DNA from: Spirochaetaceae bacterium
GTDB taxonomy: Bacteria; Spirochaetota; Spirochaetia; Treponematales; Rectinemataceae
Assembly: GCA_026418115.1 (NCBI GenBank)
Contig: JAOABY010000013.1
Coordinates: 1 to 44,865 of the forward strand
Reading direction: 5' to 3'
Length of the DNA stretch: 44,865 nt
Made by a program: the position numbers and the translations under genes
Shown here: piece by piece, positions 1 through 44,865 of the stretch
How positions within the stretch are numbered: position 1 is the first letter of the stretch
How the letters are laid out: each line of letters opens with the position of its first letter
Notes under the pieces: model-generated
Databases searched by the model: none
Seen by the model: only the letters and a program-made list of their open reading frames with translations
What the model was told of the DNA's origin: nothing

Positions 1-203
1 CCATATGCCTGTGCAACCGTCTTGAGTTCTTCCAGGCCGTGTGCGGCCTGGACTTCGGTCATGGCTGACTCATACTGTTCAAGGGACAGAGCATTCTGAA
101 CATATTGTGCAGTGAGAGCATCCGAGAGAGCCTCACGATATTCCTGCAAGGATGGCAACCAGACATTGTTCGAATTATCTGGATTCTTCCTCTCCTGGTT
201 CAT
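1..203 (-). CDS. Unknown short helical protein, 5' part only
   Basis: The gene runs off the left edge; 67 residues are visible, starting MNQERKNPDN. It was recognised because its ATG overlaps the stop codon of the upstream kinase gene by four bases (ATGA), a typical translational coupling. The visible part is hydrophilic. Its second half (ALSLEQYESAM followed by a HGLEEL segment) looks like the short paired helices of SHOCT/DUF1707-type domains, but that is only a resemblance. No signal peptide or membrane segment is visible. A GGGACAGAGC copy at 83-92 lies inside the gene and encodes ALSL. Function unknown. Confidence 0.6.
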   Translation of the reverse strand, partial: MNQERKNPDNSNNVWLPSLQEYREALSDALTAQYVQNALSLEQYESAMTEVQAAHGLEELKTVAQAY

Positions 204-973
204 GGGCTATCCTGTATTACAGTGCCTATATAGGGCCGACCAAAAAGAATATCCAGAAAATTTTCAAGATTTCTTCCATGGGCAAATATTATGCGCAATC
301 CGATGTCTCGCGCTTTTCGTGCAGCAATAGGATCAAATGGTACATTCGCTCCGGGATTCCAATGTTCGCCTGTCATCACGAGCAACCTGTCAAAGGTGAT
401 TCTGTCGAGTGGCCTGGCGTGAGGATTTTTTCTCGGGTCATCATCATGGATCTTCGTAACATTTGACAGGTTAATGACAGAGTCCGCCCCGAAGCGCTCT
501 GCAAGAAGTACCGCATCATAATCGGTCGAGAATCCAGGTTTCCAGCCAGCTCCGACGAGTACCCTCCCTCGCATCTCAATGTCAGCTGTGGGATCAGTAA
601 CCACGGGATCAGGGCAGAGATCTCCGAATACTTCTCGAATCAGCTGGGCGTTCAGTCGGGTAGCCGCAATGCCAATTCTGTCAAATGCGGCATTCATCAA
701 AGCGCTCTCAGTTTGACTGACAGCAGCTCCGTCCCTTCCTGGCTCTGATGAGTCAGACTGACTTCTCTTCTCTCGCTCTGATTTTTCAATGAATGTGCGA
801 TAGGCTTGCTGCCATATTCGTGCAGGAGCGCCTCCACCTACCACAATGATTGCCTTGTGATTTCCTGAATCAAGCCATAGGGACAGAGCTTGCTTAAATG
901 CAATCAGAAATTCTGCATCTGGTCCCTCCTTGGGAGCCAGAATCGAACCACCAAGCGAAATAACCGCAATCAT
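200..973 (-). CDS. Amino-acid-kinase-fold protein, UMP kinase-like
   Basis: Predicted cytoplasmic kinase of the amino-acid kinase fold, closest in pattern to the archaeal-type UMP kinases (UMP + ATP to UDP + ADP). Visible motifs are the N-terminal SLGGSI, the glycine-rich VVGGGAPARIW, FSTDYDAVLLAERFGAD and the late DDDPRKNPHARPLD segment that usually binds the nucleotide. The start is set at the ATG at 971-973, because GGAGG lies five bases before it; an in-frame GTG lies 12 bases upstream. At 257 aa it is about 30 residues longer than the usual family. The excess is a hydrophilic Ser/Glu/Arg-rich insertion after FIEKSEREK, and one dispersed motif copy (726-735) sits in it. A second copy (880-889) encodes ALSL. 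The stop overlaps the start of the next gene by four bases. Confidence 0.75.
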   Translation of the reverse strand: MIAVISLGGSILAPKEGPDAEFLIAFKQALSLWLDSGNHKAIIVVGGGAPARIWQQAYRTFIEKSEREKRSQSDSSEPGRDGAAVSQTESALMNAAFDRIGIAATRLNAQLIREVFGDLCPDPVVTDPTADIEMRGRVLVGAGWKPGFSTDYDAVLLAERFGADSVINLSNVTKIHDDDPRKNPHARPLDRITFDRLLVMTGEHWNPGANVPFDPIAARKARDIGLRIIFAHGRNLENFLDILFGRPYIGTVIQDSP

Positions 974-1073
974 CATTACCTCCACGATCAGTTCAAACCA
1001 AGTGGCTGTCTGAAGCCGGATCTAACAGCGTGCAGGCTTTTTCAGCATTAGCAGACCGGGGACGGAGCAGGGC

Positions 1074-2729
1074 TCAAATAGAAAGTACACTTGTTGTAAC
1101 CCTGAATAGAAGCTCTGGGAGCAGGCTGAAAGCATACTTCCTGTGAACTCTTTCTCCCGGGCGATGGTATTCTCTACCCCATGGACCAATGTTGATTACC
1201 GGCACATCAAGCTTTGGTTTACTATATACAACCAGATCATCCTGGTCGACAGGGCTTAACTCTCTCAGGAAGTTCAAAGAATTACTGGCAATCTCGGGAG
1301 CAATAAAACTCATATCAGAGATACCGGGGAAATAGGGACGGAGCCTTATCGATTCGTTCTGTTCCTTGTTGAATCGCATGACTGTCTCTTTGAGCAAGGT
1401 GAGAAAATCCCGATGCTGCTCAGCATCAACAGAAGAAAGAGCATAGAAAGGCGGTGCGAAACCTACCACTGCACAAGGTGTCTCAAGTGTTGCATAAGGC
1501 AGCATCTCGTGGACTATATAGGCTGTCTGAAGCACCCGGTCTTCGGGATGCAATCTCCGGGCATTCTCTCTGAGCCTCTGCGTGATACCTGGAGCAACTC
1601 GTTCAGCCTTCTCCTGTACTAGCGCAAAATCGATGACTCTTGGCATGTAATTCGGTGCCATCATTTTGGATTGGGTAAGTCTTGAAAACGCAGATGCACG
1701 CTCCTTGAAAAGGGACAGAGCTCCTTCAAGAGAGCGCTCGACGGCCTCCGTTATTTTCGCAAAGGCTTTTTCAGGAGATTTTTCATGGCTGAGCACATTC
1801 ATGGCACAGAATACGTCCGCTGGCATGGTCACGTCATAGCGTGATCTCATTTCACGCAGATAGAGTACAGTTGGTGGAGGCGGTTCCTCTCCTGGCACTA
1901 CAGACCTGCTGTTCAGCAACTCACTATTGCCTTCCATATCTCGGACAAAGAAAGCAGCAGCAAGCGACGGATTGAATCCCTCGAATGGAGCACCAGCATG
2001 GGCTGCCCGGCCCACGAATACGATAAAAGGCAGCAATTTGCTTACTGAACCGCAGAATACAGCTTTTCCCTCTTCTCCATCCTTCGAGTCAACGGCTGCA
2101 TCAAGATTGATTACACATTCAATTTCAATCCCATGATGAAGTGCAAATTCTGAAATCTGAGTACTTGCTGCCTTCATTCCTGCAGATGAACCTTCCTCAT
2201 CAGGTACTGCCAGAAAAAGAATATTGCCTGTTCGATCCGGATTCTGAAGAAAGCGAGAGAGTACAACGATACCGGCTGCAAGGCCGCTTTTCATATCAAG
2301 TAGGCCACGACCAGGCATGAATTCTCCGCTTTGAAGATCCTTGAGCAGCAGCTGCTCAGAAGCAGTCAGATGTTCCTTCCTGGCAAAGTGTGCGATCATC
2401 TTCTCTTCGAGTGCCTGGGGATCGAAAGCAAATGGCTCAAATACCCCATAATCACTCGTATCCACCACATCATAATGCCCAGTAAGCACCACACAGCGCG
2501 TGCCCTTACCTTTGGCCAGGGCAAAAACATTGGCTCGCTGTCTCATGTCTCCTGGAATGGGAATCGATAGAAGCAATTCAGGATTCTTTCTGAAGTACGG
2601 AATCTGCGCCAATACTCGTAGAAGAGTTTCCGGATAGGATACTTCTCCCGCACTTCCTGTTATGCTTGGTGTTTTTACAAGCGCTAGTGCGACCGATTGT
2701 GCATCGTTTAGATCAATAGGTTTTTCCAT
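1074..2729 (-). CDS. M20-family peptidase, RocB-like
   Basis: A 551-aa predicted metallopeptidase of the M20 family, closest to the RocB arginine-utilisation-type subgroup, whose exact substrate is unknown. Metal-site segments are visible in order: GHYDVVD (His about residue 85), RGLLDMKSGLAAG (about 138-150) and PDEEGSSAG (about 175), matching the H, D and EE ligands of di-zinc M20 enzymes. GRAAHAGAPFEG in the middle belongs to the dimerisation lid region. There is no signal peptide, so it is presumably cytosolic. Motif copies at 1335-1344 and 1712-1721 fall inside the gene and encode LRP and ALSL; another lies just after the stop (1059-1068). It follows the acyl-CoA synthetase gene on the same strand after about 295 bp containing a strong hairpin, so co-transcription is unlikely. 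Confidence 0.75.
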   Translation of the reverse strand: MEKPIDLNDAQSVALALVKTPSITGSAGEVSYPETLLRVLAQIPYFRKNPELLLSIPIPGDMRQRANVFALAKGKGTRCVVLTGHYDVVDTSDYGVFEPFAFDPQALEEKMIAHFARKEHLTASEQLLLKDLQSGEFMPGRGLLDMKSGLAAGIVVLSRFLQNPDRTGNILFLAVPDEEGSSAGMKAASTQISEFALHHGIEIECVINLDAAVDSKDGEEGKAVFCGSVSKLLPFIVFVGRAAHAGAPFEGFNPSLAAAFFVRDMEGNSELLNSRSVVPGEEPPPPTVLYLREMRSRYDVTMPADVFCAMNVLSHEKSPEKAFAKITEAVERSLEGALSLFKERASAFSRLTQSKMMAPNYMPRVIDFALVQEKAERVAPGITQRLRENARRLHPEDRVLQTAYIVHEMLPYATLETPCAVVGFAPPFYALSSVDAEQHRDFLTLLKETVMRFNKEQNESIRLRPYFPGISDMSFIAPEIASNSLNFLRELSPVDQDDLVVYSKPKLDVPVINIGPWGREYHRPGERVHRKYAFSLLPELLFRVTTSVLSI

Positions 2730-2978
2730 GGAGCTATTATAGCATATCTGTTCAAAGCCTGGCAGTTGCCGCCTGGCACCTCATCGCGAAACCCTATGAA
2801 TGAAAAAAGAGAAAGTGAAGCTGCGTTTCTGTAACCCAGGGTAAGAAGCAGAAGGGGACGGAGCTTCAAGACTGTCAGGTTCAGCGAAGTGACACTCGTT
2901 TATTTATTGCTCTCTATCGAGCTGCGATATCAAAACCTTGCCTGTAACGGTATACCATTCACGAGTTGCCCGAAGACT

Positions 2979-3016
2979 GGCAGAAGTACTCCTGAACAAT
3001 CAGGAATACTTCTGCC
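2979..3016 (-). terminator. 17-bp hairpin after acyl-CoA synthetase
   Basis: Arms 2979-2995 and 3000-3016 are complementary over 17 bp with one mismatch and a 4-base loop, starting 9 bases past the synthetase stop codon. There is no clear U-run on the minus-strand side, so it may act as a transcript-end or decay-protecting structure rather than a classical intrinsic terminator. The remaining gap to the peptidase gene (2730-2978) shows one motif copy at 2855-2864 and nothing else recognised. Confidence 0.6.
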
Positions 3017-3024
3017 GGCTATTC

Positions 3025-4980
3025 TTACTCAATCGGCAAGGAATACTTTCGCGCTACTACCTCAAGATTATGTTGATTTACAATCATGGATCCTTCCTTG
3101 GTATAGGAATACTCCAGAAGATCCTTGTGAACCTGCGCTGCCTTATGCCTCACGAGTTTCATTGTCGAATTGATGGTTCCATCCTTCTCGCTGAACCCTT
3201 CTTCAATTATCTGAAAGACGGCTGGTATCCATGCATTCTGAACCTGTTTTGCATCTGGATTGCCTTTGAAGCGGTAGAATTCATCGGTGAGGACTTTCAA
3301 GAGATCCTTTGCTGTCTTCACCTGGCGACTCTGTATGAGCCGTCGAATTTTGGTATCCTCGAGAGAGACAAGGGACGTAGCATATTTTTTATGGTCACAC
3401 CATACCATGATTTGATCAAAAACATCTGTTCCCGATGTGATCGCCTCCTCGATCTCTTCCGGGCTATACTTTTCACCATCCTCGGCTATAAGCAGCGCTT
3501 TCTCTCTTCCAACAACCACAAGGAAACCATCTTCATCTATATATCCAAGGTCACCTGTCCAGAGACGCCCACCTCTCAGTGTTTCTGCAGTTGCTTCAGG
3601 GTTTTTATAATAACCTGCCATTACGTTGTCACCGGTGATTGTAATCTGTCCAATAACCCCTCTAGGCAGCTCCGTCCCCTTTTCATCCATAATCTTGCAC
3701 TCGACAGAGGGGGCTATAATGCCTGAAGTTCCATATTTATAGATTCGCGGAATGTTTGATGAAATGACAGGAGCAGCCTCTGTAAGACCATAGCCTTGAT
3801 ACACCGGCACTCCCAGTGCAGCAAAGAAATGCTGCTGTTTTACATCAAGAAGCGCACCTCCGCCCACGCAGAATTTGATAGAATTCCCAAACAGCGATTT
3901 CTTGACTTTATTGAATACGAGAAGCTTTGCTGCAAAATAAGGTACAAAGGCTTTTGCCCTTACCATGATTGAAGGCTTGTGATATCCATCCCCATTCCAT
4001 CGAATACCTGCTTCGATGCCTTTTTTAAAAAGCCATTCGACAAAGCCGCCCTTCTCTTCTATTGCGGCAATGATTTTTTTCATGAAATTGCCGGAAAGAG
4101 AAGGCACGGTCAGAAGGAATATTGGGTTCGATTCTTTCAGATTGATGGGAATATTCCGTAGGGTTGCAATTCCGCCACCTCGAGAGTCGACAAAATACAA
4201 GGAAACACCGCAGAGTAGTGCTGTATAGAGACCTACAGTATGAGCAAATGAATGATCAACCGGCAGGATCAATAAAGTCCTGTAGAACATTGGATTATCA
4301 AACAAAGTAACAGCATCATGACAATTGGCCCAGTAATTCAGATGGGTCAGCATGATTCCCTTTGGATTTCCGGTAGTTCCTGATGTGTATGAAATCGTGA
4401 CAATGTCCTGCTCCCCGATCTCATTCTCCAGCTCATCCAGGCGTTTCTCATAAGTTTTAGTATTCTCAAGAAGCAATCTGCCCGCTGAAAGAACCTTCCG
4501 TAGAGGAATGAACTGATCTTCAGTGATCTTATGTTTTCTTGCCAGGCTCTGTCCCCATTCAACATCATCATCGAGATAGATGATATAGAAGTCCTTGCCG
4601 AGGTTTGCGGCTTTGATGGCTGAGATAACTTTTTCCAGCTGGTTGTGAGTAGTACATATTCCCCTCGCCTCTGAATGCACAAGGCGAAATGGTATTTCTT
4701 CCGCCAGCAGCTTAATGGAGAGCGGAACAGATATGACACCAGCCGAAAGCATTCCCATTTCCGCTATGATCCATTCAGGTGATCCCTCTGCCAGAATAGC
4801 TAATTTGTCACCCTTTTTAATATCGTTACCTATAAGCCATGCAGCAAAACTGCGAGCCGCCCTTCGAGTCTGTCTGAATGTTGTTGGCTGATAACCATTC
4901 TCAGTCTTCTTCAAAGCATACGGGATATCAGGATATTTCACCGCAGCTTCCTTCAACATTGTCAGCACTGTTCGCTTCAT
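3025..4980 (-). CDS. AMP-forming acyl-CoA synthetase (long-chain type)
   Basis: A 651-aa adenylate-forming enzyme: fatty acid + ATP + CoA to acyl-CoA + AMP + PPi. The P-loop-like signature YTSGTTGNPKGI lies around residues 197-208. VYQGYGLTEAAPVIS (A5-type) and LWTGDLGYIDEDGFLVVVGREK (shown here as two blocks, the TGD and the GR segments) follow in the normal order. Length and order match the long-chain FadD/FAA family, so fatty-acid activation is the likely role; chain length cannot be read. ATG at 4978-4980. Two motif copies lie inside: 3669-3678 encodes GTEL and 4546-4555 encodes GQSL. A near copy with one mismatch is at 3372-3381. Confidence 0.85.
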   Translation of the reverse strand: MKRTVLTMLKEAAVKYPDIPYALKKTENGYQPTTFRQTRRAARSFAAWLIGNDIKKGDKLAILAEGSPEWIIAEMGMLSAGVISVPLSIKLLAEEIPFRLVHSEARGICTTHNQLEKVISAIKAANLGKDFYIIYLDDDVEWGQSLARKHKITEDQFIPLRKVLSAGRLLLENTKTYEKRLDELENEIGEQDIVTISYTSGTTGNPKGIMLTHLNYWANCHDAVTLFDNPMFYRTLLILPVDHSFAHTVGLYTALLCGVSLYFVDSRGGGIATLRNIPINLKESNPIFLLTVPSLSGNFMKKIIAAIEEKGGFVEWLFKKGIEAGIRWNGDGYHKPSIMVRAKAFVPYFAAKLLVFNKVKKSLFGNSIKFCVGGGALLDVKQQHFFAALGVPVYQGYGLTEAAPVISSNIPRIYKYGTSGIIAPSVECKIMDEKGTELPRGVIGQITITGDNVMAGYYKNPEATAETLRGGRLWTGDLGYIDEDGFLVVVGREKALLIAEDGEKYSPEEIEEAITSGTDVFDQIMVWCDHKKYATSLVSLEDTKIRRLIQSRQVKTAKDLLKVLTDEFYRFKGNPDAKQVQNAWIPAVFQIIEEGFSEKDGTINSTMKLVRHKAAQVHKDLLEYSYTKEGSMIVNQHNLEVVARKYSLPIE

Positions 4981-5105
4981 GCGCTTTCCTTTGGAAATGG
5001 TATAGATTTGGAAGAAATTTGAATTATGTCATTTCTTGAGGGACAGAGCAAGATATTCATAAATTTTTGAAGACAAAGAAGCATAACTTGCATCATTTGC
5101 CATGT

Positions 5106-5591
5106 ATGAGAAAGCCAAGAATCCTCCTGGAAGGGGCATGGTATCACATCATTGCCCGTATCAATCGTTCAGAGAAAATATTTGACAACAATGGTATTAA
5201 AAATATGTTCCTCAGCGTGGTAAAGAAGGCGCGCGAGAAAAGAAATCCATTCAGATTTGAAATAGCAAATTTCTGCATAATGGGCAATCATATTCATTTC
5301 CTTATCAGGCCAGCCCCTGGCAATTCATTATCCAGAATCATGCAATGGATACTCTCTGTTTTTGCAATGCGCTACAACCGTTTCATGAAGATTTCAGGGC
5401 ATGTATGGTATGACCGCTTCAAAAGTATAATCGTAAATGGCATTCGTGCTTTCCTGGCAGTAAGTGAGTATATTGACCAGAATCCAGTCAAGGCTGGCCT
5501 TTGTCTCCATCCCGAAGACTATGAATTCTGCGGAGCCTGGCATAGAGAAAGGGGACTCTATACGTTTCTGGATAAGGATATCAGAGTATGA
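5106..5591 (+). CDS. RAYT / Y1-type HUH transposase-like protein
   Basis: A 161-aa protein of the Y1_Tnp superfamily, closest to REP-associated tyrosine transposases, single-copy domesticated-looking relatives of IS200 that nick single-stranded DNA at short palindromic repeats. The N-terminal MRKPRILLEGAWYHI is typical. The HUH metal motif is NHIHFLIRP (about residues 61-69), and the presumed catalytic tyrosine is in SEYIDQNPVKAGL (about 118-130). The ATG at 5106 gives the usual family N-terminus; an upstream in-frame TTG at 5067 is possible. No good ribosome site is seen and no flanking IS ends are recognised. A GGGACAGAGC copy lies 57 bp upstream (5040-5049). The gene is convergent with the xdhC-like gene, 15 bp away. 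It is the only mobile-type gene here and a candidate mover of the dispersed motif. Confidence 0.85.
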   Translation: MRKPRILLEGAWYHIIARINRSEKIFDNNGIKNMFLSVVKKAREKRNPFRFEIANFCIMGNHIHFLIRPAPGNSLSRIMQWILSVFAMRYNRFMKISGHVWYDRFKSIIVNGIRAFLAVSEYIDQNPVKAGLCLHPEDYEFCGAWHRERGLYTFLDKDIRV

Positions 5592-5606
5592 TCAAGTAGA
5601 TCCTGC

Positions 5607-6455
5607 TCATGCATGGCTGGTTGATTTGCCCAGGATGCTCATATGTACTTGCGGTCTGCCATTTTTCACGGCTAAAATTTCAGCCAATATCGAGATTGCA
5701 ATTTCGTCTGGCGTCTGGGCACCCAGATCCAGGCCAACCGGTGCATATATGCTTGATAGTACATCTTCCTCAATGCCTTCCGCTCGCAATTGCTCAACAA
5801 GCTCAAGTATCTTTCGTTTTGCTCCCAGCAGCCCCAGATATGCCAGTTTCTTTCGTAGGCAGCATCTGATTGCTCTTTGATCGGTAATTGCAGTAGCAAT
5901 TATTACATAGCAAGATTCATCCAACGAGGCTTTCTCTATTGAGGCAATAAGATCGTTTTCGCAATATAATCTCGCAGCATAAGGAAATTTCTCAACATTC
6001 ACGAGGTCACTTCGTTCATCCACAATTTCAAGCTGAAAATCCAGATTTGCAGCACAGGAGGCAATTGCTCGTCCTACATGTCCTCCTCCTATTATCACAA
6101 GCCGGGGAAGTGGCCTGAAAACATCACAATAGATCTCTATCTTGCCTGTACTTGCAAATTGCTCTTTATCCTGTAACGTATTCATCTGACTTCCAGTCAC
6201 CGGATTGGCTACATCGAGGCGTACCAGGTTATGCTTTCCGGTTTGAATGCACTTCCTCGCAATATCGACAGCCTGTGCTTCGGCCAAGCCTCCACCGATA
6301 GTTCCGTACGCAATTCCATCTTGCACCACAATCATCTTGCCAGAATTCCGAGGGACGGAGCCTTCGGCTTTGATTATGGATACAACGCAAAAAGGTATCC
6401 TTTTCAGCGCCAGTTGCTGCATCGTCTCAATGAAGGTCAGTGTGTTTTCTCCCAT
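5607..6455 (-). CDS. XdhC/CoxI-family protein
   Basis: A 282-aa member of the XdhC/CoxI family, which binds molybdenum cofactor and helps its sulfuration and insertion into xanthine-dehydrogenase-type hydroxylases. The N-terminal XdhC domain contains VSIIKAEGSVPRNSGKMIV and GTIGGGLAEAQA. The C-terminal Rossmann part shows VIIGGGHVGRAIA and GLLGAKRK. The start is set at the ATG at 6453-6455, preceded by AAGGGA seven bases away; a longer in-frame reading to 6617 has no family resemblance. No molybdenum hydroxylase gene is in the window. Motif copy 6352-6361 encodes the GSVPR of the conserved N-terminal segment; another (6530-6539) is upstream of the start. Confidence 0.85.
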   Translation of the reverse strand: MGENTLTFIETMQQLALKRIPFCVVSIIKAEGSVPRNSGKMIVVQDGIAYGTIGGGLAEAQAVDIARKCIQTGKHNLVRLDVANPVTGSQMNTLQDKEQFASTGKIEIYCDVFRPLPRLVIIGGGHVGRAIASCAANLDFQLEIVDERSDLVNVEKFPYAARLYCENDLIASIEKASLDESCYVIIATAITDQRAIRCCLRKKLAYLGLLGAKRKILELVEQLRAEGIEEDVLSSIYAPVGLDLGAQTPDEIAISILAEILAVKNGRPQVHMSILGKSTSHA

Positions 6456-6592
6456 AATCCATCCCTTCTGTAATTCAAACCTAGAAAAATGCAACAAATC
6501 GATTATTAGCTGGGTGAACAAACTATCCTGCTCTGTCCCTGAGCATCGCTGAGCATCTCTTCTGGGATATCCTATCCATTCTTTCGATTTCC

Positions 6593-6601
6593 TGCTATAA
6601 T
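6593..6601 (+). promoter_or_regulatory. Extended -10 promoter for PRPP synthetase
   Basis: TGC followed directly by a perfect TATAAT at 6596-6601, an extended -10 element. No good -35 is visible. Predicted start near 6608 leaves about a 60-base leader before the ATG at 6669. Confidence 0.5.
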
Positions 6602-6668
6602 GTCGGCAGCGTTTCATTCAAGCACGGTTTTTTTCATCAATATACCGAAACTCAATGGAAGGCATACC

Positions 6669-8012
6669 ATGAGCTATTCTGACCCTACAGAACTTGGCAT
6701 CCTTGCCTGCCCGGGTGCAGAAGCGTTTGCTGAACAGGTTATAAGAAGACTGGCTGGCATTTACAGGCGCAGGTTCGAACGAAAGGCATCAGCACTCGCA
6801 TCACGCTATCACATCACGCCTGAACTGGTAACCAGGAAAATTAATTTTGCCAATGACTGCAATACAGGCATGCTGTTTCTTCCAGGTCCGACAGATCGTT
6901 ATCGACCTCCTCAGTTCAAGATATCTGCCAGGCACACATGGTTTGCAAATGGCGAAATAAAGACAGAAATTCTGGAATCAATTCGAGGAAAGGATCTCTA
7001 CATTTTTCAGGATATCGAGAACCACCAGCCGGTAGCATTCAACGACGGGAGTATCCAGCGTGTGCTCTCTGTGAATGATCATATTTTCAACCTCTTTGTC
7101 GCAATCGACGCTGCAATGCAGGCAGGTGCAGCAAGAATCAACCTTGTTCTTCCTATTTATCCGTATTCCCGTCAGCATAAGAAAAAGGGAAGAGAAGGAC
7201 TTACGGCAGCACGGATCGGAAAGATGCTGGAAAGCCTTGGTGTCGATCGCATAATTACTCTCGACATCCATTCCAGAGAAATAGAAAACGCTTTCGATCG
7301 GCTGCGACTCGAGAACCTTCACGCCTCTTTCCAGATTATTGATAAACTCATGTCAATCGTAGATATAGGGACAGAGGACATGGTGGTTCTGGCTCCTGAT
7401 ACTGGAGCCGTAGACCGCAATAAGTTCTATGCAAATGCGCTCCAGAAACCTCTTGCGCTTTTGTATAAAGAAAGAGACTATTCCAAAGTCAGCCGGAATG
7501 CAGCAGATTCCAACATCAGCGAAATGCGCCTGCTCGGTAATGTGAAGGGTAAAACCGTATTCATGGCTGATGACATGATCGGCACCGGCGGTACTCTCAT
7601 CAAGGCGATGAAATATCTTAAGGAACAGGGAGCAGAGAAGGTTATCTGCGCAGTGAGTCTTCCCCTGTTTTCCGGCACAGCAGTCGAAGACTTCGATGCA
7701 GCATACAGGCAGGGCTACTTCAACAGGATCATTGGAACAAATGCGATTTATCACAATGAGTTGCTCAAAAAGGAATGGTATATTCAGAGCGATGTTACAG
7801 GCCTTTTTGCGCAGATTATCAGTCTGCTGCACCATAATCGCTCTCTCAGCTCATTGCTTGACAATAGGGATGTTGTCGCAAGACTTATAAGAAGAAAGAT
7901 GCGTCATGCGAATGCTCCGACTTCAAACCAGGATAGTGTATCTACAGACTCAGAGGGCACTCATCCTGATGATGAAGCAATCCCCTACGGGCCGGCTATT
8001 TCGAAGCAATGA
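6669..8012 (+). CDS. prs: Ribose-phosphate pyrophosphokinase, long form
   Basis: Makes PRPP from ribose 5-phosphate and ATP, the precursor for purines, pyrimidines, histidine and tryptophan. Recognisable parts are NLVLPIYPYSRQHKKKGREG, GVDRIITLDIHSREIENAF, LAPDTGAVDRNK and the PRPP loop MADDMIGTGGTLIKAM. At 447 aa it is longer than the ~315-aa bacterial enzyme, with an N-terminal extension and a divergent C-terminus, a form I associate with spirochaetes. The ATG at 6669 is chosen because GGAAGG lies six bases before it; an in-frame ATG at 6600 overlaps the predicted promoter. Its stop overlaps the next gene by four bases (ATGA). A near copy of the motif (GGGACAGAGG) is at 7368-7377. Confidence 0.9.
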   Translation: MSYSDPTELGILACPGAEAFAEQVIRRLAGIYRRRFERKASALASRYHITPELVTRKINFANDCNTGMLFLPGPTDRYRPPQFKISARHTWFANGEIKTEILESIRGKDLYIFQDIENHQPVAFNDGSIQRVLSVNDHIFNLFVAIDAAMQAGAARINLVLPIYPYSRQHKKKGREGLTAARIGKMLESLGVDRIITLDIHSREIENAFDRLRLENLHASFQIIDKLMSIVDIGTEDMVVLAPDTGAVDRNKFYANALQKPLALLYKERDYSKVSRNAADSNISEMRLLGNVKGKTVFMADDMIGTGGTLIKAMKYLKEQGAEKVICAVSLPLFSGTAVEDFDAAYRQGYFNRIIGTNAIYHNELLKKEWYIQSDVTGLFAQIISLLHHNRSLSSLLDNRDVVARLIRRKMRHANAPTSNQDSVSTDSEGTHPDDEAIPYGPAISKQ

Positions 8013-8692
8013 AGCTCTTTCTCCGCCCAAGAAATTCGAACAGCGGCGTGCTGGCATTTGACCTCGATAACACATTGTATAATAACCCTGGCTACATTGC
8101 CTTCCAGGAGGAATCCCAGTTATCCAGGCTTGCCAGCTTCTTAGGGACGGAGCTTGAACAAGCCCGACAAATGGTGCAAGAAAAAAAAGCCCAGCGAGGA
8201 AGAGATGGCTTGCCTCCAACAAGCCTTGCCACCATCTTCAGGGAGTTTGGAATTTCTCAACAGCAGATTGTAGCATGGAGAAACTCAGAGCTCCGTCCCT
8301 CTGATTGGTTATCCCGAGACCCCAAGCTGCGCCATTCTATTATTTTGCTTGCAACACAATATCGTCTTGCACTTCTCACCAACAACCCACACAAGGTGGC
8401 GGAAGAAAGTTTGCAGGCTCTAGGAGTAGATGATCTTTTCCAGACAATAATTGCTCTTGATGATGTGGGTTTTTCCAAGCCTCACAGGGCCCATTTCGAC
8501 AAGCTAATGGAAGCATTTGGAGGCCAGCCAGAAGATTATTTTGTTATCGGAGACCGATTCGACATTGACATCAAACCAGCACTCGATGCAGGCATGAGTG
8601 GCATACTGGTCGATGAAGTAGGAGATATCTATCTCCTTCCCGATTTGCTGCTGGAGGGACGGAGCTCGGGGGATCTGCCCAATTCTCTCTGA
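8009..8692 (+). CDS. HAD-superfamily hydrolase, pyrimidine 5'-nucleotidase-like
   Basis: A 227-aa haloacid-dehalogenase-fold phosphatase. The catalytic DLDNTLYNN motif (about residues 18-26) carries both aspartates, LLTNNPHK supplies motif II, SKPHRAHFDKL the motif III lysine, and VIGDRFDIDIKPA the motif IV acids. The DxDNTLY form and alpha-helical cap resemble pyrimidine 5'-nucleotidases. Overlap with prs suggests a role in nucleotide or sugar-phosphate turnover (inference). Three motif copies fall inside this short gene: 8144-8153 (GTEL), 8290-8299 (LRP) and 8656-8665 (GRS), each in a variable surface region. It ends 24 bp from the convergent phosphate symporter gene. Confidence 0.8.
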   Translation: MKLFLRPRNSNSGVLAFDLDNTLYNNPGYIAFQEESQLSRLASFLGTELEQARQMVQEKKAQRGRDGLPPTSLATIFREFGISQQQIVAWRNSELRPSDWLSRDPKLRHSIILLATQYRLALLTNNPHKVAEESLQALGVDDLFQTIIALDDVGFSKPHRAHFDKLMEAFGGQPEDYFVIGDRFDIDIKPALDAGMSGILVDEVGDIYLLPDLLLEGRSSGDLPNSL

Positions 8693-8716
8693 ACTCAGCT
8701 GCCTATTGCATGCAAT

Positions 8717-10390
8717 CTAGCGCTCCTGCCGCTTTCCCAGTTCTCCAGCTATAGCATACAGACAGTCGCCTATCTTTTCGAAATGTCGTACTATGTCGAT
8801 ATAGAGCAGCTCGGTCCTTGCATCAGCACCAGCGTTGAGTCGCTTTCTGGCCATTTTTTTGAGCTCTTTCTTGAATCTGTCAATTCTGTTCTCATGCTCA
8901 CCCGCCATGCCGAATTCGATTGCATCCAGACCCTTATCCAGATTCGATGAAATAAAAAGATAGAAATCCTTGACCGCCTCTCCATATGGCCTCAGGGACA
9001 GAGCAGCATCTTCATCAAACACGAGCGCTTTTCTGGATTTCTTGGTCCATAGCTCAGCTATCGCCAGGCATTCATCTGAAGCATTCTCCAGTTCTGACAC
9101 AATCTGCATCTTGCCCAGAACTCTTCCCCTCAGAGATTCGCTCATGTCTGCAGACTGCACCTTCATCAGAAACCCAATAAGAGCCTCACGCATATCATCC
9201 AGGTACTGCTCTTCCTTTTCAAACCATCCAAGCTTCGTTCTGGCATCATTCATATCGTTGCTGAGCACCATCTCCAGAGTTGCTTCAAACATGTGCTTGC
9301 ATCTCAGCGCCATTTCCCGAATCTCAGCTCTAGCCTGGAAGAGCGACAGTTCGGGTGTCGGGTAGAGGGACGGAGCAATATATACCATCCTCTGTTCTTC
9401 TCCACCCCTGTCCTTGACAATTTTCTCCAGCAGAACCTGGAATTTCGTGAGGAAAGGAGGAAACAGAATTGTATTTATGCCATTGAAAAGAGTATGCAGA
9501 CTGGCAATCGCCACGCCAATTGCTCCGTCCCCATTGCCATATCCCGACACAAGCTGCACCAGATTCAGGAAAGGTCTGAACAGCAGCATCGCCCATGCCG
9601 AACCAATGACATTGAACAGCACGTGCGCCCATGCAGCCCTTCTCGCTGTTGTCCCGGTGTTAAGCGAAGCCAGCACTGCATCGATTGTAGTGCCAATATT
9701 GGCACCAATGGTAAGCGCAGCCGCAATCTCAAAACTGAGGATGCCCTTGACCGCCAGCGGAATAATCATTGCCGTCGCTGCACTGGAAGAATGGATCACC
9801 ATTGTAAGCAATGCACCTGCTACAACACACATGAGCAGGGACAGAGGCTGGCGTTCAGGCGAGAATCTGCCCAATACTTCCAACAGCTCAGGTGCAGGCT
9901 TGGGCACTGCGGTTGCGATATACTCCAGCCCCAGGAAGAGGAACCCCAACCCCATCAACGCAATACCCGCATCCTTCAGCTTTTCTGATTTTTTCTCCAT
10001 GAGAGAAAGCAGATAGCCCAGCCCTGTCAGCGGAATTGCTGCTGCCAGAATATTGAATTTAGCAATACCAGCCGCAGCTATGATCCATGCCGTGATTGTG
10101 GTACCTATGTTTGCCCCGATTATTACTCCGATACTCTGCTGCAACGTAAGCAGACCGCTATTCGCCAGCGCAACAGTCATCACGGTAGTTGCAGAACTCG
10201 ATTGTATGATGATGGTAACAAGACAGCCTGTTAGCACTGCGATAATGCGATTTCCGGTGATGAGCTGGAGTATCTTCTGCAGGCGTTCCCCTGCAGCACG
10301 CTGGAGTCCATCACTGAGCAGAGTCATGCCATACATGAAAATGGCCAGACTGCCGCCCAGACGGAGCAGTATCGAAAACAGTGGCGTCAC
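8717..10390 (-). CDS. Na+/phosphate symporter, NptA family with PhoU-like tail
   Basis: A 557-aa inner-membrane Na/Pi cotransporter of the PNaS family. Duplicated QSSSATT-type signatures are visible (TIIQSSSATTVMTVALA, about residues 60-76, and MVIHSSSAATAMIIPLA, about 195-211), each near a GANIGTT motif. From about residue 340 on it is soluble, helical and charged, like PhoU. GTG at 10388-10390 is preferred because GGGAG lies seven bases before it; an ATG at 10426 would add 12 residues but has no ribosome site. Motif copies: 8995-9004 (ALSL), 9367-9376 (APSL) and 9522-9531 (GDGA, in a loop between membrane segments). A near copy is at 9838-9847. Confidence 0.85.
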   Translation of the reverse strand: MTPLFSILLRLGGSLAIFMYGMTLLSDGLQRAAGERLQKILQLITGNRIIAVLTGCLVTIIIQSSSATTVMTVALANSGLLTLQQSIGVIIGANIGTTITAWIIAAAGIAKFNILAAAIPLTGLGYLLSLMEKKSEKLKDAGIALMGLGFLFLGLEYIATAVPKPAPELLEVLGRFSPERQPLSLLMCVVAGALLTMVIHSSSAATAMIIPLAVKGILSFEIAAALTIGANIGTTIDAVLASLNTGTTARRAAWAHVLFNVIGSAWAMLLFRPFLNLVQLVSGYGNGDGAIGVAIASLHTLFNGINTILFPPFLTKFQVLLEKIVKDRGGEEQRMVYIAPSLYPTPELSLFQARAEIREMALRCKHMFEATLEMVLSNDMNDARTKLGWFEKEEQYLDDMREALIGFLMKVQSADMSESLRGRVLGKMQIVSELENASDECLAIAELWTKKSRKALVFDEDAALSLRPYGEAVKDFYLFISSNLDKGLDAIEFGMAGEHENRIDRFKKELKKMARKRLNAGADARTELLYIDIVRHFEKIGDCLYAIAGELGKRQER

Positions 10391-10571
10391 GAAATATCTC
10401 CCAATGGCTGGATGCAGGCGCATCATGCCATATTGGATATTGGATCATCAAGCGCCCATACTCGTATCATTGTTTCCACGCACCAGAGGGGGGAGAATAT
10501 TTCTATTAAATGAACCCATAAATACAATCACCTGACATACCTGAGCAGTATCCCCTGGAGAATACCGCCAA

Positions 10572-10602
10572 TAAAAAAACCCGAAGGACAGTGTCCCTCG
10601 GG
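10572..10602 (-). terminator. Intrinsic terminator after the NifU-like gene
   Basis: An inverted repeat spanning 10580-10602 (CCCGA/TCGGG base, nine paired positions plus one mismatch) is followed on the minus strand by a run of T residues (A-run at 10572-10579). It lies 27 bases after the NifU-like stop. Confidence 0.8.
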
Positions 10603-10628
10603 CAGTCAACTCCACGAATCGGTACGGA

Positions 10629-10853
10629 TCAAGCCTGTTTGACTTCCTTTACTTCAGGTACCACTTTCTTCAGATACGCTTCAACACCTTGCTTCAGCGT
10701 CATCAGTGAATAGGGGCAGGATCCGCATGCACCTGTCAGTCTGACCTTCACGACGCCATCATCGCTCACCGAAACGAGCTCAATATCGCCACCATCTGCC
10801 ATCAGTGACGGACGGACATTTTCGATGGCTGCTTTCACCTGTTCAAAAAGCAT
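10629..10853 (-). CDS. NifU C-terminal-domain Fe-S scaffold protein
   Basis: A 74-aa stand-alone NifU-like (Nfu) domain that binds and delivers Fe-S clusters through two cysteines. The signature GACGSCPYSLMTLKQGVE carries the CxxC, and the N-terminal NVRPSLMADGGDIELV is classic. The ATG at 10851-10853 has GAGGAG six bases upstream; a longer reading to 10901 has no family match. It is transcribed divergently from parA and closed by its own terminator, so probably monocistronic. Confidence 0.9.
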   Translation of the reverse strand: MLFEQVKAAIENVRPSLMADGGDIELVSVSDDGVVKVRLTGACGSCPYSLMTLKQGVEAYLKKVVPEVKEVKQA

Positions 10854-10962
10854 ATACAACTCCTCGCACAAGAACATAATACCTTGCCTGATAAGGGTCA
10901 AGCACCATGCCTGCTTCTCTCATGACATCCATCGGTCATATATAGCTGCAGACAAGCATGTA

Positions 10963-10971
10963 TGGTAGAAT
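10963..10971 (+). promoter_or_regulatory. Extended -10 promoter for parAB
   Basis: TGG followed by TAGAAT (10966-10971), 25 bases before the parA start. No clear -35. Supported only by match and position. Confidence 0.35.
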
Positions 10972-10996
10972 GCTTGCAATTCCTGGGAACTGCAGC

Positions 10997-11752
10997 ATGG
11001 CGCGAATACTTGTATTTGTGAATCAGAAAGGCGGGGTTGGAAAAACCACCAGCGCTATCAATATAGGTGCATCTCTCGCGATGCAGCATTTCAGAACGCT
11101 GCTGGTCGATTTTGACCCGCAGGGAAATCTTACTTCCGGCATAGGCGGAAATGCTGGAGAGCGAACAATCTACCATGCAGTGACAGGCCTTGCCGATATC
11201 AGAACTGTCATTCGGCCAACCAGCATCCCCCGACTCTTTCTGGCACCTTCATCGATTGATCTCAGTGGAGCTACCGTGGAACTGGTCGACAAGCCCGACA
11301 GGAATGACTATCTGAGAAGGACACTGGCGCCTGTCGTAGAAGAATATGACTTTATACTCATCGACTGCCCGCCTTCGCTGGGAGTCCTGACACTTAATGG
11401 ATTGGCAGCGGCAACGGAAGTCATCATACCTCTTCAATGTGAGTACTTTGCTCTGGAAGGTCTGTCCCTCATTATTCAGACTATCGGGCTGGTACAGAAG
11501 AGCATCAATCATTCCCTCAAAATCACCGGAATTCTGCTTACCATGTTCGACGCACGGACGCGGCTCTCGCAACAGGTCGTCCATCAGGTAACAGAATATT
11601 TCAAGGATAAAGTATTCAAGACCATCATTCCTCGAAATGTCCGCCTTTCAGAAGCGCCTTCTCATGGGCTCCCCGTCATGCTCTACGATCCCACCTGCAT
11701 AGGAGCCAAAAGCTACACTGCCGTAGCAAAGGAGATTCTCGACCGTGGCTAA
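10997..11752 (+). CDS. parA: Chromosome-partitioning ATPase ParA/Soj
   Basis: A 251-aa Walker-type ATPase that binds DNA non-specifically when ATP-bound and works with ParB to segregate the origin region. The deviant Walker A is NQKGGVGKTTSAIN at about residues 8-21, the A' segment is LLVDFDPQGNLTSGIG, and Walker B is FILIDCPPSLGVLTLNGL. Length is normal for Soj. The ATG at 10997 directly precedes the family's usual ARILVFVNQ start. The 3' end overlaps parB by eight bases. Confidence 0.93.
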   Translation: MARILVFVNQKGGVGKTTSAINIGASLAMQHFRTLLVDFDPQGNLTSGIGGNAGERTIYHAVTGLADIRTVIRPTSIPRLFLAPSSIDLSGATVELVDKPDRNDYLRRTLAPVVEEYDFILIDCPPSLGVLTLNGLAAATEVIIPLQCEYFALEGLSLIIQTIGLVQKSINHSLKITGILLTMFDARTRLSQQVVHQVTEYFKDKVFKTIIPRNVRLSEAPSHGLPVMLYDPTCIGAKSYTAVAKEILDRG

Positions 11753-12659
11753 ATTTGGTCTTGGCAAAGGTCTTGGAGCACTCATTCCGGAACATCAGCA
11801 CTATTTCGAGCAGACACAGACCGAGAAGGATCAGGCTGCTACTGTAAGAATGGTGCCCATCGAAGCTCTGTCCCCCAATCCTGATCAGCCCCGGCGTTCC
11901 TTCCCCGAGGAATCGCTTGAGGAACTCGCAGAATCGATTCGCAGGCATGGTCTGCTGCAACCACTGATCGTTCACGAAAGCAGCCCCGATAAGTATGTCA
12001 TCATCGCTGGCGAGCGCCGCTATAGAGCAGCACGGATGGCAGGCCTGCTGGAACTTCCTGTCATTGTCAGCAATCAGCAGCATGACCGTCATCTGGAAAT
12101 CTCTCTCGTTGAGAATATTCAGAGGGAGAATCTCAACCCCATTGAGGAAGCTCAAGCCTATCTCAGACTGATGGAGCTCACGGGAGCCACACAGGATGCG
12201 ATAGCCTCCATGGTAGGGAAGAGCAGGGCTACGGTTGCGAATGCCATTCGACTGCTGAAACTTCCCGAAGACATGCAGGAAGCTGTCAAACAAGGCCGAA
12301 TCAGCCCGGGTCATGCTCGATCGCTGCTTTCAATTGAAGACCGGCTTGCCAGACAACGCCTGTATCAGGCCATAGTCGATGGCAATCTTTCCGTCAGGGA
12401 GGCCGAAGCAAAAGCCCAACAGCTCCTCGCCGGTTCGGAATCCAGCCGTACGAAGAGACAACCGCCCCGTAGTCAGACATCGGATCATGCATCTGATGCT
12501 CTTGATCCTGCGCTACGAGCTCTCAGAGATAAGCTGATCGAATTGTTTGGCACAAAAGTCGAAGTATCCGGAACTCAGGAGACGGGCACTATCAAGATCC
12601 ATTATTTTTCTCTGGATGACCTGCAGAGAATATATGAAGTGCTGCACATCGAGGAATAA
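11745..12659 (+). CDS. parB: Chromosome-partitioning protein ParB/Spo0J
   Basis: A 304-aa centromere-binding CTPase. Order: N-terminal KFGLGKGLGALIPE segment, the ParB box with SPNPDQPRRSF and the CTP-binding GERRYRAARMAGL (about residues 90-102), the helix-turn-helix around DAIASMVGKSRATVANAIR, a polar linker and a C-terminal dimerisation domain. GTG start overlapping parA by eight bases indicates coupling. No TGTTTCACGTGAAACA-type parS site was seen in the window. Motif copy 11865-11874 encodes ALSP in the start of the ParB domain. Confidence 0.92.
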   Translation: MAKFGLGKGLGALIPEHQHYFEQTQTEKDQAATVRMVPIEALSPNPDQPRRSFPEESLEELAESIRRHGLLQPLIVHESSPDKYVIIAGERRYRAARMAGLLELPVIVSNQQHDRHLEISLVENIQRENLNPIEEAQAYLRLMELTGATQDAIASMVGKSRATVANAIRLLKLPEDMQEAVKQGRISPGHARSLLSIEDRLARQRLYQAIVDGNLSVREAEAKAQQLLAGSESSRTKRQPPRSQTSDHASDALDPALRALRDKLIELFGTKVEVSGTQETGTIKIHYFSLDDLQRIYEVLHIEE

Positions 12660-12714
12660 AATCAGAGCATCAGCAACCAGAAAAGCCTTCCTGCATCGAG
12701 GCTCGCCTCTTCAC

Positions 12715-13704
12715 ATGCTCCGATCCTGCCTTATATACCCGGTGCGGGGACAGAGCTTGCTGGCATTCTTCATCATGATCGCCCTGAGCACTCGGTCACC
12801 CCTGCAAGCTACACCATCTCCGCAGTCAGCTCCGTCCCCAACGACTCCTGCAGCCAAGGCAGCATCCCATCCGTCCGCACCCTACACACCACGCCCCCTC
12901 TCTCATGAAACACGACAGCTCCTCCCAAGCGGCATTACCCTGTCAGGAACCTCACCGATTCTTGCCTTCTCGGAACGATTTGGGAAAAATCTCCTGCTTG
13001 CACCCAGGCTCGAAGGAGCTCCCGCTATCAGCAAGCATGTTGCCCCAGCCTCAGGCGCAGCAAATCTGCTTATCGAGGCACTTGTGCTCCTGCCTTTTTC
13101 ACAGAGCATATCTGATAGCAATCGACAATCCATGCTTACGGATATTGCCCTGATCTTCAGCCAGTTTTCATCGCTGCAGGGAATACTCTACTGGTCTGCA
13201 AGCCGCTCTCGTATGCGCACTCTGTATGTGACCAGTTATCGGATTTCCGACCCCCAAAAAAGAAAAAGGCTTGAAGATCCCTCTACTGCTGAAGCACTCG
13301 CATTACTCCCTCCACGCTCGTATGCCTATCAGAAGGATCAGACCTTTGATGGCATGGTGCTGGAAATCGAGATGGAAACAACTTCAAGTTCAGTATTAAT
13401 GCGCAATCGGAATGTCACACAGCTTGCTCTGCTTTCAGTTCCGCTGTTGCCGCCTGACGGATTGCGAGCCGGCTTTCTCGCTGCTCCTACCGCTGATGGC
13501 CTTCTGCTCTACTTCGCCTCAGCAGTACAACCTCCTCTGATCGCAAGAGATCGTGTGCTCGAGTCTGCATCAAACAAGGCTCTGGCCCTGCTGCACTGGT
13601 TTCTGGCTGAAGCATCCTCGCGAAACATAATCGAACCTGTAAGCCTGCCTTGGAATGTGGATGATCTGCCTCAGTCCCTTCGGCCCTCTAAAAATGAACA
13701 ATAA
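12715..13704 (+). CDS. Predicted exported protein, unknown function
   Basis: A 329-aa protein with no family I recognise. An N-terminal hydrophobic stretch (SLLAFFIMIALS, about residues 14-25) followed by an Ala/Pro/Ser-rich segment looks like a signal peptide plus linker, so it is probably periplasmic or surface-exposed. The rest is a mixed alpha/beta soluble domain with a LYWSASRSRMRTLYVTSY stretch. The start is uncertain: the ATG at 12715 is the last one before the hydrophobic segment and has no strong ribosome site. Two motif copies flank the signal region, 12747-12756 and 12829-12838, in opposite orientation 72 bp apart. It lies 55 bp after parB and may share its transcript. Confidence 0.6.
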   Translation: MLRSCLIYPVRGQSLLAFFIMIALSTRSPLQATPSPQSAPSPTTPAAKAASHPSAPYTPRPLSHETRQLLPSGITLSGTSPILAFSERFGKNLLLAPRLEGAPAISKHVAPASGAANLLIEALVLLPFSQSISDSNRQSMLTDIALIFSQFSSLQGILYWSASRSRMRTLYVTSYRISDPQKRKRLEDPSTAEALALLPPRSYAYQKDQTFDGMVLEIEMETTSSSVLMRNRNVTQLALLSVPLLPPDGLRAGFLAAPTADGLLLYFASAVQPPLIARDRVLESASNKALALLHWFLAEASSRNIIEPVSLPWNVDDLPQSLRPSKNEQ

Positions 13705-13823
13705 ATTATATGATCGGTATTCTGTCAGTAAGCCTGCCACGATCAATAAGGACTGTCATTGGGATGCTTCTGGGCTGATCTGATCACTGCAAACATGATT
13801 AGAGCATTTCAGGGAGATTGTGC

Positions 13824-13829
13824 TACAAT
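13824..13829 (+). promoter_or_regulatory. -10 box close to the LuxR-type gene start
   Basis: TACAAT sits eight bases before the ATG at 13838, where no ribosome site is present. If used, transcription would begin at or next to the start codon. No convincing -35. Confidence 0.35.
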
Positions 13830-13837
13830 ACAGCACC

Positions 13838-15193
13838 ATGATTACCCGCGATGATGCACAGCCAGACAACACCGTTCTCAACCTGGGGCATGCACCATCA
13901 AGGCATAGAGAATGGGTAAGACTTTTACTTAATACAGTATCGATATTATTGATTTTTTCTGCATTTATTCTCTTCGTTATGAATGTTTCTGGAATTTTCC
14001 CACGTTCAAACACAGTTGAATATGCAGAAAAACTTAATGCTGACAGAACGCGGTATGCTGATGGAATCATCGCTGCAGCAGAATCTCTATCGTATCAATT
14101 CTATGTGAACAGAGACCTGAACAATCTGCTGTATGATTTTTCGCTTTCTACAGAAACCTATGATGTATCAAAATGGAACATGCCCTTTTCATCTTTTCTT
14201 GAGGGCATGGCCAATACAGTGCCAGAGCTTGAAGAAGCTCTGTTTTTTGATCTCTATAATGAACAGAAACGGCCGCTGACCATGACTGATTCTATTACGA
14301 GAACAATCTGGAATGCGGCACGGCGGGCTATTGGCACCGAAGCCGAACAGATGGATGGCCGCCCTGTCTGGAGGGTAGTCTCCTTTCAGGATGGTATCGA
14401 AGGGTCAGCAATCAGCCATACTCCAATCCTGGCCTGCGCACGTCTGGTGAAATTCGTACCTTCAGGTTCACGAATTGGCCTTTTGATTTTGCTGCTCAAT
14501 CCCGAACGACTTGCCAGAGCAGTAGCCGGCAATTACTGGGAAGATATGGCGAGCATTCCAAAATCAGATTTTACTGTATTAATTGATGACCGCGGCATTG
14601 CCATAAGTGGTATCGGAGCAGGCATGATTGGACGACCAGCATCGGAGTTCATCCCCGGCTATCCTGACAGCGGTTTTGATCCGACAAAAGAGCAGGGTCG
14701 CTATTACCATACACAGGCGATTCTCGGTCGTCCTTCACAAAAATACCTCGTACTTTACCAACGCTTACCCAAACATCCCTGGTGGCTATGCACGGTCCTG
14801 CCATATGCATGGGAAGGAAATGGAGTATTCGATTATCTGAGCCCTATCATGCTCGTAATTGTTGGTCTGATTATTCGATGGAATTCAGGGAAACGTTCGC
14901 CTGCGATCGAATCCATTCCGGAAGGTTCGAATAAAACAAGCCTTACACGTATTCCCTTGACTGAGAACGAGGTGAAAAAGCTGGAAACCTTAAGTGAAAG
15001 AGAGAGGGTAATACTGTCGCTCCTTGCAATAGGCAAGAGTAATAAGGAAATTGCCGCAGAACTGGGATTGCGCGAACAGACAGTCAAGAACTATCTCTAC
15101 ATATTATATAGAAAGCTTGGCGTGCAGGACCGTGTGAGCGCAACACGGTTCGCCATACGCGCAGGCATGGCACCTTCAGACAATGAAAATTAA
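13838..15193 (+). CDS. Membrane-tethered LuxR-type one-component regulator
   Basis: A 451-aa protein joining an extracytoplasmic sensor to a DNA-binding domain. A first membrane segment (LLLNTVSILLIFSAFILFVM) is followed by about 290 residues of a cache-like periplasmic region, a second segment (IMLVIVGLIIRW) and a C-terminal GerE/LuxR helix-turn-helix with LSERERVILSLLAIGKSNKE and LREQTVKNYLYILYRKLGV. There is no receiver or kinase domain, so the signal must pass through the membrane directly. A GTG 18 bases upstream (13820), with GGGAG three bases before it, is an alternative start. The ABC importer begins 182 bp downstream on the same strand, so it is a candidate regulator of that operon (inference). 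Confidence 0.8.
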   Translation: MITRDDAQPDNTVLNLGHAPSRHREWVRLLLNTVSILLIFSAFILFVMNVSGIFPRSNTVEYAEKLNADRTRYADGIIAAAESLSYQFYVNRDLNNLLYDFSLSTETYDVSKWNMPFSSFLEGMANTVPELEEALFFDLYNEQKRPLTMTDSITRTIWNAARRAIGTEAEQMDGRPVWRVVSFQDGIEGSAISHTPILACARLVKFVPSGSRIGLLILLLNPERLARAVAGNYWEDMASIPKSDFTVLIDDRGIAISGIGAGMIGRPASEFIPGYPDSGFDPTKEQGRYYHTQAILGRPSQKYLVLYQRLPKHPWWLCTVLPYAWEGNGVFDYLSPIMLVIVGLIIRWNSGKRSPAIESIPEGSNKTSLTRIPLTENEVKKLETLSERERVILSLLAIGKSNKEIAAELGLREQTVKNYLYILYRKLGVQDRVSATRFAIRAGMAPSDNEN

Positions 15194-15268
15194 TCCCTGC
15201 AGTACAGACAGCCCTGAAGATTGTTCAATAACCTGCCCATCCGATTTTTATCAATATTTCGCGACATT

Positions 15269-15282
15269 AGTACGAAAGTACT
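15269..15282. promoter_or_regulatory. Candidate operator before the ABC importer
   Basis: AGTAC-GAAA-GTACT inverted repeat in the 182-bp gap between the LuxR-type gene and the binding-protein gene. LuxR-family regulators bind short dyads, which makes it a possible target, but the match is by position only. Confidence 0.3.
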
Positions 15283-15375
15283 TATTGTGCCCCTGAAGAA
15301 CCTGCCTCACAATTTCAATAGTGATGCATCCTTGATGCTTCACTGGAATTTCTGGATCACCAGAGGAGGCTTTCC

Positions 15376-16365
15376 ATGCTTAAGAAGCTCGTATGTTCCA
15401 TGCTGCTCATCGCAGCGCTGGCAACACCCGTGTTTGCTCAGAAGAAAGAGAAATTGATGGTTTACACATCGATGAAAGAAACGCTGATTGGCGACCTGAA
15501 GACCGCGTTCGAGAAAAAGTATCCCAACATAGCCATGGACTATTATTCAGCTGGAGCCGGAAAGATCATGGCCAAAATTGCCGCTGAAAGACAATCTGGG
15601 AAGCTCGTTGTAGATGTCATCTGGACCAGCGAAGTCCCTGATTTTTATGCGATGAAAAAAGAAGGCATTCTGCAGAGGTACGAGTCGCCGGAAGCAAAAT
15701 ATGTCGTGAGCCCCATTTTTGATCCCGACTTTGAGTTTATACCCGCCCGTCTGGGGACCCTGGGCATCACTTACAACACCACGAAGATCAAAACCCCGCC
15801 GAAGGAGTGGAATGATCTCCTTGGACCGGCCTATAAGAACGGATTTGCCATTGCCAACCCGGCGCTGTCCGGCACCTCAATGGTATCGGTTGGCATGATC
15901 GTGAATAATCTCGGCTGGGACTTCATCCAGAAACTGCGCGCGAATGGTGCCAAAATGGGTCAGGGTTCTGGTCAGGTTGTTGATGATACTGCTGCTGGAG
16001 ATCTTGTCGCCTGCATCGGTGTCGACTATATCACCATCGATAAGATCAAGCTGGGCGCTCCGCTCGGTTTCGCCTATCCTAAGGAAATGCTCGTCATCCC
16101 AAGCCCTGTCGCAATCTTCAAAGGAACTCCAAACCTCTCCGCTGCCCAGAAATTTGTCGACTTCCTGCTCTCAGTAGAAGGTCAGACCATCATCGCTCAG
16201 AATTACACGCTTCCAATCCGCCGCGATGTGCCTATTGTCGAGGGTGTAGGTCTTGTACAGCCTGAAGAAGCGGTCAAGCGCGCAATGAAAATCGACTATC
16301 TCAAGCTAATGGAAGAAAAGCAATCCATCATCGACAAATTCACCGCCATCATGCAGAGCAAGTAA
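15376..16365 (+). CDS. ABC importer periplasmic binding protein, FbpA-like
   Basis: A 329-aa solute-binding protein with a clear signal peptide (MLKKLVCSMLLIAALATPVFA, cut after AFA-type site near residue 21). The mature start KLMVYTSMKETLIGDLKTAF is typical of the FbpA/FutA/AfuA and 2-aminoethylphosphonate binding families. LGTLGITYNT and NPALSGTSMV are hinge and pocket segments. The ligand cannot be read safely: ferric iron is the commonest in this family, but polyamine, thiamine or phosphonate remain possible. GAGGAGG lies 8 bases before the ATG. It is first gene of a four-gene operon with a 113-bp structured spacer after it. Confidence 0.85.
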   Translation: MLKKLVCSMLLIAALATPVFAQKKEKLMVYTSMKETLIGDLKTAFEKKYPNIAMDYYSAGAGKIMAKIAAERQSGKLVVDVIWTSEVPDFYAMKKEGILQRYESPEAKYVVSPIFDPDFEFIPARLGTLGITYNTTKIKTPPKEWNDLLGPAYKNGFAIANPALSGTSMVSVGMIVNNLGWDFIQKLRANGAKMGQGSGQVVDDTAAGDLVACIGVDYITIDKIKLGAPLGFAYPKEMLVIPSPVAIFKGTPNLSAAQKFVDFLLSVEGQTIIAQNYTLPIRRDVPIVEGVGLVQPEEAVKRAMKIDYLKLMEEKQSIIDKFTAIMQSK

Positions 16366-16381
16366 TACTCGAAGGATTCGA

Positions 16382-16454
16382 GCCTGTCCGCCCAAGCCTC
16401 AACATGCAGCACCAGTAGGTCTTGTAGCATGACCCGAGGGTGGGTGGGACAGGC
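16382..16454 (+). other. Intercistronic stem after the binding-protein gene
   Basis: GCCTGTCC (16382-16389) pairs with GGACAGGC (16447-16454), closing a 57-base loop; a small CTCGAA-GGA-TTCGAG hairpin lies just before it (16369-16383). Such structures between binding-protein and ATPase genes often stabilise the upstream message, giving more binding protein than membrane complex. Here this is inference. Confidence 0.4.
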
Positions 16455-16478
16455 CCCAGCCATACAAAGGAGAATTCA

Positions 16479-17567
16479 GTGGCTGATCTCACATTACACG
16501 GCGTTACCAAAGCCTTCGGAAGCCATGTAGTCCTCGATCGTCTCAGCCTACAGATACGGAGTGGCGAGTGCTTCACCATAATAGGTCCTTCAGGATGCGG
16601 TAAGACTGTTATTCTGCGCCTCATCGCTGGATTTGAAACTCCTGATCAGGGCGAAGTGCTTATTGGAAACAAGAAGGTTGCTGGCCCCAATTTCGCACTA
16701 CCCCCAGAAGACCGCCATATAGGAGTAGTATTTCAGGATTATGCAGTATGGCCCCATAAAACAGTGTTCGGCAACATCGCCTATCCGTTGGAACTTGCCG
16801 GCGTTGCGAAGTCCGAATTGAATACTCGGGTTCACGAGGCTATTGCGCTGGTAAACCTCAAGGGGCTGGAACAGCGTTTCCCCTACCAGCTTTCTGGTGG
16901 ACAGCAGCAGCGTGTCGCGCTAGCCCGTGCGCTGGTCATGAAGCCGGAAATCCTGTTGCTCGATGAGCCCCTTACCAATCTCGATGCAAACCTGCGTGAA
17001 GAAATGCGCTTTGAAATCAAGGAAATCCAGAAAGCAACCGGCGCCACCATTCTTTACGTGACCCACGATCAGGAAGTCGCCATGGCAATTTCCGACCGGC
17101 TTGCGGTCATGGATCAGAACGGTCGCATTCATCAGGTCGGGCCTCCCGAGGAAGTTTATACAAGGCCCGCTGATGATTTCGTTTTCAAATTTCTCGGTAT
17201 CTCGAACATGGTTCCAATAACTTCGACGGAGGAAAAAGCGGTCGCTTCCGGACCTGGCGGTATGACTGAGATCCCTCTACAGCCTCCAACTTCCCTTCGC
17301 GAACAGGGATGGCTTGGATTCCGCCCCATGGATGTACAGATAGCGAAACAGAAGACAGAGCGAACTGTAGCGGTACATGCTGTACGCGTCACCCTGTTGG
17401 GCCCTATCGTAGACTATCTGTTCGATTGCAAGGGGTTGCAGATTCGTGCACAGATGCTGACCGAAGATGCGCTGGCCCAGGACCTCATCATCGAAGAGGG
17501 TAGCAACGTCTTCATCGCGGTTGATGCTCCACATTGGTTCAATGCACAGGGGGAGGCAGTATCATGA
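16479..17567 (+). CDS. ABC importer ATPase, FbpC/PotA-like (first copy)
   Basis: A 362-aa nucleotide-binding subunit. Walker [18 protein letters not shown] (about residues 37-53), Q-loop [14 protein letters not shown], signature [15 protein letters not shown], Walker [13 protein letters not shown] and the H-loop YVTHDQEVA are all present. The C-terminal ~110 residues form the TOBE-type regulatory domain of the PotA/FbpC group. GTG at 16479 is chosen for AAGGAG six bases upstream. It overlaps the permease gene by four bases (ATGA). Confidence 0.9.
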
Positions 17568-19294
17568 CAGCACCACTTGCAGAAAAGAAAAAACTCGATG
17601 TCTCAAGATTAGTCCTGCTCTTCTCCATCCTGATCCTGGTAGTTATTGTGGCGGTGCCGGTCCTGCTCATTCTCGTAACGGCATTTTTTGAGAATGGAAA
17701 ATTCAATATTGCCGGCGTTGCGAAGATACTGTCAGACCCTGATACGTATCAGGCGCTTCTGAATTCGCTCGTCATCGCTGCAGGAACCACGGTCGTATCA
17801 ACGGTGCTGGGCACGTTCTTCGCCTGGCTTGTTGCCCGTACCGATCTGCCGTTCAAGAGCACCATGAAAGCCCTCTTCCTGGTGCCTTTCATGCTGCCGT
17901 CATTCATCGGCGCGCTGGCGTGGAAGGTGCTGCTTTCACCTCGTTCCGGCTATATCAACAAACTCCTGATGGCAATCTTCGGGCTGGAACGGGCTCCCTT
18001 CGATATCATGAGCCTGGGGGGCATCATTGCGATCGAAAGCATGTACCTCTTCCCCTTTGTATTCCTTCAGGTAGCAGGCGCTCTCGAACGAATGGACCCG
18101 ACGCTCGAAGAATCGGCACGCATTTCGGGTGCAGACCTGTTTACGATTACGCGCAAGATTACCCTGCCCCTCGTCATGCCGAGCATCCTTGCTGGTGCAC
18201 TGCTGGTTGCCCTCTACTCGCTGTCACACTTCGGAGTGCCTGCGATTCTCGGTACCGAAAAAGGCATCTTCAATATTCCAACCAAGATATACGAGCGAAT
18301 CTATTCTTCCGGAGGATCATTCGGAGCCATCAGAGTCGGTACCATTCTTTCAACGATTCTGGTCATCTCCGCCGCGCTGATTCTGAAACTTCAGGATCTG
18401 CTGCTCAAGAAAGGCCAGTATCAGGTCATTGCCGGCAAGAGCATGCGCCCGGTTGTGCTGAAGCTCAGGGGCCTTAAGTATCCCCTTCTGGCCATCAGCA
18501 TCATCTACATCAGCATTACGGTCATTCTGCCTACCATCACGATCTTCCTTGTCGGCGGGCTCAAGACCTACGGCCTTCCCTTCCAGCTCAAATTCATGAC
18601 CTGGGATAACTATCTCAAGATCTTCCAGTGGAAGATCACCAAGGATGCCATCTGGAACTCGCTGTATCTTTCGGTTGGCGCTGCCTTCGTCACCATGCTC
18701 GCCGGTACGATGATCTCCTACGTCATTGTGAAAATGAAGTTCAGGGGAAAATTTATTCTCCAGTTCCTCGGCGTACTCCCCTTTTCGCTGCCGGGCACCG
18801 TCATCGCGCTCGGCGTGATCCTCACCTGGAGCGGCAGGTTTGGCATCAATCTGTACAACACTCCCTGGATCATCTTCGTTGCCTACGTTGCCCGGTACAT
18901 GGCTTTTGCGATCAAATCTAGTTCAGCTTCCCTCTCGCAGGTGTCTGATTCGCTCGAGGAGGCAGGAAGAGCCTGCGGAGCGACGCACTGGCAGAGCCTC
19001 AAGGACATTGTCCTGCCGCTCATTCGGCCGGGCATGATCAGTGCCTTTTTCCTCATCTTCCTGCCTGCGTTGCGAGAGCTGACCACCTCAGTGCTCCTGT
19101 ACGGGCCGACCACGCGAACCATCGGCGTTGCCATCTACACGCTGAATGAGGACGGTGAGACAGTCAAAGCCGCTGCGCTTGCAAGTATTGCACTCATCAT
19201 CATTTTCGTGGGCGAAACGCTCATCCGCAAATTCCTGGCAACACTTGAACAGCGGGCCACAAAAGTAGAGGAGATCAAGAATGTCCCAGCTTGA
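17564..19294 (+). CDS. ABC importer permease, two fused transmembrane halves (FbpB-like)
   Basis: A 576-aa inner-membrane protein with two BPD_transp_1 domains in tandem, about 6 membrane segments each, as in FbpB and ThiP. Each half carries an EAA-type coupling motif: LEESARISGADLFTITRKIT (about residues 185-204) and LEEAGRACGATHWQSLKDIV (about 462-481). One chain can therefore form the full pore. GGGAGG lies seven bases before the ATG. It overlaps both ATPase genes (4 bp and 14 bp), indicating strict translational coupling. Confidence 0.9.
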   Translation: MTAPLAEKKKLDVSRLVLLFSILILVVIVAVPVLLILVTAFFENGKFNIAGVAKILSDPDTYQALLNSLVIAAGTTVVSTVLGTFFAWLVARTDLPFKSTMKALFLVPFMLPSFIGALAWKVLLSPRSGYINKLLMAIFGLERAPFDIMSLGGIIAIESMYLFPFVFLQVAGALERMDPTLEESARISGADLFTITRKITLPLVMPSILAGALLVALYSLSHFGVPAILGTEKGIFNIPTKIYERIYSSGGSFGAIRVGTILSTILVISAALILKLQDLLLKKGQYQVIAGKSMRPVVLKLRGLKYPLLAISIIYISITVILPTITIFLVGGLKTYGLPFQLKFMTWDNYLKIFQWKITKDAIWNSLYLSVGAAFVTMLAGTMISYVIVKMKFRGKFILQFLGVLPFSLPGTVIALGVILTWSGRFGINLYNTPWIIFVAYVARYMAFAIKSSSASLSQVSDSLEEAGRACGATHWQSLKDIVLPLIRPGMISAFFLIFLPALRELTTSVLLYGPTTRTIGVAIYTLNEDGETVKAAALASIALIIIFVGETLIRKFLATLEQRATKVEEIKNVPA

Positions 19295-20336
19295 ACTGAT
19301 CGATGTGACCAAGCGATTCGGCGATGTGACCGCGGTAAACCGTCTCAATCTGCGTGTGGAAAAAGGCGAATGCTTTTCTTTTCTCGGCCCTTCAGGATGC
19401 GGTAAGACCACGACCCTTAGGATGATTGCAGGTTTCGAAGATCTTGATGAAGGCGAGCTGCGTGTCGAAGGGTCGGTCTATTCGTCGAGCTTCAAGAAAT
19501 TCTATATTCCGCCGGAAAAGAGAGACTTCGGCATGGTCTTCCAGGCCTTCGCCGTATGGCCGCACCTGACCGTCCGGGAAAACGTTGCCTTCCCGCTGAG
19601 AATTCGCCACAGACCCAGGCACGAAATCGAGGAGCGGGTCAAGATGGCGCTTACCAGCACCAACCTGCTCAAGATACAGGACAGCTACCCCGGCAGGCTT
19701 TCGGGCGGAGAACAACAACGCATCGCGCTCGCGCGCGCCATTGCGATCAACCCCAAGGTCATGCTGCTGGACGAACCCCTCTCCAACCTCGATGCCAAGC
19801 TGAGGGAAGAAATGCGGTTCGAAATCAAGGATCTCCAGAAACGGTTCGGGTTTACCATTATCTATGTCACCCACGACCAGGCGGAAGCCATGGCGCTTTC
19901 CGACCGCATGCTCGTCATGGACAATGGCGTGGTGCAGCAGATCGGCAAGCCCCTCGAAATCTACCACAAGCCGGCGAATCGCTTTGTCTTTTCCTTCATC
20001 GGCCTTTCCAACTTTATCCCAGTCAGTGTGAGGGACGGAGCTGCAATCATCGATGGAACCGACCGGATCGCTGCAGAAGGCGTTCCTCCCGAATTGGGAT
20101 CGCGAGCAGTAATGGCCTGTCGCCCTTCGGATATCTCCTTCGTGCCAGAATCAGAAACAGAGCGGGCTGTACCGGCAGTCTTGCTGCGCCGCACCTACCT
20201 GGGCGACATTGTGGACATGAAACTGAAAGTGGGAGCCGCAGAGCTGCGCGTACAGAAGCATGTCAAGAATGCCCTGCCACAAGAAGGAGAACGTTGCTTC
20301 ATTCGGTTCAATTCGGTGCTGTGGTATAAGGATTGA
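19281..20336 (+). CDS. ABC importer ATPase, second copy
   Basis: A 351-aa ATPase similar to, but not a near-identical copy of, the one upstream. Walker [67 protein letters not shown] and YVTHDQAEAMALSDRM are intact, followed by a TOBE-type domain. Having two ATPase genes around one fused permease suggests a heterodimeric NBD pair, or alternative partners. Motif copy 20032-20041 encodes DGA at the start of the TOBE region, the least conserved part. Confidence 0.9.
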   Translation: MSQLELIDVTKRFGDVTAVNRLNLRVEKGECFSFLGPSGCGKTTTLRMIAGFEDLDEGELRVEGSVYSSSFKKFYIPPEKRDFGMVFQAFAVWPHLTVRENVAFPLRIRHRPRHEIEERVKMALTSTNLLKIQDSYPGRLSGGEQQRIALARAIAINPKVMLLDEPLSNLDAKLREEMRFEIKDLQKRFGFTIIYVTHDQAEAMALSDRMLVMDNGVVQQIGKPLEIYHKPANRFVFSFIGLSNFIPVSVRDGAAIIDGTDRIAAEGVPPELGSRAVMACRPSDISFVPESETERAVPAVLLRRTYLGDIVDMKLKVGAAELRVQKHVKNALPQEGERCFIRFNSVLWYKD

Positions 20337-20370
20337 AAACGGAAAATTCGCCTATATGGTGATTTGAAAG

Positions 20371-20399
20371 GCATGGGGCTCTGGACAGATGCCCCATGC
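20371..20399 (+). terminator. Hairpin after ABC operon
   Basis: GCATGGGGC (20371-20379) and GCCCCATGC (20391-20399) form a perfect 9-bp stem with an 11-base loop, 34 bp after the last ATPase gene. There is no U-run, so efficiency is uncertain. Confidence 0.5.
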
Positions 20400-20490
20400 T
20401 CAATCACTATGGAGATATGGGTGATAATACGTCGAAAAAAGCAGCCGGCCTGAATACTCATAGATTCACGGAATATCCAGGTCGTCTTTC

Positions 20491-21618
20491 ATGAGCCTGC
20501 GAACCCTCTTCCACCCCGAACTCTCTCATCACAAGCTGCCCAGAAGACCATTCTTCGAAGGCTGGTACTGCAAGATGGTAGCTGCTGACGGTAGCATGCT
20601 CGCCATCATCCCTGGCTATTTCAAGGGGAAAAACCCCACCGATGATCATGCCTTCATTCAGATCTATGATACGAACCGCAGCAAGAGCGCCTTCATCCGA
20701 TATCCTGCAGAGACCTATCACGCCGCCCCTGACGCACTTGAGATCGAGATCGCAGGTTCACGTTTTACCCCTCGCGGGATCACACTCAATATTGATGCAC
20801 TCGATGATGCTGGCACCCCGTGGCAACTTGCAGGAACGGTAACATTCAGCGAGCTCCTTCCCTGGCCACGCCACTTCCTATCACCCAACGCCATGGGATG
20901 GTACAGTTTTGTGCCCTTTATGGAGTGCAACCATGCCGTACTCAGCTTCGATCATACGCTGCGGGGTACCATTTCCGACTCCATCGCAGGCATCGTCCAT
21001 GATTTCAACGGAGGCCGAGGCTATATCGAGAAAGACTGGGGCTCATCCTTCCCCTCTGAATACCTCTGGCTGCAAGGCAATCAATTCGCCAGCCACCCAG
21101 GTGCCAGCATCTTTCTCAGCATAGCTACCATACCATGGCTGGGCTCGTCCTTTCCTGGCCATATAGGAGGACTCTGGCTCGGCGATCAGCACCAGGAATT
21201 TCATCTCTTTGCAAAGTATAATGGCTCCTCAGTCCTTGCCCTTCAGGCTGACGAAAGAGATGTGCTCGCCTTGCTGCAGCGCAGCAATCTCATCCTGAGG
21301 ATCAGAGCTCACAGGGACAGAGCCGTGCCTCTGAGCGCCCCCTACCACGGCTCCATGCAGACAAAGATTCTCGAAAGCGCTGGCACCAATGTGAGTGTTG
21401 AACTTTTCTTGCTTCGTCCGGACTCCATTCGCCCCCACTCCAGAGAACTGGCAGCATCCCTCTCAGATATCGACCTTGCGGCACCTTCCGAATATCTTGC
21501 GCACATCTGGGGGACGGAGCTGCTTTTTGACGATACCACAACCGCCGCCTGCCTCGAGACCGTTGGCGATCTCAGCAAACTTGCTGCTCAGCCACGACAG
21601 GCAGCGCGAACTCTCTAA
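20491..21618 (+). CDS. Tocopherol-cyclase-like family protein
   Basis: A 375-aa protein of the tocopherol cyclase/VTE1-like family, recognised from RPFFEGWYCKMV near the N-terminus, a central GRGYIEKDWGSSFPSEYLW and the following LQGNQF. Bacterial members outside phototrophs have no established reaction; a lipocalin-like barrel acting on a hydrophobic or terpenoid substrate is the usual idea. No signal peptide is visible. Motif copies at 21314-21323 (DRA) and 21511-21520 (GTEL). It lies upstream of enolase on the same strand, with 63 bp between them. Confidence 0.7.
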   Translation: MSLRTLFHPELSHHKLPRRPFFEGWYCKMVAADGSMLAIIPGYFKGKNPTDDHAFIQIYDTNRSKSAFIRYPAETYHAAPDALEIEIAGSRFTPRGITLNIDALDDAGTPWQLAGTVTFSELLPWPRHFLSPNAMGWYSFVPFMECNHAVLSFDHTLRGTISDSIAGIVHDFNGGRGYIEKDWGSSFPSEYLWLQGNQFASHPGASIFLSIATIPWLGSSFPGHIGGLWLGDQHQEFHLFAKYNGSSVLALQADERDVLALLQRSNLILRIRAHRDRAVPLSAPYHGSMQTKILESAGTNVSVELFLLRPDSIRPHSRELAASLSDIDLAAPSEYLAHIWGTELLFDDTTTAACLETVGDLSKLAAQPRQAARTL

Positions 21619-21681
21619 GTCTTGACCTTTCCAGCCTGTATCAGTATCGTTCAATACATATCCAAACCAAAGGAGATCCCC

Positions 21682-22980
21682 ATGAGCATCATTGAATACG
21701 TAGAGGCTCGTGAAATTCTCGATTCCCGTGGCAATCCCACAATCGAAGTCGATGTCGTCCTCGAGGACGGTACCCTCGGCCGCGCCGCCGTTCCATCAGG
21801 CGCCTCCACCGGCGAGTATGAGGCAGTCGAACTTCGCGATGGTGACAAGAAACGCTTCCTTGGCAAGGGCGTCCTGACCGCTGTGGAGAACGTCAACACC
21901 ACCATTGCCGGTGAGATCTGCGGCCTCGACGCACTTGAGCAGGTCGACATCGACCGGACCCTCATCGAACTCGATGGTACCGAGAACAAGGGCAAGCTTG
22001 GCGCCAACGCCATTCTCGGCGTCTCCATGGCTGTCGCCCGCGCCGCAGCCGAATACCTCGGCCTGCCGCTCTATAAGTACCTCGGCGGAGCTCACACGAC
22101 CCTCCTGCCCGTCCCCATGTCCAACATCATCAACGGCGGCAAGCACGCCGACAATAAGGTCGATTTCCAGGAATTCATGATCATGCCGGTCGGTGCCGAG
22201 TCCTTCCGCGAGGCCGTCCGCATGAACACCGAAGTCTTCCATGCCCTCAAAGGCATCCTCAAGGCCGAAGGCCACAACACCGCCGTCGGCGATGAAGGCG
22301 GCTTCGCCCCGAACATCGAGAACGAGCAGGCCCTCGACTACATCATGAGAGCCATCGAAAAAGCCGGCTACAAGCCCGGTGAGCAGATCGCCATCGCCCT
22401 CGACCCGGCTGCCAGTGAGCTCTTCGAAGAAGGCGGCGGAAAAGGCTATCGCTTCTGGAAGTCCAACCCCGATAAAATTTTCACCGCCGATGACATGATC
22501 GAGCTGTACACCCGCTGGGTCGAGAAGTACCCCATCGTCTCTATCGAAGACGGCCTCGACCAGAATGACTGGGATGGCTATGTCAAGTTTACCAAGGCAC
22601 TCGGCAAGAAAATCCAGATCGTCGGCGACGACTTCTTCGTCACCAACACCAAGCGGCTTGCCAAAGGCATCGAGATGGGCGCCTGCAATTCCATTCTCAC
22701 CAAGCCCACCCAGATCGGCCCCGTCCCCGAACCCATCGAGACCATCAACATGGCCAGGCGCGCCGGCTACACCGCCGTAGTCTCCCACCGCTCCGGCGAA
22801 ACCGAAGATACCTTCATCGCCGACCTGGTCGTTGGCCTCGAAACCGGCCAGATCAAGACCGGCTCCATGTCGCGCACCGACCGCATCGCCAAATACAACC
22901 AGCTCATGCGCATCGAGGACGAGATGGAAGGCATTGCCGAGTACTGGGGCCGCAAAGTGTTCTACAACGTTCGCGGCTGA
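21682..22980 (+). CDS. eno: Enolase
   Basis: Phosphopyruvate hydratase of glycolysis (2-phosphoglycerate to phosphoenolpyruvate), 432 aa, the standard length. [27 protein letters not shown], the magnesium ligands in AIALDPAAS and [11 protein letters not shown], and the signature [14 protein letters not shown] plus [19 protein letters not shown] are all intact. The ATG at 21682 has AAGGAG seven bases before. Codon use is strikingly biased to C in third position compared with neighbours, as expected for a very highly expressed gene, which also opens a long spurious antisense reading frame. No motif copy lies inside it. Confidence 0.97.
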
Positions 22981-23051
22981 AACCAGACGTTCTGCCAGGC
23001 TCGGCACCTTTCAACATGGCCAAGCGCCAGGCTATCGACTGACTGACTTCC

Positions 23052-23079
23052 AGGGCTGTCTCTCACAGGCAGCCCTTTT
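23052..23079 (+). terminator. Intrinsic terminator of enolase
   Basis: AGGGCTG (23052-23058) pairs with CAGCCCT (23070-23076), followed by TTT, 72 bases after the enolase stop. Confidence 0.75.
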
Positions 23080-23109
23080 GTATGATGGGGGAGCAAGGCC
23101 ATATCCAGA

Positions 23110-23383
23110 GCTCTGTCCCTCCCTCTGCCCCTACCCTGCATCTGCCCCAGGCTCCCCCTCGCTCCGAAGTCCTCGCCGCCGGCTCTATCCACTCTCATCT
23201 GCCGGCAATGCCGAGCTCCGTCCCTGCATACACCGACCCCTACGGCGCGGCTCCGGTCTTCTCCGCTACCCCCACGAGGCCGTGGCCGTATCGCCTTCAC
23301 CAACCTATCTTGCAGCTCCGTCCCTCTTCTGGAATCTTGCCCCACGCTCTGGGGACAGAGCTTCCATCTTTCAGCTCTGTCCC
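23110..23383. repeat. Cluster of five dispersed-motif copies
   Basis: Within the 451-bp gap between enolase and the VIT gene lie copies at 23110-23119 (A form), 23215-23224 (G), 23315-23324 (G), 23352-23361 (A, opposite strand) and 23374-23383 (A). This is the densest group in the window. The gap shows no convincing gene: the short in-frame readings are Pro/Ser/Ala-rich and look like translated repeat DNA. Confidence 0.8.
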
Positions 23384-23384
23384 C
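23351..23384. repeat. Perfect inverted pair of the motif
   Basis: The arms 23351-23362 and 23373-23384 are exact reverse complements over 12 bp with a 10-base spacer. Both arms contain GGGACAGAGCT. As RNA it would form a strong hairpin, as DNA a cruciform. It overlaps the -35 of the VIT promoter call. Confidence 0.85.
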
Positions 23385-23397
23385 GCTTGGATACAAT
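23369..23397 (+). promoter_or_regulatory. Promoter of the VIT-family gene
   Basis: TTTCAG (23369-23374), a 17-base spacer and TACAAT (23392-23397), 34 bases before the ATG. The spacer carries a full motif copy. Confidence 0.45.
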
Positions 23398-23431
23398 AGA
23401 ACCACGTTATCATGCATGACAGGAGACAGAG

Positions 23432-24229
23432 ATGCTGACACGCAGACTTGATGAGGCACGCGAAGCATGGAAGCGCAAGGATCCTGAAGCCACCCGACGG
23501 GCTCACACAACTCATCACACCCTGAACGCACCGGAACAGCACACAACCGGGCAGGGTAAATACATCAAGAGTATTGTCTATGGTGGACTTGATGGTACCA
23601 TCACTACCTTCGCCGCGGTTGCTGGCGTTGCCGGCGCTGCACTCTCGCCCAGTGTAGTACTGATCGTGGGGCTTGCAAACCTTCTTGCAGACGGACTGTC
23701 GATGTCAATCGGTGACTATCTCTCGTCGAAGAGCGAGCGCGAATATGAAGCAGCGGAACGAGCACGCGAGGCATGGGAGGTACAGCACTATCCCGAAGGC
23801 GAAAAGCAGGAGTTGCGAGAGATCTATATGAATAGAGGCATGTCAGCCGAAGATGCGAATGCCGTTGTCGACATCATCGCCAAGGATGAAACAGCCTGGA
23901 TCGATACAATGATGGTAGAGGAATTGGGCATTATCCCCTCGGACGAATCGCCACTGGCCAATGCAATCGCCACCTTCATTTCCTTTGCACTCTTCGGCTT
24001 CATCCCTATTGCCGCGTATGTCATGGCTCTCTTCGTACCAAGTTTCGCCACGCTTCGTTTTACGCTTGCCTGCATACTGACTGGCGCTACCCTGTTCGGA
24101 CTCGGAGCTCTCAAGACCACCATTACCGGTACGAGCTGGTTCAAATCTGGTCTGGAGACTCTGCTGGTAGGTGGTATTGCAGCCACCGCCGCCTATGTGG
24201 TGGGAGCGCTGCTCGGCGGTCTCGCCTGA
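23432..24229 (+). CDS. VIT/CCC1-family Fe2+/Mn2+ transporter
   Basis: A 265-aa membrane protein of the VIT1/CCC1 (DUF125) family, which moves ferrous iron or manganese by proton antiport. YGGLDGTITTFAAVAGVAGA (first helix) and LADGLSMSIGDYLSSKSERE are diagnostic. The acidic cytoplasmic loop of the family follows (about residues 100-165), then three C-terminal helices ending LVGGIAATAAYVVGALLGGL. GGAG lies 8 bases before the ATG. In this organism efflux or storage of metal is likely, but direction is not shown by sequence. Preceded by the motif cluster. Confidence 0.9.
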   Translation: MLTRRLDEAREAWKRKDPEATRRAHTTHHTLNAPEQHTTGQGKYIKSIVYGGLDGTITTFAAVAGVAGAALSPSVVLIVGLANLLADGLSMSIGDYLSSKSEREYEAAERAREAWEVQHYPEGEKQELREIYMNRGMSAEDANAVVDIIAKDETAWIDTMMVEELGIIPSDESPLANAIATFISFALFGFIPIAAYVMALFVPSFATLRFTLACILTGATLFGLGALKTTITGTSWFKSGLETLLVGGIAATAAYVVGALLGGLA

Positions 24230-24296
24230 ATTCTCTGCCACGGTGGCGCCATTATCCTCTTTCATGCATGTTGCGTCACAGGTATTCCAGATCGCC

Positions 24297-24302
24297 TATA
24301 AT
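24297..24302 (+). promoter_or_regulatory. -10 element for the DJ-1 gene
   Basis: Perfect TATAAT 76 bases before the DJ-1 ATG. The best -35 (TTGCGT at 24271-24276) is 20 bases away, too far for an ideal promoter. Confidence 0.35.
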
Positions 24303-24378
24303 GAAAAAGGATGCTTTCCATACGCCACATCTCACCAGTTTTACTGCAAGATGTTCAGAAGATTCAGGGAGGTAGCAT

Positions 24379-24927
24379 ATGAAACGAGCCTTGATTTTTC
24401 TCGCCGATGGATTTGAGGAAGTCGAGGCACTCACGCCAGCCGACTATATGCGGCGCGCAGGCATCGAAGTAATCCTTGCTGGTATTGCAGGCAAAACAGT
24501 CAAGGGAGCGCGGGGCGTCACCGTGCTTGCAGATGCAGGCCCGGAAGCGCTTGCAGACACCTATGATGCCGTTATCTGCCCTGGAGGCATGCCGGGCGCT
24601 CGCAATCTTGCCGAAAGTGAAAAAGTCAGAACCTGCATCCTCAGACACCATGCCGAAGGCAGGATTGTTGCAGCCATTTGCGCTTCTCCTGCCTACGTTC
24701 TGGAAGGCTCATGCCATCTACTCAAAGGCAAAAAATTCACTGGCTATCCTGGCACCGAAGGCATGGTACAGGGCGGTCACTATCTCCATGACCCCGTGGT
24801 AATCGATGGTACGATTATCACATCGAGAGGGCCAGGTACCGCAGGGGCATTCGCAATAGCCCTCATCGATGCACTGGCTGGCCACGCCAAAGCTCAGGAA
24901 GTCCGGCAGCATACCTTGCTCGGTTGA
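24379..24927 (+). CDS. DJ-1/PfpI-family protein
   Basis: A 182-aa DJ-1/ThiJ/PfpI protein of the YajL-like branch. The nucleophile-elbow cysteine is in AAICASPAYVLEG (about residue 98), the upstream acid in LADGFEEVEALTPAD, and the helper segment is SRGPGTAGAFAIALIDAL. The family is linked to repair of glyoxal-damaged or oxidised protein, though exact reactions are debated. GGGAGG lies seven bases before the ATG. A motif copy (24930-24939) begins three bases after the stop codon. Confidence 0.88.
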   Translation: MKRALIFLADGFEEVEALTPADYMRRAGIEVILAGIAGKTVKGARGVTVLADAGPEALADTYDAVICPGGMPGARNLAESEKVRTCILRHHAEGRIVAAICASPAYVLEGSCHLLKGKKFTGYPGTEGMVQGGHYLHDPVVIDGTIITSRGPGTAGAFAIALIDALAGHAKAQEVRQHTLLG

Positions 24928-25023
24928 AAGCTCCGTCCCCATTATCCCGATATTTGCAGCCCCGCCACCAAAAGGGGGGCTTGCTGGCGCTGTGCACCTG
25001 CAGCCTCACCAGACAACACCAAC

Positions 25024-25041
25024 GAGCGCAGAAGTGCGCTC
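25024..25041 (+). terminator. Hairpin after the DJ-1 gene
   Basis: GAGCGCA and TGCGCTC with a 4-base loop; no U-run follows. TTGACA at 25072-25077 just downstream may be the -35 of the MFS gene, but its -10 is poor. Confidence 0.4.
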
Positions 25042-25132
25042 AGCACGCCTGCTTGTAATTCATATCGCCAGTTGACACCACCCTCCGGTATCGAATAGTT
25101 ATTTACTTATTGAAAGAAAAAGGAGGCCTTGC

Positions 25133-26488
25133 ATGAAATCCGCCGCCCGTGAAGCAACTGCTGCACCATCCACTGTCACCACATCAGAAAAAATGAGCTC
25201 CGCCCACTTCCGTACTGCCCTGACGCTCGGATTCGGTCTGTTCGGTGCCCAGCTCATGTGGATGGTCTACAATACCTACATGCCCATCTTCCTCCAGGCA
25301 GGCGCAGCCGGCTTTTCCACTTCTCTTGCAGTCCGCGGGTTCGGGCTCTCTGCAACCCTTACGGGTATCATCATGACCTTTGATAATATTGCCGCCTTTT
25401 TTCTTCAGCCTATCATGGGTCCGATCAGCGATCGGACCCATACCCGCTTCGGACGGAGAATCCCCTATATTATGGTCTTTGCTCCCCTGTCGGCTATTGC
25501 CTTTGCATTGATTCCAGTTGGAACACTGCTCATTCCGCCATCCCTCTCCGGTCAGCTTTCCATGATCAGAGGCCCCTTTGCCATTCTCATCGGTGCTGCG
25601 CTTGTCATGGTGCTCTGCATGGCGCTCTGGAGAACACCTCTTTTTGCCCTCATGCCGGATCTCTTTCCATCTGCACTGCGCTCGGAAGCGAATGCGCTCA
25701 TCAACATCATGTCAGGTATTGGAGGGATCATTGCCTTTGTAGCGGGAGGCCTTCTGTTTTCTCTGAATCCCGGTATGCCCTTCTGGTTTGGCTCGCTCAT
25801 TACCCTGCTGGCAGTGCTGGTCGTCGTACTGAAAATTCGCGAGCCCCAGACTTCCACCGAACGCTCGGAATCCCGTCGAATCCGGGATATCCTCCTGGAT
25901 CTGCGCCGCATGCCTTCAGCCAATCGAACAAGCCTTGTGCTCCTTGTGCTCACTGTCTTTGGGTATATGCTGGGCTACATGGCTATCGAGACGTTTTTCT
26001 CTTCATTTGCTGTCTCGACGATGGGCATGAAGCCCTCGGCTGCAGCAATGCTGCTCGCGGTGTCTTATGTATCCTTTCTGATCTTTGCCATGCCCTCGAG
26101 TACCCTCGCAAAGCGCTGGGGTCGCAAACGGACAGTCATGACTGGCCTGGTTATATTTGGTCTGGGGCTGGTAGTCATCTGGCTCTTCCCCTCTGTCCCT
26201 GTGGTTGTTGCCATGCTTCTTGTAGGAGGATTCGGTTGGGCGCTGGTCAATATCAACTGCTATCCCATGATTCTTGATACCTCGGTCGATGAATCTCTCA
26301 TGGGCACCTTCTCGGGACTGTATTTCATTGCGACAACGCTTGCAGGCACCCTGGGGCCGATTCTCAATGGCTGGATCATCGACCTCACCGGTCGCAACTA
26401 CGCAGTGATCTTTCTTGTCTGCCCTCTGTTCTTCCTCTTCTCATTCCTGTGTCTGAACAGGGTCACCACTGGCGAGATCAAGGCATAG
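25133..26488 (+). CDS. MFS transporter, GPH/SLC45-like
   Basis: A 451-aa major facilitator with about 12 membrane segments. The cytoplasmic signature PISDRTHTRFGRRIPYIM after helix 2 is characteristic of the glycoside-pentoside-hexuronide/SLC45 group, so a sugar or glycoside is the likely substrate. The central loop SRRIRDILLDLRRMPSANR separates two six-helix halves. AGGAGG lies eight bases before the ATG. The following hydrolase gene starts one base after the stop, so the two are almost certainly co-translated. A near copy of the motif is at 26190-26199. Confidence 0.88.
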   Translation: MKSAAREATAAPSTVTTSEKMSSAHFRTALTLGFGLFGAQLMWMVYNTYMPIFLQAGAAGFSTSLAVRGFGLSATLTGIIMTFDNIAAFFLQPIMGPISDRTHTRFGRRIPYIMVFAPLSAIAFALIPVGTLLIPPSLSGQLSMIRGPFAILIGAALVMVLCMALWRTPLFALMPDLFPSALRSEANALINIMSGIGGIIAFVAGGLLFSLNPGMPFWFGSLITLLAVLVVVLKIREPQTSTERSESRRIRDILLDLRRMPSANRTSLVLLVLTVFGYMLGYMAIETFFSSFAVSTMGMKPSAAAMLLAVSYVSFLIFAMPSSTLAKRWGRKRTVMTGLVIFGLGLVVIWLFPSVPVVVAMLLVGGFGWALVNINCYPMILDTSVDESLMGTFSGLYFIATTLAGTLGPILNGWIIDLTGRNYAVIFLVCPLFFLFSFLCLNRVTTGEIKA

Positions 26489-26489
26489 C

Positions 26490-27647
26490 ATGAGGCAGTC
26501 CATGGAGCAGGTTACTGCACGCCACATCGCCCCTCAGCCTCGTGGGAAATTCGCAGCACCTGGCTTTGAGTCTCTAGTTCGGGTGTTTGAGTCCCAGATT
26601 GAGCAAGGGCTGCATGCCGGCGCACAGATCTGTGTCCGGCGGGGGACGGAGCTCCTCTGCGACTGGTGGGGAGGCATTGCAGATACCCGTACTCGCCGAC
26701 CAGTCACCTGCTCCACTCCCTTTATGGTGTACTCGGCTACCAAGGCTCTCACCGCCATCATGATCCACATGCTGGCAGATCGGGGTGCACTCGATCTTGA
26801 TGCTCCCGTCGCACACTACTGGCCTGCATTCGCGCGCAACGGCAAGGAAAAGGTCACCATCGCACACGTGCTGCTCCACCAGTCAGGAATCCCCGGCAAG
26901 GCTACCCTTGGTGAAGTTGCGTCCTGGCTCGTGCCTGGCTTGCCCGAACACAGGGTTTCCAGAATGTGCCCTATCCACCGCCCTGGTGAAAAAGCCATCT
27001 ATCACCCCTTCACTGGCGGTTTTGTCCTGGGAGAGCTTATTCGAAGGGCAACCGGCATATCCCCGGCCTCCTTTGCCCGCAAGAAAATTCTTGAGCCTCT
27101 CGGTATGCATGATTCATTTCCCGGCCTTCCTCTGTCACGCCAGGCACAGGCTTCGTGCATCTACACCAGCGATCCGGAACAGGCGTCCGCCGCCCGTCTC
27201 TTCTCGCTGCCGCTCTATCGAAGGCTTTTCCTTCCTGCAGCCTCGCTCAACACCACAGCATGGGATCTTTGTACCTTCTATAGTGCCCTTGCCCAGGGTG
27301 GCACACTGGGGACTATGCGCCTCATCTCGAGCCGGCAACTGGAAGAAGCAACCCAGCTTTGCTACGATGGTCCCGATGGCGATACCGGCCGATGGATCAA
27401 GCGGAGCCTCGGATTTTCGCTGGGGGGCTATTCCCAGTTTCCTGACAAGAATCTGTACATCTATGGGCGCGCTTCTACCATTGCAACCTTTGGCCACAGC
27501 GGCCAGGGCGGTTGTGCCATCGGCTGGGCAGATCCTCCTTCCGGCCTCTCTTTTGCTTTTGTATGTAACGGCTTCCTTGACATGGAAGGCGCGCACCGCC
27601 GGTTTGAGGCGCTGGCTGATGAAGTCTGGCAAGCATTGGCGCGCTGA
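26490..27647 (+). CDS. Serine hydrolase, beta-lactamase/EstB family
   Basis: A 385-aa serine hydrolase of the class-C beta-lactamase/esterase group. The catalytic SxxK is in YSATKALTAIM (about residues 80-83). The second motif tyrosine is in AIYHPFTGGFVLGEL, with the usual Asn position occupied by Pro, and the third motif is GHSGQGG near residue 335. There is no signal peptide, so it is likely a cytoplasmic esterase or amidase rather than a resistance enzyme. One base separates it from the MFS gene, suggesting it acts on the imported compound (inference). Motif copy 26643-26652 encodes GTEL in a surface loop. Confidence 0.85.
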   Translation: MRQSMEQVTARHIAPQPRGKFAAPGFESLVRVFESQIEQGLHAGAQICVRRGTELLCDWWGGIADTRTRRPVTCSTPFMVYSATKALTAIMIHMLADRGALDLDAPVAHYWPAFARNGKEKVTIAHVLLHQSGIPGKATLGEVASWLVPGLPEHRVSRMCPIHRPGEKAIYHPFTGGFVLGELIRRATGISPASFARKKILEPLGMHDSFPGLPLSRQAQASCIYTSDPEQASAARLFSLPLYRRLFLPAASLNTTAWDLCTFYSALAQGGTLGTMRLISSRQLEEATQLCYDGPDGDTGRWIKRSLGFSLGGYSQFPDKNLYIYGRASTIATFGHSGQGGCAIGWADPPSGLSFAFVCNGFLDMEGAHRRFEALADEVWQALAR

Positions 27648-27873
27648 TACCCATTTTACTATCCCATTTCTCTACCCGATCGAATGGCTGAACGTTACTT
27701 GATCTTTGCTAATCTTAATTTTTGGATATTTTGGAGTTTTGTCTCCAAGGCAGGCAATAACGTGTCATTCTGCCTTCCGAATTTTTGGAACAGTTGTATT
27801 CATATTCTTCAATTTATTTATATTATAATAATATAATTCTATTATGACAACATCGCGTTGTGCGAAATTTTAT
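27648..27873. other. AT-rich intergenic region
   Basis: No gene seen. Includes a small TTGGAG/CTCCAA inverted repeat (27731-27748) and a very AT-rich tract around 27806-27845 just upstream of a strong promoter, which could serve as an UP-type element. Confidence 0.5.
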
Positions 27874-27902
27874 TTGACTTTGTCTCCATCCTTCACTATG
27901 CT
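27874..27902 (+). promoter_or_regulatory. Strong promoter for small secreted protein
   Basis: TTGACT (27874-27879), exactly 17 bases, TATGCT (27897-27902). Predicted start near 27909 gives a leader of about 87 bases. Confidence 0.7.
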
Positions 27903-27960
27903 GAAAACAAAGTTTTGCAGGGGAATCTGTTGGAGGAACCTGCAAGATTACAAAAAGATT

Positions 27961-27979
27961 GCAGAGGCACAGCCTCTGC
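27961..27979 (+). promoter_or_regulatory. Leader hairpin just before ribosome site
   Basis: GCAGAGGC-ACA-GCCTCTGC, a perfect 8-bp stem with a 3-base loop, ending six bases before the GAGGAG ribosome site. It could protect the mRNA 5' region or tune initiation. Confidence 0.55.
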
Positions 27980-27995
27980 GCAAGAGGAGTTTCAA

Positions 27996-28460
27996 ATGAA
28001 AAAGTTCGTGTTGGTAGCTCTGTTCGCGGCAGTGGTGTTTGGTTCGGCGTTTGCGGCAACTGATGGCGAGATCAAGATGACCGGCAAGGTTTCCGAGATC
28101 TTCTCGGTCACGCTGCCATCTGCATTCGAAGGCGTGATGAATGACAATGTTCTGAACACCTGGGACATTGGCAAGATCAAAGTCATCAGCAACGCCAAGA
28201 ACTGGACCATCACTATCGGCAGCGCCAATAGTGGCAACCTGGTTAACAGCGTGTATGGCGAGAAGGTTCCCTATACCTTCACGCTCGGAGAGCTCGTCAA
28301 GAATCAGAGCCTCGCCAGCGCGTGGACCAGCGCCGCTCAGGCCCGGACCCCCAAGGCCGGTACTGAATATGCGCTTTCGATTTCGTTTGGTCCTTCCACC
28401 GAGTTCTATCAGGTGGGAACCTATACCGACACCCTGAAGGTGAGCATCGCTCACAACTGA
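27996..28460 (+). CDS. Small exported beta-rich protein, unknown
   Basis: A 154-aa protein with a textbook signal peptide (MKKFVLVALFAAVVFGSAFA, cleavage after AFA at about residue 20). The mature chain is about 130 residues, rich in Ser, Thr and Val, with alternating strands (VSEIFSVTLPS, KNWTITIGSANSG, YALSISFGPS, DTLKVSIAHN), suggesting a single beta-sandwich. It has no cysteine. I do not recognise a named family. It has its own promoter, a leader hairpin, GAGGAG six bases before ATG and a very strong terminator: the layout of an abundant monocistronic envelope protein. Confidence 0.8.
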   Translation: MKKFVLVALFAAVVFGSAFAATDGEIKMTGKVSEIFSVTLPSAFEGVMNDNVLNTWDIGKIKVISNAKNWTITIGSANSGNLVNSVYGEKVPYTFTLGELVKNQSLASAWTSAAQARTPKAGTEYALSISFGPSTEFYQVGTYTDTLKVSIAHN

Positions 28461-28482
28461 TGCCCGCATCAGAGTGATGACT

Positions 28483-28517
28483 GAAAGGCCGTCCTGCAGG
28501 CTGCAGGACGGCCTTTC
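28483..28517. terminator. Bidirectional terminator
   Basis: 17-bp perfect inverted repeat (28483-28499 and 28501-28517) between the convergent small secreted protein and mgtE, with a T-rich 3' side on the plus strand. Confidence 0.85.
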
Positions 28518-28541
28518 GTTTCTTGAAGCTTGCAAGCTGGC

Positions 28542-29918
28542 TCAGAGATGCAGAATGGCCTTGGCCGTAGAGAAATAAATGAACAATCCCGTGATATCCA
28601 CAACAGTCGTCAGCGCAGGGCTCGCAATGAGCGCCGGGTCAAGATGCAACGCCGCAGCCCCGAGTGGCAGCAAAGCGCCAATAAGCGTAGCAGTTATCAC
28701 CTGAATGCTCAGCGCAATCGCAATCGCCAGCCCGACCATCGACAGATCGATACCGCCAGGCAGGCTCACACCACCACCAGTGAGGAGGACTCGCACAAAC
28801 GCAAGCACTCCCAGCACCAGGCCAAGAAGAAGACCTATCCGCAGTTCCTTCCAGATTACCTTGAGCGCATCTTTGGGAGTTATTTCCTTCAGTGCGAGGG
28901 CGCGCACTACCACCGTTGCCGACTGACTTCCAGTATTGCCACCGGTATCGGCAAGCATCGGCATGTAAAACGCCAGGATCAGAAGGCTGGTAAGTGTCTC
29001 CTCGAAAGACTGCAGCACTGCTCCAGACAGCAGGCCTGCAGCAGCCAGAATCACCAGCCAGAGCACCCTGTGCCTGAAATTGTCCCACACCGAAGTATGA
29101 AGATAGGTCGTATCCTCATGCTTGCCCGAAATGGCCATGAAGCGCTCGATATCCTCAGTGCGCTCTGCCTCGAGCACATCGATGGCATCATCATGGGTAA
29201 TGATACCGATGAGATGACGCTCATCATCCACGACAGGCAGAGAGACGAGATCGTATCTGGAGAAGAGATAGAGTGCTTCTTCACGGTCTGTCATCGCTAC
29301 GACACTATGGACCTGCTCGTCCATGATATCGGCGAGTTTCGCGCCGGGATTTGCCAGAATCAGATCCGCGAGCGAAATACTGCCGACCAGACATCCTTCC
29401 GTGTCGATGACAAAAATTGTATAGAGCGATTCCTTGGGTGCTCCCTCGTGCCGAATCTTTTCAATGGCTTCAGACACCTTGAGATGCGCAGGCACGGCCA
29501 CGTAATCCGTGGTCATGATGGAGCCTGCCGTTCCTTCAGGATACTGGGCGAGCTGACGGATTTCTTCCTGTTCTTCCTTATCGAGTACTGGGAGCACATC
29601 CTCGACACGGTCTGGCATGGCTTTCAGCATGTCGACCCGGTCATCCGGCTCCATTCTCTCGACGTAGCTTGCCAGTTCCTTTTCGGAGAGCAGATCTGTC
29701 AGATCGACCTGATAGGAAGATGGCAGCTCTGAGAGCACATCGGCGCTCAGATCTTTATCAAGAGCCTTCAGAATCTTGAGTGCATCTTCCGGCTCGAGAC
29801 CTGTGAGAATTTCGGCTATTTCAGTAGGATGCCGATCGGAGAAGAATTCGAGAATTGACTCCAGGTTGCCTTCATCGAGGAGACTCTTGATATCTGGAGC
29901 AAGCAGTTGATCGAGCAT
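28542..29918 (-). CDS. mgtE: Magnesium transporter MgtE
   Basis: A 458-aa Mg2+ channel of normal length. Order: N-terminal superhelical domain (about residues 1-130), two CBS domains (GSIMTTDYVAVPAHLKVSEA and the LADIMDEQVHSVVAMTD segment) that sense intracellular Mg2+, a plug helix, then five membrane segments. ADTGGNTGSQSATVVVRALA is the family's pore-region signature. GGGAGG lies six bases before the ATG. Upstream lies a leader with a small ORF and a repeat that overlaps the ribosome site. No M-box (ykoK) riboswitch is recognised there. Confidence 0.93.
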   Translation of the reverse strand: MLDQLLAPDIKSLLDEGNLESILEFFSDRHPTEIAEILTGLEPEDALKILKALDKDLSADVLSELPSSYQVDLTDLLSEKELASYVERMEPDDRVDMLKAMPDRVEDVLPVLDKEEQEEIRQLAQYPEGTAGSIMTTDYVAVPAHLKVSEAIEKIRHEGAPKESLYTIFVIDTEGCLVGSISLADLILANPGAKLADIMDEQVHSVVAMTDREEALYLFSRYDLVSLPVVDDERHLIGIITHDDAIDVLEAERTEDIERFMAISGKHEDTTYLHTSVWDNFRHRVLWLVILAAAGLLSGAVLQSFEETLTSLLILAFYMPMLADTGGNTGSQSATVVVRALALKEITPKDALKVIWKELRIGLLLGLVLGVLAFVRVLLTGGGVSLPGGIDLSMVGLAIAIALSIQVITATLIGALLPLGAAALHLDPALIASPALTTVVDITGLFIYFSTAKAILHL

Positions 29919-29950
29919 GGGTACCTCCCTGCAAGCATTGCCCGGTACCC
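29919..29950 (-). promoter_or_regulatory. Inverted repeat overlapping the mgtE ribosome site
   Basis: GGGTACC (29944-29950) and its complement (29919-29925) form a 7-bp stem with an 18-base loop. The arm next to the start codon ends directly before the ATG and overlaps the last bases of the Shine-Dalgarno GGGAGG, so folding would hinder initiation. Confidence 0.5.
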
Positions 29951-29966
29951 GACCCGCGAAAGGGAA

Positions 29967-30077
29967 TCAACGCTCCGCCGCACGGTTCCCAAGGCGGGCG
30001 AGGTACTGGACGAGGTCTGTTCTGGTGCGACTGTAAGGCTCCGGAGGCTGACTGCCGGGCCCTTCTGAATCGTTCAT
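29967..30077 (-). CDS. Candidate 36-aa leader peptide ahead of mgtE
   Basis: A small ORF starting ATG at 30075-30077 with GGAGGGAAAGG directly before it (SD about 5-8 bases upstream), stopping 48 bases before mgtE. It reads MNDSEGPGSQPPEPYSRTRT followed by DLVQYLARLGNRAAER. It is rich in proline near the N-terminus (PGSQPPEP). Proline-coded leaders control Mg2+ transporters in enteric bacteria (mgtL), so a similar translation-dependent switch is possible; equally it may be an ordinary small protein. Coding status is unproven. Confidence 0.45.
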   Translation of the reverse strand: MNDSEGPGSQPPEPYSRTRTDLVQYLARLGNRAAER

Positions 30078-30187
30078 ACCTTTCCCTCCCGAGATGTGAA
30101 GCGGCAAACTGCCAGAAACGATTGTACTTCAAATCGAGGAAATGCGGCAAGCCCGAAGTATTAGCCTGATGAAATGCAGTCCATGAT

Positions 30188-30216
30188 TTGACAGCTTGAA
30201 AGGCATGGTCCATACT
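30188..30216 (+). promoter_or_regulatory. Promoter of ridA
   Basis: TTGACA (30188-30193), 17 bases, CATACT (30211-30216), 19 bases before the ridA ATG. The gap between mgtE and ridA (29919-30235) otherwise holds the mgtE leader on the opposite strand. Confidence 0.7.
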
Positions 30217-30235
30217 GGACACGAAAGGAGTCCAT

Positions 30236-30619
30236 ATGGAAAAGACATGTGTTACTGCTCCTGGTGCGCCTGCAGCGCTTGGTCCCTATTCGCACGCGGT
30301 CGCAGCAGGTCAGTTCATCTTCCTCTCCGGACAGCTTGGTCTGGATCCCGTCTCTGGCAATCTTGTGCCGGGCGATGTGAAGGCTCAGGCTCGTCAGGCG
30401 ATGGAAAATGTCAAGGCAGTACTCGCTTCACAGGGACTCACCACCGCTGCCATTGTCAAGACCACGATATTCCTCGCCGATATGAAGGACTTTGCAGCGG
30501 TCAATGAGGTCTATGCCTCCTTTTTCGAGGGGGGATACCCTGCAAGGAGTGCGGTTCAGGTGGCTGCACTCCCAAAAGGTGGTCTGGTCGAGATAGAGTG
30601 CATTGCCATACGAGCATGA
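30236..30619 (+). CDS. ridA: RidA enamine/imine deaminase
   Basis: A 127-aa YjgF/RidA protein that hydrolyses 2-aminoacrylate and related enamines to keto acids, protecting PLP enzymes. GPYSHAVAAGQFIFLSGQLG, the catalytic arginine in YPARSAVQVAALPKGG (about residue 104) and the terminal VEIECIAI are intact. AAAGGAG lies five bases before the ATG. It is directly followed, seven bases later, by a PLP beta-lyase whose reaction produces the RidA substrate. Confidence 0.93.
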   Translation: MEKTCVTAPGAPAALGPYSHAVAAGQFIFLSGQLGLDPVSGNLVPGDVKAQARQAMENVKAVLASQGLTTAAIVKTTIFLADMKDFAAVNEVYASFFEGGYPARSAVQVAALPKGGLVEIECIAIRA

Positions 30620-30626
30620 TGCTGCC

Positions 30627-31820
30627 ATGACATATGATTTTGATGCCCCAGTCGACCGCCGCGGAACCGCAAGCCTGAAGTGGCTCTCCCCTCCTGGCCA
30701 TGAGCATGTGCCTGATGTTATTCCGCTCTGGGTGGCAGATATGGATTTTGCCTGTGCTCCTGCAATTGCAGAGGCACTGCAGAAAAGAGCAGATCACCCA
30801 GTATATGGTTATACTGTAAGACCTGATGGGTATTACGAGGCCTTCATCTCGTGGATGGGCCGGCGCAATCACTGGAACATTGCAAGATCCTGGATTACCC
30901 ATGCACCAGGAGTGGTGCCGGCCTTGAATCTGGCAATCCTCGCCTGTAGCCATCCAGGTGACGGAATCGTTATCCAGCCGCCTGTGTATTACCCTTTCAT
31001 GGCCGGCATACGAAACAATGGCCGGCGATTGCTGGAGAATCCGCTGGTTATCCGCAATGGCATCTACAGTATGGATTTTGAGCAACTCGAGGCGATGCTT
31101 GATAATCCGGCCAACCGCGCCAGGATGCTGATTCTCTGCAGCCCCCATAACCCGGTGGGCCGCGTCTGGAGATCCAGCGAGCTTGCAAAGCTTGTCGATA
31201 TCTGCGTCGCACGAGGTGTTGTCATTGTTTCGGATGAGATACACTCTGACATCATTCTGGGGACAGAGCCTCATGTCTGCACAGCCACTGCTGCAGCAGC
31301 AGCCTCCGAGTGGACCATCACGCTGACAGCACCAAATAAGACCTTCAACATCGCTGGGCTACAGATTGCCAATGTGATCATCCCCAACCCGCGACTCCGC
31401 GCGGCCTACAACGCCCAGGTAGAGAATCTGGGGCTCGGTCTCGGCAATCTGTTTGGCATCGTTGCGCAGGAAGCTGCCTATCGCCATGGTGAATCCTGGC
31501 TGGAAGAGCTGCTCGTCTATCTGAAAGGCAACGAACAGATGGTGCGCAGCTTTCTAGCTGAGCGCCTTCCCCGTATTCAGGCTTATCCACTCGAGGGAAC
31601 CTATCTGATGTGGCTGTATTTCGGAAATCTCGGGATGGACGATATGGCGCTCAGGGAGTTCTTGCTCAGCCGCGCGCGAATCTGGCTGGATGAGGGCACC
31701 AAATTCGGCACAGGAGGTTCAGGTTTCATGAGACTCAATCTTGCCTGCCCTCGGGCGAGGCTTCGCGAAGCTCTGGAAAGACTTGAAGCTGCATTGGTGG
31801 ACGCAGGTATGGCAAGGTGA
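30627..31820 (+). CDS. PatB/MalY-type PLP beta-lyase (aminotransferase fold I)
   Basis: A 397-aa cystathionine/cysteine-S-conjugate beta-lyase: cystathionine to homocysteine, pyruvate and ammonia through 2-aminoacrylate. The N-terminal DRRGTASLKW and PLWVADMDFACAPAI are signature of PatB/MalY. The PLP lysine is in TAPNKTFNIAGLQIAN (about residue 235), the aspartate in VSDEIHSDI, and CSPHNPVGRVW precedes it. The start ATG at 30627 is set by the N-terminal match; no strong ribosome site, consistent with coupling to ridA. Motif copy 31260-31269 encodes GTEP just after the active-site aspartate strand. Confidence 0.9.
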   Translation: MTYDFDAPVDRRGTASLKWLSPPGHEHVPDVIPLWVADMDFACAPAIAEALQKRADHPVYGYTVRPDGYYEAFISWMGRRNHWNIARSWITHAPGVVPALNLAILACSHPGDGIVIQPPVYYPFMAGIRNNGRRLLENPLVIRNGIYSMDFEQLEAMLDNPANRARMLILCSPHNPVGRVWRSSELAKLVDICVARGVVIVSDEIHSDIILGTEPHVCTATAAAAASEWTITLTAPNKTFNIAGLQIANVIIPNPRLRAAYNAQVENLGLGLGNLFGIVAQEAAYRHGESWLEELLVYLKGNEQMVRSFLAERLPRIQAYPLEGTYLMWLYFGNLGMDDMALREFLLSRARIWLDEGTKFGTGGSGFMRLNLACPRARLREALERLEAALVDAGMAR

Positions 31821-31826
31821 TATAGT
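31818..31826 (+). promoter_or_regulatory. Extended -10 ahead of mntP
   Basis: TGA followed by TATAGT, 11 bases before the mntP ATG, inside the 17-bp gap after the lyase stop; the resulting transcript would have only a few leader bases. Confidence 0.4.
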
Positions 31827-31837
31827 CGGCATTCGCC

Positions 31838-32425
31838 ATGATACTGACGTCTATCCTCATCGGGCTGGCACTGGCTGCTGATGCATTTGCCGTGTCAGTT
31901 TCTGCTGCAGCCTGCTCTTCATCGATTCCCTTGCTGATCGGAATTCGTGCTGCCTTCATTTTCGGTCTGTTCCAGTTTCTCATGCCAGTTGGAGGGTGGC
32001 TGCTTGGCTCAGCCTTTGCGTCCCTCATAGAGGGATTTGATCACTGGATTGCCTTTGGCTTGCTTGCCTTTGTCGGCGGCAAGATGCTGTATGAAGCTGT
32101 GCAGGCCCAGAAACGCGCTGCATGCGGTGATCCCGAAGAGGAGAAGATCCATGGCATCATGCAATGGGACACACTCCTCCTACTGGCGCTCGCTACCAGT
32201 ATCGATGCGCTTGCGGTTGGTCTTTCGTACAGTATTCTTGGTACACCTATTCTTCTGCCTGCCACTATCATTGGTATTACCACTTTTGCTACATGCCTGG
32301 CAGGCATCGAGTTCGGCCGCAGGCTCAAGGACCTGTTGAGCGAATGGGCAGAAATCATTGGCGGCAGCGTGCTGCTACTGATCGGCTTGAAGATTCTCAT
32401 TGAGCACCTGCGCGCAGGTCGCTGA
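31838..32425 (+). CDS. mntP: Manganese efflux pump MntP
   Basis: A 195-aa, six-helix membrane protein of the MntP (YebN) family that exports Mn2+. The two symmetrical signatures are ALAADAFAVSVSAA (about residues 11-24) and ATSIDALAVGLSYS (about 119-132), each carrying the acidic metal ligands. No ribosome site is evident. No Mn riboswitch (yybP-ykoY) is recognised upstream: the gap to the previous gene is 17 bases, too short for one. Confidence 0.92.
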   Translation: MILTSILIGLALAADAFAVSVSAAACSSSIPLLIGIRAAFIFGLFQFLMPVGGWLLGSAFASLIEGFDHWIAFGLLAFVGGKMLYEAVQAQKRAACGDPEEEKIHGIMQWDTLLLLALATSIDALAVGLSYSILGTPILLPATIIGITTFATCLAGIEFGRRLKDLLSEWAEIIGGSVLLLIGLKILIEHLRAGR

Positions 32426-32439
32426 GAATCATACGTGGG

Positions 32440-32468
32440 TTGCGGTCGGGATTGGCTGTTCGTATACT
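32440..32468 (+). promoter_or_regulatory. Promoter placing start at flavin-reductase ATG
   Basis: TTGCGG (32440-32445), 17 bases, TATACT (32463-32468). The ATG is six bases after the -10, so transcription would begin on it (leaderless). Confidence 0.5.
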
Positions 32469-32474
32469 GCTGGC

Positions 32475-33002
32475 ATGCGTGCAATCTATAAAGAAATGCC
32501 TTCAAGTGAGGCATATACGCTGCAGAATGCAGGCGGTGTGCTGCTGCTGTGCACACACGGTGTTCCAGGACAGACTCCTTTTTATGATCTTGCGCCCATA
32601 GCATGGTCATGCCCTTTCGATTACGAGCCTGTTTCACGAATGCTTGCGGTGTGTGACACAAGCCACCAGACCTATCGGGACGTTCTTGCTACTGGGGAGG
32701 CCGTGCTTGCACTCGCCAGCGCAGATATGCAGACACTCTGTGAAGCAACAGGTTCCGTCAGCGGAGCCCTCGTTGACAAGTACGCGAAATTCAACATCCC
32801 TGCATTTCGTGCCGATTCCATGGATATTCTGATCCCCGAAGGCGTCCCCGGATGGATGGAATGCCGCCTCGTGCAGACACTTGTGCGGGGCATATCCGGC
32901 ATTCTTTTTCTGGATGTCATCAAAGCCTTTGCGATTGAAGAATTCTGGAAGCACAGGCTGCATTTCGTGCGCCAGGGAGTCTGGTACCATTCAGCCTGCT
33001 GA
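32475..33002 (+). CDS. Flavin-reductase-like (split-barrel FMN-binding) protein
   Basis: A 175-aa protein with the pattern of the flavin-reductase-like domain: the NAGGVLLLCTHGVPG strand pair, LAPIAWSCPFDYEP, and then VDKYAKFNIPAFRADSMDI. The family binds FMN and reduces flavins, or is a partner of flavin-dependent enzymes; the substrate is unknown. The ATG at 32475 lies six bases after a good -10 box, so it is probably translated from a leaderless message. A longer reading to 32400 overlaps mntP and has no family match. Confidence 0.75.
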   Translation: MRAIYKEMPSSEAYTLQNAGGVLLLCTHGVPGQTPFYDLAPIAWSCPFDYEPVSRMLAVCDTSHQTYRDVLATGEAVLALASADMQTLCEATGSVSGALVDKYAKFNIPAFRADSMDILIPEGVPGWMECRLVQTLVRGISGILFLDVIKAFAIEEFWKHRLHFVRQGVWYHSAC

Positions 33003-33028
33003 AAGCCAAATCTACAGGGAGACAGGAA

Positions 33029-34180
33029 ATGATTCGCAAAATATACGTTGTCATGCTGCTGCTCGCAGCTTCCTCAGTCGCCTTTTCTCTCGAGGCTCCC
33101 TCTCTCGTGATAAATGGAGTACATACCAATCAGGACATACTCGGTGGCATCCCACTGCCAACGGGAGCTGATATCATGCTGCTGGTGCCCGTCGACGCCG
33201 GACATCGAACCAGAGCCAGGTTCAGAATCGATGGAAGCTATGGATCAAGAATGATCCTTCGCAATGCTGCCGATATGCAGCCTCTTGCTGCTCCCTCGGA
33301 GGTGGATGACGTCAACCGCTTCATGTGGCCCAATTTTCTCGTTGAGGCCGGATTGTGGCATCAGGTGGCATCCGGAACGAGGAGCGCAAAAGAGCACTCG
33401 CTCAATGGTGCAAATGTCTGGGTTTTTGGCGCCACCCGTCTGAAATATGAAAAGAATTCCACCTCATTCCCTGCTGTTCTGTTCAGTGATGCACAAGAAC
33501 TGCTTTCTGCCTCATTCATTGGCGGAGTGGCGTGGGATTCCGTACGCTGGCTGGAACCGAGAATTAAGACCGGTCTATACGCTGAAATTTCAGCCGAGGG
33601 CAGTCCCGCCATCCTGAATTTCATTGGAGGCGCAGATTACGGCAGAATAAACATGAACATGAGCGCCTATGTCCCTCTCCTGGGTGGCCCTTCCGCTCCT
33701 CGAACACGAACGGAGTTCCTTACAGCGTACCTGGCCTGCCATGTAGAAGCAGATTATGCCTTCGGGAACCATATACCTCTCTGGACGCTCACGTCGTATG
33801 GTGGAAGCCTGGGAAGAAGAGGCCTGGGCGACATGGTACGAGGAGCCCAGTCATGGGGATACGAAGCCCCGCTAAAAGGTTATGCATCGGCAGAACTGAG
33901 AATCGCCGGTCCATTGCTGTCCAGGTCGAGTGCGCTCTATCCTCTTGGCTACTTTTTTGTAGATTCTGGAATCTACAGGGATGTTCCAGGTGTTGCAGAT
34001 TCGGTCAACAATGGAGTGCTCAGCTCAATAGGTGGCGGTTTAGCACTATCGATTCTGAATTTTGCCTATGCCGGCCTGTATGGAGGCTACCGTTTCGATC
34101 CCGGCGATCCTCTCGCGGCAATCTATTATGGGCAACCAGCCGCTCCCTTCATGGGATTTGCATTCACGATGCAATACTAG
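33029..34180 (+). CDS. Predicted outer-membrane beta-barrel protein
   Basis: A 383-aa exported protein with a signal peptide (MIRKIYVVMLLLAASSVAFS). The mature part is rich in Gly, Ser, Leu and aromatic residues with alternating amphipathic strands, for example NMNMSAYVPLLGG, YASAELRIAGPLLS and AYAGLYGGYRFDPGD. It ends FTMQY with an aromatic last residue, as most outer-membrane barrels do. No named family recognised. AGGGAGACAGGA directly before the ATG supplies a ribosome site. It lies 26 bp after the flavin-reductase-like gene. Confidence 0.7.
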   Translation: MIRKIYVVMLLLAASSVAFSLEAPSLVINGVHTNQDILGGIPLPTGADIMLLVPVDAGHRTRARFRIDGSYGSRMILRNAADMQPLAAPSEVDDVNRFMWPNFLVEAGLWHQVASGTRSAKEHSLNGANVWVFGATRLKYEKNSTSFPAVLFSDAQELLSASFIGGVAWDSVRWLEPRIKTGLYAEISAEGSPAILNFIGGADYGRINMNMSAYVPLLGGPSAPRTRTEFLTAYLACHVEADYAFGNHIPLWTLTSYGGSLGRRGLGDMVRGAQSWGYEAPLKGYASAELRIAGPLLSRSSALYPLGYFFVDSGIYRDVPGVADSVNNGVLSSIGGGLALSILNFAYAGLYGGYRFDPGDPLAAIYYGQPAAPFMGFAFTMQY

Positions 34181-34181
34181 A

Positions 34182-34217
34182 GAAAAAAGAGCGGCCGCCC
34201 CTCCCGGACGGCCGCTC
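34182..34217 (-). terminator. Terminator between convergent genes
   Basis: GAGCGGCCG (34189-34197) and CGGCCGCTC (34209-34217), followed on the minus strand by a long T-run (A-run at 34182-34188). Ends the FMN-domain gene; may also stop the barrel gene's message. Confidence 0.9.
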
Positions 34218-34245
34218 CACTTGATTCGTCTGGTTGCGCTCTGCG

Positions 34246-34800
34246 TTACTTCAGCAGTTTGCCTGCATCGATCACATAAATCTTGAAGCAGGCCAGCACT
34301 GCCTTCAGCTCACCGAAGAATTTGTAAGCTGAGAACGTTGAGCCGGACACGGCATCCGTCGCCTCATTCCAGCTGCGCTTTGCATCCATGCCAATGAATT
34401 TCTGGATGGCTGCACCCTGGGTCTTCTTGGCAAAATCAGTATAGAAATCCATATGACGGGTATTGGCACCTACCCACCAGTTCTTCAGTGTGCCATCCGG
34501 ATTGATGATCACGAGGATGTCCTCATAGTGCGAGGCAATGCGGATATCCTTTGCCCACCATACATAACCGGTAATCTGCTTGTTGGCATCGAGCACCGGG
34601 TAAAAGAAGTAGTAGTCCCACATTCTCTCGGCGAGCACCGGGCGGGTAGTATCAACCGTGCCCCAGCCCATCTCGGTGACGATCTTGATGAAATCAGCCT
34701 CCATACGAGTTGATTTCGCAGCAGTGAGTCCACCTGCGGTCTGTGCCCAGGCGGCACCGACCATGGCAAGCGCCATGACGACGATCAGTAATTTTTTCAT
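34246..34800 (-). CDS. Exported FMN-binding-domain protein
   Basis: A 184-aa secreted protein with signal peptide MKKLLIVVMALAMVGAAWA. The C-terminal region contains ATDAVSGSTFSAYKFFGELK, where DAVSGST fits the D-x-x-S-G-(A/S)-T motif at which ApbE links FMN to threonine, in the place typical of FMN-bind domains. The segment before it (WWVGANTRHMDFYTDFAKK) also fits that fold. It has no cysteine-rich or heme motif. The start is the ATG at 34798-34800; an upstream one at 34836 lacks a ribosome site. An inverted repeat overlaps the start. Probably a small electron carrier or a flavin-dependent sensor. Confidence 0.7.
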   Translation of the reverse strand: MKKLLIVVMALAMVGAAWAQTAGGLTAAKSTRMEADFIKIVTEMGWGTVDTTRPVLAERMWDYYFFYPVLDANKQITGYVWWAKDIRIASHYEDILVIINPDGTLKNWWVGANTRHMDFYTDFAKKTQGAAIQKFIGMDAKRSWNEATDAVSGSTFSAYKFFGELKAVLACFKIYVIDAGKLLK

Positions 34801-34819
34801 ATTAGGTGACCCCCTAATA
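34800..34819 (-). promoter_or_regulatory. Inverted repeat at start of FMN-domain gene
   Basis: TATTAGG and CCTAATA, a perfect 7-bp dyad with 6-base spacer, abuts the ATG and covers the G-rich ribosome site. It could be an RNA hairpin limiting translation or a repressor site. A second dyad, GGTCC-ATAC-GGACC, lies at 34830-34843. Confidence 0.5.
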
Positions 34820-34829
34820 ATGATGTGCT

Positions 34830-34843
34830 GGTCCATACGGACC
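34830..34843. promoter_or_regulatory. GGTCC/GGACC dyad upstream of FMN-domain gene
   Basis: A 5-bp inverted repeat with a 4-base centre, 30 bases before the start codon, in the divergent promoter region; candidate operator by position only. Confidence 0.3.
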
Positions 34844-34953
34844 GGAATATAGTATGACTCATTTATATAGGGTTGCCTAGACGGAATCGCATGGGAATGC
34901 TAAAATTTTCATTGTTGCAAAAAAATGCAACACCCAAGAAATAAAAGAAGACC

Positions 34954-34983
34954 TTGCTCCTTCAGTCTCCTTCACTCCATACT
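34954..34983 (+). promoter_or_regulatory. Promoter at deaminase start
   Basis: TTGCTC (34954-34959), 18 bases, CATACT (34978-34983); ATG seven bases later, another apparent leaderless start. Confidence 0.4.
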
Positions 34984-34990
34984 GTGTGGC

Positions 34991-35512
34991 ATGCAGGAAT
35001 CGTTGAACAAGGATATGGTCAACATGGATGCTGATATTGCACTTCTGAGAAGGACCATTGCTCTTACGGAATCGGCAGTGCTCCACGGGAATACTCCCTT
35101 TGGAGCCTTGCTCGCCGGTCCGGATGGTTCAATACTCCTTGAACAGGGAAATATCGAGATCACAGAGCATGACTGTACGGGCCATGCCGAAACTGCTCTG
35201 GTACGCCAGGCTTCCAGGTTGTTCAGCAAAGATTTCTTAGCCATGTGCAGCCTCTACACCTCAGTGGAACCCTGCGCGATGTGCGCTGGCGCGATATACT
35301 GGTCCGGCATTGGTCGTGTGGTGTACGGGATGAGCGAGCGACGACTTCTCGAATTGACTGGCAATGATCCCCTCAATCCAACCATGGATCTGCCTTGCCG
35401 CACCATATTTGCCAGTGGTCAGCGCAACATTGTTGTGGTCGGCCCTTTCCTCTCTCTCAGTACTGAGATTGAGGCTGTGCATCTCAGCTTCTGGAAGCAC
35501 CATGAACACTGA
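34991..35512 (+). CDS. Nucleoside/guanine deaminase-like protein
   Basis: A 173-aa zinc-dependent deaminase of the cytidine-deaminase-like superfamily. Zinc ligand and proton shuttle are in GHAETALVRQA, the other two ligands in EPCAMCAGAIYWSGIGRVVYG. The NPTMDLPCRTIFASGQRN tail and length resemble GuaD-type or generic nucleoside deaminases rather than TadA, so a free base or nucleoside is a likelier substrate than tRNA. Starts at 35015 and 35024 (with AAGGAT upstream) are alternatives to 34991. Confidence 0.8.
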   Translation: MQESLNKDMVNMDADIALLRRTIALTESAVLHGNTPFGALLAGPDGSILLEQGNIEITEHDCTGHAETALVRQASRLFSKDFLAMCSLYTSVEPCAMCAGAIYWSGIGRVVYGMSERRLLELTGNDPLNPTMDLPCRTIFASGQRNIVVVGPFLSLSTEIEAVHLSFWKHHEH

Positions 35513-35633
35513 GCCATAAAGCTCGGCTGTTCTGTCTGCAGCCTGATCCCCGGCTACAATCGCACCCTGATAGAGAACTCTATTCTATTAGAGAAGGTGA
35601 GGAGAAACCTCATCCTGATCCTTCAACCATTGC

Positions 35634-35662
35634 TTGACTAAATTTTAATTTATCGATAAAAA
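35634..35662 (+). promoter_or_regulatory. Promoter with palindrome before flavoprotein gene
   Basis: TTGACT (35634-35639), 17 bases, TAAAAA (35657-35662). A perfect palindrome TTTATCGATAAA (35649-35660) overlaps the -10 and could be a repressor site. Predicted leader about 20-25 bases. Confidence 0.45.
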
Positions 35663-35690
35663 ATTATCCAGCAATATCCTTGGAGGTATC

Positions 35691-37427
35691 ATGAACACCA
35701 GAAAGGTACTCCTTGTAGCCTTGGCAGCAATCAGTCTCCTTGCTACAGCATGCGTGAGCAATGCACAGCGTTTCCAGCCCGGTACATATGAGGGTCTAGG
35801 ACAGGGGCACGGGGGTGAACTCAAGGTTGCCGTAACGGTAAGCAAGGAAAAAATCCTCGACATAAAGGTACTGAGCATGCAGGAGACCGCCTACATGGGT
35901 GATGCAGCCATAGAAACCCTTACACAGCGCATGCTCGCCGCCAACAGTGCAGACGTTGATACTATCAGCGGTGCAACAGAAGCCAGCAATGGTTTCATTG
36001 CAGCAGTCAAGGATGCGCTGGCAAAAGCAGGATTTGTTGCTGGTAAGCCGAAAACGGCAGCTGCAACACGGCTGTCTCCTCCTCCCAGATCCTGTGATGT
36101 GATCGTCATTGGTGGAGGCGGTGCAGGTCTTTCTGCTGCTCATGCGGCTGTGGCAAAGGGAGCACGAGTAGTGCTCTTTGAAAAGATGGGCGTTCTTGGA
36201 GGCAATACAATCCGGGCTACGGGCGGAATGAACGCAGCCGGTACACCAGTACAGACTGCAAAAGGGATCAAGGACAGTGCTGATCTTTTCTTTCAGGACA
36301 CGATGAAAGGTGGTTACAATCGCAACAACCCTGAACTGGTGCGCACGCTTGCGGAGAACAGTGCAAAATCAGTAGCGTGGATCACAGAAATGGGTGGCGA
36401 CCTTTCAGATGTTGGCCGTCTTGCTGGAGCGAGTGTCGACCGAGCCCACCGCCCCGCTGGCGGAGCAAAGGTCGGACCAGAGATTATCAAGACACTGGCC
36501 AACAAGGCCAAACAGGATTCTGGCCTATCCATTTTCACCGATGCGGAAGTCATTTCTCTGCTGACCAGCAAGAAGGGCGCGGTGACTGGAGTAGCAGTAC
36601 GTATCGGGGGCAGAGAATACAGAGTGTCTGCAAAGGCAGTAGTTCTTGCTACAGGCGGCTTTGGAGCCAATAACGAGATGGCAGCCAAGTACAACCCCAG
36701 TCTCAGAGGATTTGCAACCACCAACCATCCAGGCGCTACTGGTGACGGAATTCTCATGGCACAGGCAGTGGGTGCAGCTCTCGTTGATATGGACCAGATC
36801 CAGACACATCCGACATTTGCCCCTGACGGCAATGAAATGGTGACGGAAGCGGTACGTGGCAATGGAGCCATCCTCGTGAACAAGGCTGGCTTGCGCTTTG
36901 TGGATGAGCTGGCAACCCGTGATGTTGTCTCTGCCAAAATCCTTGAGCAGGAAAACAAAATTGCCTATCTCGTATTCGATACCTCAGTGAGAAAGAGCCT
37001 CTCGGCAATCGAAGGCTACATCAAGGCCGGCTTTGTGCTGCAAGCCGAAACGCCAGCAGCACTCGCAGCATTGATGGGTGGCGATCCAGCAACCCTCACC
37101 TCCACGATTGAGCGTTACAACAGATTCGTTGCATCCAGAAAGGACGCCGATTTCAACCGCGCCGATATGCCTCGAGCGCTTTCTCAGGGACCTTACTATG
37201 CGATCAAGGTAATTCCTGCCATTCACCACACCATGGGCGGCGTTCGCATCAATACTTCAGCCCAGGTGCTTCGAGAGGATGGCTCGTCCATTCCGGGTCT
37301 GTTTGCAGCTGGCGAGGTAACGGGTGGGGTACATGGTGGCAATCGCCTTGGCGGCAATGCACTCGCCGATATCGTTACCTTCGGGCGCATTGCTGGTGAA
37401 AATGCCGCTGCACTTGCGATGAAATAA
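35691..37427 (+). CDS. FMN-domain flavoprotein, fumarate/urocanate-reductase-like
   Basis: A 578-aa exported flavoprotein. Residues 1-21 are a signal with a spirochaete-style lipobox (LATAC), so it may be a lipoprotein. An FMN-bind domain (about 28-115) carries DTISGATEASNGF, the ApbE flavinylation motif. The FAD_binding_2 domain begins DVIVIGGGGAGLSAAHAAVA, contains HPGATGDGILMAQAVGA and ends GEVTGGVHGGNRLGGNALAD with HTMGGVRI before it. This order (FMN-bind then fumarate-reductase-type flavoprotein) matches soluble fumarate, urocanate and similar reductases; the substrate is unknown. GGAGG precedes the ATG by five bases. Confidence 0.85.
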   Translation: MNTRKVLLVALAAISLLATACVSNAQRFQPGTYEGLGQGHGGELKVAVTVSKEKILDIKVLSMQETAYMGDAAIETLTQRMLAANSADVDTISGATEASNGFIAAVKDALAKAGFVAGKPKTAAATRLSPPPRSCDVIVIGGGGAGLSAAHAAVAKGARVVLFEKMGVLGGNTIRATGGMNAAGTPVQTAKGIKDSADLFFQDTMKGGYNRNNPELVRTLAENSAKSVAWITEMGGDLSDVGRLAGASVDRAHRPAGGAKVGPEIIKTLANKAKQDSGLSIFTDAEVISLLTSKKGAVTGVAVRIGGREYRVSAKAVVLATGGFGANNEMAAKYNPSLRGFATTNHPGATGDGILMAQAVGAALVDMDQIQTHPTFAPDGNEMVTEAVRGNGAILVNKAGLRFVDELATRDVVSAKILEQENKIAYLVFDTSVRKSLSAIEGYIKAGFVLQAETPAALAALMGGDPATLTSTIERYNRFVASRKDADFNRADMPRALSQGPYYAIKVIPAIHHTMGGVRINTSAQVLREDGSSIPGLFAAGEVTGGVHGGNRLGGNALADIVTFGRIAGENAAALAMK

Positions 37428-37457
37428 TCACCAAAGGGCAGATCTCATATTTACTGT

Positions 37458-37491
37458 AAGGGAGGTATCCTGCTCTTAGGATGCCTCCCTT
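37458..37491 (+). terminator. Terminator after flavoprotein gene
   Basis: 13-bp stem (37458-37470 and 37479-37491) with one G-U pair and an 8-base loop, 30 bases after the stop codon; only a short T-rich tail. Confidence 0.75.
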
Positions 37492-37792
37492 CTCATTCAC
37501 TGCATGCGAAACTCAATACAGTACATGAGGCAAAATTCACATCTTGTCTTGCCTGAATGTCGACATGACCCTCAGGATGGTGGAGTATCAGAAATATCAA
37601 CCTGCTATCTGAGCAAAGAATTCTGAGTATTTTTACAATCACACTGGAGTATTTTCTGAAACCAATACGCTCCAAACTCTATTTGCTTATTATAACAATA
37701 ATAATTGACTTTAATTCCAGTAAGGAATATCAATTGTATACGATGTCCACGGATTTATGCATGTTTTCGATGTAACAAACCACGATCTACAA
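37492..37792. other. AT-rich gap, no gene seen
   Basis: About 300 bases between the terminator and tRNA-Leu. It holds AT-rich sequence around 37688-37735 and no recognisable gene, repeat or riboswitch. Confidence 0.5.
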
Positions 37793-37875
37793 TGCCGGCA
37801 GTGGGACTTGAACCCACACGCCCTCGCGGGCAGCAGATTTTGAGTCTGCCGTGTATGCCATTTCACCATGCCGGC
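37793..37875 (-). tRNA. tRNA-Leu (CAA)
   Basis: The 83-base gene folds as a class II tRNA: acceptor stem GCCGGCA/TGCCGGC with discriminator A, anticodon stem GCAGA/TCTGC with loop CTCAAAA (anticodon CAA), a long variable arm typical of leucine tRNA, and a GGTTCAAGTCC T-loop. CCA is not encoded. It lies 31 bp after hydF on the same strand and may be processed from that transcript. Confidence 0.93.
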
Positions 37876-37906
37876 GCAGACGCGGCCTATTGTGCCTTAC
37901 CCTCAC

Positions 37907-39211
37907 TCAAATCGTCAAGAGAGTCTGTGCAGATTCCCCAAGAGGCAGCACCGCCCTGGGAAACAGGCCATGAGCCCATGCGAGGAACAATCCAAAGTTG
38001 ACAGCCGGAATCCCTGCTTCATCGAGTCGTGCCAGCTGCGTCTGCATGCGTCGCCGGGTAATCATGCAGCCCCCACACACTACTGCAAGATCGAAATCAT
38101 CCTCGATGGATACGTCTCTGACTTCTCGAAGCATGGTCAATGCCACCTGTCTGCCTGTGCGCTCGGCGAGCAGGCGGGGTATTTTCACGGTGGCTATATC
38201 CTCATGAGTCCTGGAATGCGTGCACGCCTCAATGCCGAGCAGGCGAATCGGTTTGGTGCCAGCAGTCTGCCGGACAGCATCGCGCTGGAGATTCGCAAGC
38301 CTCTCAAGTCCGGCTCTGAAGAGGCTCAGCTCCCCCTTGTGTCGTGCAAAAAGCAGGGAAAATGAAGTCAGGGCTTGTTCCGGAGGCAGGATGGCAGCGA
38401 CTTCCCGGAAAGCCTGGCTGTCTGTGATGACCAGGCGAGGGCTTCTCAGCAGAGCGGACAATGCTCGTGCAAGTTCTGAGGGCTGCACTACCGTACATGA
38501 ACAACCTCTGTCGAGCGCCTCGCGTAGCACCTGTACCTGCGGCAGGATGAGCCTGCCCTTGGGGGCAGCTGCATCTATGGGGGTTACAAGCACAAGATGA
38601 TCACCTTGCTCGACGAGACCTTCCAGTAGTCCGGTCTCTCGGCTGCACGAAAGCCTGTTCTCGTTGAGCTTGCCCGAAGACGCTGCTCTGGCGAACATGG
38701 AACGCAGTTCGCTCACCCCGGTGCCAGACTTGGTGCTCACTCTGGCAACGCCGAGAAGCGGTGAAAGGAGATACCTGCCTGCCTCCAGTTCCGCAATCCA
38801 CGCTTCCTTCCGCGGATGGGCAGGGAGGTCGGCATGAGTTGCCGCTATTGCCAGAGGGACAGAGCTTGCTCCAAGCTTCTCAAGCGCTTCGTATTCCGCT
38901 GCATGCGGTGGCTCATGAAGGGGTGTGACAAAAAGCCCAATATCAGTCCACGCAAGCCGCTCCAGGCTTTTCCTGACCCGCAACATGCCAAGCTCTCCTT
39001 CATCATCAAGTCCAGCAGTATCGGTGAGCACAACAGGACCCAGTTCTCCAAGTTCCATAGCTTTTGATACAGGATCGGTCGTCGTGCCCGGCCGATCCGA
39101 TACTATGGCGATATTCCTCTCAGCCAGTGCATTGATCAGCGAGCTTTTTCCGGCGTTCCTGATACCAAAAAGAGTTATGTGCAATCTTTCTGATGATGGT
39201 GTGGAATTCAT
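37907..39211 (-). CDS. hydF: [FeFe]-hydrogenase maturation GTPase HydF
   Basis: A 434-residue scaffold protein that carries the 2Fe precursor and delivers it to the hydrogenase. G1 loop GIRNAGKSSLINALAE (about residues 16-31), G3 DTAGLDDEGE, a dimerisation middle domain and a C-terminal Fe-S domain with the CTH of EACTHSRTHEDIA and CGGC of VVCGGCMITRR. The ATG at 39209-39211, with AGGAGG seven bases upstream, overlaps the hydE stop by four bases. A longer reading to 39361 runs back into hydE. Motif copy 38856-38865 encodes SSVP. Confidence 0.93.
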   Translation of the reverse strand: MNSTPSSERLHITLFGIRNAGKSSLINALAERNIAIVSDRPGTTTDPVSKAMELGELGPVVLTDTAGLDDEGELGMLRVRKSLERLAWTDIGLFVTPLHEPPHAAEYEALEKLGASSVPLAIAATHADLPAHPRKEAWIAELEAGRYLLSPLLGVARVSTKSGTGVSELRSMFARAASSGKLNENRLSCSRETGLLEGLVEQGDHLVLVTPIDAAAPKGRLILPQVQVLREALDRGCSCTVVQPSELARALSALLRSPRLVITDSQAFREVAAILPPEQALTSFSLLFARHKGELSLFRAGLERLANLQRDAVRQTAGTKPIRLLGIEACTHSRTHEDIATVKIPRLLAERTGRQVALTMLREVRDVSIEDDFDLAVVCGGCMITRRRMQTQLARLDEAGIPAVNFGLFLAWAHGLFPRAVLPLGESAQTLLTI

Positions 39212-40278
39212 GCTCCATCCTCCTGATGAGCTGCTGCTGGCATGTGAAGAGGCATATCGGGTTTCCCATTGCTGCGCCTTGCGTGTGATGGTGCATCGCC
39301 ACGGCCAAACGAGAGCTCCTTGCCAATCGAGGCGACACGCACAGCCAGACATCCAATACACCGCAGTCCATCTTCATCGAGGCAGATCTTGCCTGGATAG
39401 ATCTCATAGTCCTTCTTGAAGTCAACCGGCCCAATGTTGGGCATGAGCACATTGGCTCCCGCAGCCAGCATTCGCTCTCTGCCATCCGGAGCTATTGAAC
39501 CAGCAGCGGTGGTAGCTGGCATATTGGCATAAGGCAATGCGAGCCTGAGCATGGCAGTCGCCTGGAGTGCTGGTTCGAGCCCGAGGCATGATTCCTTTCC
39601 TAAAGGAGTGTTGGGATGAGGGATAAAGGGCCCCACCCCCACCATGTCCAGATCGAGTGATCGAGCCAGTGCAACATCCCGTTCAAGCCGTTCATGATCA
39701 TGGCCAGGCAATCCAGTCATGAAGCCTGAGCCGACCTCGAAATCGAGCGCCCGCAGAGCCTCGAGCGCATCGAGACGCATTGCAAGCTCTGTCCCCCTCA
39801 GCATGCGGTACAGTTGTTCATCGGAAGTCTCAAAGCGAAGCAGGTAGCGCTCTACTCCTGCCTGACGCAGCCTGGCATATTCATGCCTTCGAAAGGTGCC
39901 AAAGCTGAAGGCCAGTGCCACCTCATCTCCCAGTGCTGCCCGAATGCGCTCAGCAAGCCTTGCAAGCCGCTCTGCACCATATTCGGGATCCTCGCCGCCC
40001 TGCAGCACAAAGCTCCGCAAACCTCGTGCATGGGCTTTCTGCAACATTGCAATGACCATTTCTTCAGGCATACGATACCGTCGCACCCTGCCATTGCTGC
40101 GCCGCAGCCCGCAGTACAGGCAATTTTGCCTACAATAGTTGGTGACCTCAACAAGACCTCGTACATGCACCCTGTTCCCGTGGATTGTTCTGCACAGCGC
40201 ATCAGCACGGGTACGCAAGTCTTCATCACTCTCAGGTACCAGATCTCTGGTCTGCACAAAAAGCATGCCGGTGCTCAT
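39208..40278 (-). CDS. hydE: [FeFe]-hydrogenase maturase HydE
   Basis: A 356-aa radical SAM enzyme that takes part in making the dithiomethylamine-bridged 2Fe centre. The SAM cluster cysteines are in NYCRQNCLYCGLRRSN (about residues 47-62), and GVGPFIPHPNTPLG and GANVLMPNIGP are family hallmarks. The start overlaps the hydG stop (ATGA) and the end overlaps hydF (ATGA), so the three genes form one coupled unit. Motif copy 39786-39795 encodes GTEL. Confidence 0.93.
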   Translation of the reverse strand: MSTGMLFVQTRDLVPESDEDLRTRADALCRTIHGNRVHVRGLVEVTNYCRQNCLYCGLRRSNGRVRRYRMPEEMVIAMLQKAHARGLRSFVLQGGEDPEYGAERLARLAERIRAALGDEVALAFSFGTFRRHEYARLRQAGVERYLLRFETSDEQLYRMLRGTELAMRLDALEALRALDFEVGSGFMTGLPGHDHERLERDVALARSLDLDMVGVGPFIPHPNTPLGKESCLGLEPALQATAMLRLALPYANMPATTAAGSIAPDGRERMLAAGANVLMPNIGPVDFKKDYEIYPGKICLDEDGLRCIGCLAVRVASIGKELSFGRGDAPSHARRSNGKPDMPLHMPAAAHQEDGA

Positions 40279-41759
40279 AGGTAGACATCCCGTGCACCTG
40301 CACCGATCTCTGCAAGCCCCTGCCGTGTTCTGACACGCGTAGGCTCATCGGGAAGCTGCAGGATTATTTCTTCCATTGCGCAAAGCCCCTCTGCTCTGAG
40401 GCTCTCGTCAGCAAAATCCTCAAGATATTCAAGGAAGGTAAACAGCGCATTCGGTTCACAGAAACGCTTGATGAGGCCTGGTTTTGCAAGATCCATGAAA
40501 TCGGCACCAACCCTGCCTTTGCGATAGCATCCTGTGCAGAACGAGGGCACATAGCCCTGCCGTGTGAGCGCAGCGACCACTTCCTGTAGAGTCCTATGGT
40601 CGCCGAGCTGGAACTGGCTTCCCGATGTGTCGTCTGCATGGGAGCGTGCCTGTTCGTTCGATGTGCTCTGCGCTTGCAGCTCCATACCAACCTTCGCAGC
40701 ATCGGCATAGGCACCAGGATTGGTGCGTGAGCCGGCTGAGATCTGGCTTACTCCATAACGAAACAGCTCGTTGCGCAGGGCTTCAGATTCCCTTGTAGAA
40801 AGGATAATCCCGGTATATGGCATGGCAAGGCGCAGAATGGCTACCAGGTACCTGAAATCGTCGTCACTTACCGGCATGGGGACAGAGCTCGAAGCAGGGG
40901 CTCCCTCTGCGGGTTCAATTCTCGGCACGCTGACCGTATGCGGGCCACAGCCAAACCGCTCTTCCAGGTGCTGTGCATGGCGCAGCAGGCCGAGCACCTC
41001 AAAGCGCCAATCTCCCAACCCGAACAGTGCGCCAATACCCACATCCTCGATCCCTGCTTCCATTGCCCTGTCCATGACCTCGAGTCTCCAGAGGTAATCC
41101 GCCTTGGGCCCCGCGCGATGGTAGGCTCTATACAGCTCAGGATCATAGGTTTCCTGAAAACAGGCATAGGTTCCGATCCCTGCACCCTTGAGCTTTTTGA
41201 ATCCCTCGACATCAAGCGGCGCGACCTCGACGTTGATTCGCCGAATCGATGCCACTTTCCCTGTTCGTGGCGAAGGCTCCCTTACTGAGTAGATTGCCTT
41301 GATCATTTCGACCACATGATCTGGCGTCGCCTCCGCGCTTTCTCCACAGAGCAAGAGAATGCGCTTGTGCCCTTCCCGCAGGAGCGCGCGGGTTTCAGCC
41401 TTGATTTCCTCCAGGCTGAGCGAACGGCGGTGCAGAGATGCATTGGGTGCACGGAAGGCGCAATAGAGACAGTCATTCATGCAGCGATTGCTGAAGTACA
41501 GCGGTGCAAAGAGGACCATGCGCCTGCCATAGATGAGTTCCTTGACCTTGCCGGCGGCTTCAAGCACCCTGGCTCGAAGGCCTGGTTCATTGACATTCAG
41601 CAGCAATGCAACTTCTTCAAGATCAAGGCCCTGTAAGCGCAGAGATTTCGAAATAATTGCAGCTGCAGTAGCAGGATCAGGTTCTCCCTGTGCCAGCAGT
41701 CTCCTGAGTGAATCGGCATCCAGCCAATCAGAAAGATTCCCCTGAGCCTTTGACATCAT
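40275..41759 (-). CDS. hydG: [FeFe]-hydrogenase maturase HydG
   Basis: A 494-aa radical SAM tyrosine lyase that releases CO and cyanide for the hydrogenase 2Fe centre. The SAM-cluster segment is NRCMNDCLYCAFRAPN (about residues 91-106), and the auxiliary C-terminal cluster is in SFCTGCYRKGRVGADFMDLA. AAGGAG lies four bases before the first ATG and seven before the second (41756), so the second may be the true start. Motif copy 40879-40888 encodes SSVP in a loop. The start overlaps the upstream regulator gene by 32 bases. Confidence 0.93.
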   Translation of the reverse strand: MMSKAQGNLSDWLDADSLRRLLAQGEPDPATAAAIISKSLRLQGLDLEEVALLLNVNEPGLRARVLEAAGKVKELIYGRRMVLFAPLYFSNRCMNDCLYCAFRAPNASLHRRSLSLEEIKAETRALLREGHKRILLLCGESAEATPDHVVEMIKAIYSVREPSPRTGKVASIRRINVEVAPLDVEGFKKLKGAGIGTYACFQETYDPELYRAYHRAGPKADYLWRLEVMDRAMEAGIEDVGIGALFGLGDWRFEVLGLLRHAQHLEERFGCGPHTVSVPRIEPAEGAPASSSVPMPVSDDDFRYLVAILRLAMPYTGIILSTRESEALRNELFRYGVSQISAGSRTNPGAYADAAKVGMELQAQSTSNEQARSHADDTSGSQFQLGDHRTLQEVVAALTRQGYVPSFCTGCYRKGRVGADFMDLAKPGLIKRFCEPNALFTFLEYLEDFADESLRAEGLCAMEEIILQLPDEPTRVRTRQGLAEIGAGARDVYL

Positions 41760-42012
41760 CGTGCTCCTTATATGCCGTGAGTACGGACTTGACCTTTACC
41801 CCCGGCAATCTGCCGATCCTGCCGGTGAGAGCGCCGATGGTATCCGTGGTGCCTTCCACTACCAGCGAGATGAGCGCAATACCTTTGTCCCGCATGGGCA
41901 GGCCGAGGCGAGCATCGATGATCTGGCTGTATTCAGAAAGGATGGTGTTGAGACGAGGGACAGAGCTCTGCTCCGTCACTACGATTGCAACAATGCCTAT
42001 CCGCTTTTCCAT
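41728..42012 (-). CDS. TM1266-type [FeFe]-hydrogenase system regulator
   Basis: A 94-aa ferredoxin-fold (NikR C-terminal/ACT-like) protein of the TM1266 family, regularly found with hydEFG. IGIVAIVVTEQSSVPRLN, ARLGLPMRDKGIALISLVVE and LTGRIGRLPGVKVKSVL are the three family blocks. It has no DNA-binding domain, so its action is unclear. GAGGAT precedes the ATG at 42010-42012. Motif copy 41957-41966 encodes SSVP; with a mismatched reverse copy at 41970-41979 it makes an imperfect hairpin. Confidence 0.9.
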   Translation of the reverse strand: MEKRIGIVAIVVTEQSSVPRLNTILSEYSQIIDARLGLPMRDKGIALISLVVEGTTDTIGALTGRIGRLPGVKVKSVLTAYKEHDDVKGSGESF

Positions 42013-42150
42013 CGGTACATCCTCAGGATCGGGGGATGGTGGTGGGCTGACAGCCCAGTATGGTTCCCCGGGAAGAGGTGGCAGCACGCTTCTGACTGCA
42101 ATCGCAGAACGCACCCAGCTCTGTCCCTCAGAACTTTGATTCGTAAAAGT

Positions 42151-42180
42151 ATTATAAATATATTTTTATCTATTTGTCAA
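42151..42180 (-). promoter_or_regulatory. Consensus promoter of the hyd operon
   Basis: On the minus strand TTGACA (42175-42180), 18 bases, TATAAT (42151-42156), both perfect. Predicted leader about 130 bases; it contains a motif copy (42119-42128). Confidence 0.8.
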
Positions 42181-42252
42181 GCTGACATACGGCGCTGCCT
42201 GATCAAGGCATCCCGCCGATACTTTCCTCTTCCTCAGCCATACACGAGGCTG

Positions 42253-42258
42253 TACAAT
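42253..42258 (+). promoter_or_regulatory. -10 element at PAP2 gene
   Basis: TACAAT seven bases before the ATG at 42266; no clear -35 was found. The same arrangement as at 13838, 32475 and 34991. Confidence 0.35.
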
Positions 42259-42265
42259 GAGAAAT

Positions 42266-43165
42266 ATGTATTTTGCACAGGCTTTGCACCAGCAGGAACT
42301 CATCATCATTCACGCGCTGCAGGCATTGATTGGCCAGGGAGCAGTGCTGCCAATGAAGATTGTTTCGCTCCTAGGCTCGGAGGCTTTCATCATCGCAGCC
42401 CTTCCATTCATCTACTGGTGTATTGATAGAAGCCAGGGAGCCAGGCTCGGGCTTCTAGTCATGAGTTCTGCCTTCATCAACCTGTACTGCAAGCAGCTGC
42501 TTGCCTGGCCCAGGCCGTTTATTCTTGACAGCACTGTGGGCTTTGCCTTCGAACCTACCTTTGGTATGCCTTCAGGCCACAGTCAGCTCAGTGTGGTCTT
42601 CTGGCTCTACCTTGCCCCCATGCTGCCAAAGGTTCTTCGAGTACCGCTGGTTGCTGGCCTTCCGCTGCTCGTTGGCTTTTCAAGAATCTTTCTTGGTGTT
42701 CACTTTCCCACCGATGTGCTTGGCGGCATGATACTGGGCATACTTGTCTATGGAGCATTCATGAAAGTTGGCGCCTATGTTGGACCTGTGCTCAGGAAGG
42801 GCGGCATGAGAGCCAGCCTCCTGGCAGCAGCGGCAGTATCGCTGCTCATGAATGCGCTCCTGCCATCTGACACATCGATATCAGGTGCTTTCCTCGGTGG
42901 TTCCGTAGGCTTCGCCCTGTCGGGACGCCATGCTGTCTTCGACACCAATGGAACGATTGTCCAGAAACTGCTACGCTATCTTGCGGGTATCCTGATAACT
43001 CTTGTGCTCTATGCTGGACCTCGCGCGCTTGTACAGTGGGCCGGACTCGAACAGGACCAGCTGATCAGGTTTCTGCGCTATGGAATCATTGGTGTGTGGG
43101 CTGGCTTTGGGGCTCCCTTCTGCTTTCTCAGGCTCAAGCTCGCACGTCCGCTCCCTGAAGCATGA
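42266..43165 (+). CDS. PAP2-family membrane phosphatase
   Basis: A 299-aa membrane protein with the three phosphatidic-acid-phosphatase motifs: KQLLAWPRP (about residues 75-83), PSGHSQ (about 104-109) and SRIFLGVHFPTDVLGG (about 142-157). Six or more hydrophobic segments surround them, and the extra C-terminal helices resemble lipid A or undecaprenyl-phosphate phosphatases. The substrate is unknown. An ATG nine bases upstream at 42257 overlaps the -10 box, so 42266 is preferred. Confidence 0.87.
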   Translation: MYFAQALHQQELIIIHALQALIGQGAVLPMKIVSLLGSEAFIIAALPFIYWCIDRSQGARLGLLVMSSAFINLYCKQLLAWPRPFILDSTVGFAFEPTFGMPSGHSQLSVVFWLYLAPMLPKVLRVPLVAGLPLLVGFSRIFLGVHFPTDVLGGMILGILVYGAFMKVGAYVGPVLRKGGMRASLLAAAAVSLLMNALLPSDTSISGAFLGGSVGFALSGRHAVFDTNGTIVQKLLRYLAGILITLVLYAGPRALVQWAGLEQDQLIRFLRYGIIGVWAGFGAPFCFLRLKLARPLPEA

Positions 43166-43249
43166 AAACATTGAAACAACTGCGGCTCAATCATGCTGGT
43201 GTGTGATCCCCAGTCGCACTGCACATGCAGAGAGCGCTGAGGCTTGCAC

Positions 43250-44302
43250 TTACTTTTCCGACAAGGTGTATTTCTTATTGGTCAGGGTAAATACCTTGCC
43301 AGCTCCTGGGCTCAGATATACCTTGTGTGCTTCATCGATGAAAATCGCGTGCACGCCCGGAAACTGTCTGAGCAATTCCATGCCCTTCTCGATACCCAGT
43401 GCAAAGAGCGATGTAGAAAGAGCATCCGCATCAATGCTGGATCTTGCGATGATGGTAACCGACAGGAGACCATTTTCGACCGGGAATCCGGTTGCCGTAC
43501 TCAGAATATGATGATATCTGACGCCATTCTCCAAGAAGTAGCGTTCATAGACCCCGGAAGTGACCACGGTCATCTGTGTTCCGGTCACGATACCCAGATA
43601 CTCTCCTCTCGAAGACTCGGGATCCTGTACACCTACCCGCCAGGGGCTTTTATCTTTCTTTGCACCAAACACGAGCACATTGCCGCCCAGGTCCACCACA
43701 GCAGCCTTGACCTTGTGTTTCTCAAGGATCAAGGCCACCTCGTCTGCTGCATATCCCTTGGCAATGGCTCCCAGGTCTAATCGCATGCCTGGCTGTTTCA
43801 GCAACACCGTCTTGGCCTGAGGGTCGAGCTCTACTTTTCTCCAGTCTATCAGATTGAGAGCTGCAGTGATGGCACTTCGCGCCGGTACCTTCTCGTTACC
43901 GGAGCCTATGTTCCACAGTTTGACCAGAGGCCCAACCGAGGGATCAAAAGCGCCACCGCTCAATTTTGCATACTCGAGCGCCTTGGAAATCACACTGAAA
44001 GTATCGTGGGACACTTTCACCGGTTTTTTGCCCGCCTGCTCGTTTACAGCTGCGATTTCAGTCCCATCCCTGTTGGCACTCATGCGCTGTTCGATTGCCT
44101 GGAGACGCGAGAATGCCTCCTGGAGTGTAGCCTGCGTGCCACCCTCGAGAAGGCGAATGGTGCAGACTGTACCAAGCACAAAGTCAGTGCGGGTAAGCTC
44201 CTCGGCTGCTAGCGGCAGCGTAGAGGCAGTGAAAAGAATCAGGGTGAGTAGTGCAGCGGAAACCCGCTGAAGATTTCGTTCAGTACTTGTATGCTTCATC
44301 AT
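43250..44302 (-). CDS. apbE: FAD:protein FMN transferase ApbE
   Basis: A 350-aa exported enzyme that uses FAD to attach FMN covalently to threonine of exported proteins. After a signal or anchor (SAALLTLILFTASTLPLAAEE) come FVLGTVCTIRL, GGAFDPSVGPLVKLWNIG, LDLGAIAKGYAADEVA, DLGGNVLVFG and the C-terminal TGFPVENGLLSVTIIARSS. Two candidate targets with DxxSG(A/S)T lie at 34246-34800 and 35691-37427. The start is uncertain between adjacent ATGs at 44299 and 44302. Convergent with PAP2, 84 bp apart. Confidence 0.92.
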   Translation of the reverse strand: MMKHTSTERNLQRVSAALLTLILFTASTLPLAAEELTRTDFVLGTVCTIRLLEGGTQATLQEAFSRLQAIEQRMSANRDGTEIAAVNEQAGKKPVKVSHDTFSVISKALEYAKLSGGAFDPSVGPLVKLWNIGSGNEKVPARSAITAALNLIDWRKVELDPQAKTVLLKQPGMRLDLGAIAKGYAADEVALILEKHKVKAAVVDLGGNVLVFGAKKDKSPWRVGVQDPESSRGEYLGIVTGTQMTVVTSGVYERYFLENGVRYHHILSTATGFPVENGLLSVTIIARSSIDADALSTSLFALGIEKGMELLRQFPGVHAIFIDEAHKVYLSPGAGKVFTLTNKKYTLSEK

Positions 44303-44375
44303 GCATCCATCATCAAACATGGCAGGGTGGTCTCGTTACCCCCGCGCTCTGGAACCCAGAAATGCTACCGGGTAC

Positions 44376-44865
44376 TCATCGCCTCATAGGCGCGTGCAGC
44401 TCTCGGCCTATCACCGTTTCGGGACCATGTCCGGGGAATACAGGCGTTTCCGGCGGAAAATGAGCCAGTTTTTTCAGGCTTGCGTCAAGCTGCATGTGAT
44501 CAGCATCCGGCGTATCGGTACGCCCCACCCCATCCCTGAACAGAGTGTCCCCCGTCAGCAGGCATGTCCTTGCATTGCCGGGCAACATCCCCTCCTCCAG
44601 GTCAGCAACGTACAGGCATATTGAACCTCGGCTGTGACCAGGAGTATGAATCACCTGGATACTGGTCCCCGGCAGCACATCGCCATCACGTAATAAAATT
44701 GCCGGTGGAGGCAAAGGTTTCCACATTGAGCAGAAAAAACCGCTCGCCCTGATTGCCTCAAACAGACGTCTGTTGGTCTCCTCTCCTTCGGGACCAAGGT
44801 AGCAGGCATCATCAGCATGGATCGCAATGGGAAGTTCCTTGCCTGTGAGCATGAAAAGGTCAGGA
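44376..44865 (-). CDS. Metallo-beta-lactamase-fold hydrolase, C-terminal part
   Basis: The gene continues past the right edge: codons before the internal ATG at 44852 stay open and read PDLF, as expected after the HxHxDH metal motif, which is outside the window. The visible 163 residues have the glyoxalase-II-like pattern IQVIHTPGHSRGSICLYV, LLTGDTLFRDGVGRTD and VFPGHGPETVIGRE, with His/Asp metal ligands. Probably a thioester or similar hydrolase. Substrate unknown. Confidence 0.85.
   Translation of the reverse strand, partial: PDLFMLTGKELPIAIHADDACYLGPEGEETNRRLFEAIRASGFFCSMWKPLPPPAILLRDGDVLPGTSIQVIHTPGHSRGSICLYVADLEEGMLPGNARTCLLTGDTLFRDGVGRTDTPDADHMQLDASLKKLAHFPPETPVFPGHGPETVIGRELHAPMRR

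Follow-up and report, generated by a model that had tools for sequence, protein, structure and literature searches.

A short DNA word clustered around RAYT-type transposase genes of spirochaetes: candidate recognition sites, probably kept by a RAYT-dependent, cis-limited force

The window analysed here, a 44,865-nucleotide stretch of a Spirochaetaceae genome designated contig C44, carries a gene for a predicted RAYT-type transposase, parA and parB genes, and 37 exact copies of the word GGGACRGAGC spanning positions 83 to 42127 (Table 1). One hundred dinucleotide shuffles give an expectation of 0.27 copies and a largest count of 3, so the excess over chance claimed by a first-pass annotation is upheld, as are its observations that the copies occur in both orientations (22 plus, 15 minus) and in both coding and intergenic DNA. 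The degenerate position is A in 19 copies and G in 18, and all 37 fit a longer form, RGGGACRGAGCH. Beyond positions -1 and +10 the flanks show no clear consensus, and no longer block is common to the window copies. The word is exact: allowing RGGGACRGAGC two mismatches or fewer raises the count to 76, the 37 exact copies included, where 42 would be expected in total, and near-misses are therefore not in excess. Most sites lie inside a mechanically selected ORF, 32 of 37 in the window and 40 of 44 on a second contig, C64, and copies inside genes occupy all six frames. A sub-cluster at 20-25 kb of the window has no RAYT of its own; five sites at 23110-23383 form a sub-cluster between the enolase and VIT1 genes.

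Table 1. Positions of the predicted RAYT gene and the motif copies in the window
Feature	Position	Strand	Basis
Predicted gene for a RAYT-type Y1 HUH transposase of 161 aa	5106..5591	+	ORF 5067-5591; start 5106 by homology
Anchor motif copy, 56 nt upstream of RAYT start, same strand	5040..5049	+	exact match
Motif site	83..92	+	exact match
Motif site	726..735	-	exact match
Motif site	880..889	+	exact match
Motif site	1059..1068	+	exact match
Motif site, kept at syntenic place in G002 and G008	1335..1344	+	exact match, comparison
Motif site	1712..1721	+	exact match
Motif site	2855..2864	+	exact match
Motif site, kept in G002	3669..3678	-	exact match, comparison
Motif site, kept in G002	4546..4555	-	exact match, comparison
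Motif site	6352..6361	+	exact match
Motif site	6530..6539	-	exact match
Motif site	8144..8153	+	exact match
Motif site	8290..8299	-	exact match
Motif site	8656..8665	+	exact match
Motif site	8995..9004	+	exact match
Motif site	9367..9376	+	exact match
Motif site	9522..9531	-	exact match
Motif site, not conserved in G004	11865..11874	-	exact match, comparison
Motif site	12747..12756	+	exact match
Motif site	12829..12838	-	exact match
Motif site	20032..20041	+	exact match
Motif site	21314..21323	+	exact match
Motif site	21511..21520	+	exact match
Motif site, enolase/VIT1 sub-cluster	23110..23119	-	exact match
Motif site, enolase/VIT1 sub-cluster	23215..23224	-	exact match
Motif site, enolase/VIT1 sub-cluster	23315..23324	-	exact match
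Motif site, enolase/VIT1 sub-cluster; inverted pair with 23374	23352..23361	+	exact match
Motif site, enolase/VIT1 sub-cluster	23374..23383	-	exact match
Motif site	24930..24939	-	exact match
Motif site	26643..26652	+	exact match
Motif site	31260..31269	+	exact match
Motif site	38856..38865	+	exact match
Motif site	39786..39795	-	exact match
Motif site	40879..40888	+	exact match
Motif site	41957..41966	+	exact match
Motif site	42118..42127	-	exact match

As judged from sequence and modelled structure, the transposase gene product is a predicted member of the RAYT-type Y1 HUH transposases. It matches Pfam family Y1_Tnp (E 1.2e-16); with NCBIfam model NF047646, REP_Tyr_transpos (E 1.5e-20), it scores 73.6 bits, short of the cut-off of 80. 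NF047646 is the best NCBIfam family for four of four proteins, one of which (from G041) scores above the cut-off, at 84.0. The AlphaFold model (pLDDT 92.6) has as its best PDB match 4er8, TnpA-REP, a RAYT bound to a REP hairpin (E 3.1e-9, TM about 0.74, rmsd 5.9). The HUH residues His62 and His64, Tyr122 and Asn126 are invariant in 22 aligned sequences, Pro127 occurs in at least 90% of them, and the Y-x-x-x-N-P signature is present. Aligned spirochaete RAYTs are about 160-190 residues long, and a scan of five, the window's included, found Y1_Tnp and no HTH family.

Many spirochaete RAYT genes lie in a halo of motif sites. The 2.17-Mb genome holds 112 motif copies versus 17 for the reversed pattern, and 81 of these fall on two contigs, C44 (37) and C64 (44), each with one RAYT gene; C22 has 11 more. 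The first 54.6 kb of C64 contain none. The annotation had named two outcomes that would count against it, counts near random elsewhere in the genome and copies belonging to longer homologous blocks; the former is what we find outside a few clusters, the latter is not seen. A motif-family word is the top 9-mer at 59 of 80 RAYT loci (and not at the other 21), versus 0 of 15 control blocks taken from one genome. Within 10 kb of RAYTs, summed over loci, the variant commonest at each locus has 661 sites and the reversed controls 3. In G048, a 300-kb stretch has 54 copies, 37 of them no more than 20 kb from its RAYT, and on another contig of that genome the motif peaks at the two RAYTs there; where long contigs were profiled, the halo is densest at the RAYT gene and fades over about 20-40 kb. 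A same-strand copy lies 43-139 nt upstream of 61 of 76 RAYT genes (four of the 80 loci, with less than 200 nt upstream, were left out), where 0.095 is expected per locus. The association has exceptions: G041 has motif clusters without a RAYT found nearby and one RAYT match without a cluster, and by hand count the 20 kb to either side of its three RAYT matches take in only 22 of the 69 sites of that genome. For the cluster at the end of C22, a comparison with three relatives' contigs, made for synteny with the window's RAYT locus, gave no C22 match among the matches listed.

This locality bears on two readings offered at first pass. DNA uptake sequences (DUS or USS), as in Neisseria and the Pasteurellaceae, are exact short words on both strands, in coding and non-coding DNA, of point-mutation origin and spread genome-wide; competence machinery that prefers motif-bearing DNA would drive such a word up everywhere. 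The spirochaete motif resembles a DUS in being exact and short, in occurring on both strands and in all frames, coding and non-coding, with a point-mutation origin, and each site seems to be held individually by a site-specific force. Of 20 genomes searched, including the window's own, which has both, 18 have the ComEC family and 19 the DprA family. Unlike a DUS, however, the motif keeps to the neighbourhood of a transposase gene and is lost with it, several variants occur in one genome, each at its own loci, and the motif decays in relatives (G001, G005 and G007) that have ComEC and DprA but no RAYT, so that competence genes do not explain the pattern. The likeness to uptake sequences thus extends to the individual sites and not to a genome-wide role, which is refuted; we consider the uptake reading very improbable. 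A restriction-modification target or a Chi-type recombination site would likewise be a short exact word in both orientations, but it too should be spread over the genome, and different variants stand at different loci of one genome. The suggested check for strand skew revealed no bias in the window or around RAYTs (166/134/134/136), and polarity of the Chi or KOPS kind was not seen relative to the window strand and the RAYT, as distinct from the replication strand. This alternative is hardly credible.

The 3' letters of the motif vary with RAYT lineage, being AGC, AGG, ACC, TGC and others. On the RAYT tree the variant label switches 12 times, against a shuffled mean of 23.2, and none of 200 shuffles gave so low a number. 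Five RAYT loci of one genome have ACC 30 and AGC 5; ACC 16 and AGC 3; AGC 17; AGC 12 and ACC 3; and AGC 5. Both RAYTs of the window's genome go with AGC and their nearest kin with AGG, and something beyond RAYT lineage may therefore set the variant. G stands at -1, before GGGACRG, in 61% (AGC), 76% (AGG) and 68% (ACC) of copies, which makes GGGGACAG and GGGGACGG common.

Comparisons between species show how sites come and go. While flanks diverge, most sites hold position: 16/20, 14/20, 2/3 (G048C7/G040C130, not significant), 5/6, 13/14 and 13/18 sites are conserved per species pair, where permuted-motif controls in the same pairs give 9-43%. Conservation is weak for C64/G002 (1/4) and null for C44/G004 and G000/G006 (0/2 each). 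Among 235 site comparisons (six pairs, each counted in both directions), 182 show the site in both genomes, 38 a substitution without gaps, and 15 involve gaps. No clean insertion of 10-12 nt was found in them; gap runs are of 1-6 nt, with one of 17 and one of 20 (in the motif-bearing row). The compared sites are mostly gained or lost by substitution in place and are mostly not insertions. Next to sites, identity is lower and indels are more frequent: in most bins up to 20 nt from shared sites, gap openings run at about 2-4 times the background rate, and at +2 to +5 there are none. This pattern could reflect loosely constrained siting or local instability.

The first-pass suggestion of a mobile micro-repeat, in which the RAYT would copy a 10-12-mer and insert it as a unit, is right in that a transposase is involved. 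RAYTs are believed to be what mobilises REPs (PMC6006769, PMC8049555), a RAYT is present here, the raised gap openings fit (apart from the zero bins), and on C64 an insert of about 74 residues in a ParE-like protein carries the motif. The ungapped substitutions nevertheless outnumber the gapped differences, and protein and DNA alignments speak against micro-insertion as the origin of the sites. Motif neighbours within 60 nt are on the same strand in 135 cases versus 20 on opposite strands. Of the 135, 133 are spaced by at least 14 nt, the 18-47-nt bins taking 111 of the 133, and spacers are at least 60% alike in 30 of the 133, so that tandem duplication is mostly not their source; such pairs are possibly paired sites for a Y1 dimer. 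Nor is there a hairpin signal, mean 50-nt folding energies (RNA parameters) at motifs lying within 1.1 kcal/mol of random (sd about 4). We regard insertion as a unit as improbable.

At one syntenic locus, among 359 loci, sites can be followed with and without the RAYT. The 16 sites common to G002 and G006 are all kept in RAYT-bearing G009, versus 7/16 in G007, 9/14 in G001 and 3/14 in G005, which lack the RAYT (pooled Fisher 4.6e-5, a value that does not derive from independent events, since the RAYT-less genomes are kin and could owe their state to a single loss; G002 serves as outgroup by identity alone). Decay was mostly through one to three substitutions. Sites of the three RAYT-less genomes are mostly found in G006 as well (13/14, 16/16 and 4/4), and hence look like relics. 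The G002 RAYT at this locus has four stop codons, yet the sites are kept; a second RAYT match lies elsewhere in G002. No divergence gradient around the RAYT is evident in G006/G009, G006/G007 or G006/G001, which adds no weight to the idea that the block is often imported. The best reading of these alignments is that sites would persist while a linked RAYT persists and decay without it.

Chromosome-domain binding signals for host proteins, of which parS, matS, SlmA and Noc sites are examples, offer a further alternative, with the RAYT genes mere bystanders. The sites are indeed domain-limited, substitution-derived, position-conserved and situated in genes, and the window has parA and parB. Against this, halos accompany RAYTs at various locations and are sparse at a syntenic locus from which only the RAYT is missing, variants track the RAYT tree, and a copy stands just upstream of most RAYTs examined. 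We judge this alternative distinctly improbable.

Among known systems, one close likeness is to RAYT/TnpA-REP REPtrons (PMC6006769, PMC8266576, PMC8049555), which comprise a Y1 HUH RAYT and a gene-specific cognate sequence; protein and cognate sequence co-vary, and a copy lies beside the gene, as at the 61 anchored loci here. In E. coli REPINs, repeat number is linked to RAYT presence (PMC8049555). REPs are palindromic, measure 20-40 nt, in many cases have a GTAG-type foot and mostly lie outside genes; they are dispersed and thought to spread by copying. The spirochaete motif, by contrast, is a non-palindromic 10-12-mer, mostly inside ORFs and clustered around the RAYT, with sites that differ mainly by substitution and are held at orthologous positions. 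A REP or REPIN assignment was rejected on its inverted dimers, given the scarcity of opposite-strand neighbours, on extragenic siting and on genome dispersal; motif logos contain no GTAG or GTGG foot. Another known REP system has repeats clustered rather than dispersed, as here; its REPs are GTAG palindromes, and the accessible account of it does not report positional conservation or RAYT dependence. Inverted repeats flanking TIRYT (TnpA-Y1 subclass 2.1) genes share GGGG[AT][CG]A[CG] (PMC3733652, PMC6006769), which GGGGACAG fits; of the motif's two forms, the A-form fits the core GGGGWSAS (PMC3733652) and the G-form does not. Those proteins have a median of 238 residues and a C-terminal HTH, unlike the shorter spirochaete RAYTs scanned, and the consulted sections of both papers describe no halo of sites. 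Only 3 of 70 spirochaete loci have an opposite-strand copy in the first 300 nt downstream, and 11 of 67 have one in the first 500 nt, whereas the same-strand upstream copy is the rule.

We therefore favour, at a probability of roughly three in four, the reading that the 10-mer would be the recognition site of the resident RAYT, kept by a RAYT-dependent, cis-limited force. The protein would bind and cleave the motif on single-stranded DNA, probably as a nicking site; sites would arise through point mutation in host genes and gaps, on both strands; and the force that keeps them may be host selection on RAYT action or a transmission bias favouring RAYT-linked, motif-bearing DNA. More tentatively, and with the odds somewhat against it, a domesticated RAYT and its point-mutation-born sites may form a diffuse selfish neighbourhood under linkage-limited drive. 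RAYT action on single-stranded DNA, nicking for example, would then favour transfer or recombination of motif-bearing strands, and with more sites the linked stretch of chromosome, RAYT gene included, would be passed on more often. Host genes would thus join the element with nothing inserted, and the element would be categorically new, neither mobile repeat nor uptake signal. No description of such marking of a chromosome neighbourhood by RAYT-linked sites was found in the literature searched, a set that did not include the 2017 RAYT survey by Bertels and colleagues. The papers among the matches listed for the motif string are unrelated by title, 'DNA uptake sequence' together with 'spirochete' gave no match, and the two papers matched for tyrosine transposases in spirochaetes are PMC3733652 and one on a Pseudomonas genome.

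The use of RAYTs, which are domesticated transposases, to the cell is not settled in the literature consulted. Because the apparent target can be read from the genome, its letters vary with lineage and decaying site sets accompany absence of the RAYT, RAYT function in these spirochaetes should be directly testable, and target letters that vary with RAYT lineage would amount to a natural specificity code. The findings suggest that a transposase-linked force may shape the codons of housekeeping genes, those for a topoisomerase, DNA polymerase I and hydrogenase maturation, across tens of kilobases and chiefly through substitution; this would affect how short repeated words in genomes are read.

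The 37 exact copies of GGGACRGAGC (R being A or G) that the first-pass annotation had counted in the window, 22 on the plus strand and 15 on the minus strand, were found again, against 0.27 expected from dinucleotide shuffles. The base before the motif is A or G, the base after it is never G, and all 37 copies match RGGGACRGAGCH; their flanks show no clear shared sequence outside it. Near-misses in the window are not in excess, as RGGGACRGAGC with up to two mismatches gives 76 matches, the 37 exact ones included, where 42 in all would be expected. Copies occupy all six reading frames, and the constraint therefore acts on DNA, not on protein. Five copies, two of them inverted relative to each other and 22 nt apart, fall within 275 nt between enolase and VIT1, with no RAYT (REP-associated Y1 HUH tyrosine transposase) near. 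The full-genome count proposed in the annotation confirmed enrichment, with 112 copies versus 17 for the reversed pattern (2.17 Mb, 141 contigs), but not a genome-wide spread: most copies lie on the window's contig C44 (37) and on contigs C64 (44) and C22 (11). All 44 on C64 lie within 54.6-74.0 kb, the first 54.6 kb having none. Ten proteins of this cluster, scanned against Pfam, comprise topoisomerase subunits, DNA polymerase I, other housekeeping proteins and one Y1_Tnp protein. In a ParE-like topoisomerase subunit on C64, residues 405-479 form an insert of some 74 aa that carries three motif copies and is not covered by the close matches from relatives among the matches listed.

The window protein is also a member of Pfam family Y1_Tnp. 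Among NCBIfam models it fits REP-associated tyrosine transposase best (E 1.5e-20), although its 73.6 bits fall below the 80-bit cut-off. Across 22 sequences, the histidines of the HUH motif never vary, nor do the tyrosine and the N that follows it. The AlphaFold model (pLDDT 92.6) has as its top structural match 4er8, the crystal structure of TnpA-REP with a REP hairpin (E 3.1e-9). The protein is classed here as a RAYT. A RAYT search of its own genome matched only this gene and that on C64.

Coordinates of transposase genes, site clusters and arrays
Feature	Location	Remark
Y1_Tnp gene	C64:68799-69476	Pfam scan
RAYT, paralogue of the C64 Y1_Tnp gene (51% identity)	window 5106-5591	motif copy 56 nt upstream, same strand
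ParE-like topoisomerase subunit	C64:73137-75332 (L044:13137-15332, -)	
Enolase-VIT1 intergenic copies	window 23110-23383	
L143, divergent RAYT relative	G051:C82:68001-88000	
Site cluster in G041	G041:C1:3250366-3255328	8 sites
Site cluster in G041	G041:C1:676533-698215	11 sites
Short motif array in G041	G041:C1:780272-780428	spacings are multiples of 21 nt

The motif is associated with RAYTs in other genomes as well. Across 58 genomes of the order, the window's own included, RAYT matches occur in 26, and motif counts far exceed the reversed control in several (312/11, 205/26, 180/6, 189/6, 83/2) and close to it in many others. De novo 9-mer discovery around RAYTs returned variants including GGGACRGAGG and GGGACAGACC, among others. 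A scan of genome contigs found relatives encoded at 359 loci, and the best 80 of the 359 were analysed, all with titles naming spirochaetes except two titled only "bacterium". At 59 of the 80 the top 9-mer by enrichment is of the family GGGACRG[AT][GC] (48 of 63 for loci of at least 10 kb). As a control, 15 blocks of 20 kb were taken from a single genome, 14 of them no closer than 45 kb to a known RAYT and the other about 25 kb away; in none was the top 9-mer of this family. In kb bins out to 10 kb from the RAYT, the commonest variant at each locus totals 661 sites, versus 3 reversed-control hits. Upstream sequence of 200 nt or more is available at 76 loci, and 61 of these carry a same-strand GGGACRG no more than 150 nt upstream of the RAYT match (0.095 expected per locus), its core ending 43-94 nt from the gene match in 58 of them; opposite-strand copies occur at 9.

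Such clusters of sites around a RAYT gene, or halos, are also visible at larger scale. On a 300-kb stretch of genome G048, 37 of the 54 sites are no more than 20 kb from the RAYT, and beyond 50 kb no 10-kb bin holds more than one; on another of its contigs, two site peaks coincide with the two RAYTs. By hand count, 44 of the 60 GGGACAGAGCTC sites in G048 have one of five RAYTs within 20 kb. The corresponding figure for GGGACAGAGC in genome G041 is only 22 of 69. Two clusters there have no RAYT detected near, and are perhaps former RAYT sites.

Other words recur at some loci. At L143, CCTGGCACC (with AACCTGGCA) was counted 56 times in 20 kb, which may be the halo principle carried by an unrelated motif. 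The RAYT locus L219 (JAISMB010000135.1) lacks GGGACRG and has CAGACCTCG nine times and AGGTCTGAC and AGGTCAGAC eight times each. Genome G049 has 28 RAYT matches, many with stops, which may reflect an IS-like expansion; it holds the window motif just 9 times (6 reversed), and the single locus inspected has another word, GGGACAGAC/ACAGACACT. At the RAYT locus L186/L127 (G032:C1), AGGAACTGG has 17 copies in 20 kb in addition to the motif; motif copies upstream of the RAYT in L127 form a short array of units of about 30 nt.

The 3' letters vary with RAYT lineage. Of the 80 loci, 79 have at least one variant; the commonest is AGC at 40, AGG at 23, TGC at 4, ACC at 4 and another at 8. In a tree built from 85 RAYTs, of which 63 are labelled after excluding loci with fewer than four copies of the commonest variant, the label changes 12 times versus a shuffled mean of 23.2, a value as low arising in 0 of 200 shuffles, although near-copies favour clustering of this kind. 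In a single genome, the main variants at five RAYT loci are ACC, ACC, AGC, AGC and AGC. Both RAYTs of the window's genome have AGC halos while their nearest RAYT relatives use AGG, which counts against a simple RAYT-variant code, the parallel switch being unexplained by the RAYT tree.

Sites are conserved in position. Protein alignments of the C64 cluster place many copies in ungapped conserved stretches, such as PVEVLKAEIACL[RGQS]FSLL versus EGKS, and others in an insert or in stretches of variable length; some have no aligned relative. DNA alignments of syntenic halos keep 16/20 (pair identity 0.78), 14/20 (0.83), 2/3 (0.89), 5/6 (0.78), 13/14 (0.84) and 13/18 (0.75) sites in place, and permuted-motif controls on identical alignments 9-43%; C64 versus G002 keeps 1/4. 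In 7/7 pairs, identity in the flanks of kept sites falls short of the pair mean. Differences are mainly substitutions: six pairs, taken in both directions, give 182 shared sites, 38 ungapped substitutions and 15 cases with gaps, and no clean 10-12-nt insertion. The degenerate A/G, and at times the last letter, may switch at kept sites, as expected if the recognised word rather than an exact string is held. At the window locus, five sites could be aligned with G002 (71% identity), and three of them (1335, 3669, 4546) are kept, against 3.3% for any 10-mers; G004 keeps 0/2 and G008 1/1.

The main evidence that the sites depend on the RAYT, or on something lost along with it, is a natural experiment at one tRNA-Asn/parE locus in the window's genus, where GGGACRGAG[CG] was counted within 10 kb. 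Genomes with a stop-free RAYT there have 40 sites in 16.2 kb (G000, the window's genome), 22 in 20 kb (G006) and 13 in 10.5 kb (G009); those in which it is absent have 11 in 20 kb (G007), 10 in 20 kb (G001) and 4 in 15.9 kb (G005). The reversed control is 0-1 at this locus. The three RAYT-less genomes show no RAYT match at the locus or in their assemblies (93, 71 and 79% complete). Identity to G006 is alike in G009 (0.83), G007 (0.82), G001 (0.83) and G005 (0.82), and the sites of G006 that they keep number 35/48, 13/43, 16/39 and 4/23. Sites of the RAYT-less genomes are nearly all common to G006 (13/14, 16/16, 4/4) and look like relics, with hardly any gains. For 16 sites common to G006 and the more distant G002, retention is 16/16 in G009 versus 7/16, 9/14 and 3/14 in G007, G001 and G005 (Fisher 4.6e-5), three genomes that may share one RAYT loss; most losses are 1-3 substitutions. 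G002 retains 31 sites in 20 kb beside a RAYT broken by four stops, yet has a second RAYT match. G000 and G006 share 0 of 2 aligned sites.

Sites around RAYTs show no orientation bias (166/134/134/136), and neighbouring sites within 60 nt are on the same strand in 135 cases versus 20 opposite, with mostly unrelated spacers. Y1 enzymes from the IS200/IS605 family cleave one strand at two sites, and pairs of sites on the same strand would fit such double cleavage. This pairing is the opposite of that in REPINs, described in the portion of PMC8049555 drawn on here as inverted pairs. REPs are palindromic, mostly extragenic and dispersed, many with a GTAG foot, whereas tests of the spirochaete motif found none of these; likewise, tests of the spirochaete RAYT loci did not support the inverted flanking pair of TIRYTs, and no HTH tail was found in the five RAYTs scanned. 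RAYT/REP co-evolution and a GGGGWSAS terminal repeat are already described in the portions used of papers on TnpA-Y1 classes (PMC6006769), REP/TIR repeats (PMC3733652), REPIN persistence (PMC8049555) and RAYT/REP recognition (PMC8266576); those portions contain no description of a halo of RAYT-linked sites.

Because dozens of seemingly redundant sites are each retained, the force holding them may be, we would argue, a per-site transmission bias limited by linkage, to which the absence of a divergence gradient around the RAYT lends no support; alternatively, host selection on RAYT action in cis would hold the sites. The RAYT would directly recognise and cleave single-stranded DNA at the motif. 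With a probability of roughly three in four, we regard the motif as the recognition site of the resident RAYT, kept while the linked RAYT persists.
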